Positions 1-64,000 of a stretch of 64,000 nt of DNA are shown in pieces; position 1 is the stretch's first letter, and every line of letters begins with the position of its first letter. This DNA is from Linderina pennispora (lineage: Eukaryota > Kickxellomycota > Kickxellomycetes > Kickxellales > Kickxellaceae), in the NCBI RefSeq assembly GCF_002104995.1, contig NW_024468249.1, positions 3,038,001 through 3,102,000 on the forward strand. The letters are read 5' to 3'. The position numbers and the translations under genes are program-made. Under the pieces are notes generated by a model. That model did not search any database, was not told where the DNA came from, and saw only the letters and a program-made list of their open reading frames with translations.

Positions 1-1869
1 GCGCTCCTGCACAAAGCCGCGCATGGGCGCCAGGCCAGTGCCGGGCCCAATCATGATGATCGGCACCGCGGGGTCGGTGGGCAGACGGAACTGCGACTTG
101 CGGATATACACCGGCAGGGCCAGCTGGCGGTCGACCGGCGGATGGATGGTGTAGGAGCCCAGCACATGGCCCTTGTTGTCCGCCACCACTGGAGCACCGG
201 ACGCGTCGTGCGTCGGCAGCGCAGCATTCTCGCTGACCAGCACTCCATCGGGCAGCGACACCGCACGGTCGCCCTGCAGATAGCGCTTGACACCCAGCAA
301 AAAGTTCGTGGCCACGCCGGAGCGCGTCAGACCAAGCTTGGCGTCGGCGGGCCCGGCGGCTGCCTCATACTGCAGAACCACAGCAGTGATGCTGGGCGTC
401 TCGGGCGCCACGCGCGCGCTGGACGAGATGGAGTAGAAGCGCGGCTGCATACGCGGGCACAGCTCGAACACCGCGGCCGGCGGCAGCATCAGCAGGTCGG
501 TTTCGCCGGCCGTGCGTTCGGCGGCATGCACAGCGTTAAGCAGCCGCGCCAGCGACAGGCACCCGGCGCCCACCTTCTGCGCATGCGCGTCCTTGTCGTT
601 GGCCAGTGGGCCCAGGAAATCACGGGCGGCGGCGCTGGTCGCAAACGGCAGCACCAGCGACTTGATCTGCGCGCGTGGCACCGGCAGCGCTATCTCCAGG
701 TAGTGCCGCAGCGCCGCGCGGTATGTGGTTACGTGCGGGAACAGCGCCTGCTGCGCTGCGTGCGGGTCTGCCGCTGCCACGCTGATCGCCTGATCCGCGC
801 GGTCCAGCAGCCCCAGCGCCGCCAGCAGCAGATCAACCTCCTCGTCCGAGTTCTGCGCATAAACGCCGATGTGGTCGCCGGCCTCGTACCGCATGCCCGA
901 CCCCGCCAGGTCCACCTCCACGTGCAGCACGTGGCGGTCGGCCCCTGGCGTCAGCTCCGCCGCTGCCTTGACCGGCGCCTGGAACGGGTGCCGTGCGTCG
1001 AACGCCTCAGCCGACGCATACAGCTGCCCCGCCGTCCACGCGTCGCTACCGCCGGTCTCGGTGACCGTCCATGTGAGCGCCGGCGCTCCGCCTGCGTCCT
1101 CATCGGGCGTGGCCGACCCGAACATGGCGCGGATCAGCGGCAGCGTCTTGTCCTTCCACTGAGCAAAGTCCTCCTCAATGTCGACGTCGTCGTCTCCCTC
1201 GCCGCGCTCGCCAATGCGCTGCGCCCCCAGCGCCTGCAGCCGGCTGTCCATGATGCGCGCGTGCGAGTTGAACTGCTCATACGTGTTGTTGCCCAGCCCA
1301 AACACTGCAAACCGCACGTCCGCCAGGGGCTGCTCCATGTCCAGCATCCCCGCCTTGTCCTCTGGCTCGCGGAACTCGGGCACCTCCGACTCCTCGGGCG
1401 ACTCGCGGTTCGACACAAATGCATCGTACCACTGCTCCATGTTGTCAGTCGGCTCGCCCTCGCCCGTCGTCGCCAGAATCAGCACCGCCAGCTCGTCCTC
1501 GTTCAGCGCCGCCATCCCGTGGAAGTCGTACAGCTCCGGGTCCAGCACCAGCGGACGCACTGCCGCCGACTGCAGCTCCTTCGCCAGCCGCGTCGCAAAG
1601 TCCTCCGCCGTGCCCGTCTGCGACCCGTAGAATATCACCACGTTCTTGCCCGCATTGCGCATCTTCAGCACAAAGTCCCGCTCCTCGTTGTACTCGTCCG
1701 CCCCGCTGCTGCCGTCAGCACCCCCCGCCAGCGCCGCCTTCTGCGCTATCGTCATCTCGGGCTTGCGCGCCCCAAACAGCGTCTTGCGGAACAGGAACGT
1801 TGCCGCTCCCACCAGCACCCCCGAGACAATCACCATGTCGCCCCACTCCACCTTTGACGATGTGCTCAT
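1..1869 (-). CDS. NADPH-cytochrome P450 reductase, C-terminus cut by window edge
   Basis: Diflavin reductase that passes electrons from NADPH through FAD and FMN to microsomal P450s and sterol enzymes on the ER. Reading leftward from the ATG at 1869 there are 623 uninterrupted codons. A hydrophobic anchor lies at about residues 10-28. The FMN-binding loop YGSQTGTAEDFA is near residue 80, followed by TTGEGEPTDN and FGLGNNTYEQFN. The FAD motif RFYSISSSA is near residue 475 and the NADPH-binding GPGTGLAPMRGF is close to the edge. The family is usually about 680-710 residues, so roughly the last 70-90 residues lie outside the window. The start is the first ATG upstream of the anchor. No frame break is seen. 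The family call is secure; whether there is a second paralogue elsewhere cannot be told. Confidence 0.95.
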   Translation of the reverse strand, partial: MSTSSKVEWGDMVIVSGVLVGAATFLFRKTLFGARKPEMTIAQKAALAGGADGSSGADEYNEERDFVLKMRNAGKNVVIFYGSQTGTAEDFATRLAKELQSAAVRPLVLDPELYDFHGMAALNEDELAVLILATTGEGEPTDNMEQWYDAFVSNRESPEESEVPEFREPEDKAGMLDMEQPLADVRFAVFGLGNNTYEQFNSHARIMDSRLQALGAQRIGERGEGDDDVDIEEDFAQWKDKTLPLIRAMFGSATPDEDAGGAPALTWTVTETGGSDAWTAGQLYASAEAFDARHPFQAPVKAAAELTPGADRHVLHVEVDLAGSGMRYEAGDHIGVYAQNSDEEVDLLLAALGLLDRADQAISVAAADPHAAQQALFPHVTTYRAALRHYLEIALPVPRAQIKSLVLPFATSAAARDFLGPLANDKDAHAQKVGAGCLSLARLLNAVHAAERTAGETDLLMLPPAAVFELCPRMQPRFYSISSSARVAPETPSITAVVLQYEAAAGPADAKLGLTRSGVATNFLLGVKRYLQGDRAVSLPDGVLVSENAALPTHDASGAPVVADNKGHVLGSYTIHPPVDRQLALPVYIRKSQFRLPTDPAVPIIMIGPGTGLAPMRGFVQER

Positions 1870-2915
1870 CTCTTTCTGCGAGCCTGTACTGTCTTGCCGC
1901 TTGCCCTGGTCAGCTGCTGTGCTGCTGTCCGATGTTAAATGGAAATACCCAAGAACGATGCCCAGGAACCCGATTCCCCGGAACCCTGTACTTGTTGAGA
2001 ACCTGAAAGACTCGTGCGATGAAAACTACTCCCCAGTTGACGGTATGGTAAAAGCAAAACCACACCGAGTGTGCAAACTCGTACCGCGTTGGGAAATCCA
2101 CGATGTGCCTAATTACAAGTGATGCTTGCTGAAATGAAGCAGCAACGACAAAATCTACCTTCTGAAAATAAAAAGTTAGGGAAAAGCCCGTGGAGAAGGT
2201 AAAGACCAAGTTTGTTCAAGAAAATAGGGACAGAGGAGAGAAAGCGGATGAAAGTAGCGCGCAATTCCTGACCCTTATAACCGATAATAAAAAATACCGG
2301 CCATGCCTCAACGCTGAAAGCCTCCTGCTGGTTCCGCAATCTTCCTCGCAGAACCTGCCCCTGCCTCCTATTTGCACATGCCAAACAGGGCCGCTGCCGG
2401 GACGCCGCCTTGTCGCTTCTCCTCAGCGTATGCTGCAATGCCTCCCTGCTTGCCTGGGAGCATTGGCTGTCATATATGTTTGCAAAGGGATCACGCCGCC
2501 GCCTCCAGCTGCACTCTTTTGCGAGTCTCTAGCCATCCCGCCACTATCTCTCACACCCAACAAACTAGCTCCTTCCCCGTTTACCTCATGTGAATGGGCT
2601 TCCCGTGCCACTATCTCAACTCCACCCTATTCATCTCCACAACGCCTCAGCATACCTTCTTGGTTCGCGTCGAGCAGTGGCCAAGCTGCCTGACTGCCAC
2701 CTCCACCATACACGCTGAGCTCGGTGCTTCATTTAATCCCCTCAAGCGCTAATGCAGCATACATACAGCCAATCGCAGCGCTTTCTCTAATCGGTCCGGA
2801 CTCATGCCCCCACATTCACGATTTCGGACTGGCCGACAAGTTCCCAAGTCACCAAACAAAGTGCGAAAAAGCCTCTATGCGCATCCGTCATATATTGCTG
2901 GGTCAACATGTATGT
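1870..2915. other. intergenic, reductase promoter and AAA ATPase 3' flank
   Basis: About 1 kb between two minus-strand genes. It should hold the reductase promoter and 5' UTR (right next to 1869) and the terminator of the AAA gene. Open frames here are short, with no recognisable protein features. I see no RNA gene or repeat. Confidence 0.6.
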
Positions 2916-5900
2916 CTATTTCTTTGTGTCCTCGTCTGCCTTGGCCGCTCCACCTTCGCCAAGGCCCGGAGAATCCCTGCTGGCCTTACTTTCCTCCTCT
3001 GCCGGCTGGCCCGCAAACCCAATCGTATGCGTGCGCTTCCGCTCCTGCGCTCCGTCTCCATATATCTTGTCCCACTTGCGCAGCTCCATCAGCGACTCCA
3101 TCTGGTCCGACGAGCTGGCCGCCACCTTCTTCAGCGCCTGCTCAAAGTGCCGCATCCCCAAGCTGATCGTCCCGCCCACCGCCCTAGTCGCCCGTAGCTT
3201 GTCCATGCTGCCGTTGTCCCCGACCTCCTGCCGCACCCGCTCGCGCAGTGCTGCCAGCGCCGCTGCCACACACAGGTTCTTCAGATCCGACCCCGAGAAC
3301 CCCTGCGTGCGCCCAGAGATCGCCGCCAAATCTATTCCCTCCTCCACGGCCTCGCCTGCCAAATGAATCTCCAGGATCTGCGCCCGCTCCTTTTCCCCCG
3401 GCAGGTCCACCAGGATCCGCCGCGGCAGCCGCCGCAGGATTGCATCGTCAAGGTCGAACGGCCGGTTTGTCGCCGCCATCACCATCACCCGCGATGCATT
3501 GCCCCGGCTCGTATTCATCCCGTCCCACTCGGCCATGATCTGGTTCATCACGTCCCGCCGGAACTTGTTCGGCTCGCCCGACGACCGCGCCGAAAACAGC
3601 GCGTCCACCTCATCGATGAACACCACGCATGGCGCCAGCTTGCGCGCAAGCGTAAATACGGCCTCTGCCAGCTTCTCGCCCTCCCCGACGTACTTGTCGT
3701 ACACGTCGCTTGCCCGGATGTTCAGCACCACGCTGCCCGACTCCTTTGCCACCGCCTTCGCCAGCATCGTCTTGCCCGTCCCCGGCGGCCCGAACAGCAG
3801 GATCCCTGACACACCGTGCCGCTTCAGCACCCCCTGGCTAAAGTACTCCGGCCGGAGCATCGGCAGCGTGATGATCTCTTGCAGCGTCGTCACTGTCTCT
3901 GGCTGCACGCACACCTGCGAGAATCCGGTCGGGATGCTCTGCGGGTCCACAATGCTGCCCACTAAGCGCTGCTCATATTCGTTCAGCTGCTTCTTGGCCT
4001 GCTGGATCCGCCTCTTGGCCGACGGCACCGATGCTGGCGTCTTCGCTGCGCTGTCAGCATCGCCCACATCCTCGTCCATTCCATCATGCTCGCTACCGAC
4101 TTCGGACCACTCCGTATATGCAGGTGTTGAGTCAGCTGCGGCTACGCTGATCACACCGGGCTTCTCGGAAGCCTCTGCTCTTGTGGCCGCACCATCTTCC
4201 TCTGAGGCAGCCGCAGCCACTTTAGGCGCAGCAGAAGCCACAAGCTCGGCGAGCTCATCCGGCGGCAGCACAACGTCATAGTCGTCCTCGACCTTGCGGC
4301 CCACCCCAATCTCGCCAAAATCGATCTGCCGTGCATCGTCTTGCTTGTCCTGCGGATACCCAAGCACGCCATGTCTGAGCGCCACATGCGAGTCGATCAA
4401 CTGCGTCCACGCCTGCCTCAGATGCCGCGACCCCAGCACTGCCTTCTGTGCGCCATCAATCAGAATGCTCGGATCGTTCTTGATGTGCTCCAGTGTCAGC
4501 GTCTCCTTGATAGCTGCTGCATGTGCCAGCGACACCCAGCGGTGCAGGAACGTCTCGCCAAAGAAATACCGCCGCGCTGTGTCGTCCGGCAGACACCGCA
4601 GCATGGCCAGCAGCGGCCGATGGTCGAGGTGCCATGCGCGCGCCTGCTGCTTCAAGATCACCTGCATGTCGGATTCGTAAAACAGTGGCTTGCGCTCAAA
4701 CAACACCTTCTGAGTGCCTCCGTCTGCTTCGTTGCCAGTGAGCCTAGACAGGTGCGCTGCTTCGTCTGCTGTCAGCTGCAGCCCAGGGATCCGGTACAGT
4801 AGGCAGATGTTGCGGATCACACGTGTATTGCGGTCCAGACACTGATCAGCCACCATCGACTGCCGCAGCGACCCAATAACCGGCTCACGCTCTGCATCGC
4901 CGATGCTGGCAAACTCTGGCACCCGCATGTCGCATGGCTCCGCCATTACCTTGCTGTTTGGTGGCGGGATTCCGACCCGCGCAAACAGCGGCAACTCTTC
5001 CGGCTGCTGCTGCTGCTTCGCATGCCTCGACCCGCCACTAGACAAACCGCCCAGCGCACGGGGGAGCCGCCCGCTGCCAGGCGACCCGCCTACCTGCACG
5101 ACCTGCACTCCGAGCCGCCCGTTGACAGCATTATGCATGTCCTCGCCCAGCAGACCCTCGACGATACTGTTCATGTTGCGCTCCAGCCCTGCGCCGCGAT
5201 CGGCACTTGGTGCTAGGGCAACAGGTGTCGACGGATTGACATCAAAAGGCGGGAGTCCAGGCGGCGGCGTGTCCATGTGGAACCAGCTCGGATGCAGCAG
5301 CCCAACTACCATCACAGGCTGCGACTCTGCATTGGCATTGTGCTTGGCAACACACGCTGCCAGCCGCGTGAACAGCGTGTACCCGATCCGCGTGTTTAGC
5401 AGGTCCCCCAGATGCTTAATAGCCAAGATGCGCGGCCGTGCTGGATCGCCGGTTTGTAGGGTCACAAAATCCGTCAGCACCCGGTCAAGCTTTTCGGTGG
5501 CCTCACGCGATAACGGATTGGTCATCATCTCACGCGATAGCACTGGCTCGCCACCTGCATCTTCGTCGGCCGCATCCAGTCGCTCGCCAGATCCACCCCT
5601 ACCAGAGCCGCTCGAAAAACTGGCCCGGATCGCATCTGCCACTCTATCGGCCACACGCTTCCTGCTGTCAGAATCCCGCTCATTGTCGACACCATCGACA
5701 TCATCCTCGTCTGATCGCGGCGATTTGGGTGAGCCTTCGGGCGACTGCGGCCGCTCAACCTGTTCGCTGAGCGAATCTCCCTCATCGTTGAACTTTTTGC
5801 GGGCGATCCCGGCAAAGAACGGCATACTACGGCCAGGCGCATCGCCAGATCCGCTAGTATCCAGATCGGGCGGCGGCGAGTACGGGTGGCTGACGATCGT

Positions 5901-6715
5901 CAGGTCCTCGAGCACTGGGTCAATGCGGGCTGTCAGCACAGCCCAGTCGGGGATATCGATTGCAGTCAGCTGTGCACCTGTGCGCCGGGCTGTGTCGGAA
6001 AGGAGCTCGACCGAGTAGGCTTCGGACCACGGATCCTCAGCATACAAGAGCATGTGGCTGCGGCGCACCAGCCCTGTAAGAACCGTGCTTTGAATATCGC
6101 TAAGGATCACTGGATCGAATGCGCGCTCGACAAACCCAGCACCCGTCTGCTCTGTTGGTGCTACGACACTGGTGGAAAGATCCGACACCGCGGGTGTGCT
6201 AGCAGTAGCAGACCCTGGCTTATCCGAATTAGTCCTACTGCTACCGGGCGTCCTACCGTTGCCCCCTGACCCACCGCCGCTGCTGGCACCAAGTACCGGC
6301 TGTGCATGCAGCTCTAGCGGCTTCAGCTGCTCTACAAACGCCGCACGCAGCGCCGATGTGCGCCTTGCTGGATCAGCCGGCACCCCATTGCCGTTGGAAG
6401 TTCCCTGTATGTCCTTCGTCTCCAGGAGCTCTTTCAGCGCCCGTCGCCGCGCTGCTTCATTTGTCAGCTCTTTTGTGCGCAGCGCCGCTGCCTCACGTAG
6501 GCCAATCCGCCCGCTCCTCCACCGAGTTCCATCTATAGGCAGGCTTGGCTTATCAGTGCATGTGCGGGAACGCATCCACGCGATTGGGCTGTATGTGCTT
6601 TACCTTTGGCAGTCTGACTAATTGGCGTCAGGTGGAATGCACGGCGCGGAATTTGTACTGTGGTCGTCCGCTTAATAGCAGCCGGGCTCCTCGCAGTCAC
6701 AACAGCTCGCAGCAT
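2916..6715 (-). CDS. mitochondrial Msp1/ATAD1-like AAA ATPase, two exons
   Basis: Large AAA ATPase, inferred mitochondrial. Exon 1 is 6604-6715, intron 6533-6603 (71 bp, GTAAAG..CTATAG), exon 2 is 2916-6532. The join is in phase and gives 1,242 residues. Exon 1 encodes an Arg/Ser/Thr-rich, acid-free leader (MLRAVVTARS.., ..RRAFHLTPIS), a typical mitochondrial presequence that the exon 2 frame alone lacks. The AAA module is C-terminal: Walker A GPPGTGKT near residue 951, Walker B VVFIDEVDAL, and the second-region-of-homology block ATNRPFDLDDAILRRLPRR, which resembles Msp1/ATAD1 and the katanin group. About 900 residues in front are poorly conserved, with Ser/Gly-rich and acidic low-complexity stretches and a possible degenerate ATPase-like fold. 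Msp1 relatives extract mistargeted membrane proteins; that this protein does so is inference. Its N-terminal length is unlike yeast Msp1 (about 360 residues). Confidence 0.85.
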
Positions 6716-7295
6716 TCTTAATTTTCTGTTTCGCGCGCTCCAGCCTTGCTGTTTTGAATAACAAGTGTAAAGGGAATAAGGTTATGTAAGCGCTGTTTCG
6801 AATGCGCAAAAGGGGAAGAGGAGGGGTTCGGGACACATACCAAGAGCCGCAAGACTGGCACGCTGAGCCTCTGAGCTTGATGTCCATGGGTGCCGAGATA
6901 CTTGCTGACCAAATATCAATTAGATTTTGTGATGCGGGCCAGCCGCTGGCAGATTCGGATCTATCGATCAAGGCGTATGTGAGGTGCTGGTGGCTGTTCC
7001 AAGCCATGGCCGTCTCTACCCACCTACAGTGTGAATGTTGCTGCATTGTCGCATAGGGGAGGTTCATGATGATGTAGCAGCAAATGGCGGATCTGAGATT
7101 CGCGATGGAAAATGAAACACAAATGAATTCAAACTAATAACGAGATCTAAGGAAAACAAGAAACGTGCTCGTGTACTGCTGGACACTAATTTTTGGCTTC
7201 GGCTATGACATAAAATAAGAGTGGATGAGGTGCGTGGAGATATAATGGATGAAGCCAATGGCTGGATATGGCCGCCAACGATGATGGAGCATGAG
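6716..7295. other. intergenic, AAA ATPase promoter
   Basis: 580 bp upstream of the AAA gene and downstream of the small two-exon gene, both on the minus strand. No convincing coding, RNA or repeat signal. Confidence 0.55.
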
Positions 7296-7604
7296 CTAGC
7301 GGTCGACCGATCGCACAATATCAACTAGCTTTTCGACCTCATCGACAATCGCGCACATTGCCGAGTTGGCGTTTTCGAGCTCCTTTGAGAGGTCCTGGAG
7401 GACGCTATCGTACTGGTTTGTTACGCTGGCTACAGGGTGGCAGAAAGTGCACATGTGTCAGTATTCACGTATTCACGTATTCACGTATTCATGTATTCAC
7501 GTATTCACGTAGTGATATCGAGCGCACAATACCAGTGCATTTCGGTGCGGCTTCCTACCCACTGATGCTTGCTGTTCGTCTTGCTGCCGCGATTGCGGTA
7601 TCAT
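7296..7604 (-). CDS. 59-residue coiled-coil protein, two exons, unrecognised
   Basis: Too short and too split to appear as one open frame. Exon 1 is 7559-7604, starting MIPQSRQQDEQQ. The intron is 7430-7558 (129 bp, GTAGGA..CCTGTAG). Exon 2 is 7296-7429 and ends in SVDR before TAG. The join is in phase 1, giving 59 residues. Exon 2 is amphipathic (YDSVLQDLSKELENANSAM, then IVDEVEKLVDIV) with hydrophobic residues at heptad spacing, so it is almost certainly a single coiled-coil helix. The size recalls small subunits of the DASH kinetochore ring or BLOC/Mediator-type complexes, but I could not match it to a named subunit. The intron carries the tandem repeat at 7461-7508. Codon usage and clean splice sites support a real gene; the function is unknown. 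Confidence 0.6.
7461..7508. repeat. 8-bp tandem repeat inside an intron
   Basis: Six head-to-tail copies of GTATTCAC, the fourth with one substitution (GTATTCAT). The whole array lies inside the 129-bp intron of the 59-residue coiled-coil gene, so copy number directly sets intron length. Confidence 0.95.
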
Positions 7605-8072
7605 TTGCTGGGCTGATAAGGAGAACAGTCAAAATTTAGATGGAATGTTAATCAGTTGTAGCTGGTGATAGTCGCTCGTAGGAACTGGTAATAAACCGGG
7701 TGAGGATGGGCAGCAAATGGCAGCAACAGTAATTGACACAATTTCACGAGCGCAGGCGATCCTTTGTAAGAGGCAAGCGCCAAGCAATTGAAACCGCCAT
7801 TACGCAACGTGTGCAATTGCGTGCCCCACCACGCCCAGAGACAAGCCGGAACACAACGAGTGTCGGGAGGCCACTATGCACCCAGGCCGGCATGTTAGCT
7901 GGAAGCAGCGATGTGCCAAGAGATCTTCCTGCAATTTACCCGGCCAACTCCCTGCCCGCCATGGGGGCTATTGTCAAAGAGTAAACAATTCATCGTTGCA
8001 ATTGATCGCCGCCTCATCAATAACAGAATTAGCAAAAAGCAGGGGCAGAACAAAAAAGAAGCCGGTGGCCAG
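7605..8072. other. intergenic
   Basis: About 470 bp between the bZIP gene and the small coiled-coil gene. It is the likely promoter of the latter. A second exon of the bZIP gene could lie here but I could not support one. Confidence 0.5.
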
Positions 8073-8507
8073 CTAACAGGAGGGGCGCTTTGTGTAAACC
8101 GCAGAGTGCGAGCTAGCACGCGTTGCTCCCCTTATGCATGCACCCCGGCTATAGTTACCTTCAGAAGCAACCCGCTGTTCCCGAATTGCAGCCAGCTCTG
8201 CCTCAAGCTGATGCACCCTTCCCATCAAGTCATTGCGTCGCTGGATCAGCTCGCGCTCGCGCTGTCGCTGTCGCTCACGCATTCGTGCGGCCGCCTGCGT
8301 GTTCCTGCGTCGTCGCTCACTTATCAGCTGGCTCTCCTGCACCTCTTGCTCTTCAGCCATCGCCTGTCGATGCTCATCCGGGTTGCCGCGAGGAAGAATT
8401 CGTGGGTAGCTTATGCTTTTTGTAGCACTCCCGCTGGTGTCTCCCGGCTTCTGCTGCTGCTGCTGGTTCTCAAGGGAATTCTGCGATGGAGAGCGCGATA
8501 AAGACAT
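8073..8507 (-). CDS. bZIP transcription factor (fungal CYS3/MetR/ATF4-like basic region)
   Basis: 144 residues as one open frame. A Ser/Gln-rich head with a run of five Gln leads to a basic region at about residues 63-85 (ERRRRNTQAAARMRERQRQR). The N-x-x-A-A-x-x-x-R core fits the bZIP DNA-contact signature and the RRRNTxAxARxR style of sulfur/nitrogen regulators. A short leucine zipper follows, with Leu/Leu/Leu/Ile at seven-residue spacing through LIQRRNDLMGRVHQLEAELAAI. The tail after about residue 118 (Gly/Ser/Arg-rich) looks unlike a zipper. A GAAG|GTAACT donor at about 8155 hints that the true C-terminus may come from a downstream exon, so the last 25 residues are uncertain. Target genes are unknown. 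Confidence 0.8.
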   Translation of the reverse strand: MSLSRSPSQNSLENQQQQQKPGDTSGSATKSISYPRILPRGNPDEHRQAMAEEQEVQESQLISERRRRNTQAAARMRERQRQRERELIQRRNDLMGRVHQLEAELAAIREQRVASEGNYSRGACIRGATRASSHSAVYTKRPSC

Positions 8508-11437
8508 CGTCTATGTGTGCGAGGGAGGCGTCTATGTTTCAATTAGATTATATCAGATTGGTGAAGCGCGGGTGTCGTGGCAGGCGAGATATTAGAGGCC
8601 TGTATCTTTGTATCTTTGTATGTTGAGCAGTTTTATATCGTGTTCAGGCAGTGCATGATGTCATGTAAAGGGAGCGTAGGAAAGGAGGGAGAGATATGGC
8701 CAGCAGCTAAAAATATAGCAGGGCCTATGAAGGAAGGTAGTACGACAAATAATAATAAAAATTACACGGTGGAAAAAAGAGAGCGAAAAGGAGAGGGAAT
8801 CTATCGTCAACAGGATTGTGAGGGGCTAAATAAAAGCTCCTTTGTTTTCTAAAACCCGTAATTACCAGCAAATACCAAACAATTATTGTAATGTGAACTC
8901 TGGTGCTGTGTAAAGCAGGACCCAGCGTGCAACCTTACCCCTTGTAGAGCCTGGGCGGGAATAAATCAGCGGGGCAATGAAGGGGTGGAGAATAAGCACA
9001 CCACCTAGGTCCTGATCGCGATCACTTTATATAGCAATCCAGCTCAGATATCCCCCTGAGCAGCGCCGATAAATAAAGACGCTTGTAGCACGCTAAACAG
9101 GGCTAGTCGAAAGAGCGCTGTGCTACCGACCATCCTATTCATCAAAAGCCCTGGAGGCTGCACGCAGGCAATCAGCTATCACGCAACAAGGTGCCATCCA
9201 CAGCAGCTGGAACTCAACACACGAGTGAGCGGCCAAATATAGCTTGATTTGGGCTGGGAGGTCGGACAGCGGGTTGGGTTGGCTCAGCTTTCTTGGTATG
9301 CTTTTGTGGCCATTGCTGGCTTTCAAAGTGGCCACGGAGCATCAGAAAAGCCGATACCCCACCCTGTGCCGCTGTGCTCACCCCCCCTCCATCCCACTCT
9401 CCAGCACACTGGCCATGTTGTTGTTGTTGTTGTTGTTGAAGGGATTTATAAATGGGATAACGACTGGATCAATATGATCGGGACTGGTGACTCCCAAAGC
9501 GTGCGAGAGAAGAGTACCTCAGTGCCATGCAATCCCATGTCTGTGCAGCTAGCATTTCTTCGTGTCCTCTGCTCCAAAAATAGCCCTGGCAAATATTGCA
9601 AATACAGCAAAACAAACTGAAATACCCGAAAGAGTGGCAAAATCGGGTTACAATCCGGGCGTGGCAAGCAATTTATGAAGCGGAGCACAAGCGCAGGTTT
9701 ATCCGAGGGGGTTTGACCAGCTCACAGCATAAAACACCCAGGCTCCTAGCGCAGAAAATAGCCGTGCCTGCTGCAGATATCGTGAAACAGCAGGCTAAGT
9801 GCATGCTATTGCTTGAGCCAGGCACATAGTATGGCGAAGCGGGCTGTGAAGGCAAGCCCGGTCAGTTCTCCTTCGCATCGCTGCTCATTTCGCGAATGTA
9901 TTGGATAGCAGCAGTCTGAGCACGCAGGCGCACCCAGATGACATTGATAGTCCGAGAGGACCAGTGTATGCCCCAAGCACGAGTCGGGCACCAAGGGGAA
10001 GAGCCAGAGGATGCTACGATCTGTGGGAACCATACCTGTTTCCTCTAAGCAGCCAACAGGAGTTTGCACACTCAAGCGTGGTTTCGCTGTAACCGCTGTA
10101 CTATACATACCTTGATAGAGAACACGCGGATACAGCAAGTAGTATTACAGGCAGTGCGAAGGCCGTAAACCAGACGAGTTTTTTCCTGCTCCCTTAGTTG
10201 GCTGCAATGTGGGAGTATCTAGGAGCAACGGGTATCAGGATTCTGCCACTCAATTATAGTGCGCTCTGTACCATGCGTCAGCTGCTTTTCGATGAGCGAG
10301 CCTGAAAGCAGCGAAAGTAAGCCGTCGGGAGTCGCACGTGCAATGCTGGACGGCCAAAATATACAAGGACAATTTTCTCTGAATTGCTGATATCTGGAGG
10401 CGCGTTTGTAGTAGAGGTATGAGCGTCCGATGTGTAAACCCGTATTCTATGCAGAACTGAATGAGGTAAGCATAACGTAAACCAAAGGAATAGCCGAAAC
10501 ACGTCACCCTCTCACGTACGGTGGTGTATATTTCCGATATTATTGACTGAGAGCAATTAAAACGGTGCTGAAAACATTCAGGGGGGAGAAAAAAGAGTGC
10601 TGAAAGTCGTTGTCTGGCAAAAAGTGTAAATAAAATATTCAAACAATGTGCGAAATTTTTTATGCTTCGCAGCACATAATTTGGCTTTAGTGAGTTGGCA
10701 GGCACGTCACCAACAATTTTGTTGGGCCCACAGGGCGGCAACAGCGCCCTCCCATCGACATAGATTTATGTAGCCCAGTGCGAATCCAGCTAATAAAAGA
10801 GCAACAAAGATTGCCACCAGCTGCAGAGTAAATGCCTACTATGCATACCAGTCACTGGCTCTGCCCCTGTTTACCCAGCCCGCATTCCCGAACTAGAGCG
10901 GGATGTTGGGGATATGCGTGATCCGTGGACGCTGGAACTGGCAGCACCGCTCATCGTTCAACGTTTGCGCGCTCAATAGTGTGCTTGGTGTTGGGCCGCA
11001 TACCTGAACGGTCTGGGCCGGGTTATCAGGCGGCCTTGGTATATGGTCCCCATGCACATCCATCCAGGCTTCTGGTTGAACCCGTGGTGTCGTCGTGTGT
11101 GCCATTGAGCGGGCAGCAGTTGTAGCGAGCAATTAGAGACCCGGCGCCAGGTTGCCCTCTGCTATGCCCTTGGCATGTGCACGCATCGGTGGACGCTGCT
11201 AAGGACTTTCTGCTTCATACGATAGTGCTTTTGTGCTTTCGAAACCAGCAGGCTCCGTGTGCAGAGTACTTCAACCAGCCCGCTAGCGCTGGCGGGCTGC
11301 AGGCTCTGCTGCTGACATTCTCGCACTATTGCTGGGCCACCAGCAATAGTGGAGGACGCTCCGCTAGAATTCCAGGCAGTAGGCGGGTAAACTGGTAACA
11401 TGATAAATTTATTGGGAAAAGCTAGTAGGGTACGATA
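8508..11437. other. gene-poor region of 2.9 kb
   Basis: No open frame here has a domain, signal peptide or codon pattern I can defend. The longest (minus, 10250-10741, 163 codons) shows no recognisable motif. It contains a TTG microsatellite (9418-9438) and the 5' flank of the bZIP gene. No rRNA or tRNA signature was seen on either strand. Confidence 0.5.
9418..9438. repeat. TTG trinucleotide microsatellite
   Basis: Seven uninterrupted copies of TTG in non-coding sequence. Confidence 0.95.
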
Positions 11438-12996
11438 TCAGTGCTTGTTGCGGTACATGTCCTTGCGGTGCGAGGGCAGCTCCTGGCGGTTGCGCACCAT
11501 CCAGGCGATTCCGCAGGCATTGCACAGCGTTTTTGGGCCATTCGGCCCTTGGCGCGGAATCGGGGTCCCGCTGCTGTCGCATCCACAGTGCTGGCACTCC
11601 CAGTTGCTTAAATCGACCCTTGTGTGCTGCCGTGGCGTTGATACCCGCGACGGCGTGCCCTGCTGTGATGTCGATGTGGCTGTTTGGATACGGATGGTCG
11701 AGTGCTGTGAGCGGCGGCCACTTGGCGAAGCCGTCCACGTGTGGTGCCAGCGCCGCATCGACTGCTGACGTCGACAAGGCCGCCTGTGCATAGTATGCTG
11801 GGTTGATGCTAGGTGCCAGAACTGTCGGTGCGACCCCTGGCTCGTGCGGTAGGGCTTCAGGCGGCAAAAAATTGAACGATCTGATGTGCCCGCGCTCTGA
11901 CCGACGCATGCGGCGGTAGCTGCGCTCCTTGTGCATCCACATGCGGTCGAGCTCCTCGGCCGTGAGAACCTCGACGCTGGGGCCCCACGCATTGGCCATG
12001 TCGGGAGGTCGGAATGCCGACTCAACTGGGTTCTGCCTAAGCCAGTGTGCGTCGCCTGCTTCAATAAGCTCCTTCTGCAGCCTCGCAATCTCCTCGCGCA
12101 CGCGGTGCGCCACTAGCGGCGGATACTCGCCAGCCCAGCCCCAAATCGCGGCACAGGCACTTGGCAAACTCCTCGGGCTTGGTGTCTAGCGGTTCGAGAA
12201 TGTCCCACTCGACGCGGTCCCGCAGCACATGGGAACCGATCTGGATCTCCAAGGTTGAGAACCACACGCAGCTCGATGGCCGACACATCAGCGGAGTCCA
12301 CAGCGACGTACTCGGCGACCTGCTGGCGGATCAGCTGGGCGATATGGACCTGTGCGCTGGCCTTGCCATCGGCAGGCAGCGCCAGGTCTGCGCAGTATAT
12401 GGCCGCAAACTGTTCAGGCGTGATAATGCGCTCCTTTGCGTTCCACACAAACACGTCATGCAGACGGAAATCGCCAACCTCCAGCTCGATCCGGATAGGA
12501 ACCAGCAGCTCGTCCTGTTGCGCCAGCCATTTTGCCTGGTCGTCCCGTAGATGCCAATGGGCCGTGCGACGCCGCGCACGCTTCTGCATTCGCGTCGTAT
12601 GCAGGACTGTACACCGATGCCGCTCATCGGCTCGGCCTCCTGCGACTTGCCGTCACGCGACTCGCTGTCGTTCTTTACCGACCCGCCATCGGTCTCAAAC
12701 ATCGATTCGGTGTCGTCCTCAACTCCGTACTCGTTCTCCGAGTCCGAGCTCCACTCGCGCAGGTTACGCCGGCTGCCGCGCGTCGACCGGGTGCGTGTCA
12801 GGCGGCCGCTGCTGGTAGTCATGCCGCCATGGACACTGCCGGCGCCATTTCCGGCGCCTGTGGTGTTCCCGGATGCTGAGAGGACGAGCATGGCAGAGCC
12901 ACCCTCTTTAAGACGCTCTACGTAGGCGCTGCCGAACAAGCCCATGCGCCGGAGCTGCTGTGCATTGGCAATCTGCGCGCTCTGTGCTGAATTCAT
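11438..12996 (-). CDS. SNF5: SNF5/SMARCB1-type chromatin-remodelling subunit with C-terminal GATA finger; five frame breaks
   Basis: Core subunit of SWI/SNF or RSC nucleosome remodellers. From the ATG at 12996 the N-terminus is Ser/Thr/Gly-rich and acidic. SNF5 repeat 1 ([18 protein letters not shown].., ..[14 protein letters not shown]) is coded at about 12,330-12,510. Repeat 2 ([18 protein letters not shown].., ..[15 protein letters not shown]) is at 12,130-12,250. A GATA-type finger (CQHCGC..LCNACG, Cys-X2-Cys then Cys-X2-Cys) is coded at about 11,500-11,600, an arrangement known in fungal SNF5. The coding runs across five breaks at about 12611, 12572, 12252, 12129 and 11618. Each is cured by ignoring one base, giving 517 residues. 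At 12252 the break sits inside repeat 2 (VVLN/LEIQIG). Whether these are consensus errors is treated in the findings. Divergent from GCN1. Confidence 0.85.
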
Positions 12997-13668
12997 TGTC
13001 CACGCTGTGTGATATGTGTGGCCGGATGCGGAGTGAGTGAGTGAGTGAGTGAGAGACTGTATGTTGGAAGCGCTGGGAAGAACTCGAATTCTACAGACTA
13101 AAGGAAGGCAAAAAACAATGCGAATTTCGCCAGTGTCTACGCGAACAAGGCCACTATTTTTCCATCGCGGCTCGCCGACTTCCAGCATTCCGCGAGCCGA
13201 GCTGGGTTCCGGTTTTTTTTTCTGGCCGCAGGCTGTGGCCGCAGGCAGATTGCATGTGTGCAAAATTTGGACTGGGGGTGTGCACATTTTTTCGCGTGCC
13301 AACCCCTGCAACCCGGGCAGCGCTTGTAGCCCCGACTCTCTCCTCTCCATACTTCTCCTTGCCTCGCTAGACACACAGAGCATTGAATATTTCTGATAAA
13401 GGTACATAGCACAGGGTCGGCGTCTGGCACCGGCGGGCGCAATCGGGCGGGCGCAATCGGGCGGCCAACGGAATGCAACAATTGATTCAGCCTTCCTTCT
13501 CCCAAACTTAGGAGCAACTCTGACATTTCCAAGAAGCGACACAGACCGTGGTTCCGTTAGCAACCAGCTCTAGAGAAAACCAAAACTACCAATAGCGATC
13601 AGACTACTGCTTGGCGTCTATCACTATCTCAAGTCTTTCGTCGAGACCGTTTATTACCAACTTTTGCA
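12997..13668. other. divergent promoter between SNF5 and GCN1
   Basis: 672 bp between two head-to-head starts. It contains a GAGT microsatellite in the SNF5 5' flank. No TATA box was evident close to either start. Confidence 0.7.
13031..13050. repeat. GAGT tetranucleotide microsatellite
   Basis: Five perfect GAGT units just upstream of the SNF5 start codon (in the SNF5 5' UTR or promoter). Confidence 0.95.
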
Positions 13669-16600
13669 ATGAGCGAAGCCGTGGCAGCAGAGGGCGAGTT
13701 TGCGTGGGGTCCGTACACAGAGCGCCTGAACGAGCTGGTGACAGCATCGCGTGTCAACGACCGGACGCGCCCTGTTTACCGCCGATCTCATGCCACAGAT
13801 CGCCGCGCACCCGCTCAGCGACAAGGAGCTGGTGGGGCTGGTGCGCACGCTCACACTGACGGTCTCTCGCTACGTCGACCGCGAGTCGCGCAGCCTCGTG
13901 CTGGCAGCGCTCCGGGAGCTCAGCGTCAAAAAGGCCAGCGTGTTTGTAGAGGTCATTGTCGGCGTGCTTGGGCCGATCGTGGCCTCGGCGCAGCCCAAGA
14001 CCAGCGACTCGCCTGACATGGTGGGCGCGACACCGGCGGCCAAATTCGTGCTGCTGACGTGGATCAACCTGGCGCTGCCAGTTCCGGTCACGCAGCTGAA
14101 GAAGGATCCGGCCGAGCTGGAGAAGAACACGGCGTGGGTGAAGCTGGTGGAGATGGCGGCGCTTCCTGATCTGGGGCACTTCGCCGTCCAGCGCCAGCAT
14201 CAAGGACCAGAAGATCAACTCGGTATCGAATAGCGCACATCACGATGTCTGGCGCACGCTGCGCTCATGCCCAGTCCTGACAGCGCCGATGCTGAGCATC
14301 TTAACGCGCCCAGCAAGCGGCAGCGAGGCAGGTGTGCTGATCGGTAACATTGTCGGGACAGCGATCCGTCCTGGCGGACAAGCCCGGCAAGAGTGGCGAT
14401 GGCGGTGCGGCGCTGAAGCAGGTTGAGCAGTTCAAAGACACGATCGTTTCGTACATTCGACAAGGTGCTGATCAGTGCAAAGGCACCAGTTTCGTATGCC
14501 AGCGTAGCGGATCTGGGCGACTTCTTGCGGCGGTTCGTTGCAGCGGACTTCGACAAGCTGTTCAAGCCGTCGATTACCAAGATGCTGCTGCGGTCACCGG
14601 AAGCTGTGCTGCCGACGTGCTACTGGCTGCTGAAGTGTCTGAGCAACGATGTTGATCTGGCCGCAGTATACATTGACATGTTTGCTGACCAGATCGCCAG
14701 CAACCTGCTCAAGAGCTCAAAGGACAAGGTGCGCGAGACCGCTGCCCTGCTGTTTGAGTCGCTGGCCAGCACACCGCGCTCGATCGAGGATGCCACCAAG
14801 GCGGCCGAGATTGCCACCAAGCCGCTGACTGCCGGCCGCTACACGCAGGCAGACCACCGCGTAGGTGTTCTACAATCTGCTGGGCAGTGTGCGCGCCGGG
14901 CCTGGCAACGGGTGGGCGTCGTCGGTGGCGATCTTGCCTGCTCTGCTGAAGATGACAGCCAAGGAGACGCAGGAGGCGCCTGTCAACGCAGTACTCAGCG
15001 CTATTGGCAGCCATGTCAGCGTTGTAATCGAGTATCTGCGCACGGCCGAGGCTGGTGCTGACGGTGCTGCGCAGTGTGAAGAGGCGCTGAAGGCGTTCTC
15101 GGACGCAGCCAAGAAGGGCCTGGCGCTTCCGGACAAGTCGGCGCTGGTGCGGCAGGCGTGGGCGGCCAATGCGATCGGTGAACCCCTGTGGTCAGCAGTC
15201 GCGCAGCTTGGCGGGATCGACCCACCTGTGGTTTGCGTCGTCAGTCCACCCGCTGGTGCAGGCGCTGGCCGCAGTCGCTGTGAAGGCCGCAGCAAACCCG
15301 CTCACTGCTGGCACAACCCTGGAAGCCCATGTCGGAGTAGCGCTGGCCCTGCATTCGGCTGAGCCCATTCCCAATGCCAATGCCAACGACCTCATTGGAC
15401 CTCGTCACTGGGTCCGAAAAGTCGCTCCTGCTGTGGGACAAGGTGTACCACAAGGCTGCCAGCCCACGCGAGCTGACGTGGGTGCTGCGTGCAGCCGAGA
15501 TGCTGTTCAACAATGGCTGCAGCGACCCGCGTCTGGCTGGTCTGATTACCTGGTCTCTGTGCCGCTTCCCAGAGCCCACGCTGGCGACTACTCGGGGAGC
15601 CCTGCAGGTTGTCCAGGCAATGAGCACCAGCGATGCTGCCAGGCTGTGGGAGCTGGTAGAGCCAAGCTTTGTGGCTGAAATGGCCAAGTCGCTGGAGCTG
15701 GAGCGCATCAGGTACAAATGGACGGGGATTCTGGCGGCAGTCGCATCAGGAATCAACGCCGAGGAAGTCTCGCAGGAGAAGAAGAGCGACGTGCTGGTAT
15801 CCATGGCCTTGGCGGCGCACCACCCGGCAGTTCTGAAGGAGTCGGGCCGCTCGAGCTTCTGGATTGAGACCATCCTGCGCGCGCGCGTGGACCCAGGTGA
15901 GCTGTGCCACGGGATTCCTGGCGGCACTGCGGCAGGCGATCGAGCTGGCCATGCAGGGCTCGTCTGAGGGCGGCCAGGCACAATTTGACTCGGCAGTCAA
16001 CCTGATCAAGGATCTGGTGTTCATCGGCAGCGACAGCGTTGCGCTGCGGCTGCTCGAGTTTGCCCGCGAGAGCATCAATCCTGACAGCCTGAGCCTGGTT
16101 TCGCAGCACGACATTGCAGTGTGGCGGACTCCCAAGGACCAGCTGCTGGAGGACCCAGTTGTCGAGAAGGAGCGTGCCAAGCAGGGAGGCAAGAACAAGA
16201 AGGACGACTGGGAGGCTCAGCTGCGGGAGGAGCTGGCGCGCAAGCACAACAAGGTGCGCAAGCTGACCAGCGAAGAGCAGGAGATGGTTGACAAGCAGTG
16301 GGCCAAGGAGAATGCAGCGCGTGCCAAGGTTGAGGCGGCCTACCATGGACTGACCTGCGGTCTGGCGACCGTCAGGGCTGTGGTCCGCGGCAGCTTGAGT
16401 GTGGCCAGCACGTGCATGCTGGAGCTGGTGCGTATTGTTGTCGAGCGGGCTGTCATTGGCGGTGGTTCCGTCAGCGAGGCTCTGGCAGGCGAGGCGATCC
16501 GCGACACGCTGCTGGACATGAGCAAGGCCTGCCGACGGGCTTGAGGAGGCGCTGCGCACGCCAATTGCCATGGGTCTGCTGCGGGCGCGCGGCTTTGCCA

Positions 16601-19600
16601 GCGTGATCCCCCAGGGCTGGCTGTACGAGTCCATGGAGGACCTGGCCACGCGTCTGTACTACAGCCTGCGCGTCAGCTGCGAGCACCAGCCACTGCCTTC
16701 GGCCGGGTTCAACTTTTTGTTCCCGTTCATGCAGGCGACCTCTGAGCAAGGCGGCTGGGGCCGCAAGATCAAGCGTGGGGTTGAGGAGCACGACGAGTAT
16801 GCGCAGATGGACCACGCAGCCGAGCAGCTGACGATGGTAGTGGCCATTCTGGGCTTCCACGCGCACTTTGGCAATGTCTCCGAGATGCCGCGCAAGGAGA
16901 TGATCGAGCTGCTGGTGCTTCTGATGGCCACGCAGCCGATGCTGCTGGCCCAGTGCCGCACCAGCTTGGTCAAGATGGCCGAGGAGATGGAGGGAACCGA
17001 CACTCCGCTGGAGCGCGACGCGCTGCTCGATGGCCTGCTGCGTCCTGACAGTGTTGTGCGCAGCGCGTGCCTGGCGGCGCTTGACTTTATTGACCTGACG
17101 GATCTGGAGTTCTCGGCCAAGCTGTGGGTCAACACTGGCGCGTCCGAAGACGATGCTGTTGCGCTGGTTGAAAATGCCGAGCTGGCCCGCACGCTGTGGG
17201 CTGAAAACGGCATGGAGGTGCTGCCGGAGCTCATTGACGGCATTGTGCCGTACCTGAACCACGATGCGGCGGAGATCCGCACCTGCGCTGCCAAGTCCAT
17301 TGGCTATGCAGTGCAGGAGCGCCTGGCGCTGGCCGAGGACGAGGAGGAGACCGACATCACCGCTGACGGCGTCAATGCCGAGATTGACCAGCTGCTGGTG
17401 GCCCTGCAGGATGCGTACCGCAAGTGGTACATTTCGCTGGACCCCGAGTACGACGCCTTTTGGCATTGTCGTGCCGGGCACGCAGAACCGCCAGGACATT
17501 GCCGCCACTCGTGTCGCGGTGGCTGACTCGTTCCTGCATCTGGCTCCGCTGCTGCAGACGGCGGGTCCAGGTCAAGAGCCTGATCGCCTTCCTGGTCCAC
17601 GACCGTGCGCTGGGCGAGCGGGCTGAGTCTGTGCGTTCGCACATGCTCTCTGCCGGTGCCCAGGCAGTGGCTGCCCACGGCTCGCAGTGGTCGGGCGAGC
17701 TCCTGCCGATTCTCGAAAAGTTCCTATCCGAGCCCGACGAGGGCACTGAGTCGTACGACTACATCCGCGAGGGCGTGGTTGTGCTGCTGGGTCGGCTGGC
17801 GCAGCATCTGCCGAACGGCGAGGAGGCACGCGTGGCCGATGCGGTCGACCAGCTGGTGGCCACTCTGGCGACGCCCTCTGAGGCTGTGCAGAGCGCAGTC
17901 AGCGAGTGCCTTCCGCCTCTGGCCAAGCGCCTGTCTGAGGACAAGTTTGGCAGCGTCATTGACGGTATTGTCGACGTGCTGCTGAACGGCGAGCGGTACT
18001 CGCAGCGGCGTGGTGCGGCCTACGGTCTGTCTGGTTTGATCAAGGGCCGCGGACTGGCGGCGCTGAAGAAGTATGCAATCATCGACAAGCTGCGCGAGGC
18101 ATGCAACAACACCAAGTCGTTCCAGCAGCGCCAGGGCTCGCTGTTTGCATTTGAGACGCTGTCAGGCAAGATGGGCCGGCTGTTTGAGCCGTACATTATC
18201 CAGTTCCTGCCGCTGCTCCTGTCGCGCTTCAGCGACGCCAATGCCGATGTGCGTGAGGCCGCCAGCGACGCGGCGCGTGTGATCATGGCCAACATCTCTG
18301 GGCACGGTGTCAAGCTGATTCTGCCGTCTGCTCTGACGGGTCTCAGCGACGACCAGTGGCGCACCAAGAAGGGCAGTGTCGAGGTGCTCGGCTCCATGGC
18401 GTACTGTGCTCCCAAGCAGCTGTCGGTGTCGCTGCCCACCATTGTGCCGCGCATTATCGAGGTCCTGACTGACACACACCACCAGGTGGCGGCGGCTGCG
18501 CGCGAGGCGCTGCTGCGGTTCGGCGAGGTCATCCATAACCCTGAGATCCAGGAGCTGGTTCCAGTTCTGCTGGGCGCCCTTGACGACCCGGCCAACAAGA
18601 CCGACTCGGCGCTGCGTACGCTGCTGTACACGGCCTTTATCCACTACATCGATGCGCCGTCGCTGGCGCTGGTGGTGCCGATTATCCAGCGTGGTATGCG
18701 CGCACGCATGGCGTCGACCAAGCGTAATGCGTCGCAGATCATGGGCTCGATGGCGACGCTGACGGATCCCAAGGACCTGGTACCCTATCTTGATTCGCTG
18801 GTGCCTCTGCTGCGCGGTGTGCTTGTGGACCCTGTTCCTGAAACGCGTGCCACGTCGGCCAAGGCCCTGGGCTCGCTGGTGCAGAAGCTGGGCGAAACGC
18901 AGTTCCCGAGCCTGGTGGCTGACCTAGTGAAGGTGCTCAAGAGCGACGCGTCGGGTGTCGATCGGGCTGGAGCTGCGCAGGGTCTGTCTGAGGTCCTGTC
19001 GGGTATCGGCATGGAGCGTCTCGAGGGCCTGGTTCCCGAGATCCTGGCCAACTGCAACTCGTCGCGCGTGCCTGTGCGCGAGGGCTTCATGATGCTGCTG
19101 ATCTACCTTCCGGTGACGTTCGGCGAGGAGTTCCAGAAGTTCCTGCCGCAGGTGATCCCGCCTGTTCTGTCCGGCTTGGCCGACGAGAACGAGCAGGTCA
19201 GAGACGCTGCTCTGCGCGCCGGCCGCATCCTGGTCATGTCGTATTCCAAGACGGCTGTCGACCAGCTGCTGCCCGAGCTGCTGGCTGGCGTGCAGCACGA
19301 GTCGTGGCGCATCCGCCACTCGTCGATCGAGCTGCTCGGAGAGTTCCTGTTCCGGGTCGCCGGTATCAGCGGCAAGCAGGCCGAGAAGGAGCGCGAGGAG
19401 GCGCGTGCTCAGTTCTTTGCTGTCCAGGAAGGCGGCGAGGATGGCGAGGATGGCGAGGGTGCTGGCGAAGGCGGCGAGGGTGCTGGTGAGGCTGGCGAGG
19501 GCTCTGACGAGGACGAGGACGACGAGCTGGCCATCTCGAGCAACCTGCGCAACGTGCTGAACGAGAACCTGGGAGCCGAGCGCTGCAACTCTGTGCTGGC

Positions 19601-22231
19601 GTCGCTGTATGTGGCCCGCAGTGACGTGTCGGCGATGGTGCGCCAGGCGGCGTTCTCAGTGTGGAAGAGCATTGTCAGCCATACGCCACGCACGCTGCGC
19701 GAGTGCCTACCCAAGATCATGGACATTGTGCTGAGCGGTCTGGCGGCAGACGAGTACGAGCGCCGCACAACCGCTGCTCGCACACTCGGCGACCTTGTGC
19801 GCAAGCTGGGCGAGTCGATCATGGCCGAGATTGTGCCGATTCTGGAGAAGGCCCTGTCCGACCAGACTTCTGGAGCAGCCGGTGGCGTGCGCCACGGAGT
19901 GTTTATCGGTCTGTCGGAGATCCTGCAGTCAGCAGGCAAGTCATACATCGACGTGTATGCTGACGCGATGATCCCGCTGGTCCGCCGCGGCCTGTGCGAC
20001 GAGGACGCCATGGTGCGCGAGGCGGCAGCCTCAGCCTTTGACAGCCTGCAGCAGGCTGTTGGCCCGAGCATCATTGATTCGGTGGTCCCACCGCTGCTCA
20101 CAGCGCTGACTGTGCAGCAGGGCGGCGAGGGAGCCAAGGACGCAATTCTCCCGGGCATCAATGCCGAGCACGCGCTCGAAGCTCTGCGCGAGCTGATGGC
20201 AGTGCGTGCCAACGTGGTGTTCCCGGTCCTGATCCCGACACTGACAGCCAAGCCTGTGACAGCGTTCCACGCCCAGGCCCTGGCATCTCTGATCCAGGTG
20301 TCTGGCAGCAGCTTGAGCAGGCGGCTGCCGCAGATCCTGGTGTCGCTGTTCGAGTCGCTGCCAGTACACCACGCCAATGGCGATGCCGAGGCGGAGAGTG
20401 CCCTGCGCGACACTGTGCGTGTGGTGGTGACTGCGGCAGCGCAGGACGAGGACACGCTCGAGGCCCTGATGATGCTGTTCCATGAGTCGGTCAAGATCAA
20501 CGAGAGCACCAAGCTCAGCGAGGCGCCGGAGGTCGTGTCGCGTGTGGCCGAGGCGTGCTTTGCGCTGGCCGCCATGTGCCAGGCGTTCGGGCCAGGCTCT
20601 GCAGCGCGCGGGCGCACTGTGCTTGGTACACATGTGATCGACTGGCTGCGGGTGCTTATTGACCTGCTGGCAGGTGCCGTCGGATCTGGTGGTCAAGGCG
20701 GCCTGGACAGCGCTCGACGCGCTGGTCAAGACTGTGCCCAAGGAGGACTTTGACGGCTATGTCGGCCCGGTGAGCCGCTCAGTGAAGCGGGCTACCGACT
20801 CGCTGCCTGTGGGCACCACGACGCTGCCTGGCTTCGATCTGCCCAAGGGCGTGGGCCCGATCCTGCCCATCTACGCCCAGGGTCTGCTGGTTGGCTCGGC
20901 CGACTCCAAGGAGCGCGCTGTGCGTGGCATGGCGCGTCTTGTGCGGTTCACGAGCCCTGCAGCCCTGCGGCCGTTCGCGAACTGGCATTACGGGTCCGCT
21001 GATTCGTATTGTCGGAGACCGTCACCCAGCCAACGTCAAGGCAGCGATTCTCAGCACGCTTGGCCTGCTGCTGACGCAGATTCCGGCGCTGATGCGCCCG
21101 TTCCTGCCGCAGCTGCAGCGCACGTTTGTGCGTGGCCTGCACCGAGCAGGACGATGCAGTCCGCCAGCGTGCTGCCATGGCTCTGTCCAGCCTTGATTCC
21201 GCTGCAGCCAGCGTCTTGATCCGCTGGTCAGTGAGCTGACGGCCGGAATCCGCCAGGCTGAGGCTCTTGGCATGCGCCTAGCCTATGATGAAGGCCATTC
21301 GGGCCGTGCTGCGTGCTCCCAACGCGAAGTCGCTCTCTGCCAACAGCGTGCAGGGCATCGAAGACGTCGTTGTTGACAAGGCCAATGGCGATGGTGGACG
21401 CCGTCGAGGGCAGCGCCGATTTCCGCTGGCAGGCGCTCAAGAGCGAATGCTTCGGCGCCCTGTGCGCTATGGTGCCTGCCGAGGATGCGTCTCCGCCTTG
21501 TCGAGCAGTACGCGCTGGCCACCTCTGACGACCCGTCAGAGACCCAGGCGCTGAAGCTGCGGGCTATGGCTGCCGCTCTGGCTGCCGCTCCGCAGGTCTT
21601 TGCCCAGTCGGAGGCCCTGCAGAGCAGCATTGTTGCTGGCGTCGAGCAGGCGCTTGTGCCCAGCACCTCGGTGCACCAGCCGATGGCTGCTCTTCAGGCC
21701 ATCGGTGTGGCGAAGTCTGCTTTGCTGCAAAGGGAGGTAGCTACCCCTGGCAGCGCCATTGTCGAGCCGCTGGTGTCTGCGCTGGTGCGTGCTGTCGACC
21801 CTGCAACCATGTCGGCCTTTGACTCGGAGACGCAGCAGGCTGCGCTGGCTGCGCTCAAGTCGCTGGCCAAGCGCCGCTACGCAGACCTCATCGAGAGTGT
21901 GCGTGACCAGGTCGTCATGGCCGCCATGGCACATGTGCGCGACCGCAACATCCAGGTCAAGCTGGCCGCCGAGCGCTGCGCTCTGTACGCCCTGCGCATG
22001 GCGCGCGTGCCGGCCGAGGACTTTGACGGATCCGACGAAGCCCTCAAGGCGTATGTCGAGAACATGGGCGGCGCCAGCTCCGAGAAGGGCAAGCAGGTGC
22101 TGGACTACCAGCGGCGCGTGCTGAACAAGCTGGCCGAGAGCACCCGCGAGCTCGACTACCTCAGCGACGACGACGAGGACCGGGCTGCCAACCACAATGA
22201 CGAGGACGACGATGAGGACAATGCCGAGTAA
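13669..22231 (+). CDS. GCN1: GCN1, ribosome-bound activator of the Gcn2 kinase; 18 frame breaks
   Basis: HEAT-repeat giant that with Gcn20 links stalled ribosomes to Gcn2 in amino-acid starvation. The uninterrupted centre (about 17571-20673, over 1,000 residues) carries the eEF3-like and Gcn2-binding region. It has family-diagnostic strings such as [47 protein letters not shown] and [14 protein letters not shown]. An acidic Gly/Glu/Asp insert is coded at 19425-19530. The N-terminal part ([11 protein letters not shown]) and the C-terminal part ([20 protein letters not shown]) also match GCN1 but lie in changing frames. Breaks are near 13748, 14175, 14363, 14458, 14863, 15226, 15395, 15895, 16537, 17460, 17570, 20673, 20985, 21143, 21212 (two bases), 21282, 21388 and 21484. 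Dropping 19 bases in all gives exactly 2,848 codons, close to the usual 2,670 residues. The protein ends in an acidic tail. Family certain; integrity uncertain. Confidence 0.93.
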
Positions 22232-23483
22232 CTGCATTTTTCTCCAGGATTATTAAACCAACAAGTAAACAAACATTTCTATGTTTACAATGGCGTGGCA
22301 GATGCCTTCGCTATTCGCTTTGTAAAACGTGCGAATCGTGGCAATTATGTGGTCGGATACTCAGGCTTTGTGGCGTGTGCGCCTTGTCATATATTGACAG
22401 GTGCGATGGGCCAAGCCTGTACATGGTGTGCTTGAGGGCAATATGCTATTTTCCTTTTCGCACCGCTGTCTCCCAGGCTTTTGCATCTGCATTTGCATGT
22501 GCAAATCCCTCCCCTCAAAAGCAGCGCCTCTCGCTGTGTTGCGCCATGAGATGGTCAAGACATCCTGGCTGCACACTACGTATAGCGCGGCAAATAACAT
22601 GCAATAGGAGGAGCCCGTACATCTGGTTCTGCAGAGCTGAGAATAAAAGCAGCCGCTGGCGGACCGCGTTTGCTTCGCGCTGTTGCTGAATGGGGACCGG
22701 TCGGTGGAGCCAATTAATGGAGATGCGCGCTATTTGGGGGATGTTGGTGATCGCCATTCCTGGCCTTGTTCAGGTCGCTTGCCCCACCAGGGCAAAATGG
22801 GCCGCTGAATAAACTGCCGGCGGTGTGGACACGCAAAGCAGATCGCGCTGCACTAGCATTTCCTGGGGTAAACGGCGCTGTGCCTGGCTGGTGGTCGACG
22901 CTTGCATGGCTCATGGCGGGAGTCTGGTGGACATGGTGCCACTGCGACACACCCGCGGCCAGCATAGAGCGGACACCGGTTTTGATACCGGGCTTCTAGA
23001 AGAGAAGGTGTGCCCATGTAGCACACAGGCTGGTGGCAGGCCCCTTGCATTCGGGCTCATTGTCAGGCCATCAAAATCGCGTCAGTGTGGAAGCTGTGTT
23101 GAATGTTTTTTTTTGGGAATCTGAGTGTGAGACGATGTCGATCCTTCCCGGCCCGCCAACCGGTCCTTCTATTTTTTTCCTCATACAGCCATTGTTTTGC
23201 ATCTTGGGCTGCCTTGCCCACAGCGGTCTGCCTGCCTTGCGCGGTTTTTAAGGACGGAGTTCTGGCACAGCCTTCGGCTTCTGATCCTTCACTGCTTTTC
23301 GCACTCCTACTCCTCCTTCCCTTCTCTCTCCCTCCTTTTTCGAGCTCCCTTTCGAACCTTTGAGGACACTAAATAGGCCGGTTCTATTACTGCTCCTCTT
23401 GCCCCTTCCCCTACAACCCCCGCGTTCCCTGTTACCAGGATACACTTCCTACATATACTCGAAGCGGAAACATAGCACCAACA
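22232..23483. other. intergenic, GCN1 3' flank and GH17 promoter
   Basis: 1.25 kb with no supported gene. The last 300 bp before the GH17 start are strikingly pyrimidine-rich on the plus strand (CT and T tracts at about 23280-23420), as is common in fungal core promoters. Confidence 0.6.
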
Positions 23484-24656
23484 ATGCAGGTCATTATTTC
23501 CTTTGTCTTTGCGCTTTTCGTGTTCACTCTGGCCAACATTGGTGTGTCGGCTGCCCCGGTGCCGCAGAACATTGGCGACGCGCTGGACATCCAGTACAAC
23601 GCTGCCACCAACCCCTACGCAAACGTCAACTGGTCGCCGTCGCCTGCTGCCGCCGCAGCTGTTTCGCCTGCTGAGCAGGCGCCCGCTGCCCCCACCACCA
23701 CGGAGGCTGCCGCCACTAGCTCGGCTGCTCCCGCTACCTCTGCTGCCCCAGTGACCACCGAGGCTGCTCCCGCCCCAGCCTCCTACTCCACCTCCGCCGC
23801 CGCCCCTTCGCCGTCGACCAGCACCGACAGCAGCAAGCCCCTGTGGGGCTTGGCGTACTCGCCGTACAACAACGATGGCTCGTGCCCCGATCAGTCGGCC
23901 GTCACCGCCCAGCTGCAGAAGCTGGTCTCTGTCACCGACAACATCCGCCTGTACTCGACCGACTGCTCGCAGCTCGAGTTTGTGCTGAAGGCAATCTCTG
24001 AGAACAACCTGAACCTTGGCGTGTACGCCGGTATCTGGACCACGGACGGTGCCTCGCGTGTGCAGTCGGACCTCGAGAGCTTTGTCTCGGCCGTCCATGC
24101 GCACCCGGGACTCGTCAAGGGTGTGTCGGTCGGTAACGAGGATCTGTTCAAGGGCATGGCTGAGTCCACCCTGATCGGCTACATCAACCAGGTGCGCTCG
24201 CGCCTGCAGTCCGAGGGCCTCGGCAACATCCCCGTGTACACCACCGAGACCGACGCCAAGGTCACCTCGACTCTGATTGACGCCATCGACCTTGTGCAGG
24301 TCAACATCTACGCTGTGTTCGATGCCACCTTCACGTCCATCTCCAACTCGGTGCAGTCTGTGATTGCCCGCGCCAACAACATCCGCGGCATGGCAGGCAG
24401 CAAGCCTGTCCGCCTCGGCGAGACCGGCTGGGCCTCGGCTGGCACCTCAGGCCCCTGCCCTCTGACCCTCGCCAACCAGCAGCAGTACACTCAGGCGTTC
24501 CGCTGCGCCGCCAAGAGCAGCAACCTGGACTACTTCTTCTTCGAGGCAAAGAATGCCGACTGGAAGACGGGCGCGTCCCTGCTTGAGAAGAACTTTGGTG
24601 TCTTTGACTCGTCGTTCAACGCCAAGTTCAACCTCAACTCCCTGGGCTCGTGCTAG
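23484..24656 (+). CDS. secreted GH17 beta-1,3-glucanase-like protein with Ala/Pro/Thr linker
   Basis: Cell-wall beta-glucan hydrolase or transglycosylase family. 390 residues: signal peptide about 1-21 (VIISFVFALFVFTLANIGVSA), a low-complexity Ala/Pro/Thr/Ser linker at about 50-115 likely to be O-mannosylated, and a GH17 barrel from about 118 (PLWGLAYSPYNNDGSCP) to the end. The acid/base Glu is in SVGNEDLF and the nucleophile Glu in LGETGWAS. The barrel ends in a Cys (..LGSC), and paired Cys residues suggest disulfides. No GPI signal is visible at the C-terminus. It is a close paralogue of the gene at 25677, which lacks the linker. Substrate and whether it remodels its own wall or degrades others are inferred only from the family. 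Confidence 0.92.
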   Translation: MQVIISFVFALFVFTLANIGVSAAPVPQNIGDALDIQYNAATNPYANVNWSPSPAAAAAVSPAEQAPAAPTTTEAAATSSAAPATSAAPVTTEAAPAPASYSTSAAAPSPSTSTDSSKPLWGLAYSPYNNDGSCPDQSAVTAQLQKLVSVTDNIRLYSTDCSQLEFVLKAISENNLNLGVYAGIWTTDGASRVQSDLESFVSAVHAHPGLVKGVSVGNEDLFKGMAESTLIGYINQVRSRLQSEGLGNIPVYTTETDAKVTSTLIDAIDLVQVNIYAVFDATFTSISNSVQSVIARANNIRGMAGSKPVRLGETGWASAGTSGPCPLTLANQQQYTQAFRCAAKSSNLDYFFFEAKNADWKTGASLLEKNFGVFDSSFNAKFNLNSLGSC

Positions 24657-25676
24657 GCAACTGCACCCCCTGCCTTCCATCGCGTGTACTTTTAGCACAC
24701 ATTCTTCACCGTCGACGTATATCTCAGCTTTCTCTCCAACCCCCACCTCCCCTACGTCCTTTTGATATGCTCTACGAACCTCAATGTCTCTTTTCTCTCT
24801 CCATTTCTTATGTTTTTTATTATTGGGCTTTTCTTCGTTGACTAGATTTTTCTTTCGTTCGATATGACAATACAATCTGCTTGAATCATCATTCGACTGC
24901 GTTCCACGGATCTGTGGAACATAGGGCCGTATCTAGACGGGTTGGGGTAGTTATGTGTCCAACCGAACGTTTCCAGTATAGAAATCTGCCTCCAGTGGTT
25001 TCACTGTGCTTGACACCAATACATAGCCTGGTAGTCTTGCTGTCAAGCACCGCGGACATGGCATATTTAGCTTTTGGAGGGAAGAGGTCCCTCTCATATG
25101 ACCACGTGTAAAGATGCGCACTTGGAAGCAGCCGCCTGGTTGCTTTGTGGGAATCCACGCAGGATGCATGGTGAGCGGCGTGTTCGCATGAGGCCCTTTG
25201 ACTTAATCCCCTTTCTAGAATGCATGTGGTAGTGGCATCGAGGGCGGGAGGAGCGCGTTGCTATGCACGATGACTCCATTCTTCGTCGCCGCACATATAA
25301 TATGCCAGTGTACGCTTCGGAGGTTTTCCCGTTATTTCTGGCACGCCCTTAACCCTGGAGGTGACGATAATTAAATATTAAGGAGGCAAACCCGGGGGAG
25401 GCTAGAAAGCAAGGGGTGATTTATAAATAGAAAAGCAAGGCTCCGCAGCCCTTACTATTCACCCCCATTTAGCCTGCAAAATGCATATGCACTTTATTAA
25501 TGTAGAGTCGAGTATGAGCACTAAATCTGCTACCATGTCCTTTTGATGTGAGCAACTGTGCCAGACTGTATATAAACCAACTTGTTTTCTGGCAGCAATA
25601 TAATCTACACATCAATTCAAACCTGCATTACCATTCACATTGCATTACACCATCAATACCTCTTCACCCACCTACG
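24657..25676. other. intergenic between the two GH17 paralogues
   Basis: About 1 kb. CT-rich 3' flank of the first gene and a promoter region for the second; no other gene supported. Confidence 0.6.
25569..25576 (+). promoter_or_regulatory. TATA box of the second GH17 gene
   Basis: TATATAAA, 101-108 bp before the ATG at 25677. A second TATAAAT lies further upstream at 25432. Confidence 0.55.
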
Positions 25677-26591
25677 ATGCTGGCCATCTACTCCACCCTC
25701 CTCGCACTTGCACTGACGCTAATCGCAAGCGTTGTCACCGCAAAAACCCCAGTGTCTAACCGACCGCTTTGGGGTCTGTGCTACTCGCCGTACAACAACG
25801 ACGGATCATGCCCTGCTTATGAGTCAGTCGAAAGCGGTCTGAACGCCGTAGCCGATGTTGCCAAAAACATTCGTCTGTTCTCAACCGACTGCAGCCAGCT
25901 CAAGTTTGCACTAAAAGCGATCACAAAGAACGACCTCGACATGGGTGTCTATGCTGGGCTGTGGATCACTGACGGCGACCAACGCAAGAACTCGGATGTG
26001 GCTGCTTTCATTGACGCTGCCAAAGCCTACAATTCATCGGGCCTGATCCGCGGCGTGTCTGTAGGCAACGAGGAAACATTCAAGAACATGGATTCTGCGC
26101 AAGTCGTTGGCCATATCAACGACGTTCGCTCCAGGCTGCGTGGTGCTGGGCTCGGACATATCCCTGTGTACACCACTGATGTCGATAGCCACTTTACGCC
26201 GGAAATGGCCAAGGCCAGCGACGTGGTCAACGTTAACGTGTACTCGATGTTTGATGGGAGCCCGATAACCATGGACCAAGCCGTGCAGCGGGTGATTGCC
26301 CGCGCCAACCATGTCCGCGATTCGGTCGCCCAGGGAAAGAAGGTGCGCATCAGCGAGTCGGGATGGGCAGCGGGGGGCAATCTGAAGGGCATGCCGCTGA
26401 CCTTGGAAAACCAGCAGAGCTACCTGCGCAAGTTCAAGTGTGCTGCCGAGAAGGCAGGCTTCGAGTATTTTTTCTTCGAGGCGAAGAACGCCGACTGGAA
26501 GAAGAGCATGGAGCAGGCAGACTACGAGTACAACTTTGGCGTCTTTGACTCCAACTTTGGCCACAAGCTTGACTTTAGCATCAAGTGCTGA
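25677..26591 (+). CDS. secreted GH17 beta-1,3-glucanase-like protein, linker-less paralogue
   Basis: 304 residues. The start is placed at the ATG at 25677 because a clean signal peptide follows at once (MLAIYSTLLALALTLIASVV, cleavage near VTA/KT). An in-frame upstream codon would only add a polar tail that hides it. The GH17 barrel follows directly (PLWGLCYSPYNNDGSCP) with acid/base Glu in SVGNEETF and nucleophile Glu in ISESGWAAG. It shares about the same block order as the gene at 23484, including NIRLFSTDCSQLKFALKAIT and YFFFEAKNADWK, so the two arose by tandem duplication. The Ala/Pro/Thr linker is absent. A TATA box sits about 100 bp upstream. Confidence 0.92.
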   Translation: MLAIYSTLLALALTLIASVVTAKTPVSNRPLWGLCYSPYNNDGSCPAYESVESGLNAVADVAKNIRLFSTDCSQLKFALKAITKNDLDMGVYAGLWITDGDQRKNSDVAAFIDAAKAYNSSGLIRGVSVGNEETFKNMDSAQVVGHINDVRSRLRGAGLGHIPVYTTDVDSHFTPEMAKASDVVNVNVYSMFDGSPITMDQAVQRVIARANHVRDSVAQGKKVRISESGWAAGGNLKGMPLTLENQQSYLRKFKCAAEKAGFEYFFFEAKNADWKKSMEQADYEYNFGVFDSNFGHKLDFSIKC

Positions 26592-27212
26592 AAGCACTGC
26601 ATAGTCACATTCTTCACATGTAAAACATTTCATCACAACTGCGTATACCCTTCAACATGGCATCACATTCTGCATTATGAAAGGGCTATTATATTGGTAG
26701 CTGCGTAGGAGCAAAATGTCCAAGCTGCACTCATTGCGGAAAAATGTAAAAATAACTGCGCGATGAGGTGAGGTATCGCACGTATGATCCCAAATGCCCC
26801 TGCAAAACTTCCAGAAGGCACTGCGCAACAGCTATTTTTTCCTCTGCCTCAAGGGCTCATGGCCGCCGTATATCTGCAATAGGCGTATTCTACACCTGGG
26901 CATGGCAAGCGGATTTTCCGACGCCGTGACATCTAAGCAAGGGCGATTTGCCCCTTGCGCCCCTCAGCCGACTCGCGGGGCAGCAGCGCTGACACTGGGT
27001 GAAGTCTAAAAATACTGGCACACTAGCCGCATGCCGCAGAATGTTCGGATGCATCGCTGCACGCCATTCGTTTCCGCACCCACAGCCGGGGGTGGCTGGC
27101 TGAGCCTAGTGAAAGACACCTATATAAGCCGGTGCATGCCCAGGGCCAGCTGTGGAGAGGAAAGCAAGGACTTCCTCTTCTTTTTTCTTTTCGGCCACTC
27201 TTTTTCTTCACC
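26592..27212. other. intergenic
   Basis: About 620 bp. It ends in the promoter of the I78 inhibitor gene; no other feature supported. Confidence 0.6.
27121..27127 (+). promoter_or_regulatory. TATA box of the I78 inhibitor gene
   Basis: TATATAA, 86-92 bp before the ATG at 27213, the spacing seen for other genes here. Confidence 0.55.
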
Positions 27213-27530
27213 ATGAAGCTGTTTGCGACTCTTGCTCTCCTCCTCGTCTCTGCTGCTGCTGCTGCAGTCCCAGCCAAGCGCCAGGCGCCCGGCATTGGAC
27301 AGGACGGCTGCAACGCTGCCAAGTGGGGTCCTCTGCTTGTTGGCAAGAAGATCATCCTCCCTAACAAGTGTGTCCACGGCACCCACAACAACGTCTTCTA
27401 TGCCAAGGGGCTCCCTGAGGGGACCCGCATCATCCCCCCTGGCACTCCTGTTACCGCAGACTACCGCTTCAACCGCCTCAATCTAGAGGTCACCAGCGAC
27501 TATATTGGTACCAAGGTGTGGTGCGGCTAA
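27213..27530 (+). CDS. secreted peptidase inhibitor of the I78 family
   Basis: 105 residues. The start at 27213 opens a signal peptide (MKLFATLALLLVSAAAAAV), followed by a possible dibasic processing site (AKR). The mature part carries the I78 pattern: an N-terminal Cys-x-Ala-Ala, then LPEGTRIIPPGTPVTADYR, RLNLEV and a terminal VWCG, where the first and last Cys would bridge. I78 members are small inhibitors of serine peptidases such as subtilisins and trypsin. An insert of about 15 residues in the middle, with an extra Cys, distinguishes it from bacterial members. It sits beside two secreted GH17 proteins, but there is no sign of co-transcription. Confidence 0.8.
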   Translation: MKLFATLALLLVSAAAAAVPAKRQAPGIGQDGCNAAKWGPLLVGKKIILPNKCVHGTHNNVFYAKGLPEGTRIIPPGTPVTADYRFNRLNLEVTSDYIGTKVWCG

Positions 27531-27822
27531 ACATCTTTGCGGCGCCTACATAGCTTCCCAAGTCGAGGTTTTGATAGCTTGCCCCCATGGCGCTTGTACA
27601 CCTTGACAATATAATTGACAGTATTGCGAACAATTCGTGGTTACAAAGCGTGGCGTGCAGTATTGGCAGAGAAAGCAACATGTTAAAAAAACATATGGTC
27701 TGCCCAAAACCACGTGCAATCGGATATATGGTATATACATGGCCACAACGGAGTGGGGGGTTTAGCGACTGCCCCTTGATACTGTCTTCCACTGTTTACC
27801 TTATACCCACACAACCACAGCC

Positions 27823-28704
27823 ATGGACACAAAAGGAAAGTGCATTCTGTTTGTCAGTGGACTCGACCAGGAAGTCACAGAGCAGACACTGCAGGCAGCA
27901 TTCATCCCGTTTGGCGAGATCGTCGAGATCAGTCTGCCGCCCGACACGGGGTCCAAGAACCGGCACCGCGGATTCGGATTCATCGAGTTCGAGGAGTCTG
28001 GCGATGCAGCAGCAGCAATCGACAACATGGAGGGGTCCGAGCTGCAGGGCCGCACAATCACGGTCCGGTACGCGCGCGGCAACGCCAGCTCCCTAGGCGA
28101 GATGCTGACAAAGGGCACGCGTGCGATCTTCAACGAGTCGGCGTGGATCGACAAGAACATGCCGGGGATGCAGCCCGCTGGCGCCATGGACACAGCGACG
28201 CCGGTGGACAACCCGCATGTGTTTCTGGAGTTTGCTGTGGATGGGAAGCCAAGCGGGCGGGTGGAGATTGAGCTGCGGCGCGATGTGGTTCCTCGCACGG
28301 CACAGAACTTTCTGGCGCTGTGCACACGCGAGCGGTCGATCGGGTACCAGGGATCGAAGGTACATCGGATCATTCCAGGGTTCATGATCCAGGGCGGCGA
28401 TTTCACCAATGGCGACGGGACTGGCGGCAAGTCCATCTACGGCAGCAAGTTTGACGACGAGAACTTTGCACTGAAGCATGACGGTGCTGGAGTCCTGTCG
28501 ATGGCGAATGCCGGACCCAACACCAACGGCTCGCAGTTCTTCATCACACTGGACAAGACGCCGTGGCTGGATGGCAAGCATGTCGTCTTTGGACGGGTCA
28601 CCAAAGGCATGGATATTGTGCGGACAGTCGAGGCTCTGGGCGACAAGAACGCGCCCACGCAGCCAAAGAAGCCCATCACCATCTGCAACTGCGGCACTGT
28701 ATGA
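27823..28704 (+). CDS. cyclophilin E-like spliceosomal peptidyl-prolyl isomerase (RRM plus cyclophilin)
   Basis: 293 residues with two domains. An RRM covers about 6-84 (RNP2 ILFVSGL, RNP1 RGFGFIEF). A cyclophilin fold covers about 128-292 ([37 protein letters not shown], the catalytic Arg in [17 protein letters not shown], and the drug-loop Trp in [14 protein letters not shown]). This is the architecture of PPIE/Cyp33, associated with the activated spliceosome, and in animals also with chromatin. The final CGTV replaces the usual CGQL-type end. It is convergent with ZPR1, whose repaired stop lies only 35 bp away. Confidence 0.95.
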
Positions 28705-28739
28705 CGCTTTTCATTTTGTGTGTACCGAAGAATGCTATT

Positions 28740-30186
28740 TTACTCCTGCGCAGGCTGCTGGTCGTCGCCGACGTCAATGTCGTTGAGGCCCAGATCCTCG
28801 TTTTGTTCAAAGGGTGCGCTCAAACTCCTCCTCCTTCATGTTGGGGTCGGGATCGGGGGCGTAGATGTTCTGGATGTACGAGTTGGCGACGGGGTCCTCG
28901 AGAACCAGCGTCAGCGGGAAGGTCTTGCCATCAGCGGCATCCTGCAGCTTCTGCAGGAAGGCGACAAACTTTTGGCGGCGTTCGGCAGCCACCGAGTCGC
29001 CCTCCAGGAACGGCACCCGACGGTCCAGCTCATCGTGCACCTGGCGCAGCAGGCCCTCGACGGTGGTGAAGCGGCCGCCCAGGGTTCCGGGGATCAGGTC
29101 CAGATCGATCTCGGGGATAGACAGACCGCTGGTCTCGGACTTGAGGATGTCGCGCGACAGGTCCTCGCGGTCCTCGAGTGTCAGCGTGATGCGCTTGCCC
29201 TTGGCGCTGATGGCGCCGCCGCACTTGACCTCGTTGGACTTGTATCCGCAGATGTCGCAGGTGGTCGACATGATGATGACATCCTTGAAGTGCGGGATGT
29301 CGATCATCTGCATGCGCGTGTCGCACGGGGCATTGCACGACGAGCAGTTTGCAGGGAACGACAGGACCTCGTTGCTCTCGGAGGCCTCCTTGACAGCACG
29401 GATCACGCCCTTGGACGCCTCGGCCTCCTCGCGCATGTTGATGCGGGGGCCACGCGGCTGCTCCTGCTGCTCATCGTCGGCATCGGGGTTGACCATGCCG
29501 AGCTCGATCTCCTGCTCACGGGTGCGCTTGTACGTGTGCATGGTAAGCTTGGGGTCGACGTTGGGCACGCACAGGTTCTCGACGTACGAGTTGCCGGTAG
29601 GGTCGTCGAGCACCAGGGTGAACGCATGCTCGTGGTCCTCCCCATCCTCGGGCAGGGTCAGGGCGCCACGGAACTTGTCCAGAAGCTTCTCGATCGCCAC
29701 ATAGACCTCGGGCTGCTGCTCCTTGCGCTGCTCCAGACCGATGCTGAGGTCCTCGATGAACCGGTTGATAATGCCCTCGATTGTGGTCAGCGACGAGTGC
29801 TGGGCAGGCGGCGCAGCAAAGTCCATCTCGGGGATCGACACCGACGCGGTGCTGTTGCGCACAATCTGGCGGTTGAGGTCACTCTTTGTGGTGCACTTGC
29901 ACTCGTACCGGTGACCCTTCTCCTGCACGGCCTCGCCGCTCTGCACCTCGTTGTTCTTGAACCCGCAGTGAGCGCACTCGAAAGCCATCACAATGATCGA
30001 CTTGAAGTGCGGGATGCGCGTCAGCAGCAGCCGTGTCACGCCGTTTTCGTGACACCGCATGCACATGCTCTCGATTTCTGTCGCCGACACATTGGCGTCG
30101 AGGTCGGTGAACAGCTGCGTGCCAGCGTTGATCGTGGGCAGAGGCTGCTCGGGCTCTGTTGTCTTGCTCTGGTCCTGTGCGCTCAT
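28740..30186 (-). CDS. ZPR1: ZPR1 zinc-finger protein; one frame break near the C-terminus
   Basis: Conserved eukaryotic chaperone and adaptor (eEF1A folding, nuclear transport) with duplicated ZPR1 modules. Finger 1 is CMRCHENG..CAHCG at about residue 42, finger 2 is CSSCNAPCDT..CDICG near 285, and each is followed by a double-psi-type domain. The open frame stops at 28807 right after EEEFERTL. Ignoring one C of the CCC run at 28812-28814 restores the expected family ending (FERTFEQNEDLGLND) and runs to a TAA at 28740, giving 481 residues. The uncorrected frame gives 459. The zero-frame stop context is CTT TGA. Confidence 0.93.
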
Positions 30187-30333
30187 TTGGGCTGCTGGCT
30201 GCTGAAAAAATAAAAGTAAAAGTGAATTTGGACAGCAAAGTGAGAAACGGGAGAAAATTTTTTTGCTGGCTTTCCAGAAGATCAGAATCCCTGCGCCGTG
30301 AATAGCTGGTGGAAATCCATAGAACGGCCCACT

Positions 30334-30942
30334 CTACCCGGCCTTCTCGCTGCCGCCAGCACCGTCGTCGCTGGGCTTGCGCCTGGGCATCCACGCGCCC
30401 TCAGGCACAATCTTGGCCCACTCGGGGATGCCATGATTACTAATGTGGATTCCGGCCATGATACTCTTGATCTGGTCAATGTGGTCTGCCGCCATGCGTG
30501 TGCTGCGTGCGACATCCACCTCCAGCGGCCGGATCTGCCGGGCCATCTGCGGCAGCTGCTGGCCTGCTGCAGACGCCGGGCCCGCCCGCTCGTCTACTGC
30601 ACCGCTGGTGTCGAGGTCAGAAAACAGCTCCTGGTGCATCCGCGCATCGATCTCGCGCTCAATGCTGATGTCCAAGCCTGCCGAGTCTGCCGAGTCTGGC
30701 TCATCAGCATCGTCGCATTCGTCATCAAGAGGCACGTAGCTGTCCTCGTCAACAAAGACCAGCTCATCAAAGTCCGAGTCCGAGTCCGAGTCCGAGTCTG
30801 AATCGCCGGTGCACTCGTCTTCCGAGCCACTACTATCTCGTGTTTCGGGCTTTGCTGTAGATTCAGCCTCTGTGCCGCTGTGGAGATCCTCTGGTGCTGG
30901 TGCTGCTGGCTCTTTTGTGCTCTGCTCGGCCTGCGGTGACAT
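30334..30942 (-). CDS. MEA1-like acidic protein
   Basis: 202 residues from the ATG at 30942 (chosen because the frame upstream codes for an aromatic, unconserved stretch). It has an acidic Ser/Asp/Glu head with a run of Ser-Asp dipeptides at about residue 45 and a helical C-terminal part. That part, DHIDQIKSIMAGIHI.. IPEWAKIVPEGAW, resembles the conserved end of male-enhanced antigen 1 family proteins (VK..M....P.WA). The role of that family in fungi is unknown. The identification rests on one short block and could be wrong. It stands head-to-head with pantothenate synthetase, with 214 bp between the starts. Confidence 0.5.
   Translation of the reverse strand: MSPQAEQSTKEPAAPAPEDLHSGTEAESTAKPETRDSSGSEDECTGDSDSDSDSDSDFDELVFVDEDSYVPLDDECDDADEPDSADSAGLDISIEREIDARMHQELFSDLDTSGAVDERAGPASAAGQQLPQMARQIRPLEVDVARSTRMAADHIDQIKSIMAGIHISNHGIPEWAKIVPEGAWMPRRKPSDDGAGGSEKAG
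30771..30801. repeat. GAGTCC hexanucleotide repeat in coding sequence
   Basis: Four to five near-perfect copies of GAGTCC, read on the minus strand as alternating Asp and Ser in the acidic head of the MEA1-like protein. Such arrays vary in length between strains. Confidence 0.85.
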
Positions 30943-31156
30943 TGGAACCAGTGAATGAAAAATTAAAAAAGATAATCGGAACCCCAGTTCTGGACCGGGC
31001 CAAAAAGGCATTGGCTCCATAGGCTTGCACCAACCCCGCTGCCGGTTTGTGGGAAGCCGGGTCCCTATCTCGCCACCCTTGCTTCTCTTCTCTGCTCCCA
31101 GCTCCTCCCGGCTTTATCACCGAGCTTTTGTTATCTACCCCCTGTCCTTCTCCAAC

Positions 31157-32065
31157 ATGGCCAACATCGTCCAGGTCCTGCATACCGTCAAGGAAGTCCG
31201 CGAATGGCATGCGGCTCAGCGCCAGGCCAACAAGACGATCGGCTTTGTGGCCACCATGGGCGCCCTGCACAGCGGGCACCTGAACCTGGTCCAGCAAGCA
31301 TCGTGCGAATCCGGCTCGGTAATCGTCAGCATCTTTGTGAACCCCGCACAATTCGCGCCGCACGAGGACCTGGATCAGTACCCGCGCACGCTCGACGCTG
31401 ACGTGGCAAAGTTGACAGAGTTTGCCCAGACCGCCGCAGGCCAGGCGTTTGCTGTGTTTGCTCCATCCGTCAGCGAGATGTACCCGCGCGGAATCACCAC
31501 CCACCGTGACCAGCAAAAGGGCACGTTCGTCGAGGTGCTTGGACTCAGCGAGATGCTGGAGGGCGGCACGCGCCCGCATTTCTTCCGCGGCGTAGCCACG
31601 GTTGTCAGCAGGCTGTTCCATATCACCATGCCCGATAAGGCGTTCTTTGGCCAGAAGGACGTGCAGCAGTGCTGTGTGCTGCGCGCTATGGTGCGCGATC
31701 TGCATTTCCCTGTCGAGCTGCGTATCGGCGCGACTGTGCGTGACCCCACTGATGGCCTGGCATTGAGCAGCCGCAATGTCTATCTGACGGAGGACCAGCG
31801 CAAGAGAGCCCCGGCTTTTTATCGCGGACTGTGCAAAGCCAAGGCACTGTTCGAGTCTGGCGTGTTGGATCGCGATGAGCTTGTTGGTGCTGTCATCAAG
31901 GAGGCTGCCACGCAGGATCTTGAGATTGAGTACATCAGCCTCAGCGACCCAGATACCCTGGAGGAGGTCGACAGTGTCACTAGCTCAGGTGCTATCCTTT
32001 CGGGCGCCTGGAGAATGGGCACCACCCGCCTCATTGACAACATGCTCATCGGCTTCGAATTCTAG
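31157..32065 (+). CDS. PAN6: pantothenate synthetase (pantoate-beta-alanine ligase)
   Basis: Joins pantoate and beta-alanine with ATP, the last step to vitamin B5 on the way to coenzyme A. 302 residues from the ATG at 31157 (MANIVQVLHTVKEV). The frame is open upstream to 31025 but that part does not resemble the family. Signature blocks: ATP-binding VATMGALHSGHLNLV, SIFVNPAQFAPHEDL, YPRTLDAD, FFRGVATVVSRLF, KAFFGQKDVQQ, and the late DGLALSSRNVYL. The protein is full length for PanC/Pan6. The upstream extension could code a mitochondrial leader, but no presequence-like stretch is convincing. Confidence 0.95.
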   Translation: MANIVQVLHTVKEVREWHAAQRQANKTIGFVATMGALHSGHLNLVQQASCESGSVIVSIFVNPAQFAPHEDLDQYPRTLDADVAKLTEFAQTAAGQAFAVFAPSVSEMYPRGITTHRDQQKGTFVEVLGLSEMLEGGTRPHFFRGVATVVSRLFHITMPDKAFFGQKDVQQCCVLRAMVRDLHFPVELRIGATVRDPTDGLALSSRNVYLTEDQRKRAPAFYRGLCKAKALFESGVLDRDELVGAVIKEAATQDLEIEYISLSDPDTLEEVDSVTSSGAILSGAWRMGTTRLIDNMLIGFEF

Positions 32066-32530
32066 ACGCAATAAATGCCATTCTGCATGTGACTACTGTC
32101 CCCAGTACATTGCATGCTTGAGTCGGTAGACACTGGCATAAGGCTTTGTGCCAAGCACTAAACCCCGAGCCAGGTGTGCGATGATGGACGATCTGGCGCT
32201 GATTCGCATTACGATACTCAGCCTTGGGTCTTTGAGGCGCACAATGGCCACTTGCCCCCTGGCGCATCGCTTTCATCATACTGTTGTGGTATGGTGCTGG
32301 AGATGATAAAAGGCTGGCACTTGGCATCCGTCATCTTCTCTCTCTCTGTTCTCGCTGAATAAAAACTTTCAAACCACCTTTTCACAACTTTACTACGCAC
32401 ACCAAACAACATCTGGGATTGCTAATCATAAGCACTCGGCCATAACGCATGCAGGTGTCGTAAAACACAAATCTGCTCTCTTTGCGCTGGATACATCAAA
32501 ATACCGCATTTGCATTACTCGTAGCCAGAC
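32066..32530. other. intergenic
   Basis: 465 bp between pantothenate synthetase and the first LRR-like gene; a promoter region is presumed and nothing else was seen. Confidence 0.55.
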
Positions 32531-33997
32531 ATGTCTTTTACGGCACTTCAATCCGCTGGGATAGCCGAGCCTATCTTTGCTCTTGTGTTCGAGGAGTATC
32601 TTCGGAACCCCCTTTATTCTCACCATGACTACAACAGCGCGCTAGTGGCCATGAGTGACGCGCTTCCCGAGGTTCGCACATCCATCTACGACGCATACCG
32701 ACGCAAGGCGCTGATTTTCTACAAAAGTGAAGGTGTGGTCGACTCAAACCTGGGCAAAATCGATCTCATGGATGAAGCTGATATTCAAATCGAACAGCGC
32801 CGCCTAGCACGAGTCGATGAGGTCGTTATTAGCCTGTGCGAGGAGAACGTGTCCCTGCAAGACGCATATACGAGTTTGCTGTCGCTGGATCCGCTCAAAG
32901 CACCATGGACATCAGTTAAGACACTGAGCCTGTTTATTGACAGCGAGGAAGCTGACGATGGATTCCCAGCTGATCTCAATGCACAGCTAGCAGATGCCTT
33001 TCCAAACCTTGAGACTGTAATCTTCAATTGCTCAGGCTTTCGGGTTGGTGAAGAGTTCTTTGTCAACGAGTTCTTGGTGCCATTCAAGGGGCAACTGAAG
33101 AGTCTCTACCTCCTGCAGCATCTCACCCATGATGATATTATATCATTACTTTTCTCGCCAGATAACTTTGACTACTCGCTGCTAGAAGGTCTTCGATCGC
33201 TTGTTGTCAGCAGGGATGCCATCCAAGGAAACTTTTCGGATCCCAACTTGCCACACGATTTTAGCCAAGTAGCGCTTCAGCAGTTGCCAGAAACATTGGA
33301 TTACTTTGAGCTGGCGCAGTGGGGACACGGAGAGTTCGACTTTAGCGGGAACCTGAGCTTTGGCAATATCACAGTGTTGAACTTGGCCGGGGTTCTCGTC
33401 GAGCCCCATGTTGCTGACTGGATTGGTAGCCTCCCTAGGCTCCGCCACCTTTCCATCGGTTTGTATTTTGAGTGTGATCCACTTATGATCCATCCCTATA
33501 GAGCGCTGGCTGAGAGTGGCGACATTAGCAAGCCGCTTCATACGTGCCTCGAATATCTTGCAGTTTTTGACCATCAAGTGATGGGTGAGGGGCTGTCCGA
33601 TCTCGAGCAGTATCCATACGACCTTGAGGACAACGATGTCGCCAGTATTGCTGAGTTTGTGGTGCGCGTTCCCAGCCTCGTCACATTTGCGACTAACCCA
33701 TTTGTTTTGGAGGGGGTGAAACATATGGTCAATTTATACATTGGTATCCCCTATAACAGCCCCTACACCAGGCACTGCAAGGACATCCATTTCAAAGAGA
33801 TAGGATACGTTCGGCAGGAGATTCGCAGATTTAGTAACGAATATGACTCGACTATATCAGACTTGGCGGATGGCGGCTACGAGTTTGGTATTTCAGTACT
33901 AGCAGATACCCCGAGCGGTGACTTGGGTATGTCAGAGCTGGAGGATGGCACAAGCAAAGAGTATAGCTTTGATTGGATGGCTGACTATTCCGAATAA
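32531..33997 (+). CDS. F-box/LRR-like protein of unknown function
   Basis: 488 residues, unbroken, not matched to a named protein. It has no signal peptide or membrane segment. The middle and C-terminal thirds contain irregular leucine-rich units (LKSLYLLQHL, ITVLNLAGVLV, LPRLRHLSIGL) like those in fungal F-box/LRR proteins, and the end is acidic. An F-box is not clear at the N-terminus. It is followed 255 bp later by a second protein of similar style in the same orientation, so both probably belong to a large lineage-specific family. A role as substrate adaptor of a ubiquitin ligase is a guess from the family style. Confidence 0.6.
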   Translation: MSFTALQSAGIAEPIFALVFEEYLRNPLYSHHDYNSALVAMSDALPEVRTSIYDAYRRKALIFYKSEGVVDSNLGKIDLMDEADIQIEQRRLARVDEVVISLCEENVSLQDAYTSLLSLDPLKAPWTSVKTLSLFIDSEEADDGFPADLNAQLADAFPNLETVIFNCSGFRVGEEFFVNEFLVPFKGQLKSLYLLQHLTHDDIISLLFSPDNFDYSLLEGLRSLVVSRDAIQGNFSDPNLPHDFSQVALQQLPETLDYFELAQWGHGEFDFSGNLSFGNITVLNLAGVLVEPHVADWIGSLPRLRHLSIGLYFECDPLMIHPYRALAESGDISKPLHTCLEYLAVFDHQVMGEGLSDLEQYPYDLEDNDVASIAEFVVRVPSLVTFATNPFVLEGVKHMVNLYIGIPYNSPYTRHCKDIHFKEIGYVRQEIRRFSNEYDSTISDLADGGYEFGISVLADTPSGDLGMSELEDGTSKEYSFDWMADYSE

Positions 33998-34252
33998 TAT
34001 ACTGGCTGCCATAGAGTCTACAGAATGTAACCAACACACCTTATGCACGGATACAGTATGAGCACTTCAGCTATATACATTGCTCTTCCTCGTTAGTCTA
34101 CTCGACTGGATCAGGTATCGATTATAATGTAGCCTGCACGACTGATGTTGTCCCCACAATGGCGTTTGGCTAGTTTATGAATGCGTCAAAAAGCTCCTGT
34201 AGCCTAAAAATAAATACCCTTTTGGACAGCATTCCTTTCCGGTATTCTTACT

Positions 34253-36148
34253 ATGGCATCGGTCGCTCAGCAGATCCCGAGTATCATTCTTGAGAAGGTC
34301 ATTGACTATGCACTTTATGCAACAGGTACCGCAGAGTCTCCTTATCACCACTGCATCTGTTTCCCATATCGCCATGCGGTGCTGCTGCTTGGCGTGTGTC
34401 GCTGGTGGAGGAGTTTGGTATTGGGCACTGTCTACTGCGAAGTATACTGGTGTAACGACCCTGAGTGCAGCCTCTGTGCAGGCTGCAGAAGGAACGGCTG
34501 CTCCTCGCTTAGGACATTCGCGGATGCGCTAGGGTCTGGGCATCTAGTTTTTGCAAGAACCGCAAAGATACACTGTCGGATCGAGGATATAGCAAGCGGC
34601 GCTGCTATCGATACTCTTAGAAATGCAGCATTTGCAGGGCTCGCTGTCCCTGGAGTGAGGAGTCTCGAGTTCCACTTCAGCAGCATTACCGACCGTAGCA
34701 AGTTCATCTTGCTCAACGAAACAGCACCTGCAGTACTGTTCTGTGACGAAATTCGGCGGATGTTCCCGGGTGCCCATAGCGTTGCGGTCTCAGATCTGGC
34801 ATTCCAATACTGGCACTACCACGAGGCTTTCATAAAGCGACTGCTCTCTGGGCTATTCGCCGGTATTCCTTCGGTGCACACAATCGGTGCCTACCCTGCT
34901 CTTGACAAGGTGCTGTCAGTTAATCCTACCAGTATCCGTAGTTTATCGGTAGGAGGTGTGTGGCCAACAGAACCGAAAATCGAGCTCATCCGTCGCCATT
35001 CAGAAACGCTCGAATACCTCTGTGTCTCGGATGATACACCTGAAGCCTTCCGCGACATTCTTGTCCGACATGACGGCAGGCCTATCGAATACCCTCGTGT
35101 ACGGACACTCATTCTAGATCTAGACACACTCATGTATACCAGGAAGCAGGTGGTGTATCAGTCCCCTGAAGGAACGCCATTCCCGTCCCTCCAGCATCTT
35201 GTGTGCATTCCAGAGTACCCATTCGCAAACGACATTCTCTTCAGAGGCAACGAGGATAGGCTGGAGGTTGTCCGCATACACGTTACACCCCCGGTTATTA
35301 GGGCACTCACTCGCGACGGCATAGCTAGAATCGGACGGTTCCCAGCACTGCATTTCGCGGAGGTGACCATGCTGGACACTGACAGCGACGACTACATGCA
35401 GCTTGATCCTGACGGTTATGACAGCGATGATAGTGACAGCAGCTTCATATCTGCGTACCACTATGAGGGATATGAAAGTGACATGGCGCAGTTGATATTC
35501 AGCATGGGACAAAATGCTCGAATCATCAAAAGCACCAATTACTTCACAGATTTCAGCTCCGTGCAGCTACGATATTCGGATATTGGGCGCTATATCAAGG
35601 TCCTTGACATGAGATTCATTGGCTTTACTCTTGGCCAACAGCTCGAGCTAATCAAACACCTCACCTGCCTGACACACTTCGGTGCCAGTCTACAAGTAAC
35701 AGACGATCTACATGGTTACAGTATCCGCCATATTAAATGCCGGGGACCATGCACGCAAAAACCTGGATATAGCGACAGAATCAGAAGCATGCGCGGCCGC
35801 TATTTACCTTACTTTGTCCGCGACCATCTGGGTCAGCTATCCAGCGTGTTGTTTGATATCCAAGCACATTATGACATCCAGTACCCGGCTTCTGAGAGTC
35901 TTGTCCAGATATTCGGTGATATTTCCGGTAAGCAGGACCAGTGGGCACATCTAGCATCCTATGCCGTGCTTATGTTGCTTTGCCCCTCGCTGAACTCTGT
36001 TCAGGAACGCAAGAAGGGAACTGCTCTGCACCACAAATCCGACACGCCCGATTTTGAATGGATGTTTGATAGACAGACAATGATGTGCTTTGATTCCTTC
36101 TCCAGGGCCACTGAAAAAGTCCAAGAGTCAAGCAATACATCAAAGTAG
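34253..36148 (+). CDS. F-box-like protein of unknown function
   Basis: 631 residues, unbroken. The N-terminus fits a degenerate F-box: IPSIILEKVIDYAL, then HAVLLLGVCRWWRSLVLGTVYCEVYW, that is Leu-Pro-type start, hydrophobic helix, and the LL.VC..WR pattern. A Cys-rich patch follows (CNDPECSLCAGCRRNGC). The rest has scattered leucine-rich segments (IRSLSVGGV, TLEYLCVSDD) and an acidic Asp/Ser patch near residue 385. The likely role is binding Skp1 in an SCF ubiquitin ligase, with an unknown target. It is intronless. Confidence 0.65.
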   Translation: MASVAQQIPSIILEKVIDYALYATGTAESPYHHCICFPYRHAVLLLGVCRWWRSLVLGTVYCEVYWCNDPECSLCAGCRRNGCSSLRTFADALGSGHLVFARTAKIHCRIEDIASGAAIDTLRNAAFAGLAVPGVRSLEFHFSSITDRSKFILLNETAPAVLFCDEIRRMFPGAHSVAVSDLAFQYWHYHEAFIKRLLSGLFAGIPSVHTIGAYPALDKVLSVNPTSIRSLSVGGVWPTEPKIELIRRHSETLEYLCVSDDTPEAFRDILVRHDGRPIEYPRVRTLILDLDTLMYTRKQVVYQSPEGTPFPSLQHLVCIPEYPFANDILFRGNEDRLEVVRIHVTPPVIRALTRDGIARIGRFPALHFAEVTMLDTDSDDYMQLDPDGYDSDDSDSSFISAYHYEGYESDMAQLIFSMGQNARIIKSTNYFTDFSSVQLRYSDIGRYIKVLDMRFIGFTLGQQLELIKHLTCLTHFGASLQVTDDLHGYSIRHIKCRGPCTQKPGYSDRIRSMRGRYLPYFVRDHLGQLSSVLFDIQAHYDIQYPASESLVQIFGDISGKQDQWAHLASYAVLMLLCPSLNSVQERKKGTALHHKSDTPDFEWMFDRQTMMCFDSFSRATEKVQESSNTSK

Positions 36149-36882
36149 AAGCGAATATATTTAGAAATAAAGCTATTGTGGGTTTGCAGGTCTGCCGTCA
36201 GATGCACATGTAAACCGCTTGGGCTTGAATCGCTGTTAAATTCGTAGCAACAGCGGTCGCGACATGCACATCAGCCGAATTCCGCGGATGCAATGTCCCA
36301 GTGGAAGAGTGCTTAGGACAACCATGGTCAGCGCTTGCACTGGTATCCACAACAGTAGATGCACCCGGATAATGATCTCGAGCGGTCCCAGGCCATAGAT
36401 TGGTAGCAGGTCTGACGGCCATGTCAGCAGATGGGCTGAAATTACAAATACAAAAGGTAGAAGGACAAATAACTGCGGGGAAGACAACAGGACTGACAGG
36501 ACCACCAGCGGTATGAAGTGATGTCGGGATTTGCTTGTGTGCACTGAGTGCAGGTAGCGAGGCAGAATTAGTCCCCACAGTGCTATTGCCTGCCAAACCA
36601 TGGTCCACATTTTGATTGAGAAATACAACCGCACCAGAACGATGGACAGGGGTGTTTGAAATGCGTAGTCGACAACAACAGGAAAATAGACACACTAATG
36701 TTAGTGCGCAGCAGTATTTGCCCCTACTTGAGGATCCCTTTGGAGGAGAACCAGAACAAAATGGGTATGGTTTGGCGAAATGCAACATAGTATATGAAAC
36801 GGTTGTAAGATATACAGCCCTTTCTTTAGTGCTAGGCATATGTTGAATCCTGTGGAATTAATGAAAGGTGTAGTATGAGAGT
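36149..36882. other. interval holding a possible membrane-protein remnant
   Basis: Between the F-box-like gene and the Gly-Pro protein. Apart from the remnant described separately, no feature was seen. Confidence 0.5.
36236..36700 (-). pseudogene. remnant of a multi-pass membrane protein
   Basis: The minus strand here encodes strongly hydrophobic sequence ending in a stop at 36236, with about three membrane-length segments (PLVVLSVLLSSPQLFVLLPFV, VHLLLWIPVQALTMVVLS). The same frame extends back through DYAFQTPLSIVLVRLYF to about 36690. Further upstream the hydrophobic coding continues only after changes of frame and an in-frame stop, and no good start codon remains before the neighbouring gene at 36883. 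I read this as a decayed 3' part of a gene or an undetected multi-exon gene. No family was recognised. Confidence 0.35.
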
Positions 36883-37728
36883 CTAGTGCTGGATCTGGAT
36901 AATGGTACCGTCTTGGATCTGGTGGTTGACTCTATCGATGATAGCCTGAGCAAAGTGGGCATCCCCAAAGCCACCCACGCCTGGGAAATCGTCGAAGCCA
37001 GGGAACCGCCCTGGGCCGGCAGGGAAAGCAGGGCCAGCAAAACCAATAGGGTCGACTGGACCAGCAGGACCAGGGAAGCCATCAGCACCATGGGGGCCCG
37101 GGGGACCGGCAAGGCCTTCAGGGCCCGGGGGACCGGCAGGTCCTGGAGTAGGACCAGGGCCAAAGCCAGGCCCCGGAGCGGGACCAGGTCCTGGAGCAGG
37201 ACCGATATTAGGCTCAGGGCCAGCGCCAGGTCCCGGAGCAGGACCAGGACCAACACCAGGTCCCGGAGCAGGACCAGGGCCGGCATCAGGCCCAGGTGCA
37301 GGCCCAGGTCCCGGAGCGGGACCAACATTAGGCTCAGGGCCAACACCAGGTCCCGGAGCAGGTCCAGCGCCAGGTCCAGGAGCAGGTCCAACGCCAGGAG
37401 CAGGACCGGCACCAGGAGCAGGTCCTGGAGCAGGACCAATATTAGGCTCAGGGCCAGCGCCAGGTCCCGGAACAGGTCCAGCGCCAGGGCCAGGAGCAGG
37501 TCCAGCGCCAGGGCCAGGAGCAGGTCCAGCTCCAGGTCCCGGAGCAGGGCCGGCACCGGTATCAGGTCCAAGTCCTGGGGCGGGTCCAGCTCCAACACCG
37601 GCGCCAGGGGCTGGGCCAGGACCAACACCAGCGCCTGCCTGAGCAGCATCAGCAGGGACGTCATTACCCAGGGGAGCCGCAAGGGCCATCGAGGTAGCGG
37701 CAAGGAGGATGAGCGAGATCGAACGCAT
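36883..37728 (-). CDS. secreted Gly-Pro-Ala repeat protein with collagen-like tail
   Basis: 281 residues. Signal peptide (MRSISLILLAATSMALA, cleavage before APLG). Residues about 30-205 are built from short units of the type GPGAGPAPGP, with Gly at nearly every second or third position and variants carrying Glu-Pro-Asn-Ile. A short stretch of true Gly-X-Y triplets follows (GPAGPPGPEGLAGPPGPHG). The end is a non-repetitive Phe/Gly/Asp-rich domain with an amphipathic helix (AQAIIDRVNHQI). It is likely an extracellular structural or surface protein. The repeat also exists at DNA level, so the opposite strand is open too, but that reading is Arg/Ser rich and without signals. A TATA box lies 83-89 bp upstream. 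Confidence 0.8.
   Translation of the reverse strand: MRSISLILLAATSMALAAPLGNDVPADAAQAGAGVGPGPAPGAGVGAGPAPGLGPDTGAGPAPGPGAGPAPGPGAGPAPGPGAGPVPGPGAGPEPNIGPAPGPAPGAGPAPGVGPAPGPGAGPAPGPGVGPEPNVGPAPGPGPAPGPDAGPGPAPGPGVGPGPAPGPGAGPEPNIGPAPGPGPAPGPGFGPGPTPGPAGPPGPEGLAGPPGPHGADGFPGPAGPVDPIGFAGPAFPAGPGRFPGFDDFPGVGGFGDAHFAQAIIDRVNHQIQDGTIIQIQH
37150..37640. repeat. degenerate GC-rich tandem repeat coding Gly-Pro-Ala units
   Basis: Repeated blocks such as CCAGGTCCCGGAGCAGGACC and GGCTCAGGGCCAGCGCCAGG recur with small changes throughout. Some blocks of 100 bp or more look duplicated, for example the two copies containing ATTAGGCTCAGGGCC. This is consistent with expansion by slippage or unequal crossing-over. 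Confidence 0.85.
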
Positions 37729-38478
37729 TATAAAGGGACGTGGAGGATACAGGGATTAAAGAAGAGCTATTGGTATGAGGAGTAACCACAACATCCAAAG
37801 GAATCTTCGCTTATATAGCCAATTCACTGGCTGGAAACACGCTTTCACAAAGAGGCCAGCGACAGCATTTGAAAGTAACCGGCATATGGCTTAGTCTGCA
37901 GACAAGGTACATGCCATCCTTATGCACTGGAGGGCGTGCGATGGCGGCGGCTCAATGTACGCAATGACGTTGTGCGCATTCCTTTTACACACTACAAAGC
38001 GTGTAAATAGCTGGCCATATTTGTGTTAGCCACATATACAGATACTTTGAAGGAACTCAGAAACAACGGCGTTGGAACGTGGAGTTGAGAGATGTCAACA
38101 GACGAATTGCGCCATGAGCTCCATCGAACTAGTAGTCAAGTGCGCAACTCTCGTATGAACAGCCAGCAATTCATTTTGCAGCTGCATTGTTGCAGTCAGC
38201 CTCGCTCCCGTTTTCGGTGTGTCCAAGCCGTTGCTGGCCTCCCGCCACGCCGCTCTCTCAGTGGGACCATTGACTTTATGCCAGTGACAGAAAACACGAA
38301 CAATGGCTGTGTACATGCACGTGATGTGTTCCTAAAGAATGCCAACATACTGTCAATTTCCAATGCCGAAAACTGCAAAAGCTAAAAACCATGGGTCCTT
38401 GAATTCCTAGCGCTCGGCATCGCAACGAAAGCGACAGAGATGTGGCGGTTGTTGCACTCGAGAAGAGCTGGAGACAAC
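37729..38478. other. intergenic
   Basis: 750 bp between the Gly-Pro gene promoter and the 3' end of ribosomal P0. No further gene supported. Confidence 0.55.
37811..37817 (-). promoter_or_regulatory. TATA box of the Gly-Pro repeat gene
   Basis: TATATAA on the minus strand, 83-89 bp before the ATG at 37728. Confidence 0.55.
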
Positions 38479-39646
38479 TTAGTCGAACAGACCGAAGCCC
38501 ATGTCGTCGTCGGACTCCTCCTCCTCCTCAGCGGCGGCCTCCTCAGCGGCAGCGGCACCAGCAGCAGGGGCAGCGGTGGCGGCAGCAGCAGCGGCGGCAG
38601 CGGCAAGGGCCTCGGGGTTAGCGAGCAGCTCCTTGATCTATAGCGATAAGACAGCAGGTGGGTGTCGTCGTTAGCAAACAGATGTTTCTGGAGCATGCAG
38701 AGTCCAGCAGCATAGCGGACTGCTTGTGTGTGATGGCCTCAGGAAAAAATTAGAGTATTTGGAAATCACAGGCTTCCTCATAGATTGTTCACGTATTTGA
38801 ACATCATTGGCAGCATACACACAAGCATGGCACAGTGTGGCATAGACAGCAGATACTTACCGACTCGGCAGCCTCGATGGTGTAGTCGGTGGCGACCGAA
38901 ACAGCCAGGATGTCCTTGAACTGGTTGATGAGGATGTGGGGGACAGCGGGCAGAGCCAGGTAGTTGGTGGCGAGCGAGATGGCGGCGATGGCGGTGATGT
39001 TCTCGACAACGCGCTTGATCAGGTCCTCCTCGGTGATGTCCAGAACAGCCGGCGAGAAAGTGGTGCCGTTGTCGTAGATCTGGGTGACAGTCATACCGTA
39101 GGTGAAGGGCGAGATGTTCAGCTTGTTGAGCAGGGTAGCCTCGGAAGCACCGACCTTGTCACCGACGTGGACAAGATGCACGTCCTGGGTGATCTCAATG
39201 GTACCACGGGCAATCTTGGTGGGGATACCGAGGGCCTGGAAGAACGAGGTCTGTCCGGGCTCCATACCAGTGTTACCGGCAGGGACGAACACATCGACCG
39301 GGGCAAGAGCACCGGCACGAGCGGGGGCAGCGACACGGTTAGCGATGATGAGCTCGCGGACCTCCTTGAGGTCGCCGTTGGTGAAGACGAAACCAATGTT
39401 GCCCTTGACGAACGGGGCAAGGAACTCCAGAGCCTCGTTGTCGTGACCCAGGATCTTCAGGGCACGGCGGACCATGGTGTTCTTGCCCATGAGGACCTCA
39501 GCCACACCGCGCAGGGAGCGACGGATCATGTGCATCTGCTGCGAACCGACGTTGTCGACGTTGACAACGAAGATCGACTTGTACGAAGTCAGCAGGTTCT
39601 CGAGCTTGGTGAAGTAAGCGGCCTTCTTCTCTCCCTTGGACGACAT
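38479..39646 (-). CDS. RPP0: 60S acidic ribosomal protein P0, two exons
   Basis: Stalk-base protein of the 60S subunit that anchors P1/P2 and recruits elongation factors. Exon 1 is 38861-39646 (262 codons, [19 protein letters not shown].., [42 protein letters not shown]). The intron is 38638-38860 (223 bp, GTAAGT..CTATAG). Exon 2 is 38479-38637 and supplies the Ala-rich hinge, an acidic run, and the invariant ending [10 protein letters not shown] bound by elongation factors. The join is in phase and gives 314 residues, normal for P0. Reading through the intron would replace the essential tail with Cys-rich residues, so splicing is certain. The intron appears to carry a C/D snoRNA. Confidence 0.97.
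38739..38812 (-). ncRNA. candidate box C/D snoRNA in the P0 intron, antisense to 18S rRNA
   Basis: Within the P0 intron, transcribed with it. A C-box-like AUGAUGU is at 38807-38801 (one mismatch to RUGAUGA) and a perfect D box CUGA at 38742-38739. Directly upstream of the D box, 38743-38756 is a 14-nt guide exactly complementary to the conserved 18S rRNA string GAAAAAATTAGAGT. By the D-box-plus-five rule it would methylate an A in that A-run, a site methylated in yeast and human 18S as I recall. The flanking GCC/GGC pairs give only a short terminal stem. Ribosomal-protein introns are classic snoRNA hosts. Confidence 0.65.
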
Positions 39647-40346
39647 CTTTGAATTAGTGTTCGTGGGGTTTTTGGCGGTAATGCGCTAAAAATTTAAAGA
39701 GCTACAGGATTCAAGTCGGATGGTTGAAATTTGCGGGTGGGTTTAGTCCAAAAATTCACTGTCGCATCCATTGGCGGTGCCGATTCTGCCGCCAGCGCAG
39801 GCGAATCCATCGTCGCTCTGCCTCCTGCTGCTCCGCGCCCGGATACTCAAAAATTAGATACGCACCTAGACTGCGAAAAGATTGAACGAATTCAAAAAGA
39901 AAAGGGTGAGCTCGAGCGCGGGCCGAATATATTGGGTGTTTTGCCTGTGCCGCCCGCAAAGCGCCAGTGCCTGATCACAGAAATCAGTCAATCACTGGGC
40001 GGGCTGATCACCAGTGCTCTGGGCCAGAGTAGGCTGAGGATTTTCTGCGAGGGCATGGATGTGGTGCCCTCCTGTGCGACCTCGCCTAATTTTCTCTTCT
40101 CTCTCCACACACAGCAACGTTTATTAACCCCTCGCTCGTCTCACGTCTCCAGGCAATATATTGGCATTATCGCTTCTTCCCACATAGGTGGCCCCTTGCT
40201 TCCAGCACTCTAATTTGGCTCTACTTGACCCCGCCGAGTTTCCCTAAAACCCCTTGTTTCGCCTTGCACTCTTGGCGCCGTTTCTTCTCGCTCCTACCAC
40301 CTGTTTTTACTTCAATCTCTAGCACTATCTGGGAACATATCTGACC
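39647..40346. other. divergent intergenic region between P0 and the gag-like gene
   Basis: 700 bp. Short open frames on both strands show no domain. It is presumed to hold the P0 promoter and the 5' UTR of the gene at 40347. Confidence 0.55.
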
Positions 40347-42113
40347 ATGGAGGAAGAAGAAGGACCGGCGTTCATGTCGTTCAGCGGAGCTCCTGGCGAG
40401 GATGTCAGCGAGTTTGTCACCAGCGTCGAAGCATTGCGCAAAAACTTCAAATGGTCCAGCCAAGTCGCATACTGCTATGCACGGACAATGATCAAAGGCG
40501 ACGCGCGCAAGACGTTGCCGCTAGTGCGTACTGCAGCGGACAAGTCGACCGAGGCCGGCCCTGCGGCCAAGACCAGCAAGCCAGCAGAGGAGGTAGTTGG
40601 TCCATCGTCGTGGAACAACCTGAAGGCAGCGCTGCTGTTCGAGTACTCTGATGCGTATGTGCACGAGCGGCAGCTGAGGGATCTGCTGAGCATCCGGCAG
40701 CTCGCGGGGGAGTCTGGGTCCGAGTACTCGGAGAGATTCATCGACACAGTCTCAACATTGGTGGTCGATCATGCCCTGGACACGCAGGTGCTGACGCAGC
40801 TATACATGATGGGCCTGCGCAACTTGGCGGTCCGGATGCAGCTGACGCTGCGTCGGCCCAACAGCATCGACAAGGCCATCGGGTTTGTGGCGCCCGATCA
40901 GATGTACAGGATAGCCAAGGTTGTGCCGCTGCTGGCTCCGCCACCGTTGGGGAACCTGGACGCCGACACGCCAAACATGGCGGACCAGTTCAGCAAAAGC
41001 CACCAGCCCGCCGAGCTTTTGCTGGCCAGCCCAGCGACGTTTGACGAGCCCGAGAGCTTCGACGGAAGCACGCGAGACATGACACCCGATACGCTGGCAT
41101 GCACGTTCACACTCCCCGCACTCAAATATGACTCGGACGAAGAAGAGGACGATGCCGGAGAGGCACTGCGTACAGTTGATGGGAAAAATGCAGGGATGGT
41201 GCGGGGTGCAACATCAAAGGGTGCGACGTTTTCGCTGGACGACGACGACGCGGGGTACTCAAATATGCAGTACAGCAGCGGCAACGGCACTGTTTCTCGG
41301 ACGCGCGCGCAATCGTCGTCACCGTGGCTCACTGGGCAGCAGCAGACGCAGGGACATGGCTCGGGTATGTTTTCGCCTGACACGTACCAAGGCGCCCGGC
41401 AGCAGCACCATCGCCAAAGCATGTCAGTATATAGCAGGGCCGAATCTGCCCTGGGCTCAGAGACCAATGGTGGCTACCAGCTCAACTCGATGCACCGCTA
41501 CAGCACGCAGCCACGGTCGTCCTCATCGGCGTCGCTGCAGGCCGCGCGCGGGTCAGTGTTCCGCACATTCGACCTCAGCAGCGGTGCTGAGGACGGGCCA
41601 TTGTCGGGGCTTCCGCCATACCCGCCCTCGGCAGCTGACCGTGCGCCCTCGGCGTCTAGCAGCAACGGCGACGGCGAGAAGGACGTCAAGTCTGCGGCTG
41701 ATCTCAACTGCTTAGCAGATCAGCTCGAGCATCTGTCGAGCATGCTGCGTGTGCAGTCGGACGCACGACGTAGGCGGCCCCGGCTGTGCTACAGATGCCG
41801 GCAAAAGGGCCATCTGGCGGCCGATTGCCCGCTGCCGGAAGATATTGTAGTGCCGAACCAGCAGCAGCGCGAGAAGCTGGGTCTGCCTGTGACTAGCACC
41901 CAGCAACAGCAACCGCAGCAGCAGAGCCACGGAACACTTTCGAGGGCCAATACGCTGCCGTCGGGTCGGTCATCGAGAGCATCGAGCAGGGCAGGTTTTG
42001 CCAACGGCGGTCGCAATAGCGGTAATAGTGCCCAGGGCAATGGCCAGAGCAATGGCAGCAGCCGCCGTAGACACACGCATTCGCGCAATCGTCCGGCCAA
42101 GCAGGCAGTCTAG
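40347..42113 (+). CDS. gag-like protein with CCHC zinc knuckle, no pol partner
   Basis: 588 residues, unbroken. Residues about 1-190 have the helical layout of a retrotransposon Gag capsid: FVTSVEALRKNFKWSS, YARTMIKGDARKTL, then WNNLKAALLFEYSD, RQLRDLLSIRQLAGESGSEYSERF and LTQLYMMGLRNL, as in Ty3/gypsy gag. A long Ser/Gln-rich low-complexity middle follows. Then comes a single zinc knuckle CYRCRQKGHLAADC (Cys-X2-Cys-X4-His-X4-Cys) near residue 480, and a Gln/Ser/Asn/Arg-rich tail. No protease, reverse transcriptase, integrase or LTR lies nearby and the frame is intact. This favours a domesticated gag or an ordinary RNA-binding protein over a live element. Confidence 0.7.
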   Translation: MEEEEGPAFMSFSGAPGEDVSEFVTSVEALRKNFKWSSQVAYCYARTMIKGDARKTLPLVRTAADKSTEAGPAAKTSKPAEEVVGPSSWNNLKAALLFEYSDAYVHERQLRDLLSIRQLAGESGSEYSERFIDTVSTLVVDHALDTQVLTQLYMMGLRNLAVRMQLTLRRPNSIDKAIGFVAPDQMYRIAKVVPLLAPPPLGNLDADTPNMADQFSKSHQPAELLLASPATFDEPESFDGSTRDMTPDTLACTFTLPALKYDSDEEEDDAGEALRTVDGKNAGMVRGATSKGATFSLDDDDAGYSNMQYSSGNGTVSRTRAQSSSPWLTGQQQTQGHGSGMFSPDTYQGARQQHHRQSMSVYSRAESALGSETNGGYQLNSMHRYSTQPRSSSSASLQAARGSVFRTFDLSSGAEDGPLSGLPPYPPSAADRAPSASSSNGDGEKDVKSAADLNCLADQLEHLSSMLRVQSDARRRRPRLCYRCRQKGHLAADCPLPEDIVVPNQQQREKLGLPVTSTQQQQPQQQSHGTLSRANTLPSGRSSRASSRAGFANGGRNSGNSAQGNGQSNGSSRRRHTHSRNRPAKQAV

Positions 42114-42645
42114 GAGCACTGCTTTTCCTGTTTACCTTATCCATTTGTACGTGCAAGAATCAATTTAACCTATGGCAAGATTTCCCAGTCCAAATGGGCC
42201 CGTCCATCTGCCAGAGCGTGTCTGCTTGGTGTGCCTGTGCCTATAGCCCTTTGTGGCGACGGTGGGTATGCCGCTTCTTTCTTGTGCCGATAGTCTTTCA
42301 GGGCCAGAAAAACCGGAGGCCACGGGGGCTCGGGGGGCGCGAACGGACCGGCTCGGGGCTCAAAGCATCCCCCGCTCTGCGCCTGCGACTTTGGATCTGC
42401 AAACACGGGCTAGTGGCTCGTGAACAAGTGTCTTTATTTGCTGCACTAGCATATCGGAGCCCGACAGCAGCACAGGCTAATCCTGCTTTGTGACAGCGGC
42501 TGTGCGGCTCAGGGGGAAGGCGGCAAGCAATGGAGCAGAGCCGGCTATAAAACACAAGCACAAGGCCGCCCACTGAACGCCCACACATATTCCTCTTCTC
42601 GCCAGCCTCCCTTTTCTCTTTTTGAGCACACTTTATTTCCAGGCA
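42114..42645. other. intergenic, SDR promoter
   Basis: 530 bp. It contains the TATA box at 42546; nothing else supported. Confidence 0.6.
42546..42552 (+). promoter_or_regulatory. TATA box of the SDR gene
   Basis: TATAAAA, 94-100 bp before the ATG at 42646. Confidence 0.6.
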
Positions 42646-43443
42646 ATGCAGATTTCCGGCAAGGTAGCAGTCATCACCGGCGGGTCGCGCGGCTTCGGTA
42701 AGCGTCTGGCTGAGATGATCACCGACAAGGGCGGCAAGGTCGTGCTTGGCGATATCCTCGAGATTGGCCAGCAGGTTGCCGAGCAGCTCAACGCCCAGCA
42801 CGGAAAGAAGGTCGCAGTATTCCAAAAGTGCGACGTCACAAAGTTCTCTGATATCTCCGCCCTGGTCGACCGCGCTGTCAGCGAATTTGGCGTCCTCGAC
42901 ATCATGGTCAACAACGCGGGCATCGGCGGCAGTGTGCCGTGGGCGGAAGACGACGGCCAGGCGCTGTCACGTACCATCGACGTTAACCTGAAGGGGCCCA
43001 TCGAGGGCACCCGGGTTGCTGTGCGCTATTTCATGGAGAACGCTCGCCGCGGCTGTGTCGTCAATGTGTCGTCGATGATGGGCTTCTTCCCGGCAGAATT
43101 TGGCCCTGTGTACGGTGCGACCAAGAGCGGAGTGGTCAACTTTACGGCGTCATGCGCGACCCTGGCGCTGCTCGATCAGCCGATTCACGTCAATGCGGTG
43201 GCGCCCAACTTTGCCGATACCGATATGGGCAGAGACGCCAAGCTGGGTGGTGACAACAAGATCTTTGAGAAGAACGGCATGCTGACTGTCGATGAGGTTG
43301 TTGTCGAGATGATCCGGTGCATTGAGGATGAGACTCTGGCGGGCGACACCATCAAGATTTTGGCTGGATTCAAGCCGCTGGTGCACAAGGGCCGCAAGGC
43401 GGTGCCGTCAGGCATCATCACCAAGCCCAAGTCCAAGCTCTAG
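42646..43443 (+). CDS. short-chain dehydrogenase/reductase (classical SDR)
   Basis: 265 residues from the ATG at 42646. NAD(P)-binding TGGSRGFG is at about 12-19, the structural NNAG at about 89, the catalytic Ser in VNVSSMMG, and Tyr/Lys in YGATK near 155-159. An Asp after the second strand (LGDILE) suggests preference for NAD over NADP. The overall style, including the long C-terminal part (DETLAGDTIKIL), is that of 15-hydroxyprostaglandin-dehydrogenase-like SDRs, which oxidise secondary alcohols. The substrate cannot be deduced. The ending KSKL resembles a type 1 peroxisomal signal (SKL), so a peroxisomal location is likely. Confidence 0.9.
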   Translation: MQISGKVAVITGGSRGFGKRLAEMITDKGGKVVLGDILEIGQQVAEQLNAQHGKKVAVFQKCDVTKFSDISALVDRAVSEFGVLDIMVNNAGIGGSVPWAEDDGQALSRTIDVNLKGPIEGTRVAVRYFMENARRGCVVNVSSMMGFFPAEFGPVYGATKSGVVNFTASCATLALLDQPIHVNAVAPNFADTDMGRDAKLGGDNKIFEKNGMLTVDEVVVEMIRCIEDETLAGDTIKILAGFKPLVHKGRKAVPSGIITKPKSKL

Positions 43444-44147
43444 ATAACTGGCATATCCATGTACTGTAATTCTATTACTGAGTTCCAATATGGCACTGTA
43501 GTTGAATATCTGGTAGAATCGCCTATTCCCGTCCTGCCATCTGCTACATTGCCAGCTATGCAAACCAAATAGGCACCCCTTTATGCGACTTCCAATATCG
43601 CCGTAGTAGCAGCCCGATCATCGGCCCAGCACAGTATGTGGGACATGTACAGCTCCACATGCATGTACTATATTAGCACTGCTTTGGGCTAGGCTAAGCT
43701 ATCATATTCAGTCCGTCAAGCGGCTAATAAATCTGATTATTATGTCGCCAAATAGGAACAAGACGAATGACTATATGGATAGGGCGAGCTGGCCAATTCT
43801 GCTGTGACGTTCTCAGCAGCACATCATTATAATGCACTTGCAGATCGTAGATTGCTAAAAATTGTAATAGCTGTCGAATGTGAATGTGGTATTCCTTTAC
43901 AAGCAGGCATGCAGCCGCCTGCCCAGCTATTCGCTAATTTCTTTCTTTCCTCTTTAACTCTACATTCAAATGTGGTTCGCTTTTCATTAGCCTTGAACAT
44001 TGCAATATCAACTCATTTAAAGCTCGTCCTAGCGGTCAACTCAATAAAATTACATTCAATTCCCAAAGTATCTTTCTTTCCATTTTCCTCCAAGTTCAAA
44101 AACCTCACATTTGGACATACACTTCTTCCCTAGACACTACTCGCACA
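43444..44147. other. AT-rich intergenic
   Basis: 700 bp, visibly richer in A and T than the coding regions. No gene or RNA supported. Confidence 0.55.
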
Positions 44148-44795
44148 ATGGAAAGCCCTGCGCTCGTATTCGTTAACCGCTCGGACAGCGAGAACAGGTG
44201 GTTTCCTGAGTCGAAGGTGATTAACCCCCGCACTACTAAGGAGAGGGTGCTTCAAAACTTCAAGGATACCTTTGCCAACTTGAGCGACGCTTCAGATGCA
44301 AAGATAATCCAGGTCGCGGAGTACCTCATCGGGTGGAAGGGCAACAACGCTGCCACTGTACCGCGGAAGTTGACCCCCCGCGAGCTTGATGAGAAGATGG
44401 CCCAGGCCGAGGCTGCGGAGATTGTACAAGTCTTGAATAGAAAGGTCTTTACCTTGGAAAACGAGACATTCAATCTCGCGCTCGAACTCAAAGACCTTGC
44501 CAACTTCCTCGGAGGATACACACACACTGCGGCCACCGGGCTGCACAGCTACATCAACGCGCGCATCGAAATCGGGAACGAGAAGGCCACATTCAACGAA
44601 GACACATACAAGTGCTTTATCCTTGTACGCGACCAAGAGCTCGTTAGGCTGTTCTTCTTTAGGTTCAGGTGTATGGGCTCGCTGCACAAACCAAGGAACT
44701 GGACCATCTACAGCAACTCCGAGATGGTATTCGACTATGTTGTATACGAAATTGAGATCCTTAGCTCTGCTTTTTTCGACGTGATGCTCGATTAA
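44148..44795 (+). CDS. hypothetical protein, 215 residues
   Basis: Intact frame starting MESPALVFVNRSDSENRWF, preceded by a CT-rich leader typical of expressed fungal genes. It has no signal peptide or membrane segment. The first half is charged and helical (ERVLQNFKDTFANLSDASD, TPRELDEKMAQAEAAEIV) and the second half richer in aromatic residues and strands. I do not recognise a family. Coding-like composition and length argue for a real gene. It stands alone at the border of the AT-rich region. Confidence 0.5.
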   Translation: MESPALVFVNRSDSENRWFPESKVINPRTTKERVLQNFKDTFANLSDASDAKIIQVAEYLIGWKGNNAATVPRKLTPRELDEKMAQAEAAEIVQVLNRKVFTLENETFNLALELKDLANFLGGYTHTAATGLHSYINARIEIGNEKATFNEDTYKCFILVRDQELVRLFFFRFRCMGSLHKPRNWTIYSNSEMVFDYVVYEIEILSSAFFDVMLD

Positions 44796-46243
44796 CACTC
44801 GCCCCAGCTGCGCATTCATGTCATTTAAAAGACCAAACATGCGAGCACAAAAGCAGGCACGAACTACTGAGCAACGCTTTACACTCCAATTACCACTACT
44901 ACTAAGAACAAACATGAATGGTTAGGCCAAAGGAGATCAAGCTAGCCTCCCTTTTCTCCTTAGTTCAACTTTTCTTTGTTCATTTTTTATAAAGGATCGT
45001 TCACACTTCTTTAAAGCCAATAAAGGATGTAGGAACTCCTCTCATCCATACGCATGCCGGATACTATTATGCTCAGATTACTCTCCTGTCCAAAGTCCAT
45101 ATATTTGAATTTGCTGCTGAACGAAGTAAGCCATCTGCTTCGGCTTTTCAGCGCTGGTAGCTATTGCAATTATATAAAACGGCTTTATGCGAAATAGAAG
45201 GACAGCTAACAGCAGTTGACTATACATCACCTCCTTCTTTTGGTGACAAAGGCTGTTATACGCTTAGCACCAAGCTAGGTATGCATTGGCTGCCAGTCTT
45301 GTATCCTTTGCAGTACTGTTCGCCTGGAAATGAGATCTGCAAAATCGAAAACCGAAGCTCGGGTGAGAAAGAAGAGCGGAGTTTGAAGCTGCTGGCAAGA
45401 TATCTTTGACAGGAGATGATCACAAGGACCACAATCCTTTCATTCAAGCCAAAAATAGAAGGGGGCGAGTGCGAGGATACTGGCGGTGCAGGAGTGCTTG
45501 CAGTAGGGATAGCAGGAATGCACATCTCCTGCCTCCTTAGTACTGCCAGAGACAGGAACCGAGCGAGGTTTTTGGCCACTTCCCACTCCATGAACAGCAC
45601 CTGTCTCTGTGCCAAGCACACAGCTTTTTGGGATTGCTACTAATGAAGTTCCCCTGTCGTAAGATATTTTGTATAAACGAGGTGTTCATCTTATTCTCGC
45701 CTCCACACCAGTACCGACAGCTCAGGCATACTGCTAAGGGGGATTCCCTGGAGTTCCAGGGTATATTGAGCCTGCTGCACCTCAATGGAGACTCTTCCTC
45801 GCTTTTCGCTCCACTCTTTTATTTTCTTCACTCGAAACCCACGGCATTTTCCAAACATACCCCACCACCCATTTTATATCTCCAAAGAGCTCCTGTGTAG
45901 CATTCTCAAATGGACAATTCTAACTGAGAATCCCGAGGAGTCGAACCACTTTGGCATAGTTATTCTATTATAGCTTTTTGGAGTATTCTAGAGGTAGAGG
46001 TTTCTGATTCTACGCTCAGTTATTAAATATGCCGGTGTCCAGCGTCACTGCTGGAGAATGCAATGGAGGTAAACAGCACTACTCTATAAACCTAAATATC
46101 AATCTTATCAATTTTTTTAACCTAGGGGATGAGTGGTTATCGAGTATATGGAAAAAAGCAACTTCTCAGAAAGTGACTGAGAGGGAGAAGGAGGGCTGGT
46201 CGTCTGTCTGGGCCATTGTACGTATGCGTTTCGGCCTTGTCTA

Positions 46244-46270
46244 TGGTGGCGCAGTGGGACTCCGAACCCC
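46244..46270 (+). other. primer-binding-site-like sequence complementary to a tRNA 3' end
   Basis: Begins TGG, then TGGCGCAGTGGGAC and CCGAACCCC. Read in complement it is a T-arm, acceptor strand and terminal CCA. No matching 5' acceptor or anticodon arm is found on either strand, so it is not a tRNA gene. Such a motif is what follows a 5' LTR, but no LTR or element genes were found. Confidence 0.3.
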
Positions 46271-47421
46271 GAATATCAACAGATACAACCGATCTTCCAG
46301 CAATTAGTTTGACGCTCAAGCGTCTCAAGATTAAACAAGGAGAGCTGCAGGTCTATCGCCAGATATGCATTCTTATCCGCAGTTTATCATTTTTCTGAGG
46401 GCGGATATACACGAGAGAAACACCGATAAGATAACCAAGCTCAATAAGGAGAGGGGAGGAATTGGCGGCACCAATGAGTATATGCCGCATGTAGTTAATA
46501 TGTATGCTTTGCTGCATTACTGGAAATGTCATTCTCATATCGACTGCATCTGAAGTATAATATAGTAAGCACAGCTTGTATATTTGGATTTCATTACTCA
46601 AACACTCCCTGCCCAATGGCTTCCTTTTTGGTTCAAATAACCCAAATCATAGAATGTAGACTTTTCTGCGGATCCCAAGTTTTTGGAACCTGCGTCAGCA
46701 AAGACGACAGAAGCAAGAGCAAAAAGACCATCATAGCGTGCTAGAGTCTAGTGGTGAAAAAGCACCAGTAATGTTGCTTATTAGCAGGCACAGGGTTTGA
46801 TGGACACGGCTTTTTATATGGCGTATTGAGATGAATACAAGATGCATCCGAGCACGCCAAAGGTCAGCACATCAGCCTTGGCCAGGGCTGGTTAAGAATA
46901 GAAGATACTGCATAAGCGAAGAAACTGGCATACAGAGCTGATTTGCCTTTTGTACGCTTGATTTCTAGTGTTTTATGTCGAGAGGACCCTGCGTCTCTTG
47001 CCTCAAGGAAAACAGATGTTCCAGGAGGTATGGTTTTCGGGGGAAGCACATTTCCGCATCGGTACTCGAGCAGAAAAACAGAGGGCAGCATTCAGTGAGA
47101 TACACAAGGCTTGGCAGGGGTAGCTGCTACGTACTGTTGACAACTTGGCGTTAGAATCTGTCGGGCTTGCAGGAGAGCACGGCTACGCTTCAGAGTCGCT
47201 AAGAATGACAAGCAAAGCTGATTGCACGACCACAGCAGTTCCTAGATCACCCACGGAATCGCCGATTAGATTGCGCTATCGATTAAGTGTTTTGGCTTGC
47301 CGACAAGTGACGTCAGCGCCCGGAGGGAGAACAAGTACAGCGGGGAATTTATCTCGGACTGGCAGCGATCCCTATGCATTCTGGTTGGCAGCATACCTTT
47401 CCATAACGAGAAATTCGCCGC

Positions 47422-47451
47422 ACGTCTCGAGCGATAATATCGCTCAGACGT
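47422..47451. promoter_or_regulatory. near-perfect inverted repeat with paired GATA cores upstream of uricase
   Basis: The arms read ACGTCT(C)GAGCGATA and its reverse complement around a single central A, with one extra C in the left arm. Each arm ends in GCGATA, so two GATA cores face each other about 230 bp before the uricase ATG. Fungal nitrogen regulators of the AreA/NIT2 type bind paired GATA sites. Confidence 0.5.
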
Positions 47452-47569
47452 CTTCGAACAAAAAGTATCAATTTTGTCCGCCATGTGGCCTGCAGGAAAC
47501 AGACCGCACAAAGGCAAAATATCTTGCAGCCGAACAGACAGGGGGTTCCCAGATTGCTCGCCGAGAGGG

Positions 47570-47576
47570 TATAAAA
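47570..47576 (+). promoter_or_regulatory. TATA box of the uricase gene
   Basis: TATAAAA, 101-107 bp before the ATG at 47677. Confidence 0.6.
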
Positions 47577-47676
47577 GCGCAGCCGTCCGGGCACCATGTT
47601 TGCTTAGGGATCTTTATTTCTCAACGAAACCAGCTCTCTTCCTCTCCCACCAACACCACTTTCGGAACGAATTGCA

Positions 47677-48615
47677 ATGGAGTCCTCGATCATCAAGTCT
47701 CAGGCCTACGGTAAGGACCGCGTCCGTGTCGTCCGCGTCGTCCGCCACGCCGACGGCTGGCAGGAGGTTGCCGACTACTCGGTCTGCTGCCTGCTCTCGG
47801 GCGACCAGTTCGAGACATCGTACACCAAGGGTGACAACAAGCTGGTGGTCGCCACGGACTCGCAGAAGAACACGGTGTACTACCTGGCCAAGACGCTGCC
47901 TGCCGAGAAGGTCATGGTCCCCGAGGTGTTTGCGATGGAGATCGCCAAGTTCATGGTGAACAAGTACGCGCACGTCACCACGTGCCGTGTCAAGATCATC
48001 ACCAAGCCGTGGGAGCGCATGGCGTTCACCGGCGCTGGCCACCCGCACGCGTTCTACCGCGAGGGCAAGGAGACCCGCTGGACCGAGGCCGTGGTCACCA
48101 AGACCAACCCACCGTCGGCGATTGCGCAGACGATCCAGCTGACCTCGGGCTTCTACGACCTGGAGGTGCTCAAGACCACCAACTCGTCGTTCACCGACTT
48201 CTGGCGCGACGAGCTGGCCACCCTGCCGGACATGCCCGACCGCATGCTGTCGACCAAGGTCCTGTGCCAGTGGAAGTTTGTTGCCAACACCGCCGTTGGC
48301 CTGGAGAACACGCCGTTCAACGACATCTACAGCGGTGCTAAGCGCAACACCCTCGATGCGTTCGCCAACGACCCCCGCGCCTGGGTCCACGCCTCGGTCC
48401 AGACCACCCTGTACATCATGGCGGACCGCACCCTCAACGACTTTGCTGCTGTCGACGATGTGTACTATGCTCTGCCCAACATTCACTACTTCCCGTTCGA
48501 TCTGAGCAAGCTCGGCCTGAAGAACCTGGCTTCGGACGCTGAGGTCTACATGCCCATTGCTGACCCGTCCGGCTTCATCACCGCCACCATCTCGCGCCCC
48601 GCCAACAAGCTCTAA
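47677..48615 (+). CDS. urate oxidase (uricase)
   Basis: Cofactor-free oxidation of urate to 5-hydroxyisourate in purine catabolism, normally peroxisomal. 312 residues. Motifs: YGKDRVRVVRV at the start; TDSQKNTVYYLAK, carrying the active-site Thr; and the internal tandem tunnel-fold repeat typical of the family. The late signature ASVQTTLYIMADRTL is near residue 245 and NIHYFPFDL follows. The C-terminus is ANKL, a relaxed type 1 peroxisomal signal in place of SKL. The upstream region holds a TATA box and a palindromic GATA pair, fitting control by nitrogen source (inference). Confidence 0.97.
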   Translation: MESSIIKSQAYGKDRVRVVRVVRHADGWQEVADYSVCCLLSGDQFETSYTKGDNKLVVATDSQKNTVYYLAKTLPAEKVMVPEVFAMEIAKFMVNKYAHVTTCRVKIITKPWERMAFTGAGHPHAFYREGKETRWTEAVVTKTNPPSAIAQTIQLTSGFYDLEVLKTTNSSFTDFWRDELATLPDMPDRMLSTKVLCQWKFVANTAVGLENTPFNDIYSGAKRNTLDAFANDPRAWVHASVQTTLYIMADRTLNDFAAVDDVYYALPNIHYFPFDLSKLGLKNLASDAEVYMPIADPSGFITATISRPANKL

Positions 48616-48952
48616 GCCTGTGGTCGGTTCCCAGCGCAAGATCGGAGGTTTCTAGCCAGCCCAAGGTTTTCTTCGTTTTTGCTCTACCCGAGGTTCTAAT
48701 CTCCCCTCTGTTCGGTCCCCCGTCAAACTCCCACACTTGTATATTAGATATTTCTGGTTCTGCTTTTTCTTTCTTTCCCTTTTTTTGTACGTCTGCTTTG
48801 TCTTTTGCTGAAACGGCTGGGACGGGGCAGATATGAATGCATGAAAGAAAAATCCAACAACATCTCCACCACCTTAGCACTGCGCATGCGCTCATAGTTG
48901 GCAGGTTCATCGTCGCTTTGTGGGGTTGCATTTATTCCATGGCTGAAAGATC
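48616..48952. other. convergent intergenic
   Basis: 337 bp between the ends of uricase and THI6, with T-rich tracts on the plus strand suited to 3' ends. No other feature. Confidence 0.6.
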
Positions 48953-50494
48953 CTAGTGGAGCTGCTCGATCCGCATCTCGGCCAGCAGCTGCTCCTTGGT
49001 CAGATTATACATCTCGTCGATGAATGCAGCACGGAAGGTCCCTGGTCCCTTGACATCGGGTCTCTGGGCCGCATGCTCGCCGGCCAAGTTAATCGCAACC
49101 ATCCCGGTGATTGCGCCGACCAGCGGATCAGTGTGGGCGACAGCGTAGACGTACGTGCCCACGGCAGTACCGGTCATGCAGCCGGAGCCGGTGATGGTGC
49201 CTTGGAGCTTGTGGCCATTCTTGACGGCGAAGGTGCTGGAGCCGTCGGAGATGTAGTCGACGGGCCCGGTCATCACGACAACGCAGCGCTCCTTGAGGCT
49301 CAGGGCCCGCACAATGCCTGCGGGGTCCTTGAATCCGCAGCCGACGGCGTCGACGCCGCGCACGTGCATTTCGTCGGAGCCCACCAGAGCGGCGATCTCG
49401 CCAGCATTGCCCTTGATCACATGGACGCCAAACTCCTTGAGGAACTCGCTGACGATCTGCGACCGGTACTTTGTGGCGCCGGCAGCCACGGGGTCGAGGA
49501 TCACGGGGGTGTTGCGCAGATTGGCCTGCTTCATGGCTGCGCGCATGCCGTCGACCTGCCAGGCATTGAGGGTGCCGATGTTGATCACCAGAGAGGACAC
49601 GACGGGCGCCAGGTCAGCCTGCTCGCTGGCGTCGGTGGCCATCATGGGCGACCCGCCGAGCGCCAGGCAGGCGTTTGCGCAGTCGTTGATGACCACGGGG
49701 TTGGTGATGTGCTGCACCAGCGGCGTGTTTTGGCGCGCGGCCTCGAAGGCATCGCCGATTGCAGAGCGGATGGAATCACGTGCGGCCGGAGTCCGTGCAA
49801 TCCACGCGCTCTCAAAGGCAAAGGCAATCTGGCGGCGCAGTATGGCAGCAGCATTGCGCGGGCTCTCAGCGGCAACAATGGCCGAGACGACGGCCAGGCC
49901 GTCCAGGGGCAGGTTCCCGCGTGTGGTGCGCGTGCAGATCAGCACATGGACGGCATTGTACGAGTTGACCCCGCCAATGGTCACCGCACGCACAGGCCTC
50001 GGGCCACTGACCTCGACCGCGTGCTCCCAGACATCGCGAATGCCTGCCGGTCCCTGCGACCCCTGCTTGAGCTCCTTCGTCTGCGTATCGAAACAGGCGC
50101 CGATGCCCAGATAGTCGGCGCCGCCCAGGACTGCCTGCTCGGCGTGCTCTCTGGTCTGCACTGACACGCCGATGATCTTGTCGTCGCCCAGGAGCCGCCG
50201 GGCCTCGTGCAATGGCATGTCGTCCTGGCCGATGTGCACGCCATCGGCGTCGATGGCCAGCGCAATGTCGATGCGGTCGTTGATGAGCAGCGGGACCTTA
50301 TGGCGCTTGGTCACCTGCTGCACGAGCTTGGCCTGCGCCAAGAAGTCGCTGGTGTCGGCGTGCTTCTCGCGGAGCTGGACGATGGTGACGCCCCCCTGGA
50401 TGGCCTCGTCGACGATCTGCGAGAGCGTCGAGCCGGCCGGTACCATGCCGCTGTCAGTGACGAGGTAGAGCGTGAGGTCAAAATCGAGCTTCAT
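48953..50494 (-). CDS. THI6: bifunctional thiamine-phosphate synthase / hydroxyethylthiazole kinase
   Basis: Fungal fusion enzyme: the N-terminal half joins HMP-PP and HET-P to thiamine phosphate, and the C-terminal half phosphorylates hydroxyethylthiazole. 513 residues from the ATG at 50494 (MKLDFDLTLYLVTDSG). The ThiE part has IVQLREKHADT, LLINDRIDIALAIDADGVHIGQ and YLGIGACFDT. The ThiM part starts at about 245 with VQHITNPVVINDCANACLALGGSP, then VILDPVAAGATKYR, VIKGNAGEIAAL and the Cys-containing TITGSGCMTGTAVG anion hole. It is full length with no break. It is divergent from the THI20-type gene across 284 bp, so the two can be co-regulated by thiamine. No TPP riboswitch was seen. Confidence 0.97.
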   Translation of the reverse strand: MKLDFDLTLYLVTDSGMVPAGSTLSQIVDEAIQGGVTIVQLREKHADTSDFLAQAKLVQQVTKRHKVPLLINDRIDIALAIDADGVHIGQDDMPLHEARRLLGDDKIIGVSVQTREHAEQAVLGGADYLGIGACFDTQTKELKQGSQGPAGIRDVWEHAVEVSGPRPVRAVTIGGVNSYNAVHVLICTRTTRGNLPLDGLAVVSAIVAAESPRNAAAILRRQIAFAFESAWIARTPAARDSIRSAIGDAFEAARQNTPLVQHITNPVVINDCANACLALGGSPMMATDASEQADLAPVVSSLVINIGTLNAWQVDGMRAAMKQANLRNTPVILDPVAAGATKYRSQIVSEFLKEFGVHVIKGNAGEIAALVGSDEMHVRGVDAVGCGFKDPAGIVRALSLKERCVVVMTGPVDYISDGSSTFAVKNGHKLQGTITGSGCMTGTAVGTYVYAVAHTDPLVGAITGMVAINLAGEHAAQRPDVKGPGTFRAAFIDEMYNLTKEQLLAEMRIEQLH

Positions 50495-50778
50495 TCTTGC
50501 TTGCGAGAGAAAAGTGGTGTGGATGGGTGTAAGGAGCTGCACAAGGAGAGATAGCGGGCGCCCAATTTATCCCAAGCTGCTCGCCGCCATATTATCCGCC
50601 AGGCACCCCCGCATCCCGGTTTTGCGGATATTACACTGGAAAGTTCCCTTCTTGGGGGTCTTTTTAGCGAGGGTCTTGTTTTGCGGACCTCGGGGACGTT
50701 TCTTCTTCCCAGCAACGCAGCTTGTCTCTTCATTTCGCTGACTCTGTCGCTATCGCTATTCTCTTGTAATAAGCATAA
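50495..50778. promoter_or_regulatory. shared divergent promoter of THI6 and THI20
   Basis: 284 bp separating the start codons of two thiamine-pathway genes. I looked for the conserved TPP riboswitch strings (CTGAGA, CTGATCCGG) on both strands and found none. Confidence 0.75.
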
Positions 50779-52302
50779 ATGTCTGTGAATTCTCCCGCAT
50801 CTCCACCCGCAGTGCTCACAATCGCTGGCAGCGACAGTGGTGGCGGCGCTGGTATCCAGGCCGATCTGAAGACCTTCATGGCGCACGCCACCTACGGGCT
50901 CTCAGCCGTCGTCGCCCTGACGGCCCAGAACACGCAATCGGTGCAGTCGGTGTTTGCCGTGCCGCCCTCGATGATCTCGGAGCAGCTTGATGCAGTCTTC
51001 TCTGACATCAGCATCAAGGCCGCCAAGACTGGCATGCTGATGGACTGCGCAACCATCGAGGCCGTGGTCAATGCCTGGAAGCGCAATGCACCCGGAATCC
51101 CCCTGGTCGTGGATCCAGTCATGGTGGCGACTTCTGGCGGCCGTCTGCTCAAGGAAGACGCCATCGATGCGCTGCGCCAGAAGCTGCTGCCCTTGGCGAC
51201 ATTGGTGACGCCGAATCTGCGCGAGGCCGAGGTTCTTCTTGATATGCCAGAGCACTCAATCGAGACCATTGAGGAGATGCAGGTGGCGGGCCGCGAGATT
51301 GGCCAGCGGTTTGGAGTCCCCGTGGTGGTGGTCAAGGGCGGGCATCTGGCGAATGGGCCGATTGTGGATGTGGTATTTGAGAGCAAGTCGCAGGAGACCA
51401 CCTGTATTGAGAACCCGCGCGTTGCATCCACCAGCACCCACGGCACCGGATGCACGCTCAGCGCTGCCATTGCCGCCAATCTGGCCAAGGACATGGCGCC
51501 CCTGGATGCCGTCCGATATGCCATCAAATATGTTAATCAGGCGATCCAGGCCGCCTACCCGGTGGGCCACGGCCACGGCCCAGTCAACCACGCCTATGCA
51601 CTGACGTCTTTGGCAATCCCGCCGCCAACCGTGCAAACCCCCTATCCATTCACGGCCTACCTGAAAGCCCACTCCAACGGCTTGTGGGACAAGTACATCC
51701 GCCACGCCTTTGTGCGCCAAGCCGGCACGGGCACGCTGCGCCGTCCGGCCTTCATTTACTATCTGAAGCAAGACTACATCTACCTGAAGCATTATGCACG
51801 CACCAACGCCCTGGCCGCGTTCAAAAGCGACACGATGCGGGAGATCGGCGGCATGGCCGACATTGCCCTGGGGTGTGCGCGTGAAAGCGAGCTGCATGTC
51901 AAAATGTGCAGCGACTGGGGCATCTCCAGGGAGGAGATGGAGAACGAGCAGGAAAGCTGGGCCAGCGTCGCTTACACCCGCTATATTCTCGACAAGGGCA
52001 CCTCCAGCGACCTCCTCGAGCTGCTTGTCGCCATGTATCCGTGCCTGCTTGGCTACGGCGAGGCCGCTGTGTGCCAGGCAGAGGACCCGGAGACTGTCAC
52101 GGAGGGCAATGAGTACTGGCCGTGGATCAGCAACTACGCCGATGCGCATTTCCAGGACGCCGTAAGAAAGGGCAGGCAGCAGATTGAGGACCTGGTGCAG
52201 CAGGAGCAGCCGTCCCAGGCCCGCCTAAACCGCCTGCTCAAGACCTTTGTCGACACGACTGCGCTGGAGATCAAGTTCTGGGACTCGGCGCTGGAGGTCT
52301 GA
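50779..52302 (+). CDS. THI20: hydroxymethylpyrimidine (phosphate) kinase fused to a TENA/thiaminase II domain
   Basis: Fungal Thi20/21-type enzyme. The N-terminal ribokinase-like domain (about 12-275) phosphorylates HMP and HMP-P: AGSDSGGGAGIQADLKTF, GLSAVVALTAQNT, VVDPVMVATSG, LVTPNLREAE and the anion-hole motif STHGTGCTLSAAIAANL. The C-terminal domain (about 295-505) is the TENA/THI-4 fold, with the Cys/Glu active-site region SYTRYIL..-type replaced here by SVAYTRYILDKG, and YPCLLGYGE as the common late motif. It salvages or hydrolyses thiamine-related pyrimidines. 507 residues, unbroken. It shares a short divergent promoter with THI6. Confidence 0.95.
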   Translation: MSVNSPASPPAVLTIAGSDSGGGAGIQADLKTFMAHATYGLSAVVALTAQNTQSVQSVFAVPPSMISEQLDAVFSDISIKAAKTGMLMDCATIEAVVNAWKRNAPGIPLVVDPVMVATSGGRLLKEDAIDALRQKLLPLATLVTPNLREAEVLLDMPEHSIETIEEMQVAGREIGQRFGVPVVVVKGGHLANGPIVDVVFESKSQETTCIENPRVASTSTHGTGCTLSAAIAANLAKDMAPLDAVRYAIKYVNQAIQAAYPVGHGHGPVNHAYALTSLAIPPPTVQTPYPFTAYLKAHSNGLWDKYIRHAFVRQAGTGTLRRPAFIYYLKQDYIYLKHYARTNALAAFKSDTMREIGGMADIALGCARESELHVKMCSDWGISREEMENEQESWASVAYTRYILDKGTSSDLLELLVAMYPCLLGYGEAAVCQAEDPETVTEGNEYWPWISNYADAHFQDAVRKGRQQIEDLVQQEQPSQARLNRLLKTFVDTTALEIKFWDSALEV

Positions 52303-53045
52303 ATGCATTTTTTGTTTGTACGAGATTGCCAACCAGGATGTGCGCTCGAAAGCAGACAATATAGTGCAAGCATGCACAAATGTATGGATGGGTGCTCTAT
52401 TTGGGCTTGGACAATTCGCGCCTTTGTCCACAAATGAGATAATCGGCTTTTCTTGCATTCTGGCATTGTTTGCTGCGAGCTAAAGTGTGAAATGTGCCCG
52501 ACACTATATCTCTGGTGTTCTTGTGGGGAGAGGTTTTGCAGGCTAGCCTGCGTGCTATTTTTGAACCCGGAAACTGCCAGGCTGTGGTAAACGAGAACCG
52601 CGCTCCCCGTGGTTTCCTTGAAATTCACAGTGCACGGCTTTAGGGGAATAGCGGAATCACTCCACCTGGGGATGCCTGTTGCACAGAGACCGTGGTACGT
52701 GTCTCGTTCTTGCTTCTCGGATTGTCCCTGCAATTTTTAGAGCACCAGTATGGCCGTGCGGGCGTTTGGACGCAGTGCCAGAAAAGACTATTTTTTCTCT
52801 AAAGGAGAGTGGATTTTTTGCGAAGCGCGCGCCGGGTGATCATGGATTTACCCAAGCGACATAAGAACAGAGGGGGAGAAAATATACGCCAGGCCATGAC
52901 AAATTGCCCACCTTTTGCTTTTTTTCTCCCCTTTTTATTCCCTTTTATTTCAAAGACACCTTTTATTTAGCCCTATACCCTTTTATTCCTTTTCTTTCAC
53001 CAAACCCCCGTACCTGTACATATATACCTTATATAAAAAAGCAAA
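52303..53045. other. intergenic
   Basis: About 740 bp between THI20 and the Byr4-like gene, ending in a long T/C-rich leader (52,910-53,040). No gene supported. Confidence 0.6.
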
Positions 53046-54230
53046 ATGGACCTGAAGAACGACCTGTCGCGGTGGATGGAGTCGCCAGAGGACGATGACG
53101 GTGACGACTACGGGCTGATTATTGACCACTCACTCACAGAAGCCGCGCTGCCGCCAATGCCCACGCTTCCGGTCGACATGCCACGGCTCAGAACACCGCC
53201 GCCGGCTGCCGCACAGCTGGGGCACTTGCCGCCGTCAGCGCAGCTTGGGCTGATGCCGCCCTCGACGCAGCTCAGTCTAATGCCGCCTGCAGTGTCACCG
53301 CGGAGCATACTCCCGCAGAACCTGCCGCTGATACAGCCGGCAGCGAAAAAGCCGCAGACGCTGCTGGACAAGTACGTGGAAAACGACGACGAAGACTACA
53401 ATGACCTGGTGCTGCCGAACGAAGCCGACCAGCTGGACTCGCACCTGGCTGCACTGAAGACGCCGCGTAGGCGGATCCCCTCATGGCCACGCAACTCGGA
53501 ATCGCTGTTATCCGGCGCTACCGCCGTCTCCCCGTCGAAGCCTGCCAGCGAAAAGGCTGCGCACTCGCGGCCCATGTCTTTGGGCCTGGGCATAAGCACG
53601 CCCGAAAATGCGCACCGGGTGCCGTCGGCCAGGCAGCGCGTGCTAGAGTGGCAGCTCAAGGGGAAGCAGGAGGCGAGCCACAAGCCGCGCCGGCCGATGC
53701 TTATCCGCAACATGTCGCGGGGCAACGAGCCGGTGGTCATCGGGTGCATGCGGTACGACCCGGTGGGCCGCATGTGGGTGGGCAATGACGAGGAGGGCAC
53801 GCGGATTTCCAGCGCCATTGCTGAGTCTGATCGGCAGCTGCGGTCACGTGGGCTGATCCGCAACGAGCCGCTGGACTCGCGCAAGCTCGCGCGCAAAATC
53901 TCGGCCCGCTCTGGCGGCAGCCCACGCAGTGACGAGGGCGAGGAGCCCGTGGACCCGAAGCCCAGGCCCGTGTTTGACCCGCAGAATCTGCGCTGGATTG
54001 ATCCAAACGAGCACAAAGGCGACCCGCTGCACGACCCGTTCTGGAACATCCCCGACCTGCCGGTTGACCCGGCCCGTGCTGACAAGATGCGGTCGCGCAG
54101 CAGATCCGAGGCCGTCTCCATGGCCAACGTCTTTGCACTGACCGACGAGCAGCGCCAGACCTTTGCTCACGAGAGCAAAGAGTACGGGGCGTTTGCACGG
54201 CGGTGGTTCCCCAAGACCACCGCAGCCTAA
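53046..54230 (+). CDS. Byr4/Bfa1-like component of the septation/mitotic-exit GAP
   Basis: Byr4 (fission yeast) or Bfa1 (budding yeast) pairs with Cdc16/Bub2 to restrain the GTPase Spg1/Tem1. 394 residues, largely disordered and rich in Pro, Ser and Arg. Family-like blocks are an acidic DKYVENDDEDYNDLVLP near residue 110 and two repeats of the 'phi-x-a-D-P-x-x-x-x-W' type: MRYDPVGRMWVG near 233 and VFDPQNLRWIDPNEHKG near 312. The second is followed by DPFWNIPDLP, the counterpart of the DPF.dI.DL core of Bfa1. The C-terminus has a GAFARRWFP motif. The protein is shorter than the yeast relatives (about 570-670). Confidence 0.75.
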   Translation: MDLKNDLSRWMESPEDDDGDDYGLIIDHSLTEAALPPMPTLPVDMPRLRTPPPAAAQLGHLPPSAQLGLMPPSTQLSLMPPAVSPRSILPQNLPLIQPAAKKPQTLLDKYVENDDEDYNDLVLPNEADQLDSHLAALKTPRRRIPSWPRNSESLLSGATAVSPSKPASEKAAHSRPMSLGLGISTPENAHRVPSARQRVLEWQLKGKQEASHKPRRPMLIRNMSRGNEPVVIGCMRYDPVGRMWVGNDEEGTRISSAIAESDRQLRSRGLIRNEPLDSRKLARKISARSGGSPRSDEGEEPVDPKPRPVFDPQNLRWIDPNEHKGDPLHDPFWNIPDLPVDPARADKMRSRSRSEAVSMANVFALTDEQRQTFAHESKEYGAFARRWFPKTTAA

Positions 54231-54313
54231 CCACTATACATTATCCCCCACTAAGCGTTCTACATGCAACCTGTCTATTGTTCTCACTAAAAAGCCTGAT
54301 AAAAACCGTCTCT

Positions 54314-54889
54314 TCAGCTGGTCTTTGCCTTGAGCAAATCAACAAACTTGCTCTTGGACATTTCTGCCACCCGCTCGGTGCGGCGGCTCGGAATGGTCTC
54401 GATCTGGTCCAGCTCCGTCTGCTGCGCCTTGACCACATTGAACAGCTTCACCACGCCCCGGGTCGCCACCTTCCGCAGCTTCCGCTCGTAGTCAAACCCC
54501 TCCATTGTCGGAATCACCCGGTCCTTGCTCAGCAGCATCCGCTTCTCGTGCACCAGCGCCTTGCGCGCACGGTAGCTCAGCAGCTCATCCTTGATCTGCT
54601 GCTCGCGTGTGCGGTCCTTGGCCATGATTGGCGCCGCAGAGGGCGTCGTCTGGCCCAGGATCGATGTGAGGATAGTCGAGAACTCTTGCGCGTCAGCATC
54701 GTGCTTCTTGCTCTTCTTGCTCTCCTTTGTCATCTTGTCGTACTCTGAGTCTGACCCAGAGTCGCTGCCACTGGTGCCCACCTCGCTATCCGACGCCGAG
54801 CTCGCCTCTGCGACTTCTGTGGCCTTTTGGACCTTTGCTGTCAGCTTGCCCTTGGCCGTGCCGCTGCGAGTACGCTTTGTGGGTGCCAT
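54314..54889 (-). CDS. RRP15: RRP15-like ribosome biogenesis protein
   Basis: Nucleolar factor for 60S maturation (27S pre-rRNA processing in yeast). 191 residues from the ATG at 54889 ([15 protein letters not shown]), chosen because the frame upstream is a hydrophobic non-conserved stretch. It has a basic, then Ser/Asp-rich head. The family core follows: [11 protein letters not shown] near 95, the Arg/Lys-rich helix with [14 protein letters not shown], and the hallmark [20 protein letters not shown] near 145 with QQTELDQIE after it. It is convergent with the Byr4-like gene (83 bp apart). Confidence 0.88.
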
Positions 54890-55205
54890 GCCTTTTTTAT
54901 GTGTATTAGAGGTGAATGAGGACGCGAATGAGAGAAAAAAAAAAAAAAGAAAGAGGGGAGCTGGCAAAAGAAACGCCAAAGAAAAAAGCATTTTATACTC
55001 TGATCCCACTAATCACCCGATCAGGCGAAAATGTTGGCTGAAAAACGACTGCCTTGCGCTGGACCGCCAGGCACTCTTTTGCGTCCAAAAAACCACACTT
55101 TTTCGTTCTTTACGCGTGTTTACAAGGTACAATTCTCTCTTCTCAATCCGGCCCCTCAATTCAATCACATACGCAGGACAGCTAACTCTTCGGATCTTTT
55201 TTAGA
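54890..55205. other. divergent promoter between RRP15 and RPB10
   Basis: 316 bp between the starts of two growth-related genes. It includes an A-run of about 15 at 54940-54955, the poly(dA:dT) type of element common upstream of ribosome-biogenesis genes. Confidence 0.65.
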
Positions 55206-55424
55206 ATGATTATCCCGGTGCGCTGCTTTACTTGCGGAAAGGTCGTTGGCAACAAGTGGGAAACCTACCTGGAGCTCCTGCAGAAGGACTACACAGACAG
55301 CGAGGCCCTCGATGCCCTGGGTCTGAAGCGCTACTGCTGCCGCCGTATGGTGCTGACCCACGTCGACCTGATCGAGAAGCTGCTGCAGTACAACCCGCTC
55401 GAGAAGAGACGCACACTCGGGTGA
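55206..55424 (+). CDS. RPB10: RNA polymerase subunit RPABC5 (Rpb10)
   Basis: Small zinc subunit shared by RNA polymerases I, II and III. 72 residues from the ATG at 55206. The invariant start [19 protein letters not shown] has the first Cys pair (CFTC), and RYCCRRM supplies the second. [12 protein letters not shown] closes the protein. The length is normal for the family. It stands head-to-head with RRP15. Confidence 0.98.
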
Positions 55425-55504
55425 ACAAAACTAGACCAGAAAATCTGGGTGCCTTGATTTCTAGCTGTAGTAAATATATTCTGTGTTTTCCACCCCCTTG
55501 GCTC

Positions 55505-55891
55505 TTAAAAGAACATGCCGCCAGAGCTACTAGGACCCTGCTGGCTGGTGGGCTCTGGCTTGCTGGTAGCTGGTGCGACCGGCTCTGGTTCGGCTGGCTT
55601 CAGCTCCTTGATCTTGTCCTGCAAATCGTCGATTTTGACGTAGGCGTCAGCCGTGTACGCATCGAATTCCTGCTTTTGCGTCAGCCGAACGTATGCAACC
55701 AGGGCCAGTGCTGACCAGAGTGTGTAGTCGCGGAAGAACTCGCGGATCGTGGACCGCTTCCATGTAAAGTGCTTGCGCCAGTTATTGTAGCTGCGCCATT
55801 GCTGCTTGGCCGTCTCCTCGTAGCCGGCCTTGGAGGCATAGTGTCTGGCTGCGGTCGTAGAGAACTGTCGGGCAAGCACGGCGCGGTTCAT
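55505..55891 (-). CDS. small mitochondrial inner-membrane-type protein, unrecognised
   Basis: 128 residues. The first 20 (MNRAVLARQFSTTAARHYAS) form a typical mitochondrial presequence with Arg and Ser and no acids. A mature part with a Trp-rich amphipathic stretch (WRSYNNWRKHFTWKR) precedes one membrane segment (LWSALALVAYVRL). A helical charged region (VKIDDLQDKIKELKPA) and a Pro/Ser-rich end follow. This layout suits a small subunit or assembly factor of a respiratory complex, but I cannot name it. It is convergent with RPB10, 80 bp apart. Confidence 0.65.
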   Translation of the reverse strand: MNRAVLARQFSTTAARHYASKAGYEETAKQQWRSYNNWRKHFTWKRSTIREFFRDYTLWSALALVAYVRLTQKQEFDAYTADAYVKIDDLQDKIKELKPAEPEPVAPATSKPEPTSQQGPSSSGGMFF

Positions 55892-56126
55892 TTTGTGGGC
55901 TGTGCCAATTGTAGAATGTGGAATTGTTCGCAGATAAAAAGATAAAAAAGAAGGGCTTGATTGACCCGTTCAGCCAATGCCTATTTCCGAACCTGCCAGG
56001 CATTGACGTGTTTATACGCTTAAAAACGAGCATGCGCTGCACTATTCAGAAAACCCGTAAACACCATCTTCTTTCGCTCCTCGCACTTTGCTTCATTATT
56101 TTGCGTTTTATATTATTGTGAAAACC

Positions 56127-58707
56127 ATGCCACGACGGTTGCAGGCTGGCACGTCGTTCCGCCTGCGCCTGGGTGACACCACCTCGCAGCCCAGCTACAA
56201 CTCGGTTGAACCATACATGGAAATAGCCGACGACAAGAATCCGGTCTGCGCGTATTTCGAAATAGTGACACTGCGAAGCCTGCTTCTGGAGCACGTCAGC
56301 GTCGTGCTGTCCTCGACACAGCTGCACTCGCCTGACGTGCAAATCAACCTCATAGCCCCGCTGTGGCAAGCCATCCGGGACAGATGCGGAGTATGGCGTC
56401 GCGGCGACATGCGGCATACGCAGGAAGCCATCACCTCAGAGACCCTCAGCGGACCTTTGGTCAGCGCCGCCATGCTGTACGCGGCATTGGCCAACCGCGA
56501 CTACTTTCTGGTACTGGCCAGCGCCGGACAGTCGCAGGCCGAGCAGCACCAGAGCCGCGCGGAGGTGGCAGAGACCATCGCCATCATGTGTGTCAAGGCG
56601 CTGCACAAGCTGGGCAAGCGGGATCTGGAAAACGCCCTGTGCACCAAGTTCTCGCCGATCGACCTGGACAGCATGCGCCTGGAGATGGCCAATGCAATGC
56701 ACAACTCGAATGCCACCGTCAGCGAATGGCAGCTGCCGAATCCTGTGCGCGGCGAGCAGCACATGTCGCTGATGTCAGCTGAGCACCGTGTGCGGGTTTA
56801 CCGGCTGGGCAGGGCCGGTGACGTCGTTGATGACAGTGGCTCCCATACGCCCACGCAGAGAACCTGGGGCTCGGGTATCATGGGCGGCTGGTCGACTCCT
56901 GCCACGGAGCTCGCGCAGATCTACTTGGGGAGCAGGTCGCGGCTGGTGGTGGAGCGGGCACTGGAAGTGGCTATTCGCAGCGAAGCCAAAAGGTTCACTG
57001 CACAAAAGGTCGTTGGCGATGTCGTCCAGCTGCTGTGGGACGGCACATTGCACTGGAAGGGGTACCAGTGTGTCTGTATAGCGCAGCCATCAGCGAACAC
57101 CCCAGCTGAGCCTGGCCCACCCCCGCGCAGACTGTCCGATGCAGTCTTGACGATTGCGCGCAGGGACAGCAGCAGGAGCAATGCGTCGGTGGGTCTGGCC
57201 GACGATATCCACGATATGCTGGACCCACTGCTACCTCAGGTCTCCCGGCCACCACACAGAACATGGCAGGCTAGGCTGGAAAAGCAGCTGGCGTCGATAC
57301 TGAGCCCGCTGCGGATCCCCATGTTTGAAAACATCCTGACCATGGTTCACGCGTTTTTCTTTTTGGTGCTGTACTCGACCGTATCAATGCGCCGCCAGCC
57401 CGCCCTGAGCGCCGAAGAGCTGGTCCTGCACATCTGCGTGCTCGCCTATATTGCCGACGAAATCCGCCAGTGCATGGAGAACGGCATTGTGGTGTACATC
57501 AAGAGCGTGTGGAATGTTCTTGACATCACGATTTACTCGATTTTTTCTGCCTTCTTTATCCTGCGCATCCGCAGCTGGTACACGGGCTCCGATGACGACC
57601 TCGACAAGGCATATGATGTCCTGGCATTGAACGCCGCCATGATGTGGCCACGCCTGTTTGCTGTGCTCGACCAGTTTGAGTTCTGCGGCACCATCATTAT
57701 CCAGGTGCGCCGGATTATCGCTGGCACCAGTCTGTTTTTCGCCCTGCTCCTAGTCTTCATCATCGGCTTCTTCCAGACCTTCTATGCGCTGGGCAGCCGC
57801 CACAACAAGCTGGCAGCCTCCGAGATCTCGGGTCTGATGGCGCGGATCTTCTTTGGCTCTGCAGTCATTGGCTGGGACCGATACGACCTTGTTTGGCCCG
57901 CACGTCGGTCTGTTCGCCATGGGCACGTATATCGCCGTGTCCATGCTCATCCTGTACAATATCCTTATCGGTGTCATCAACCAGTGCATGGTTGAGATCA
58001 CCGAGAACTCGTCCCAGGAGTTCCGGTTCCTGTACACCATGCGCGTCACCGAATACGTCAGCGCCAAGCAGACGTACCCGTGTGTGCCTCCCCTCAATCT
58101 TTTGCAGATTGGCGTCTTCTGGCCGCTGCGCAAGACAGCCATCTCCACACGCACTTTTGCGCTGCTTCGCTCCACCACCCTGCTTATTGCCTACGCCCCA
58201 CACCTGGTCCTCTACTGCCTCTACAAAACCGTCGGCCGCTGGTGGCGCGCAAAGTCTGGCATGCACCGCAAAGCCCTGCGTGCCGAGTGCTTCCTGGCCG
58301 AGCGCGAACTGGCCCTTATTAAAATCGACAAGTCCGATATCGACGAATTCGCCTTTGCCAACGACACCGACACCTAGCGACGATTCCGCCACCAATACCC
58401 GGAAATTATCGGGTGCAGTAAAGCAGGATAGGCGCCGTGCTGTCTCGCCGTCGAACCCAGCGTCTCCCAAGAGCCTCGGGAAGCTGTCGGATGAGCGGCA
58501 TGGCAGGGGCTGGGCAAGCTTCTTGAGCGCTTGGAGCTCGCAGAGGAAGGAGCGGTCCGCCGGTGAGCCCCGGGTGGCCCACAGGCTGCCCAAGCCACGG
58601 CTGATACCGAACGCAGGCTGGCGGAGCTGGATGCGCGTATGGCGGATATAAACAGCCAGCTCGCCACAATCACACGTCTGCTAAAGCCCGTGATTCAGGA
58701 CGATTGA
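56127..58707 (+). CDS. TRPY/Yvc1-like vacuolar cation channel; five frame breaks in the 3' third
   Basis: Calcium-permeable TRP channel of the fungal vacuole (family knowledge). From the ATG at 56127 the long cytosolic N-terminus contains HKLGKRDLENALCTKFSPIDLDSMRLE and, further on, QLLWDGTLHWKGYQ, as in Yvc1. Membrane helices follow (FENILTMVHAFFFLVLYS; VWNVLDITIYSIFSAFFIL; LLVFIIGFFQTFYALGS) and then the pore and last helix (MGTYIAVSMLILYNILIGVINQ). The frame changes at 57891 between WDRYDL and FGPHVGLF, inside the pore region. Further breaks near 58375, 58506 (two bases), 58563 and 58582 (two bases) lead to a coiled-coil end (ERRLAELDARMADINSQL) and a TGA at 58707. Removing 7 bases gives 857 residues. 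The unrepaired frame after the pore could also end at 58375. Confidence 0.8.
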
Positions 58708-59508
58708 GGATCAATCGCACTTTCTGCCAACATATGGCTTTGCCATTATGATTAGCGCCAATGCCCATCGCCGCGCCCCTTCGGAGCCCGCTGCCGGTAC
58801 TTCTTTTCGCTGGATAGGTGGGGCGCAGTAGGCAATACATGGAGCATTATCTAGGAGCAACTGCATCACAATAATGGGCGGTAAAGTAGGAATAGACAAG
58901 GACGCAGTGGTTTTTTCTGATACCTGTTGCCCGAATAGCACTGCAGAGCAGATCAGCAATAAAAATTGCATACCTGCGACCCGCTGCACATGACGCAGCA
59001 TGCAATGCTCTAGTGGCTCTCTCGCTGCTTTGTCCTGGTGTTCGCCGGAGCAAGCTCTACCGAGCTCACATGCTCCCTCTATAATGCACAAGTGCAAATC
59101 CTACTGCTCTGCCCACCCTGGTATTCTACTTGCCTGTACTAGAGCAATTTTATCTGCGCCTCTTCCACGCATGTAAGCCTCATTTTGGCAACAACAGGCA
59201 GAGGCAGCACTGCACATACAACGATGAAAAGCGCACTTTTCCGATTTCTTTCTGTCTTGTGAGGCGTAGCAAGCATCAGGATTTTGAGAAATAGCCCCCG
59301 ACCACTGGCTGCATAATAAATTGCTGCCCAGTTCCCTTCTAACCTTCCCCCTACCTTTGCCCCTAAAACGCTAACCTGCTGTCCCTCTTTCTCTCTCCCT
59401 TTTTCAATACCACCAGCCTCGTATTTTAGTTGTTTTTCCAAAACCGCGCCCCCTCGTTACTTTTTTCTGTACAGACAATATCCGTCCTTCGACCGCTTTT
59501 TCCTGGCA
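58708..59508. other. intergenic
   Basis: 800 bp. Pyrimidine-rich leader before the ELO gene (59,340-59,500). Minus-strand open frames here have no recognisable features. Confidence 0.55.
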
Positions 59509-60321
59509 ATGCTTGAGGCGTATCCGACACCGCAGGAGATCACTGTGTCCCCGGATTCGTTTGCGCTGGGATGGCTCTACCCGTACGCCATGCACTGGAA
59601 AATGCCGTTGTTTCTTGCGCTCACATATCTCATGCTAATCAGCCGGATCAACCCACAAAAGTCCAATGTCTCGCGGACTCCTTTGCATCGGGCGCAATCG
59701 CCGCTGTTCAAAAACATGGTCATTCTGCACAACATCATCCTGGCAGCATACTCGCTGTGGACGTTTGTTTCAATGGTCTATGGCCTCGCCGTCAATCTGT
59801 CCACGTACGGCTGGCGCGACGGGATCTGCGACACAGGGTTTACAATGTGGAACAACTCGCTGTTCCAGCTGTCGTTTTACTTTTATCTGTCAAAGTACTA
59901 CGAGTTCATTGACACCCTGATCATCATCTATAAGGGCCGCCGTGCCAGCCTCTTGCAGATGTACCATCACGCCGGTGCCGTTCTGACCATGTGGGCCGGG
60001 TGCTATTACACTGCCGTGCCGATTACCTTCTTTGTTATCACAAACTCGCTGATCCACACGTGGATGTATGTTTTCTACGCCCTGACTGCTGCAGGAATCA
60101 AGCCGCCTGGCAAAAAGCTGCTGACGAGCAGCCAGATATTCCAATTTGTCTTTGGGATCTCAATTTGCTTCTTCTATCTGTTCTACCCTGGATGCCAGAA
60201 TGACCGCCAGAAAATCGCCATTTACATGAATCTCGCCTACATCTTCCCGCTCCTGGGGCTGTTTGTGTCGTTTTTCACCAGGACATACCGGAGGAGAGAG
60301 AACAAGCCCAAGACCTTGTAG
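59509..60321 (+). CDS. ELO-family fatty acid elongase (3-ketoacyl-CoA synthase)
   Basis: ER membrane condensing enzyme for very-long-chain or polyunsaturated fatty acids. 270 residues with about seven membrane segments. Family motifs in order: KYYEFIDTLIIIYKG near 130, the catalytic histidine box as LLQMYHHAGA near 150, NSLIHTWMYVFYAL near 180, and the late helix SQIFQFVFGISICFFY. The Q-x-x-HH form of the box is that of elongases acting on polyunsaturated chains, whereas saturated/monounsaturated ones usually have HxxHH; this is only a hint at substrate. A C-terminal lysine-rich tail (RRRENKPKTL) may be an ER retrieval signal. Confidence 0.93.
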   Translation: MLEAYPTPQEITVSPDSFALGWLYPYAMHWKMPLFLALTYLMLISRINPQKSNVSRTPLHRAQSPLFKNMVILHNIILAAYSLWTFVSMVYGLAVNLSTYGWRDGICDTGFTMWNNSLFQLSFYFYLSKYYEFIDTLIIIYKGRRASLLQMYHHAGAVLTMWAGCYYTAVPITFFVITNSLIHTWMYVFYALTAAGIKPPGKKLLTSSQIFQFVFGISICFFYLFYPGCQNDRQKIAIYMNLAYIFPLLGLFVSFFTRTYRRRENKPKTL

Positions 60322-60459
60322 GCTCCCACATTTTTAAATATATTTTCGGTATCAGTAGCTGCACTTGGCATGTCTTTATAGGCTGTGTTCCTTTATTTGA
60401 TAGCGGGCAATGTGGAAACGGATGCTGAAGCAGGAGTATAAGAAATGAACCGGCATTTC

Positions 60460-61039
60460 CTAGGCGAGAGCAAACTCCTGAGTTGAGTAGCCATTGTCAT
60501 GGCCAAACCCAACAATATTATAGTCGCCAATGAGGTTCTTGAAGTGGCCAGGGCTCTTAACCCATCCCATCCATGACAGCTGTGACATCCGGGTAGTCCT
60601 GGGCGACATTCTCGGCAACTCCGCTCCAGTCGATACCGGACTGTGAGCAGCGATCTCCCAGAGACCCAGCCGAATCGTCGTGCGTCATCTGGCGAACCGA
60701 GCTCTGGTAGTTCGAGTGTCTCTGCGCCATGTCATTGAGGCGCTCGTCAATCTTGAGTGGCGACCGACCGTTCTCGGCACGCACAGCGTTGACTTGCCGA
60801 AGCATCTCCTCGTGCCAGTTACTGCTCGAGAAGGATGTCGATGGACCACTGTTGTAGCCAGTGTCAGCGTATGAGGGAGCAGAGGTGTTTCCGTGCTTGC
60901 TCGGACCAGAGGGGCCGTTCGACTTGTACTCTTCGTAGTGACGCCCCGCCAAGCTGTCAACAGCTGCAATGGGTGCGGCACCGGTCAGGGACCCCAGGAG
61001 GGCAGAAGCAAGAATGAGGGTCGAGGTAATGCTAACCAT
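60460..61039 (-). CDS. secreted CAP-domain (SCP/PR-1) protein; one frame break
   Basis: CAP-superfamily secreted protein; fungal members bind sterols or lipids (family knowledge). Signal peptide at 1-20 (VSITSTLILASALLGSLTGA). A Ser/Gly/Pro-rich spacer precedes the CAP domain from about 80: MLRQVNAVRAENGRSPLKID, DMAQRHSNYQ and MTHDD (His/Glu-type cleft residue), then WSGVAENVAQDYPD. The frame then stops after VMDGMG. Dropping one base of the GGG at about 60566-60570 gives DGWVKSPGHFKNLIG.. and NIVGFGHDNGYS, the conserved W..SPGH..N and strand motifs, with a TAG at 60460 and 192 residues in all. A TATAAAA box lies about 200 bp upstream on the minus strand (61238-61244). Confidence 0.85.
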
Positions 61040-62460
61040 GGTGGGTTGTGTAACTAAAAATATGAGAATATGAAGCGTTGGTGTTGGAACTTTAGATAAC
61101 GCCGATCAACGGAGTTGGCAAAAACAACGAGAGGAGAGTGGCCAAAAGCAGGAGGAAAGAGGGGATGGGGTGTATGGAATTTTGAGCTTTAGGAAGACTA
61201 AAGGACCTTGACCATCTGCCGAGGTCGTTCTGATGTCTTTTATATGCAGCCAGGTGCACTGAGAGAAAGAAGTGGCGATGAAGGGGGAGCTTACGGCCCT
61301 TCTGGCAATGAATAAAAGGGGGCGTCGGAAATTGTTTTCCACATTTCACAATTGTTTCCCTATTTATTGTCGTGGTCCTGCTTGCGGTCGTTTTGGCCTG
61401 CTACATGAGATTCCATATACAAACCGCGGCCATTAGCACAGATAATGGCTCCCTACAAATGAGGCTGGCATGTCCATTGTCAGGCTCTTGTCATGCCGAA
61501 AGGGGCAGTCTGGCCGATGCATTCGTTTGTCCGCTGGCTGTGACCACAACGCAGTGGAGCCTTCGGGCACAGTTCGCTATAGTGCGCATTGTATATCCCC
61601 GGCATATGTTCCAGATTGGGTACTGTGACAACAGCTACCAGTTGGGAAGTGCTGTCGACAAAGCTGCTTTCCGCGTTGTGCCGAATCAATATATGATGCC
61701 TCCATATGGCCATAGGCCAAGCGAATGCACTGCAGTGTGCAGTCGAATTCACCTAGAGCGTCAAAGGAAAGGCTATCGGACAAAGCAGCCTTCACAAAAC
61801 ATAACGCACGCTTCAGCTCGAAGCACCTTAGCAAAAGTAACGCAAACATGCACGCCCCTCTCACCCTATGTAACTACCACCATAGATCGATACAGGCAAT
61901 TTGAGCTTTTCCCTAATGGGCTGTACTGGAGCTACCAACCGTAATTATTATCTATGCTCCCTACAGGGCATACAGCCAGCATGCAGAACTAGCGCACATG
62001 TCTTCGATCCACTTTGAAAACGTGGCCCTTGGGATGTCGGAGATAAACTGGCTAAACAGACAACCAGTGGACGAAGAGGCAGACAAAGGCCGAAAAATAG
62101 CGAGTTTGTTTTTGGGGAGGACGAGGATTTCTTTGAGAGCGGATCGTTGGTAAATTGTGACGATCAGTGCTGTTGTAGCAGAGGCGGAAACAAATCGGAT
62201 AGTCATTGAAGTCCAAGCATGCTGCATCTGGATGCACAGCTATATTGCACTGATTTTCAGGAGTGTACCTTTTGGATAGCCGGTCCCTGAATAAACCCCA
62301 CCCCAGAGGAAAAGTGAAAGACAGCAGGCCAGTCAAGTAGGTGCAAGAGGCAAAGAGCGATATATAAACACGGCTAGTTTCACGCTCATCAAGTGTTCTA
62401 CCAGCGCTTTCCTCATCTTCTTCCTACTCCCACTCTGGCTTTTAAAGAAAATCCATAGCC
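61040..62460. other. divergent intergenic of 1.4 kb
   Basis: Between the CAP gene and the acyltransferase. A 190-codon plus-strand frame at 61372-61944 has no motif, signal or codon bias I can support. TATA boxes for both flanking genes lie at its ends. Confidence 0.5.
62361..62367 (+). promoter_or_regulatory. TATA box of the acyltransferase gene
   Basis: TATATAA, 94-100 bp before the ATG at 62461. Confidence 0.55.
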
Positions 62461-63911
62461 ATGGAGCCGCCCACGTATACTGGCAAGCCACAGAGCATCA
62501 AGTTGACGGCGTTTGATGCCCTGGTGTCGATTCTCAATATCCAGCAAGTTTACTTTTACGAAAACAAAGACCGCTCGCCTGATTTTATGCCAGCGGACAC
62601 CCTTCATACAGCATTCAACAAGACAATCTCGCAGTTCCCACCCCTGCTTGGTCACCTCCGCCAGCAGCCTGACAACAGCCTGTCGATTATCATTGACAAG
62701 GACAGCCTCAACCTGCCCGAGTATCGCGAATCCACATCGACTGTACATTACAACGATATCAAAGCGTGCGGTTTCGACTATCGCGCCTGGCCATCCGACC
62801 TAATGACTGTCGGTGAGGTAGCAGCACCCAACGGCGACGGACAGATAAAAATGGCACATGGTGCATGTTGCGCGGCTACATGAGAACAGCGGTGTTGCTG
62901 TATTCCTCAGTCTGTCCCATGCCGCAGGCGATGGGGCCGGTTTCCACATGTTCGCAAACCGTTGGGTGGAGGAGGCCAAGGTACTTGCCAATGGTAGTGT
63001 AGCAAGTGACAAGCAGTTCACCTATGACCGTGAACTGATCCAAAAGTTTTTGCCCAAGGATCGCAAACAGCTTAATGAGGCCAGCGCTGAGTCATTTGAG
63101 TTCCGATCGGCCTATGGGAACAGGGTTGGCATGGCTGTCACCAGCCACACGTAACGGTCTATTCAGCAGGGCTATCGGCGCTGCACCTTGGCAGGGAACG
63201 CTGTATCGCGTTGATACTGAAAAATTGGGAGTGCTGCGTGAAGAACTCAACCGCTATGTCCCTGAGGGCGTGCAGTTGACCAAGAACGATGTGATTTCGG
63301 CACTGATTGCCAAGACAGTAGCCCAGTCTGTAAAAGCAACCAAAGTAGGCAGGCTGCAGGTCCTTTCTAATATCGGTAGCTGGATTGCAGGGAAGCGTGA
63401 ATTCCAGCGGCTCATGATCCCATGCGATACGCGCCCGCGCCTTGGAATGGGCGAGATCAACTATTCAGGTCAATGCGCAGTTCTCATCGGCCGTGCATAC
63501 CCCGCTGCATCTAGTGGAGTCACAAACCACGCTCAAATCGCTAGCTGAGCTTGCTGTCGAGGTGCGCAAGAGTGTAGGCGCGGTAGATGCCGAAACCGCC
63601 GCTACAGAGCACGACCTGATGACATCCAAGGCAAACTGCTACATGAACAACGTTATCATGACTCCAGTCGTTCAAAAGCTCGGTTGCGGTCACGAACCAC
63701 TCCCGGTTTCACTCCCTATGAAATGGACTTTGGGCATGGCGTACCTGACTTTGCTACAGTACGTCCTGTGAGCAATGCTGACTCAACAACCATCCTACCA
63801 GACCGCCCACCAAGTAAAGCATGGCTTGTAAGCATGACCAACACAATAGAGGTACTTGCGGAAATCAAAAAGAACGAATTCTGGTGCAAGTATGCGGACT
63901 TTGTTTACTAG
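62461..63911 (+). CDS. HXXXD-type (BAHD/TRI101-like) acyltransferase; four frame breaks
   Basis: Family that moves an acyl group from acyl-CoA to an alcohol or amine of a secondary metabolite. N-terminus MEPPTYTGKPQSIKLTAFDAL. The catalytic motif is LSHAAGDGAGF (His-x-x-x-Asp) near residue 150, and the second family motif DFGHGVPDFATVRPV (usually DFGWG) is near residue 415. Between and around them the frame changes at about 62854, 63144, 63467 and somewhere within 63661-63703. The first three are cured by dropping one base. The last needs two dropped or one added, and its exact place is unclear. The corrected total is 481 residues, normal for the family. A TATA box 94-100 bp upstream suggests it is or was expressed. 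Confidence 0.75.
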
Positions 63912-64000
63912 TGAGCTAAATATACATACTACAACCATTTGCGATGGACAGTGGCCTATACCCGTCGGCTGTGTATACAATATTATGCTACGAGTTACAA
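63912..64000. other. 3' flank of the acyltransferase gene
   Basis: Last 89 bp of the window; no feature seen. Confidence 0.5.

What the first reader, a model, noticed from the sequence alone, without database searches (positions are those of the whole stretch)
11438..63911. About 34 one-sided frame breaks confined to six genes
Six genes read correctly only if extra bases are ignored: GCN1 (18 sites), SNF5 (5), TRPY channel (5), acyltransferase (4), ZPR1 (1), CAP (1). About 30 sites need one base dropped and 4 need two; none clearly needs the reverse. In each gene the repaired length is an exact multiple of three. Another 23 genes (about 26 kb coding) are unbroken, and a 3.1-kb stretch inside GCN1 is clean. 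Random errors at the observed rate should have hit those. Explanations in falling order of likelihood: insertion-type consensus error in poorly covered stretches; scars left by intron loss (a single G or an AG would fit nearly all sites, several in an AG|G|T setting); or true +1 ribosomal frameshifting at sense codons.
Basis: partly seen in the sequence, partly recalled or inferred. Interest (0 to 1): 0.8.

Follow-up and report, generated by a model that had tools for sequence, protein, structure and literature searches.

The report
Doubled-allele errors in fungal assembly
The apparent run of extra bases in these fungal genes is almost certainly an assembly artefact, most likely places where two differing gene copies were merged and both letters were written, so it is ordinary biology but a useful warning about this reference genome.

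Summary
The frame breaks are real in the sequence but almost certainly not in the organism. The window lies in contig C1 of the Linderina pennispora assembly. Alignment allowing frame changes finds 33 breaks, in GCN1 (19), SNF5/sfh1 (5), TRPY (4) and the acyltransferase (5). With the closest reference for each site, all 33 are one extra base. ZPR1 adds one; CAP adds one, only partly checked. Second copies in the same assembly differ at 22 of 23 testable sites: at 18 by one base, at 4 where C207 is itself out of frame. The copies carry different errors of their own. Proteins from another L. pennispora record are intact across 17 sites. The clusters sit where alternate-haplotype contigs end. At 23 of 33 sites (15 of 17 with a same-species reference) the break reads as two synonymous codons differing by a transition, mostly a third base written twice; random insertion gives 22-25%. 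That fits a haplotype-merging error reported for early FALCON (PMC5632298). Recoding and intron scars are rejected where a clean second copy exists. Low coverage remains a rival for some sites; no reads were available.

The parts
11441..12996 (-). SNF5/sfh1 chromatin-remodelling subunit (SNF5 + GATA domains); 5 frame breaks at about 11735, 12133, 12253, 12591, 12606
   Evidence: Pfam SNF5 in three frames; L. macrospora P0157 aligns gap-free with 5 x +1; C144 lacks one base at 5 of 5 sites
13669..22228 (+). GCN1; 19 frame breaks (11 at 13762-17564, 8 at 20670-21490), clean 17568-20670
   Evidence: P0001-P0003 alignments; same-species P0180 gap-free with 8 x +1; second copies C144 and C207
11001..16901 (.). 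Stretch shared with the end of alternate contig C144: 9 mismatches, 19 C1 extras and 15 C1 losses of 1-2 nt in 5.9 kb
18751..23651 (.). Stretch shared with the start of alternate contig C207, near-identical; C207 itself lacks bases where GCN1 is intact in the window
23680..51100 (.). Diverged haplotype stretch (21.3 mismatches per kb against C207), few small indels
28807..30186 (-). ZPR1; single break at 28812 cuts the C-terminus; the C207 copy reads on to a longer end
50779..52302 (+). Thiamine-pathway kinase/TENA gene, intact here (507 aa) but with 7 single extra bases and one missing base in the C207 copy
51101..57204 (.). Stretch shared with the end of alternate contig C207: 9 mismatches, 17 C1 extras and 7 C1 losses of 1-2 nt in 6.1 kb
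56127..58704 (+). TRPY/YVC1-like cation channel; 4 breaks at about 57885, 58372, 58544, 58581
   Evidence: P0122 (L. pennispora EC988_003799) gap-free with 4 x +1; Pfam; no second DNA copy of 57800-58700 found
60463..61105 (-). CAP (cysteine-rich secretory) protein; one break near 60560
   Evidence: Pfam CAP cut at 79/117 and frame change; no homologue aligned; no allelic second copy found, only paralogues at 68-76% identity
62455..63908 (+). Transferase-family (PF02458) acyltransferase; 5 breaks at about 62854, 63110, 63468, 63661, 63704
   Evidence: P0159 (L. pennispora EC988_005862) gap-free with 5 x +1; Pfam; no second DNA copy of 62500-63500 found

Best explanation
The breaks are consensus errors of a PacBio/Falcon assembly of a fungus with two haplotypes about 2% apart. 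In the stretches between and at the ends of alternate contigs the two haplotypes were merged into contig C1. At some heterozygous sites the consensus kept both letters, one after the other, instead of choosing one. Many coding differences between haplotypes are expected to be synonymous third-position changes, so a break tends to read as a codon with its third base written twice. This always adds a base, which explains the one-sidedness. The genes are intact in the organism. Shown: the extra bases are missing from second copies in the same assembly and from same-species proteins of another record; the clusters sit at the ends of the alternate contigs; the codon and transition pattern. Inferred: that the assembler merged reads of both haplotypes there, and that each pair of letters is two real alleles.
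For: (1) C144 lacks a single base at 14 of 14 break sites at 11.7-16.5 kb; C207 differs at 7 of 8 at 20.7-21.5 kb (3 cleanly, 4 where it is itself out of frame) and at the ZPR1 site. (2) Same-species proteins from another record align gap-free except for +1 breaks: GCN1 8, TRPY 4, acyltransferase 5. (3) C144 ends at window 16901, C207 spans 18751-57204, C162 starts at 64318; 34 of 35 breaks fall in the stretches around these ends, bounds that I drew after seeing the data. (4) At 26 of 33 sites two or more different one-base omissions give the same peptide (null 0.48-0.50), and at 23 of 33 two of these differ by a transition (null 0.22-0.25; P 8e-9 to 7e-8); with a same-species reference 15 of 17 (P 1e-8 to 6e-8) (first run). 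Of the 22 sites with exactly two outcomes 19 differ by a transition; of 1398 differences between haplotypes 1149 (82%) are transitions. (5) C207 carries 7 single extras in a gene that is intact in the window. [quoted passage not shown] PMC6757388 (passages read) lists L. pennispora ATCC12442 among PacBio assemblies with over 20% Falcon associate bases, likely diploid.
Against: No reads were available, so coverage and the two alleles are not seen directly. The alternate contigs' own extras do not show the pattern: 3 of 21 with a transition pair (14 of C144's 15 single extras and C207's 7 in the thiamine gene were tested), so a second, noise-like kind of error exists. The base-partner test is clear only in the C144 stretch (16 of 18, P about 0.002); it is 13 of 18, 7 of 13 and 18 of 27 elsewhere, not significant. 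C207's start mostly lacks bases rather than having extras. Seven of 33 sites have only one matching outcome. One site (21387) is shared by C207. The ZPR1 break lies inside a well-separated haplotype stretch. Why C1 and C144 are near-identical at 11-16.9 kb while only C1 carries these extras is not fully explained. The null used one clean stretch of GCN1 only.
Confidence: 0.8

Rival explanations
1. Insertion-type consensus error in poorly covered or unpolished stretches, without any role for heterozygous sites.
For: Errors cluster at contig ends, and the alternate contigs have their own noise-like errors: C144 15 single extras, 13 equal to a neighbour; C207 7 single extras in the thiamine gene. 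The extras at 52.0-57.2 kb show no allele pattern (7 of 13).
Against: Random insertion predicts 22-25% of sites with a synonymous transition pair; 23 of 33 were seen. Coverage was not measured.
Confidence: 0.17
2. True +1 recoding or four-base decoding at sense codons.
For: Breaks are one-sided and most read as one codon plus one base.
Against: Second copies of the same genes lack one base at 18 of 23 testable sites and differ less cleanly at 4 more; same-species proteins are intact across 17 sites, though a protein record alone cannot exclude recoding; similar extras occur between genes.
Confidence: 0.005
3. Scars of intron loss.
Against: At the 18 clean sites C144 or C207 has neither the extra base nor an intron; extra bases are of all four letters; no intron was found in GCN1.
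Confidence: 0.005
4. Real decay: one haplotype carries broken genes.
For: The assembly has two haplotypes about 2% apart.
Against: The genes include GCN1, SNF5/sfh1 and ZPR1, every break is an extra base, and no in-frame stop was met in the aligned frames of GCN1, SNF5, TRPY and the acyltransferase.
Confidence: 0.01

Closest known systems
Indels introduced by haplotype merging in early FALCON PacBio assemblies (Korlach et al. 2017, PMC5632298; passages read; author name recalled)
   Same: PacBio/Falcon assembly of a two-haplotype organism; indels at nucleotides that differ between haplotypes in merged stretches; gene models damaged
   Different: The passages read do not describe one-sided doubling of synonymous alleles; here that pattern is seen, in a fungus
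Gene-fragmenting indel errors in long-read assemblies (Kastor paper, PMC12007338; passages read)
   Same: Frame breaks from consensus indels found by comparison with relatives
   Different: The passages read concern bacterial assemblies and basecalling; here the codon pattern points to allele merging
Programmed +1 frameshifting (recalled, no call)
   Same: One base must be skipped to stay in frame
   Different: No shared site; second copies lack the extra base

Membership tests
Haplotype-merging consensus artefact (PacBio/Falcon) | Assembly contains alternate-haplotype contigs | tested here: met
   C144 and C207 run alongside C1 at 20.4 and 21.3 mismatches per kb, and the first 10 kb of C162 more divergently; PMC6757388 reports over 20% associate bases
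Haplotype-merging consensus artefact (PacBio/Falcon) | Extra bases sit at sites where haplotypes differ | tested here: inconclusive
   Indirect: synonymous transition pairs at 23 of 33 sites; both alleles were not seen in reads; base-partner test significant in 1 of 4 stretches
Haplotype-merging consensus artefact (PacBio/Falcon) | Errors lie outside stretches where the haplotypes are separated | tested here: met
   34 of 35 breaks lie around or between the ends of the alternate contigs; ZPR1 is the exception
Low-coverage consensus error | Low read depth at the sites | not testable with these tools
   No reads held
Programmed +1 frameshifting | Extra base present in all genomic copies of the site | tested here: not met
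   18 of 23 testable sites lack one base in the second copy, 4 differ less cleanly, 1 is shared
Programmed +1 frameshifting | A common slippery site or stimulator | tested here: inconclusive
   The listed four-base settings differ in codon and letter; no motif or structure search was run
Intron-loss scar | Copies without the scar keep an intron there | tested here: not met
   No intron-sized insertion in C144 or C207 at their testable sites

The most novel reading that the evidence does not exclude
At the sites with no second DNA copy (17452, 17564, TRPY, CAP, acyltransferase) and at the one shared site (21387), the extra bases are real and are read through as four-base codons with a doubled third base.
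Probability: 0.005. Interest if true: 0.95.

Novelty: not a real feature. Interest (0 to 1): 0.15.

Why it matters
As biology it does not matter: the genes are almost certainly intact. As a warning it does. The published proteins of this reference genome bridge the breaks with gaps, so TRPY loses a 31-residue segment (P0121 against P0122), and the GCN1 part at the end of C144 is listed as a separate uncharacterised protein (P0179). The pattern of a doubled, synonymous third base may help to find merged-haplotype errors in other two-haplotype Falcon assemblies; that wider use was not tested.

Tried and rejected
Mapping ambiguity at duplicated contig ends as the sole cause: rejected, because breaks also occur at 17452, 17564 and 57.9-63.7 kb; short-query searches of 17100-18200, 57800-58700, 60200-61200 and 62500-63500 found no allelic second copy. 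A long-query genome search (18,750 bases) missed even its own position, so its lack of a second copy was wrong; a short query found C144. The other long query found C207 but did not list its own position either. The allele pattern as the cause of the alternate contigs' own errors: not supported (3 of 21).

Papers. A search for 'programmed frameshifting' with 'Linderina' found 0. Four searches with Linderina pennispora or Linderina and genome terms listed PMC8298701, PMC11258239, PMC6757388, PMC7466969, PMC6784888 and PMC10386755; of these I read passages of PMC7466969, PMC6757388, PMC6784888 and PMC10386755 and saw the other two only in the listing. Three searches on assembly errors listed 12 of 48, 3 and 1 papers; of these I read passages of PMC5632298 and PMC12007338.
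Full report
What was given.

Where the window comes from. The window is G000:C1:3038001-3102000 of an assembly of 26,172,285 bases in 222 contigs. Protein searches place it in Linderina pennispora (Kickxellales): proteins named DL89DRAFT lie on a contig of 3,302,357 bases, the length of C1. That this is strain ATCC 12442 is recalled and fits PMC6757388, which names that strain's PacBio assembly (passages).

The breaks. I wrote a protein-to-DNA aligner that allows frame changes and introns. GCN1 (13669-22228) has 19 breaks and no intron; SNF5/sfh1 5; TRPY 4; the acyltransferase 5. Against same-species proteins of another record (P0180 GCN1 part, P0122 TRPY, P0159 acyltransferase) the window aligns without any gap except +1 breaks: 8, 4 and 5. 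L. macrospora SNF5 (P0157) gives 5 x +1, gap-free. The remaining 11 GCN1 sites rest on P0002 from Dipsacomyces, all +1, with a few codon gaps elsewhere; P0001 and P0003 and 2 of the 19 as -2, the same frame. ZPR1 has one break at 28812. CAP has one near 60560, seen only from frames and a cut Pfam match.

Second copies. The same assembly holds further contigs that run alongside C1. C144 ends at window 16901, C207 covers 18751-57204, and C162 starts at 64318. Away from their ends C144 and C207 differ from C1 by 20.4 and 21.3 mismatches per kb with few small indels (0.25 and 0.40 C1 extras per kb, 0.43 and 0.62 C1 losses); for C162 at 66.3-74 kb the figures are 38.0, 0.52 and 0.77. At the shared ends of C144 and C207 mismatches fall to 1.5-1.8 per kb and 1-2-base extras in C1 rise to 2.8-6.4 per kb; some of the latter are bases missing from C207. 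At the start of C162 mismatches stay at 19.7 per kb with 30 extras and no losses in 2 kb (all).

What the copies say. At 14 of 14 break sites in SNF5 and the first part of GCN1, C144 lacks one base. At the 8 sites at 20.67-21.49 kb, C207 lacks one base cleanly at 3, differs at 4 where it is itself out of frame, and shares the break at 21387. At ZPR1 C207 lacks one base and reads on to a longer end. The copies have their own, different errors: C144 has 15 single extras where the window lacks them; C207 lacks bases at 18.9-20.4 kb, where GCN1 is intact in the window; and C207 has 7 single extras and one missing base in a thiamine-pathway gene that is intact in the window. So the breaks belong to the consensus, not to the genes. 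This removes recoding and intron scars for 18 sites and makes them unlikely for 4 more. For TRPY and the acyltransferase only the protein evidence speaks; for 17452, 17564 and CAP only homologues or frames. Short-query searches found no allelic second copy there.

Not confined to genes. C1 also has extras between genes against its second copies: 13011-13457, 22250-22865, 52602-53034 and 64.3-66.3 kb, where coding status was not checked. Which copy is wrong there is not shown.

Why one-sided. At each of the 33 sites I asked how many different single-base omissions within a short piece give the same best peptide (recounted by script). At 26 of 33 there are two or more; random insertions into the clean GCN1 stretch give 0.48-0.50. 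At 23 of 33 two of these outcomes differ by a transition; random insertions give 0.22-0.25 (P 8e-9 to 7e-8). With only the 17 sites that have a same-species reference it is 15 of 17 (P 1e-8 to 6e-8). Of the 22 sites with exactly two outcomes, 19 differ by a transition; among 1398 differences between haplotypes 82% are transitions. In words: most breaks read as one codon with its third base written twice, as two synonymous alleles. Writing both alleles always adds a base.

Results against this. The alternate contigs' own extras do not show it (3 of 21; one of C144's 15 was outside the tested range). A simpler test, whether the extra base is the transition partner of a flanking base, is clear in the C144 stretch (16 of 18) but not at 20.6-23.1 kb (13 of 18), 52.0-57.2 kb (7 of 13) or 64.3-66.3 kb (18 of 27). 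C207's missing bases are a different error; six of six single ones could fall on a third codon position, which chance would give about 7% of the time by my hand reckoning. A second, noise-like class of error is therefore present, and low coverage may play a part.

Known kind. PMC5632298 (passages) reports that early FALCON merged less divergent haplotypes and introduced indels at nucleotides that differed between them, and that FALCON-Unzip phasing was used to prevent this. PMC6757388 (passages) gives L. pennispora more than 20% Falcon associate bases and 24.72% allelic gene models, likely diploid.

Consequence. The published protein models bridge the breaks: TRPY P0121 has 802 residues against 858 in P0122 and lacks, among others, a 31-residue segment; SNF5 P0158 and acyltransferase P0161 align only with short gaps or false introns.

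Verdict. Assembly artefact, confidence about 0.97; haplotype merging with both alleles written, about 0.8.

Noticed in passing
C1:3106000-3107200 (L019:4000-5200, about 68.0-69.2 kb in window coordinates): Part of a repeat with at least 40 copies at 94-98% identity across the assembly, probably a transposable element; not identified.
   Followed up: no
window 1-11000 and 23680-51100: About 2% divergence between C1 and the alternate contigs C144 and C207, consistent with a two-haplotype genome.
   Followed up: partly
window 56127-58704: The published TRPY model (P0121) lacks a 31-residue largely hydrophobic segment that the other L. pennispora protein (P0122) has, probably part of the pore region (inferred).
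   Followed up: partly
L017/L018 (end of C144): A protein annotated as uncharacterised, DL89DRAFT_100798 (P0179), on a contig of C144's length, is a second copy of part of GCN1.
   Followed up: yes
L003, C207:1-2300: The start of C207 mostly lacks bases rather than having extras, the opposite of C1.
   Followed up: partly
window 59509-60321: An ELO-family gene inside the second error cluster shows a near full-length Pfam match in one frame, 3-241 of 242.
   Followed up: no
window 53046-54230: A 394-aa ORF with no Pfam match; C207 lacks a G at 54071 inside it, and which copy is right was not settled.
   Followed up: no
window 60471-61043: Paralogues of the CAP region at 68-76% identity on contigs C197, C57, C1 and C112; not studied.
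   Followed up: no
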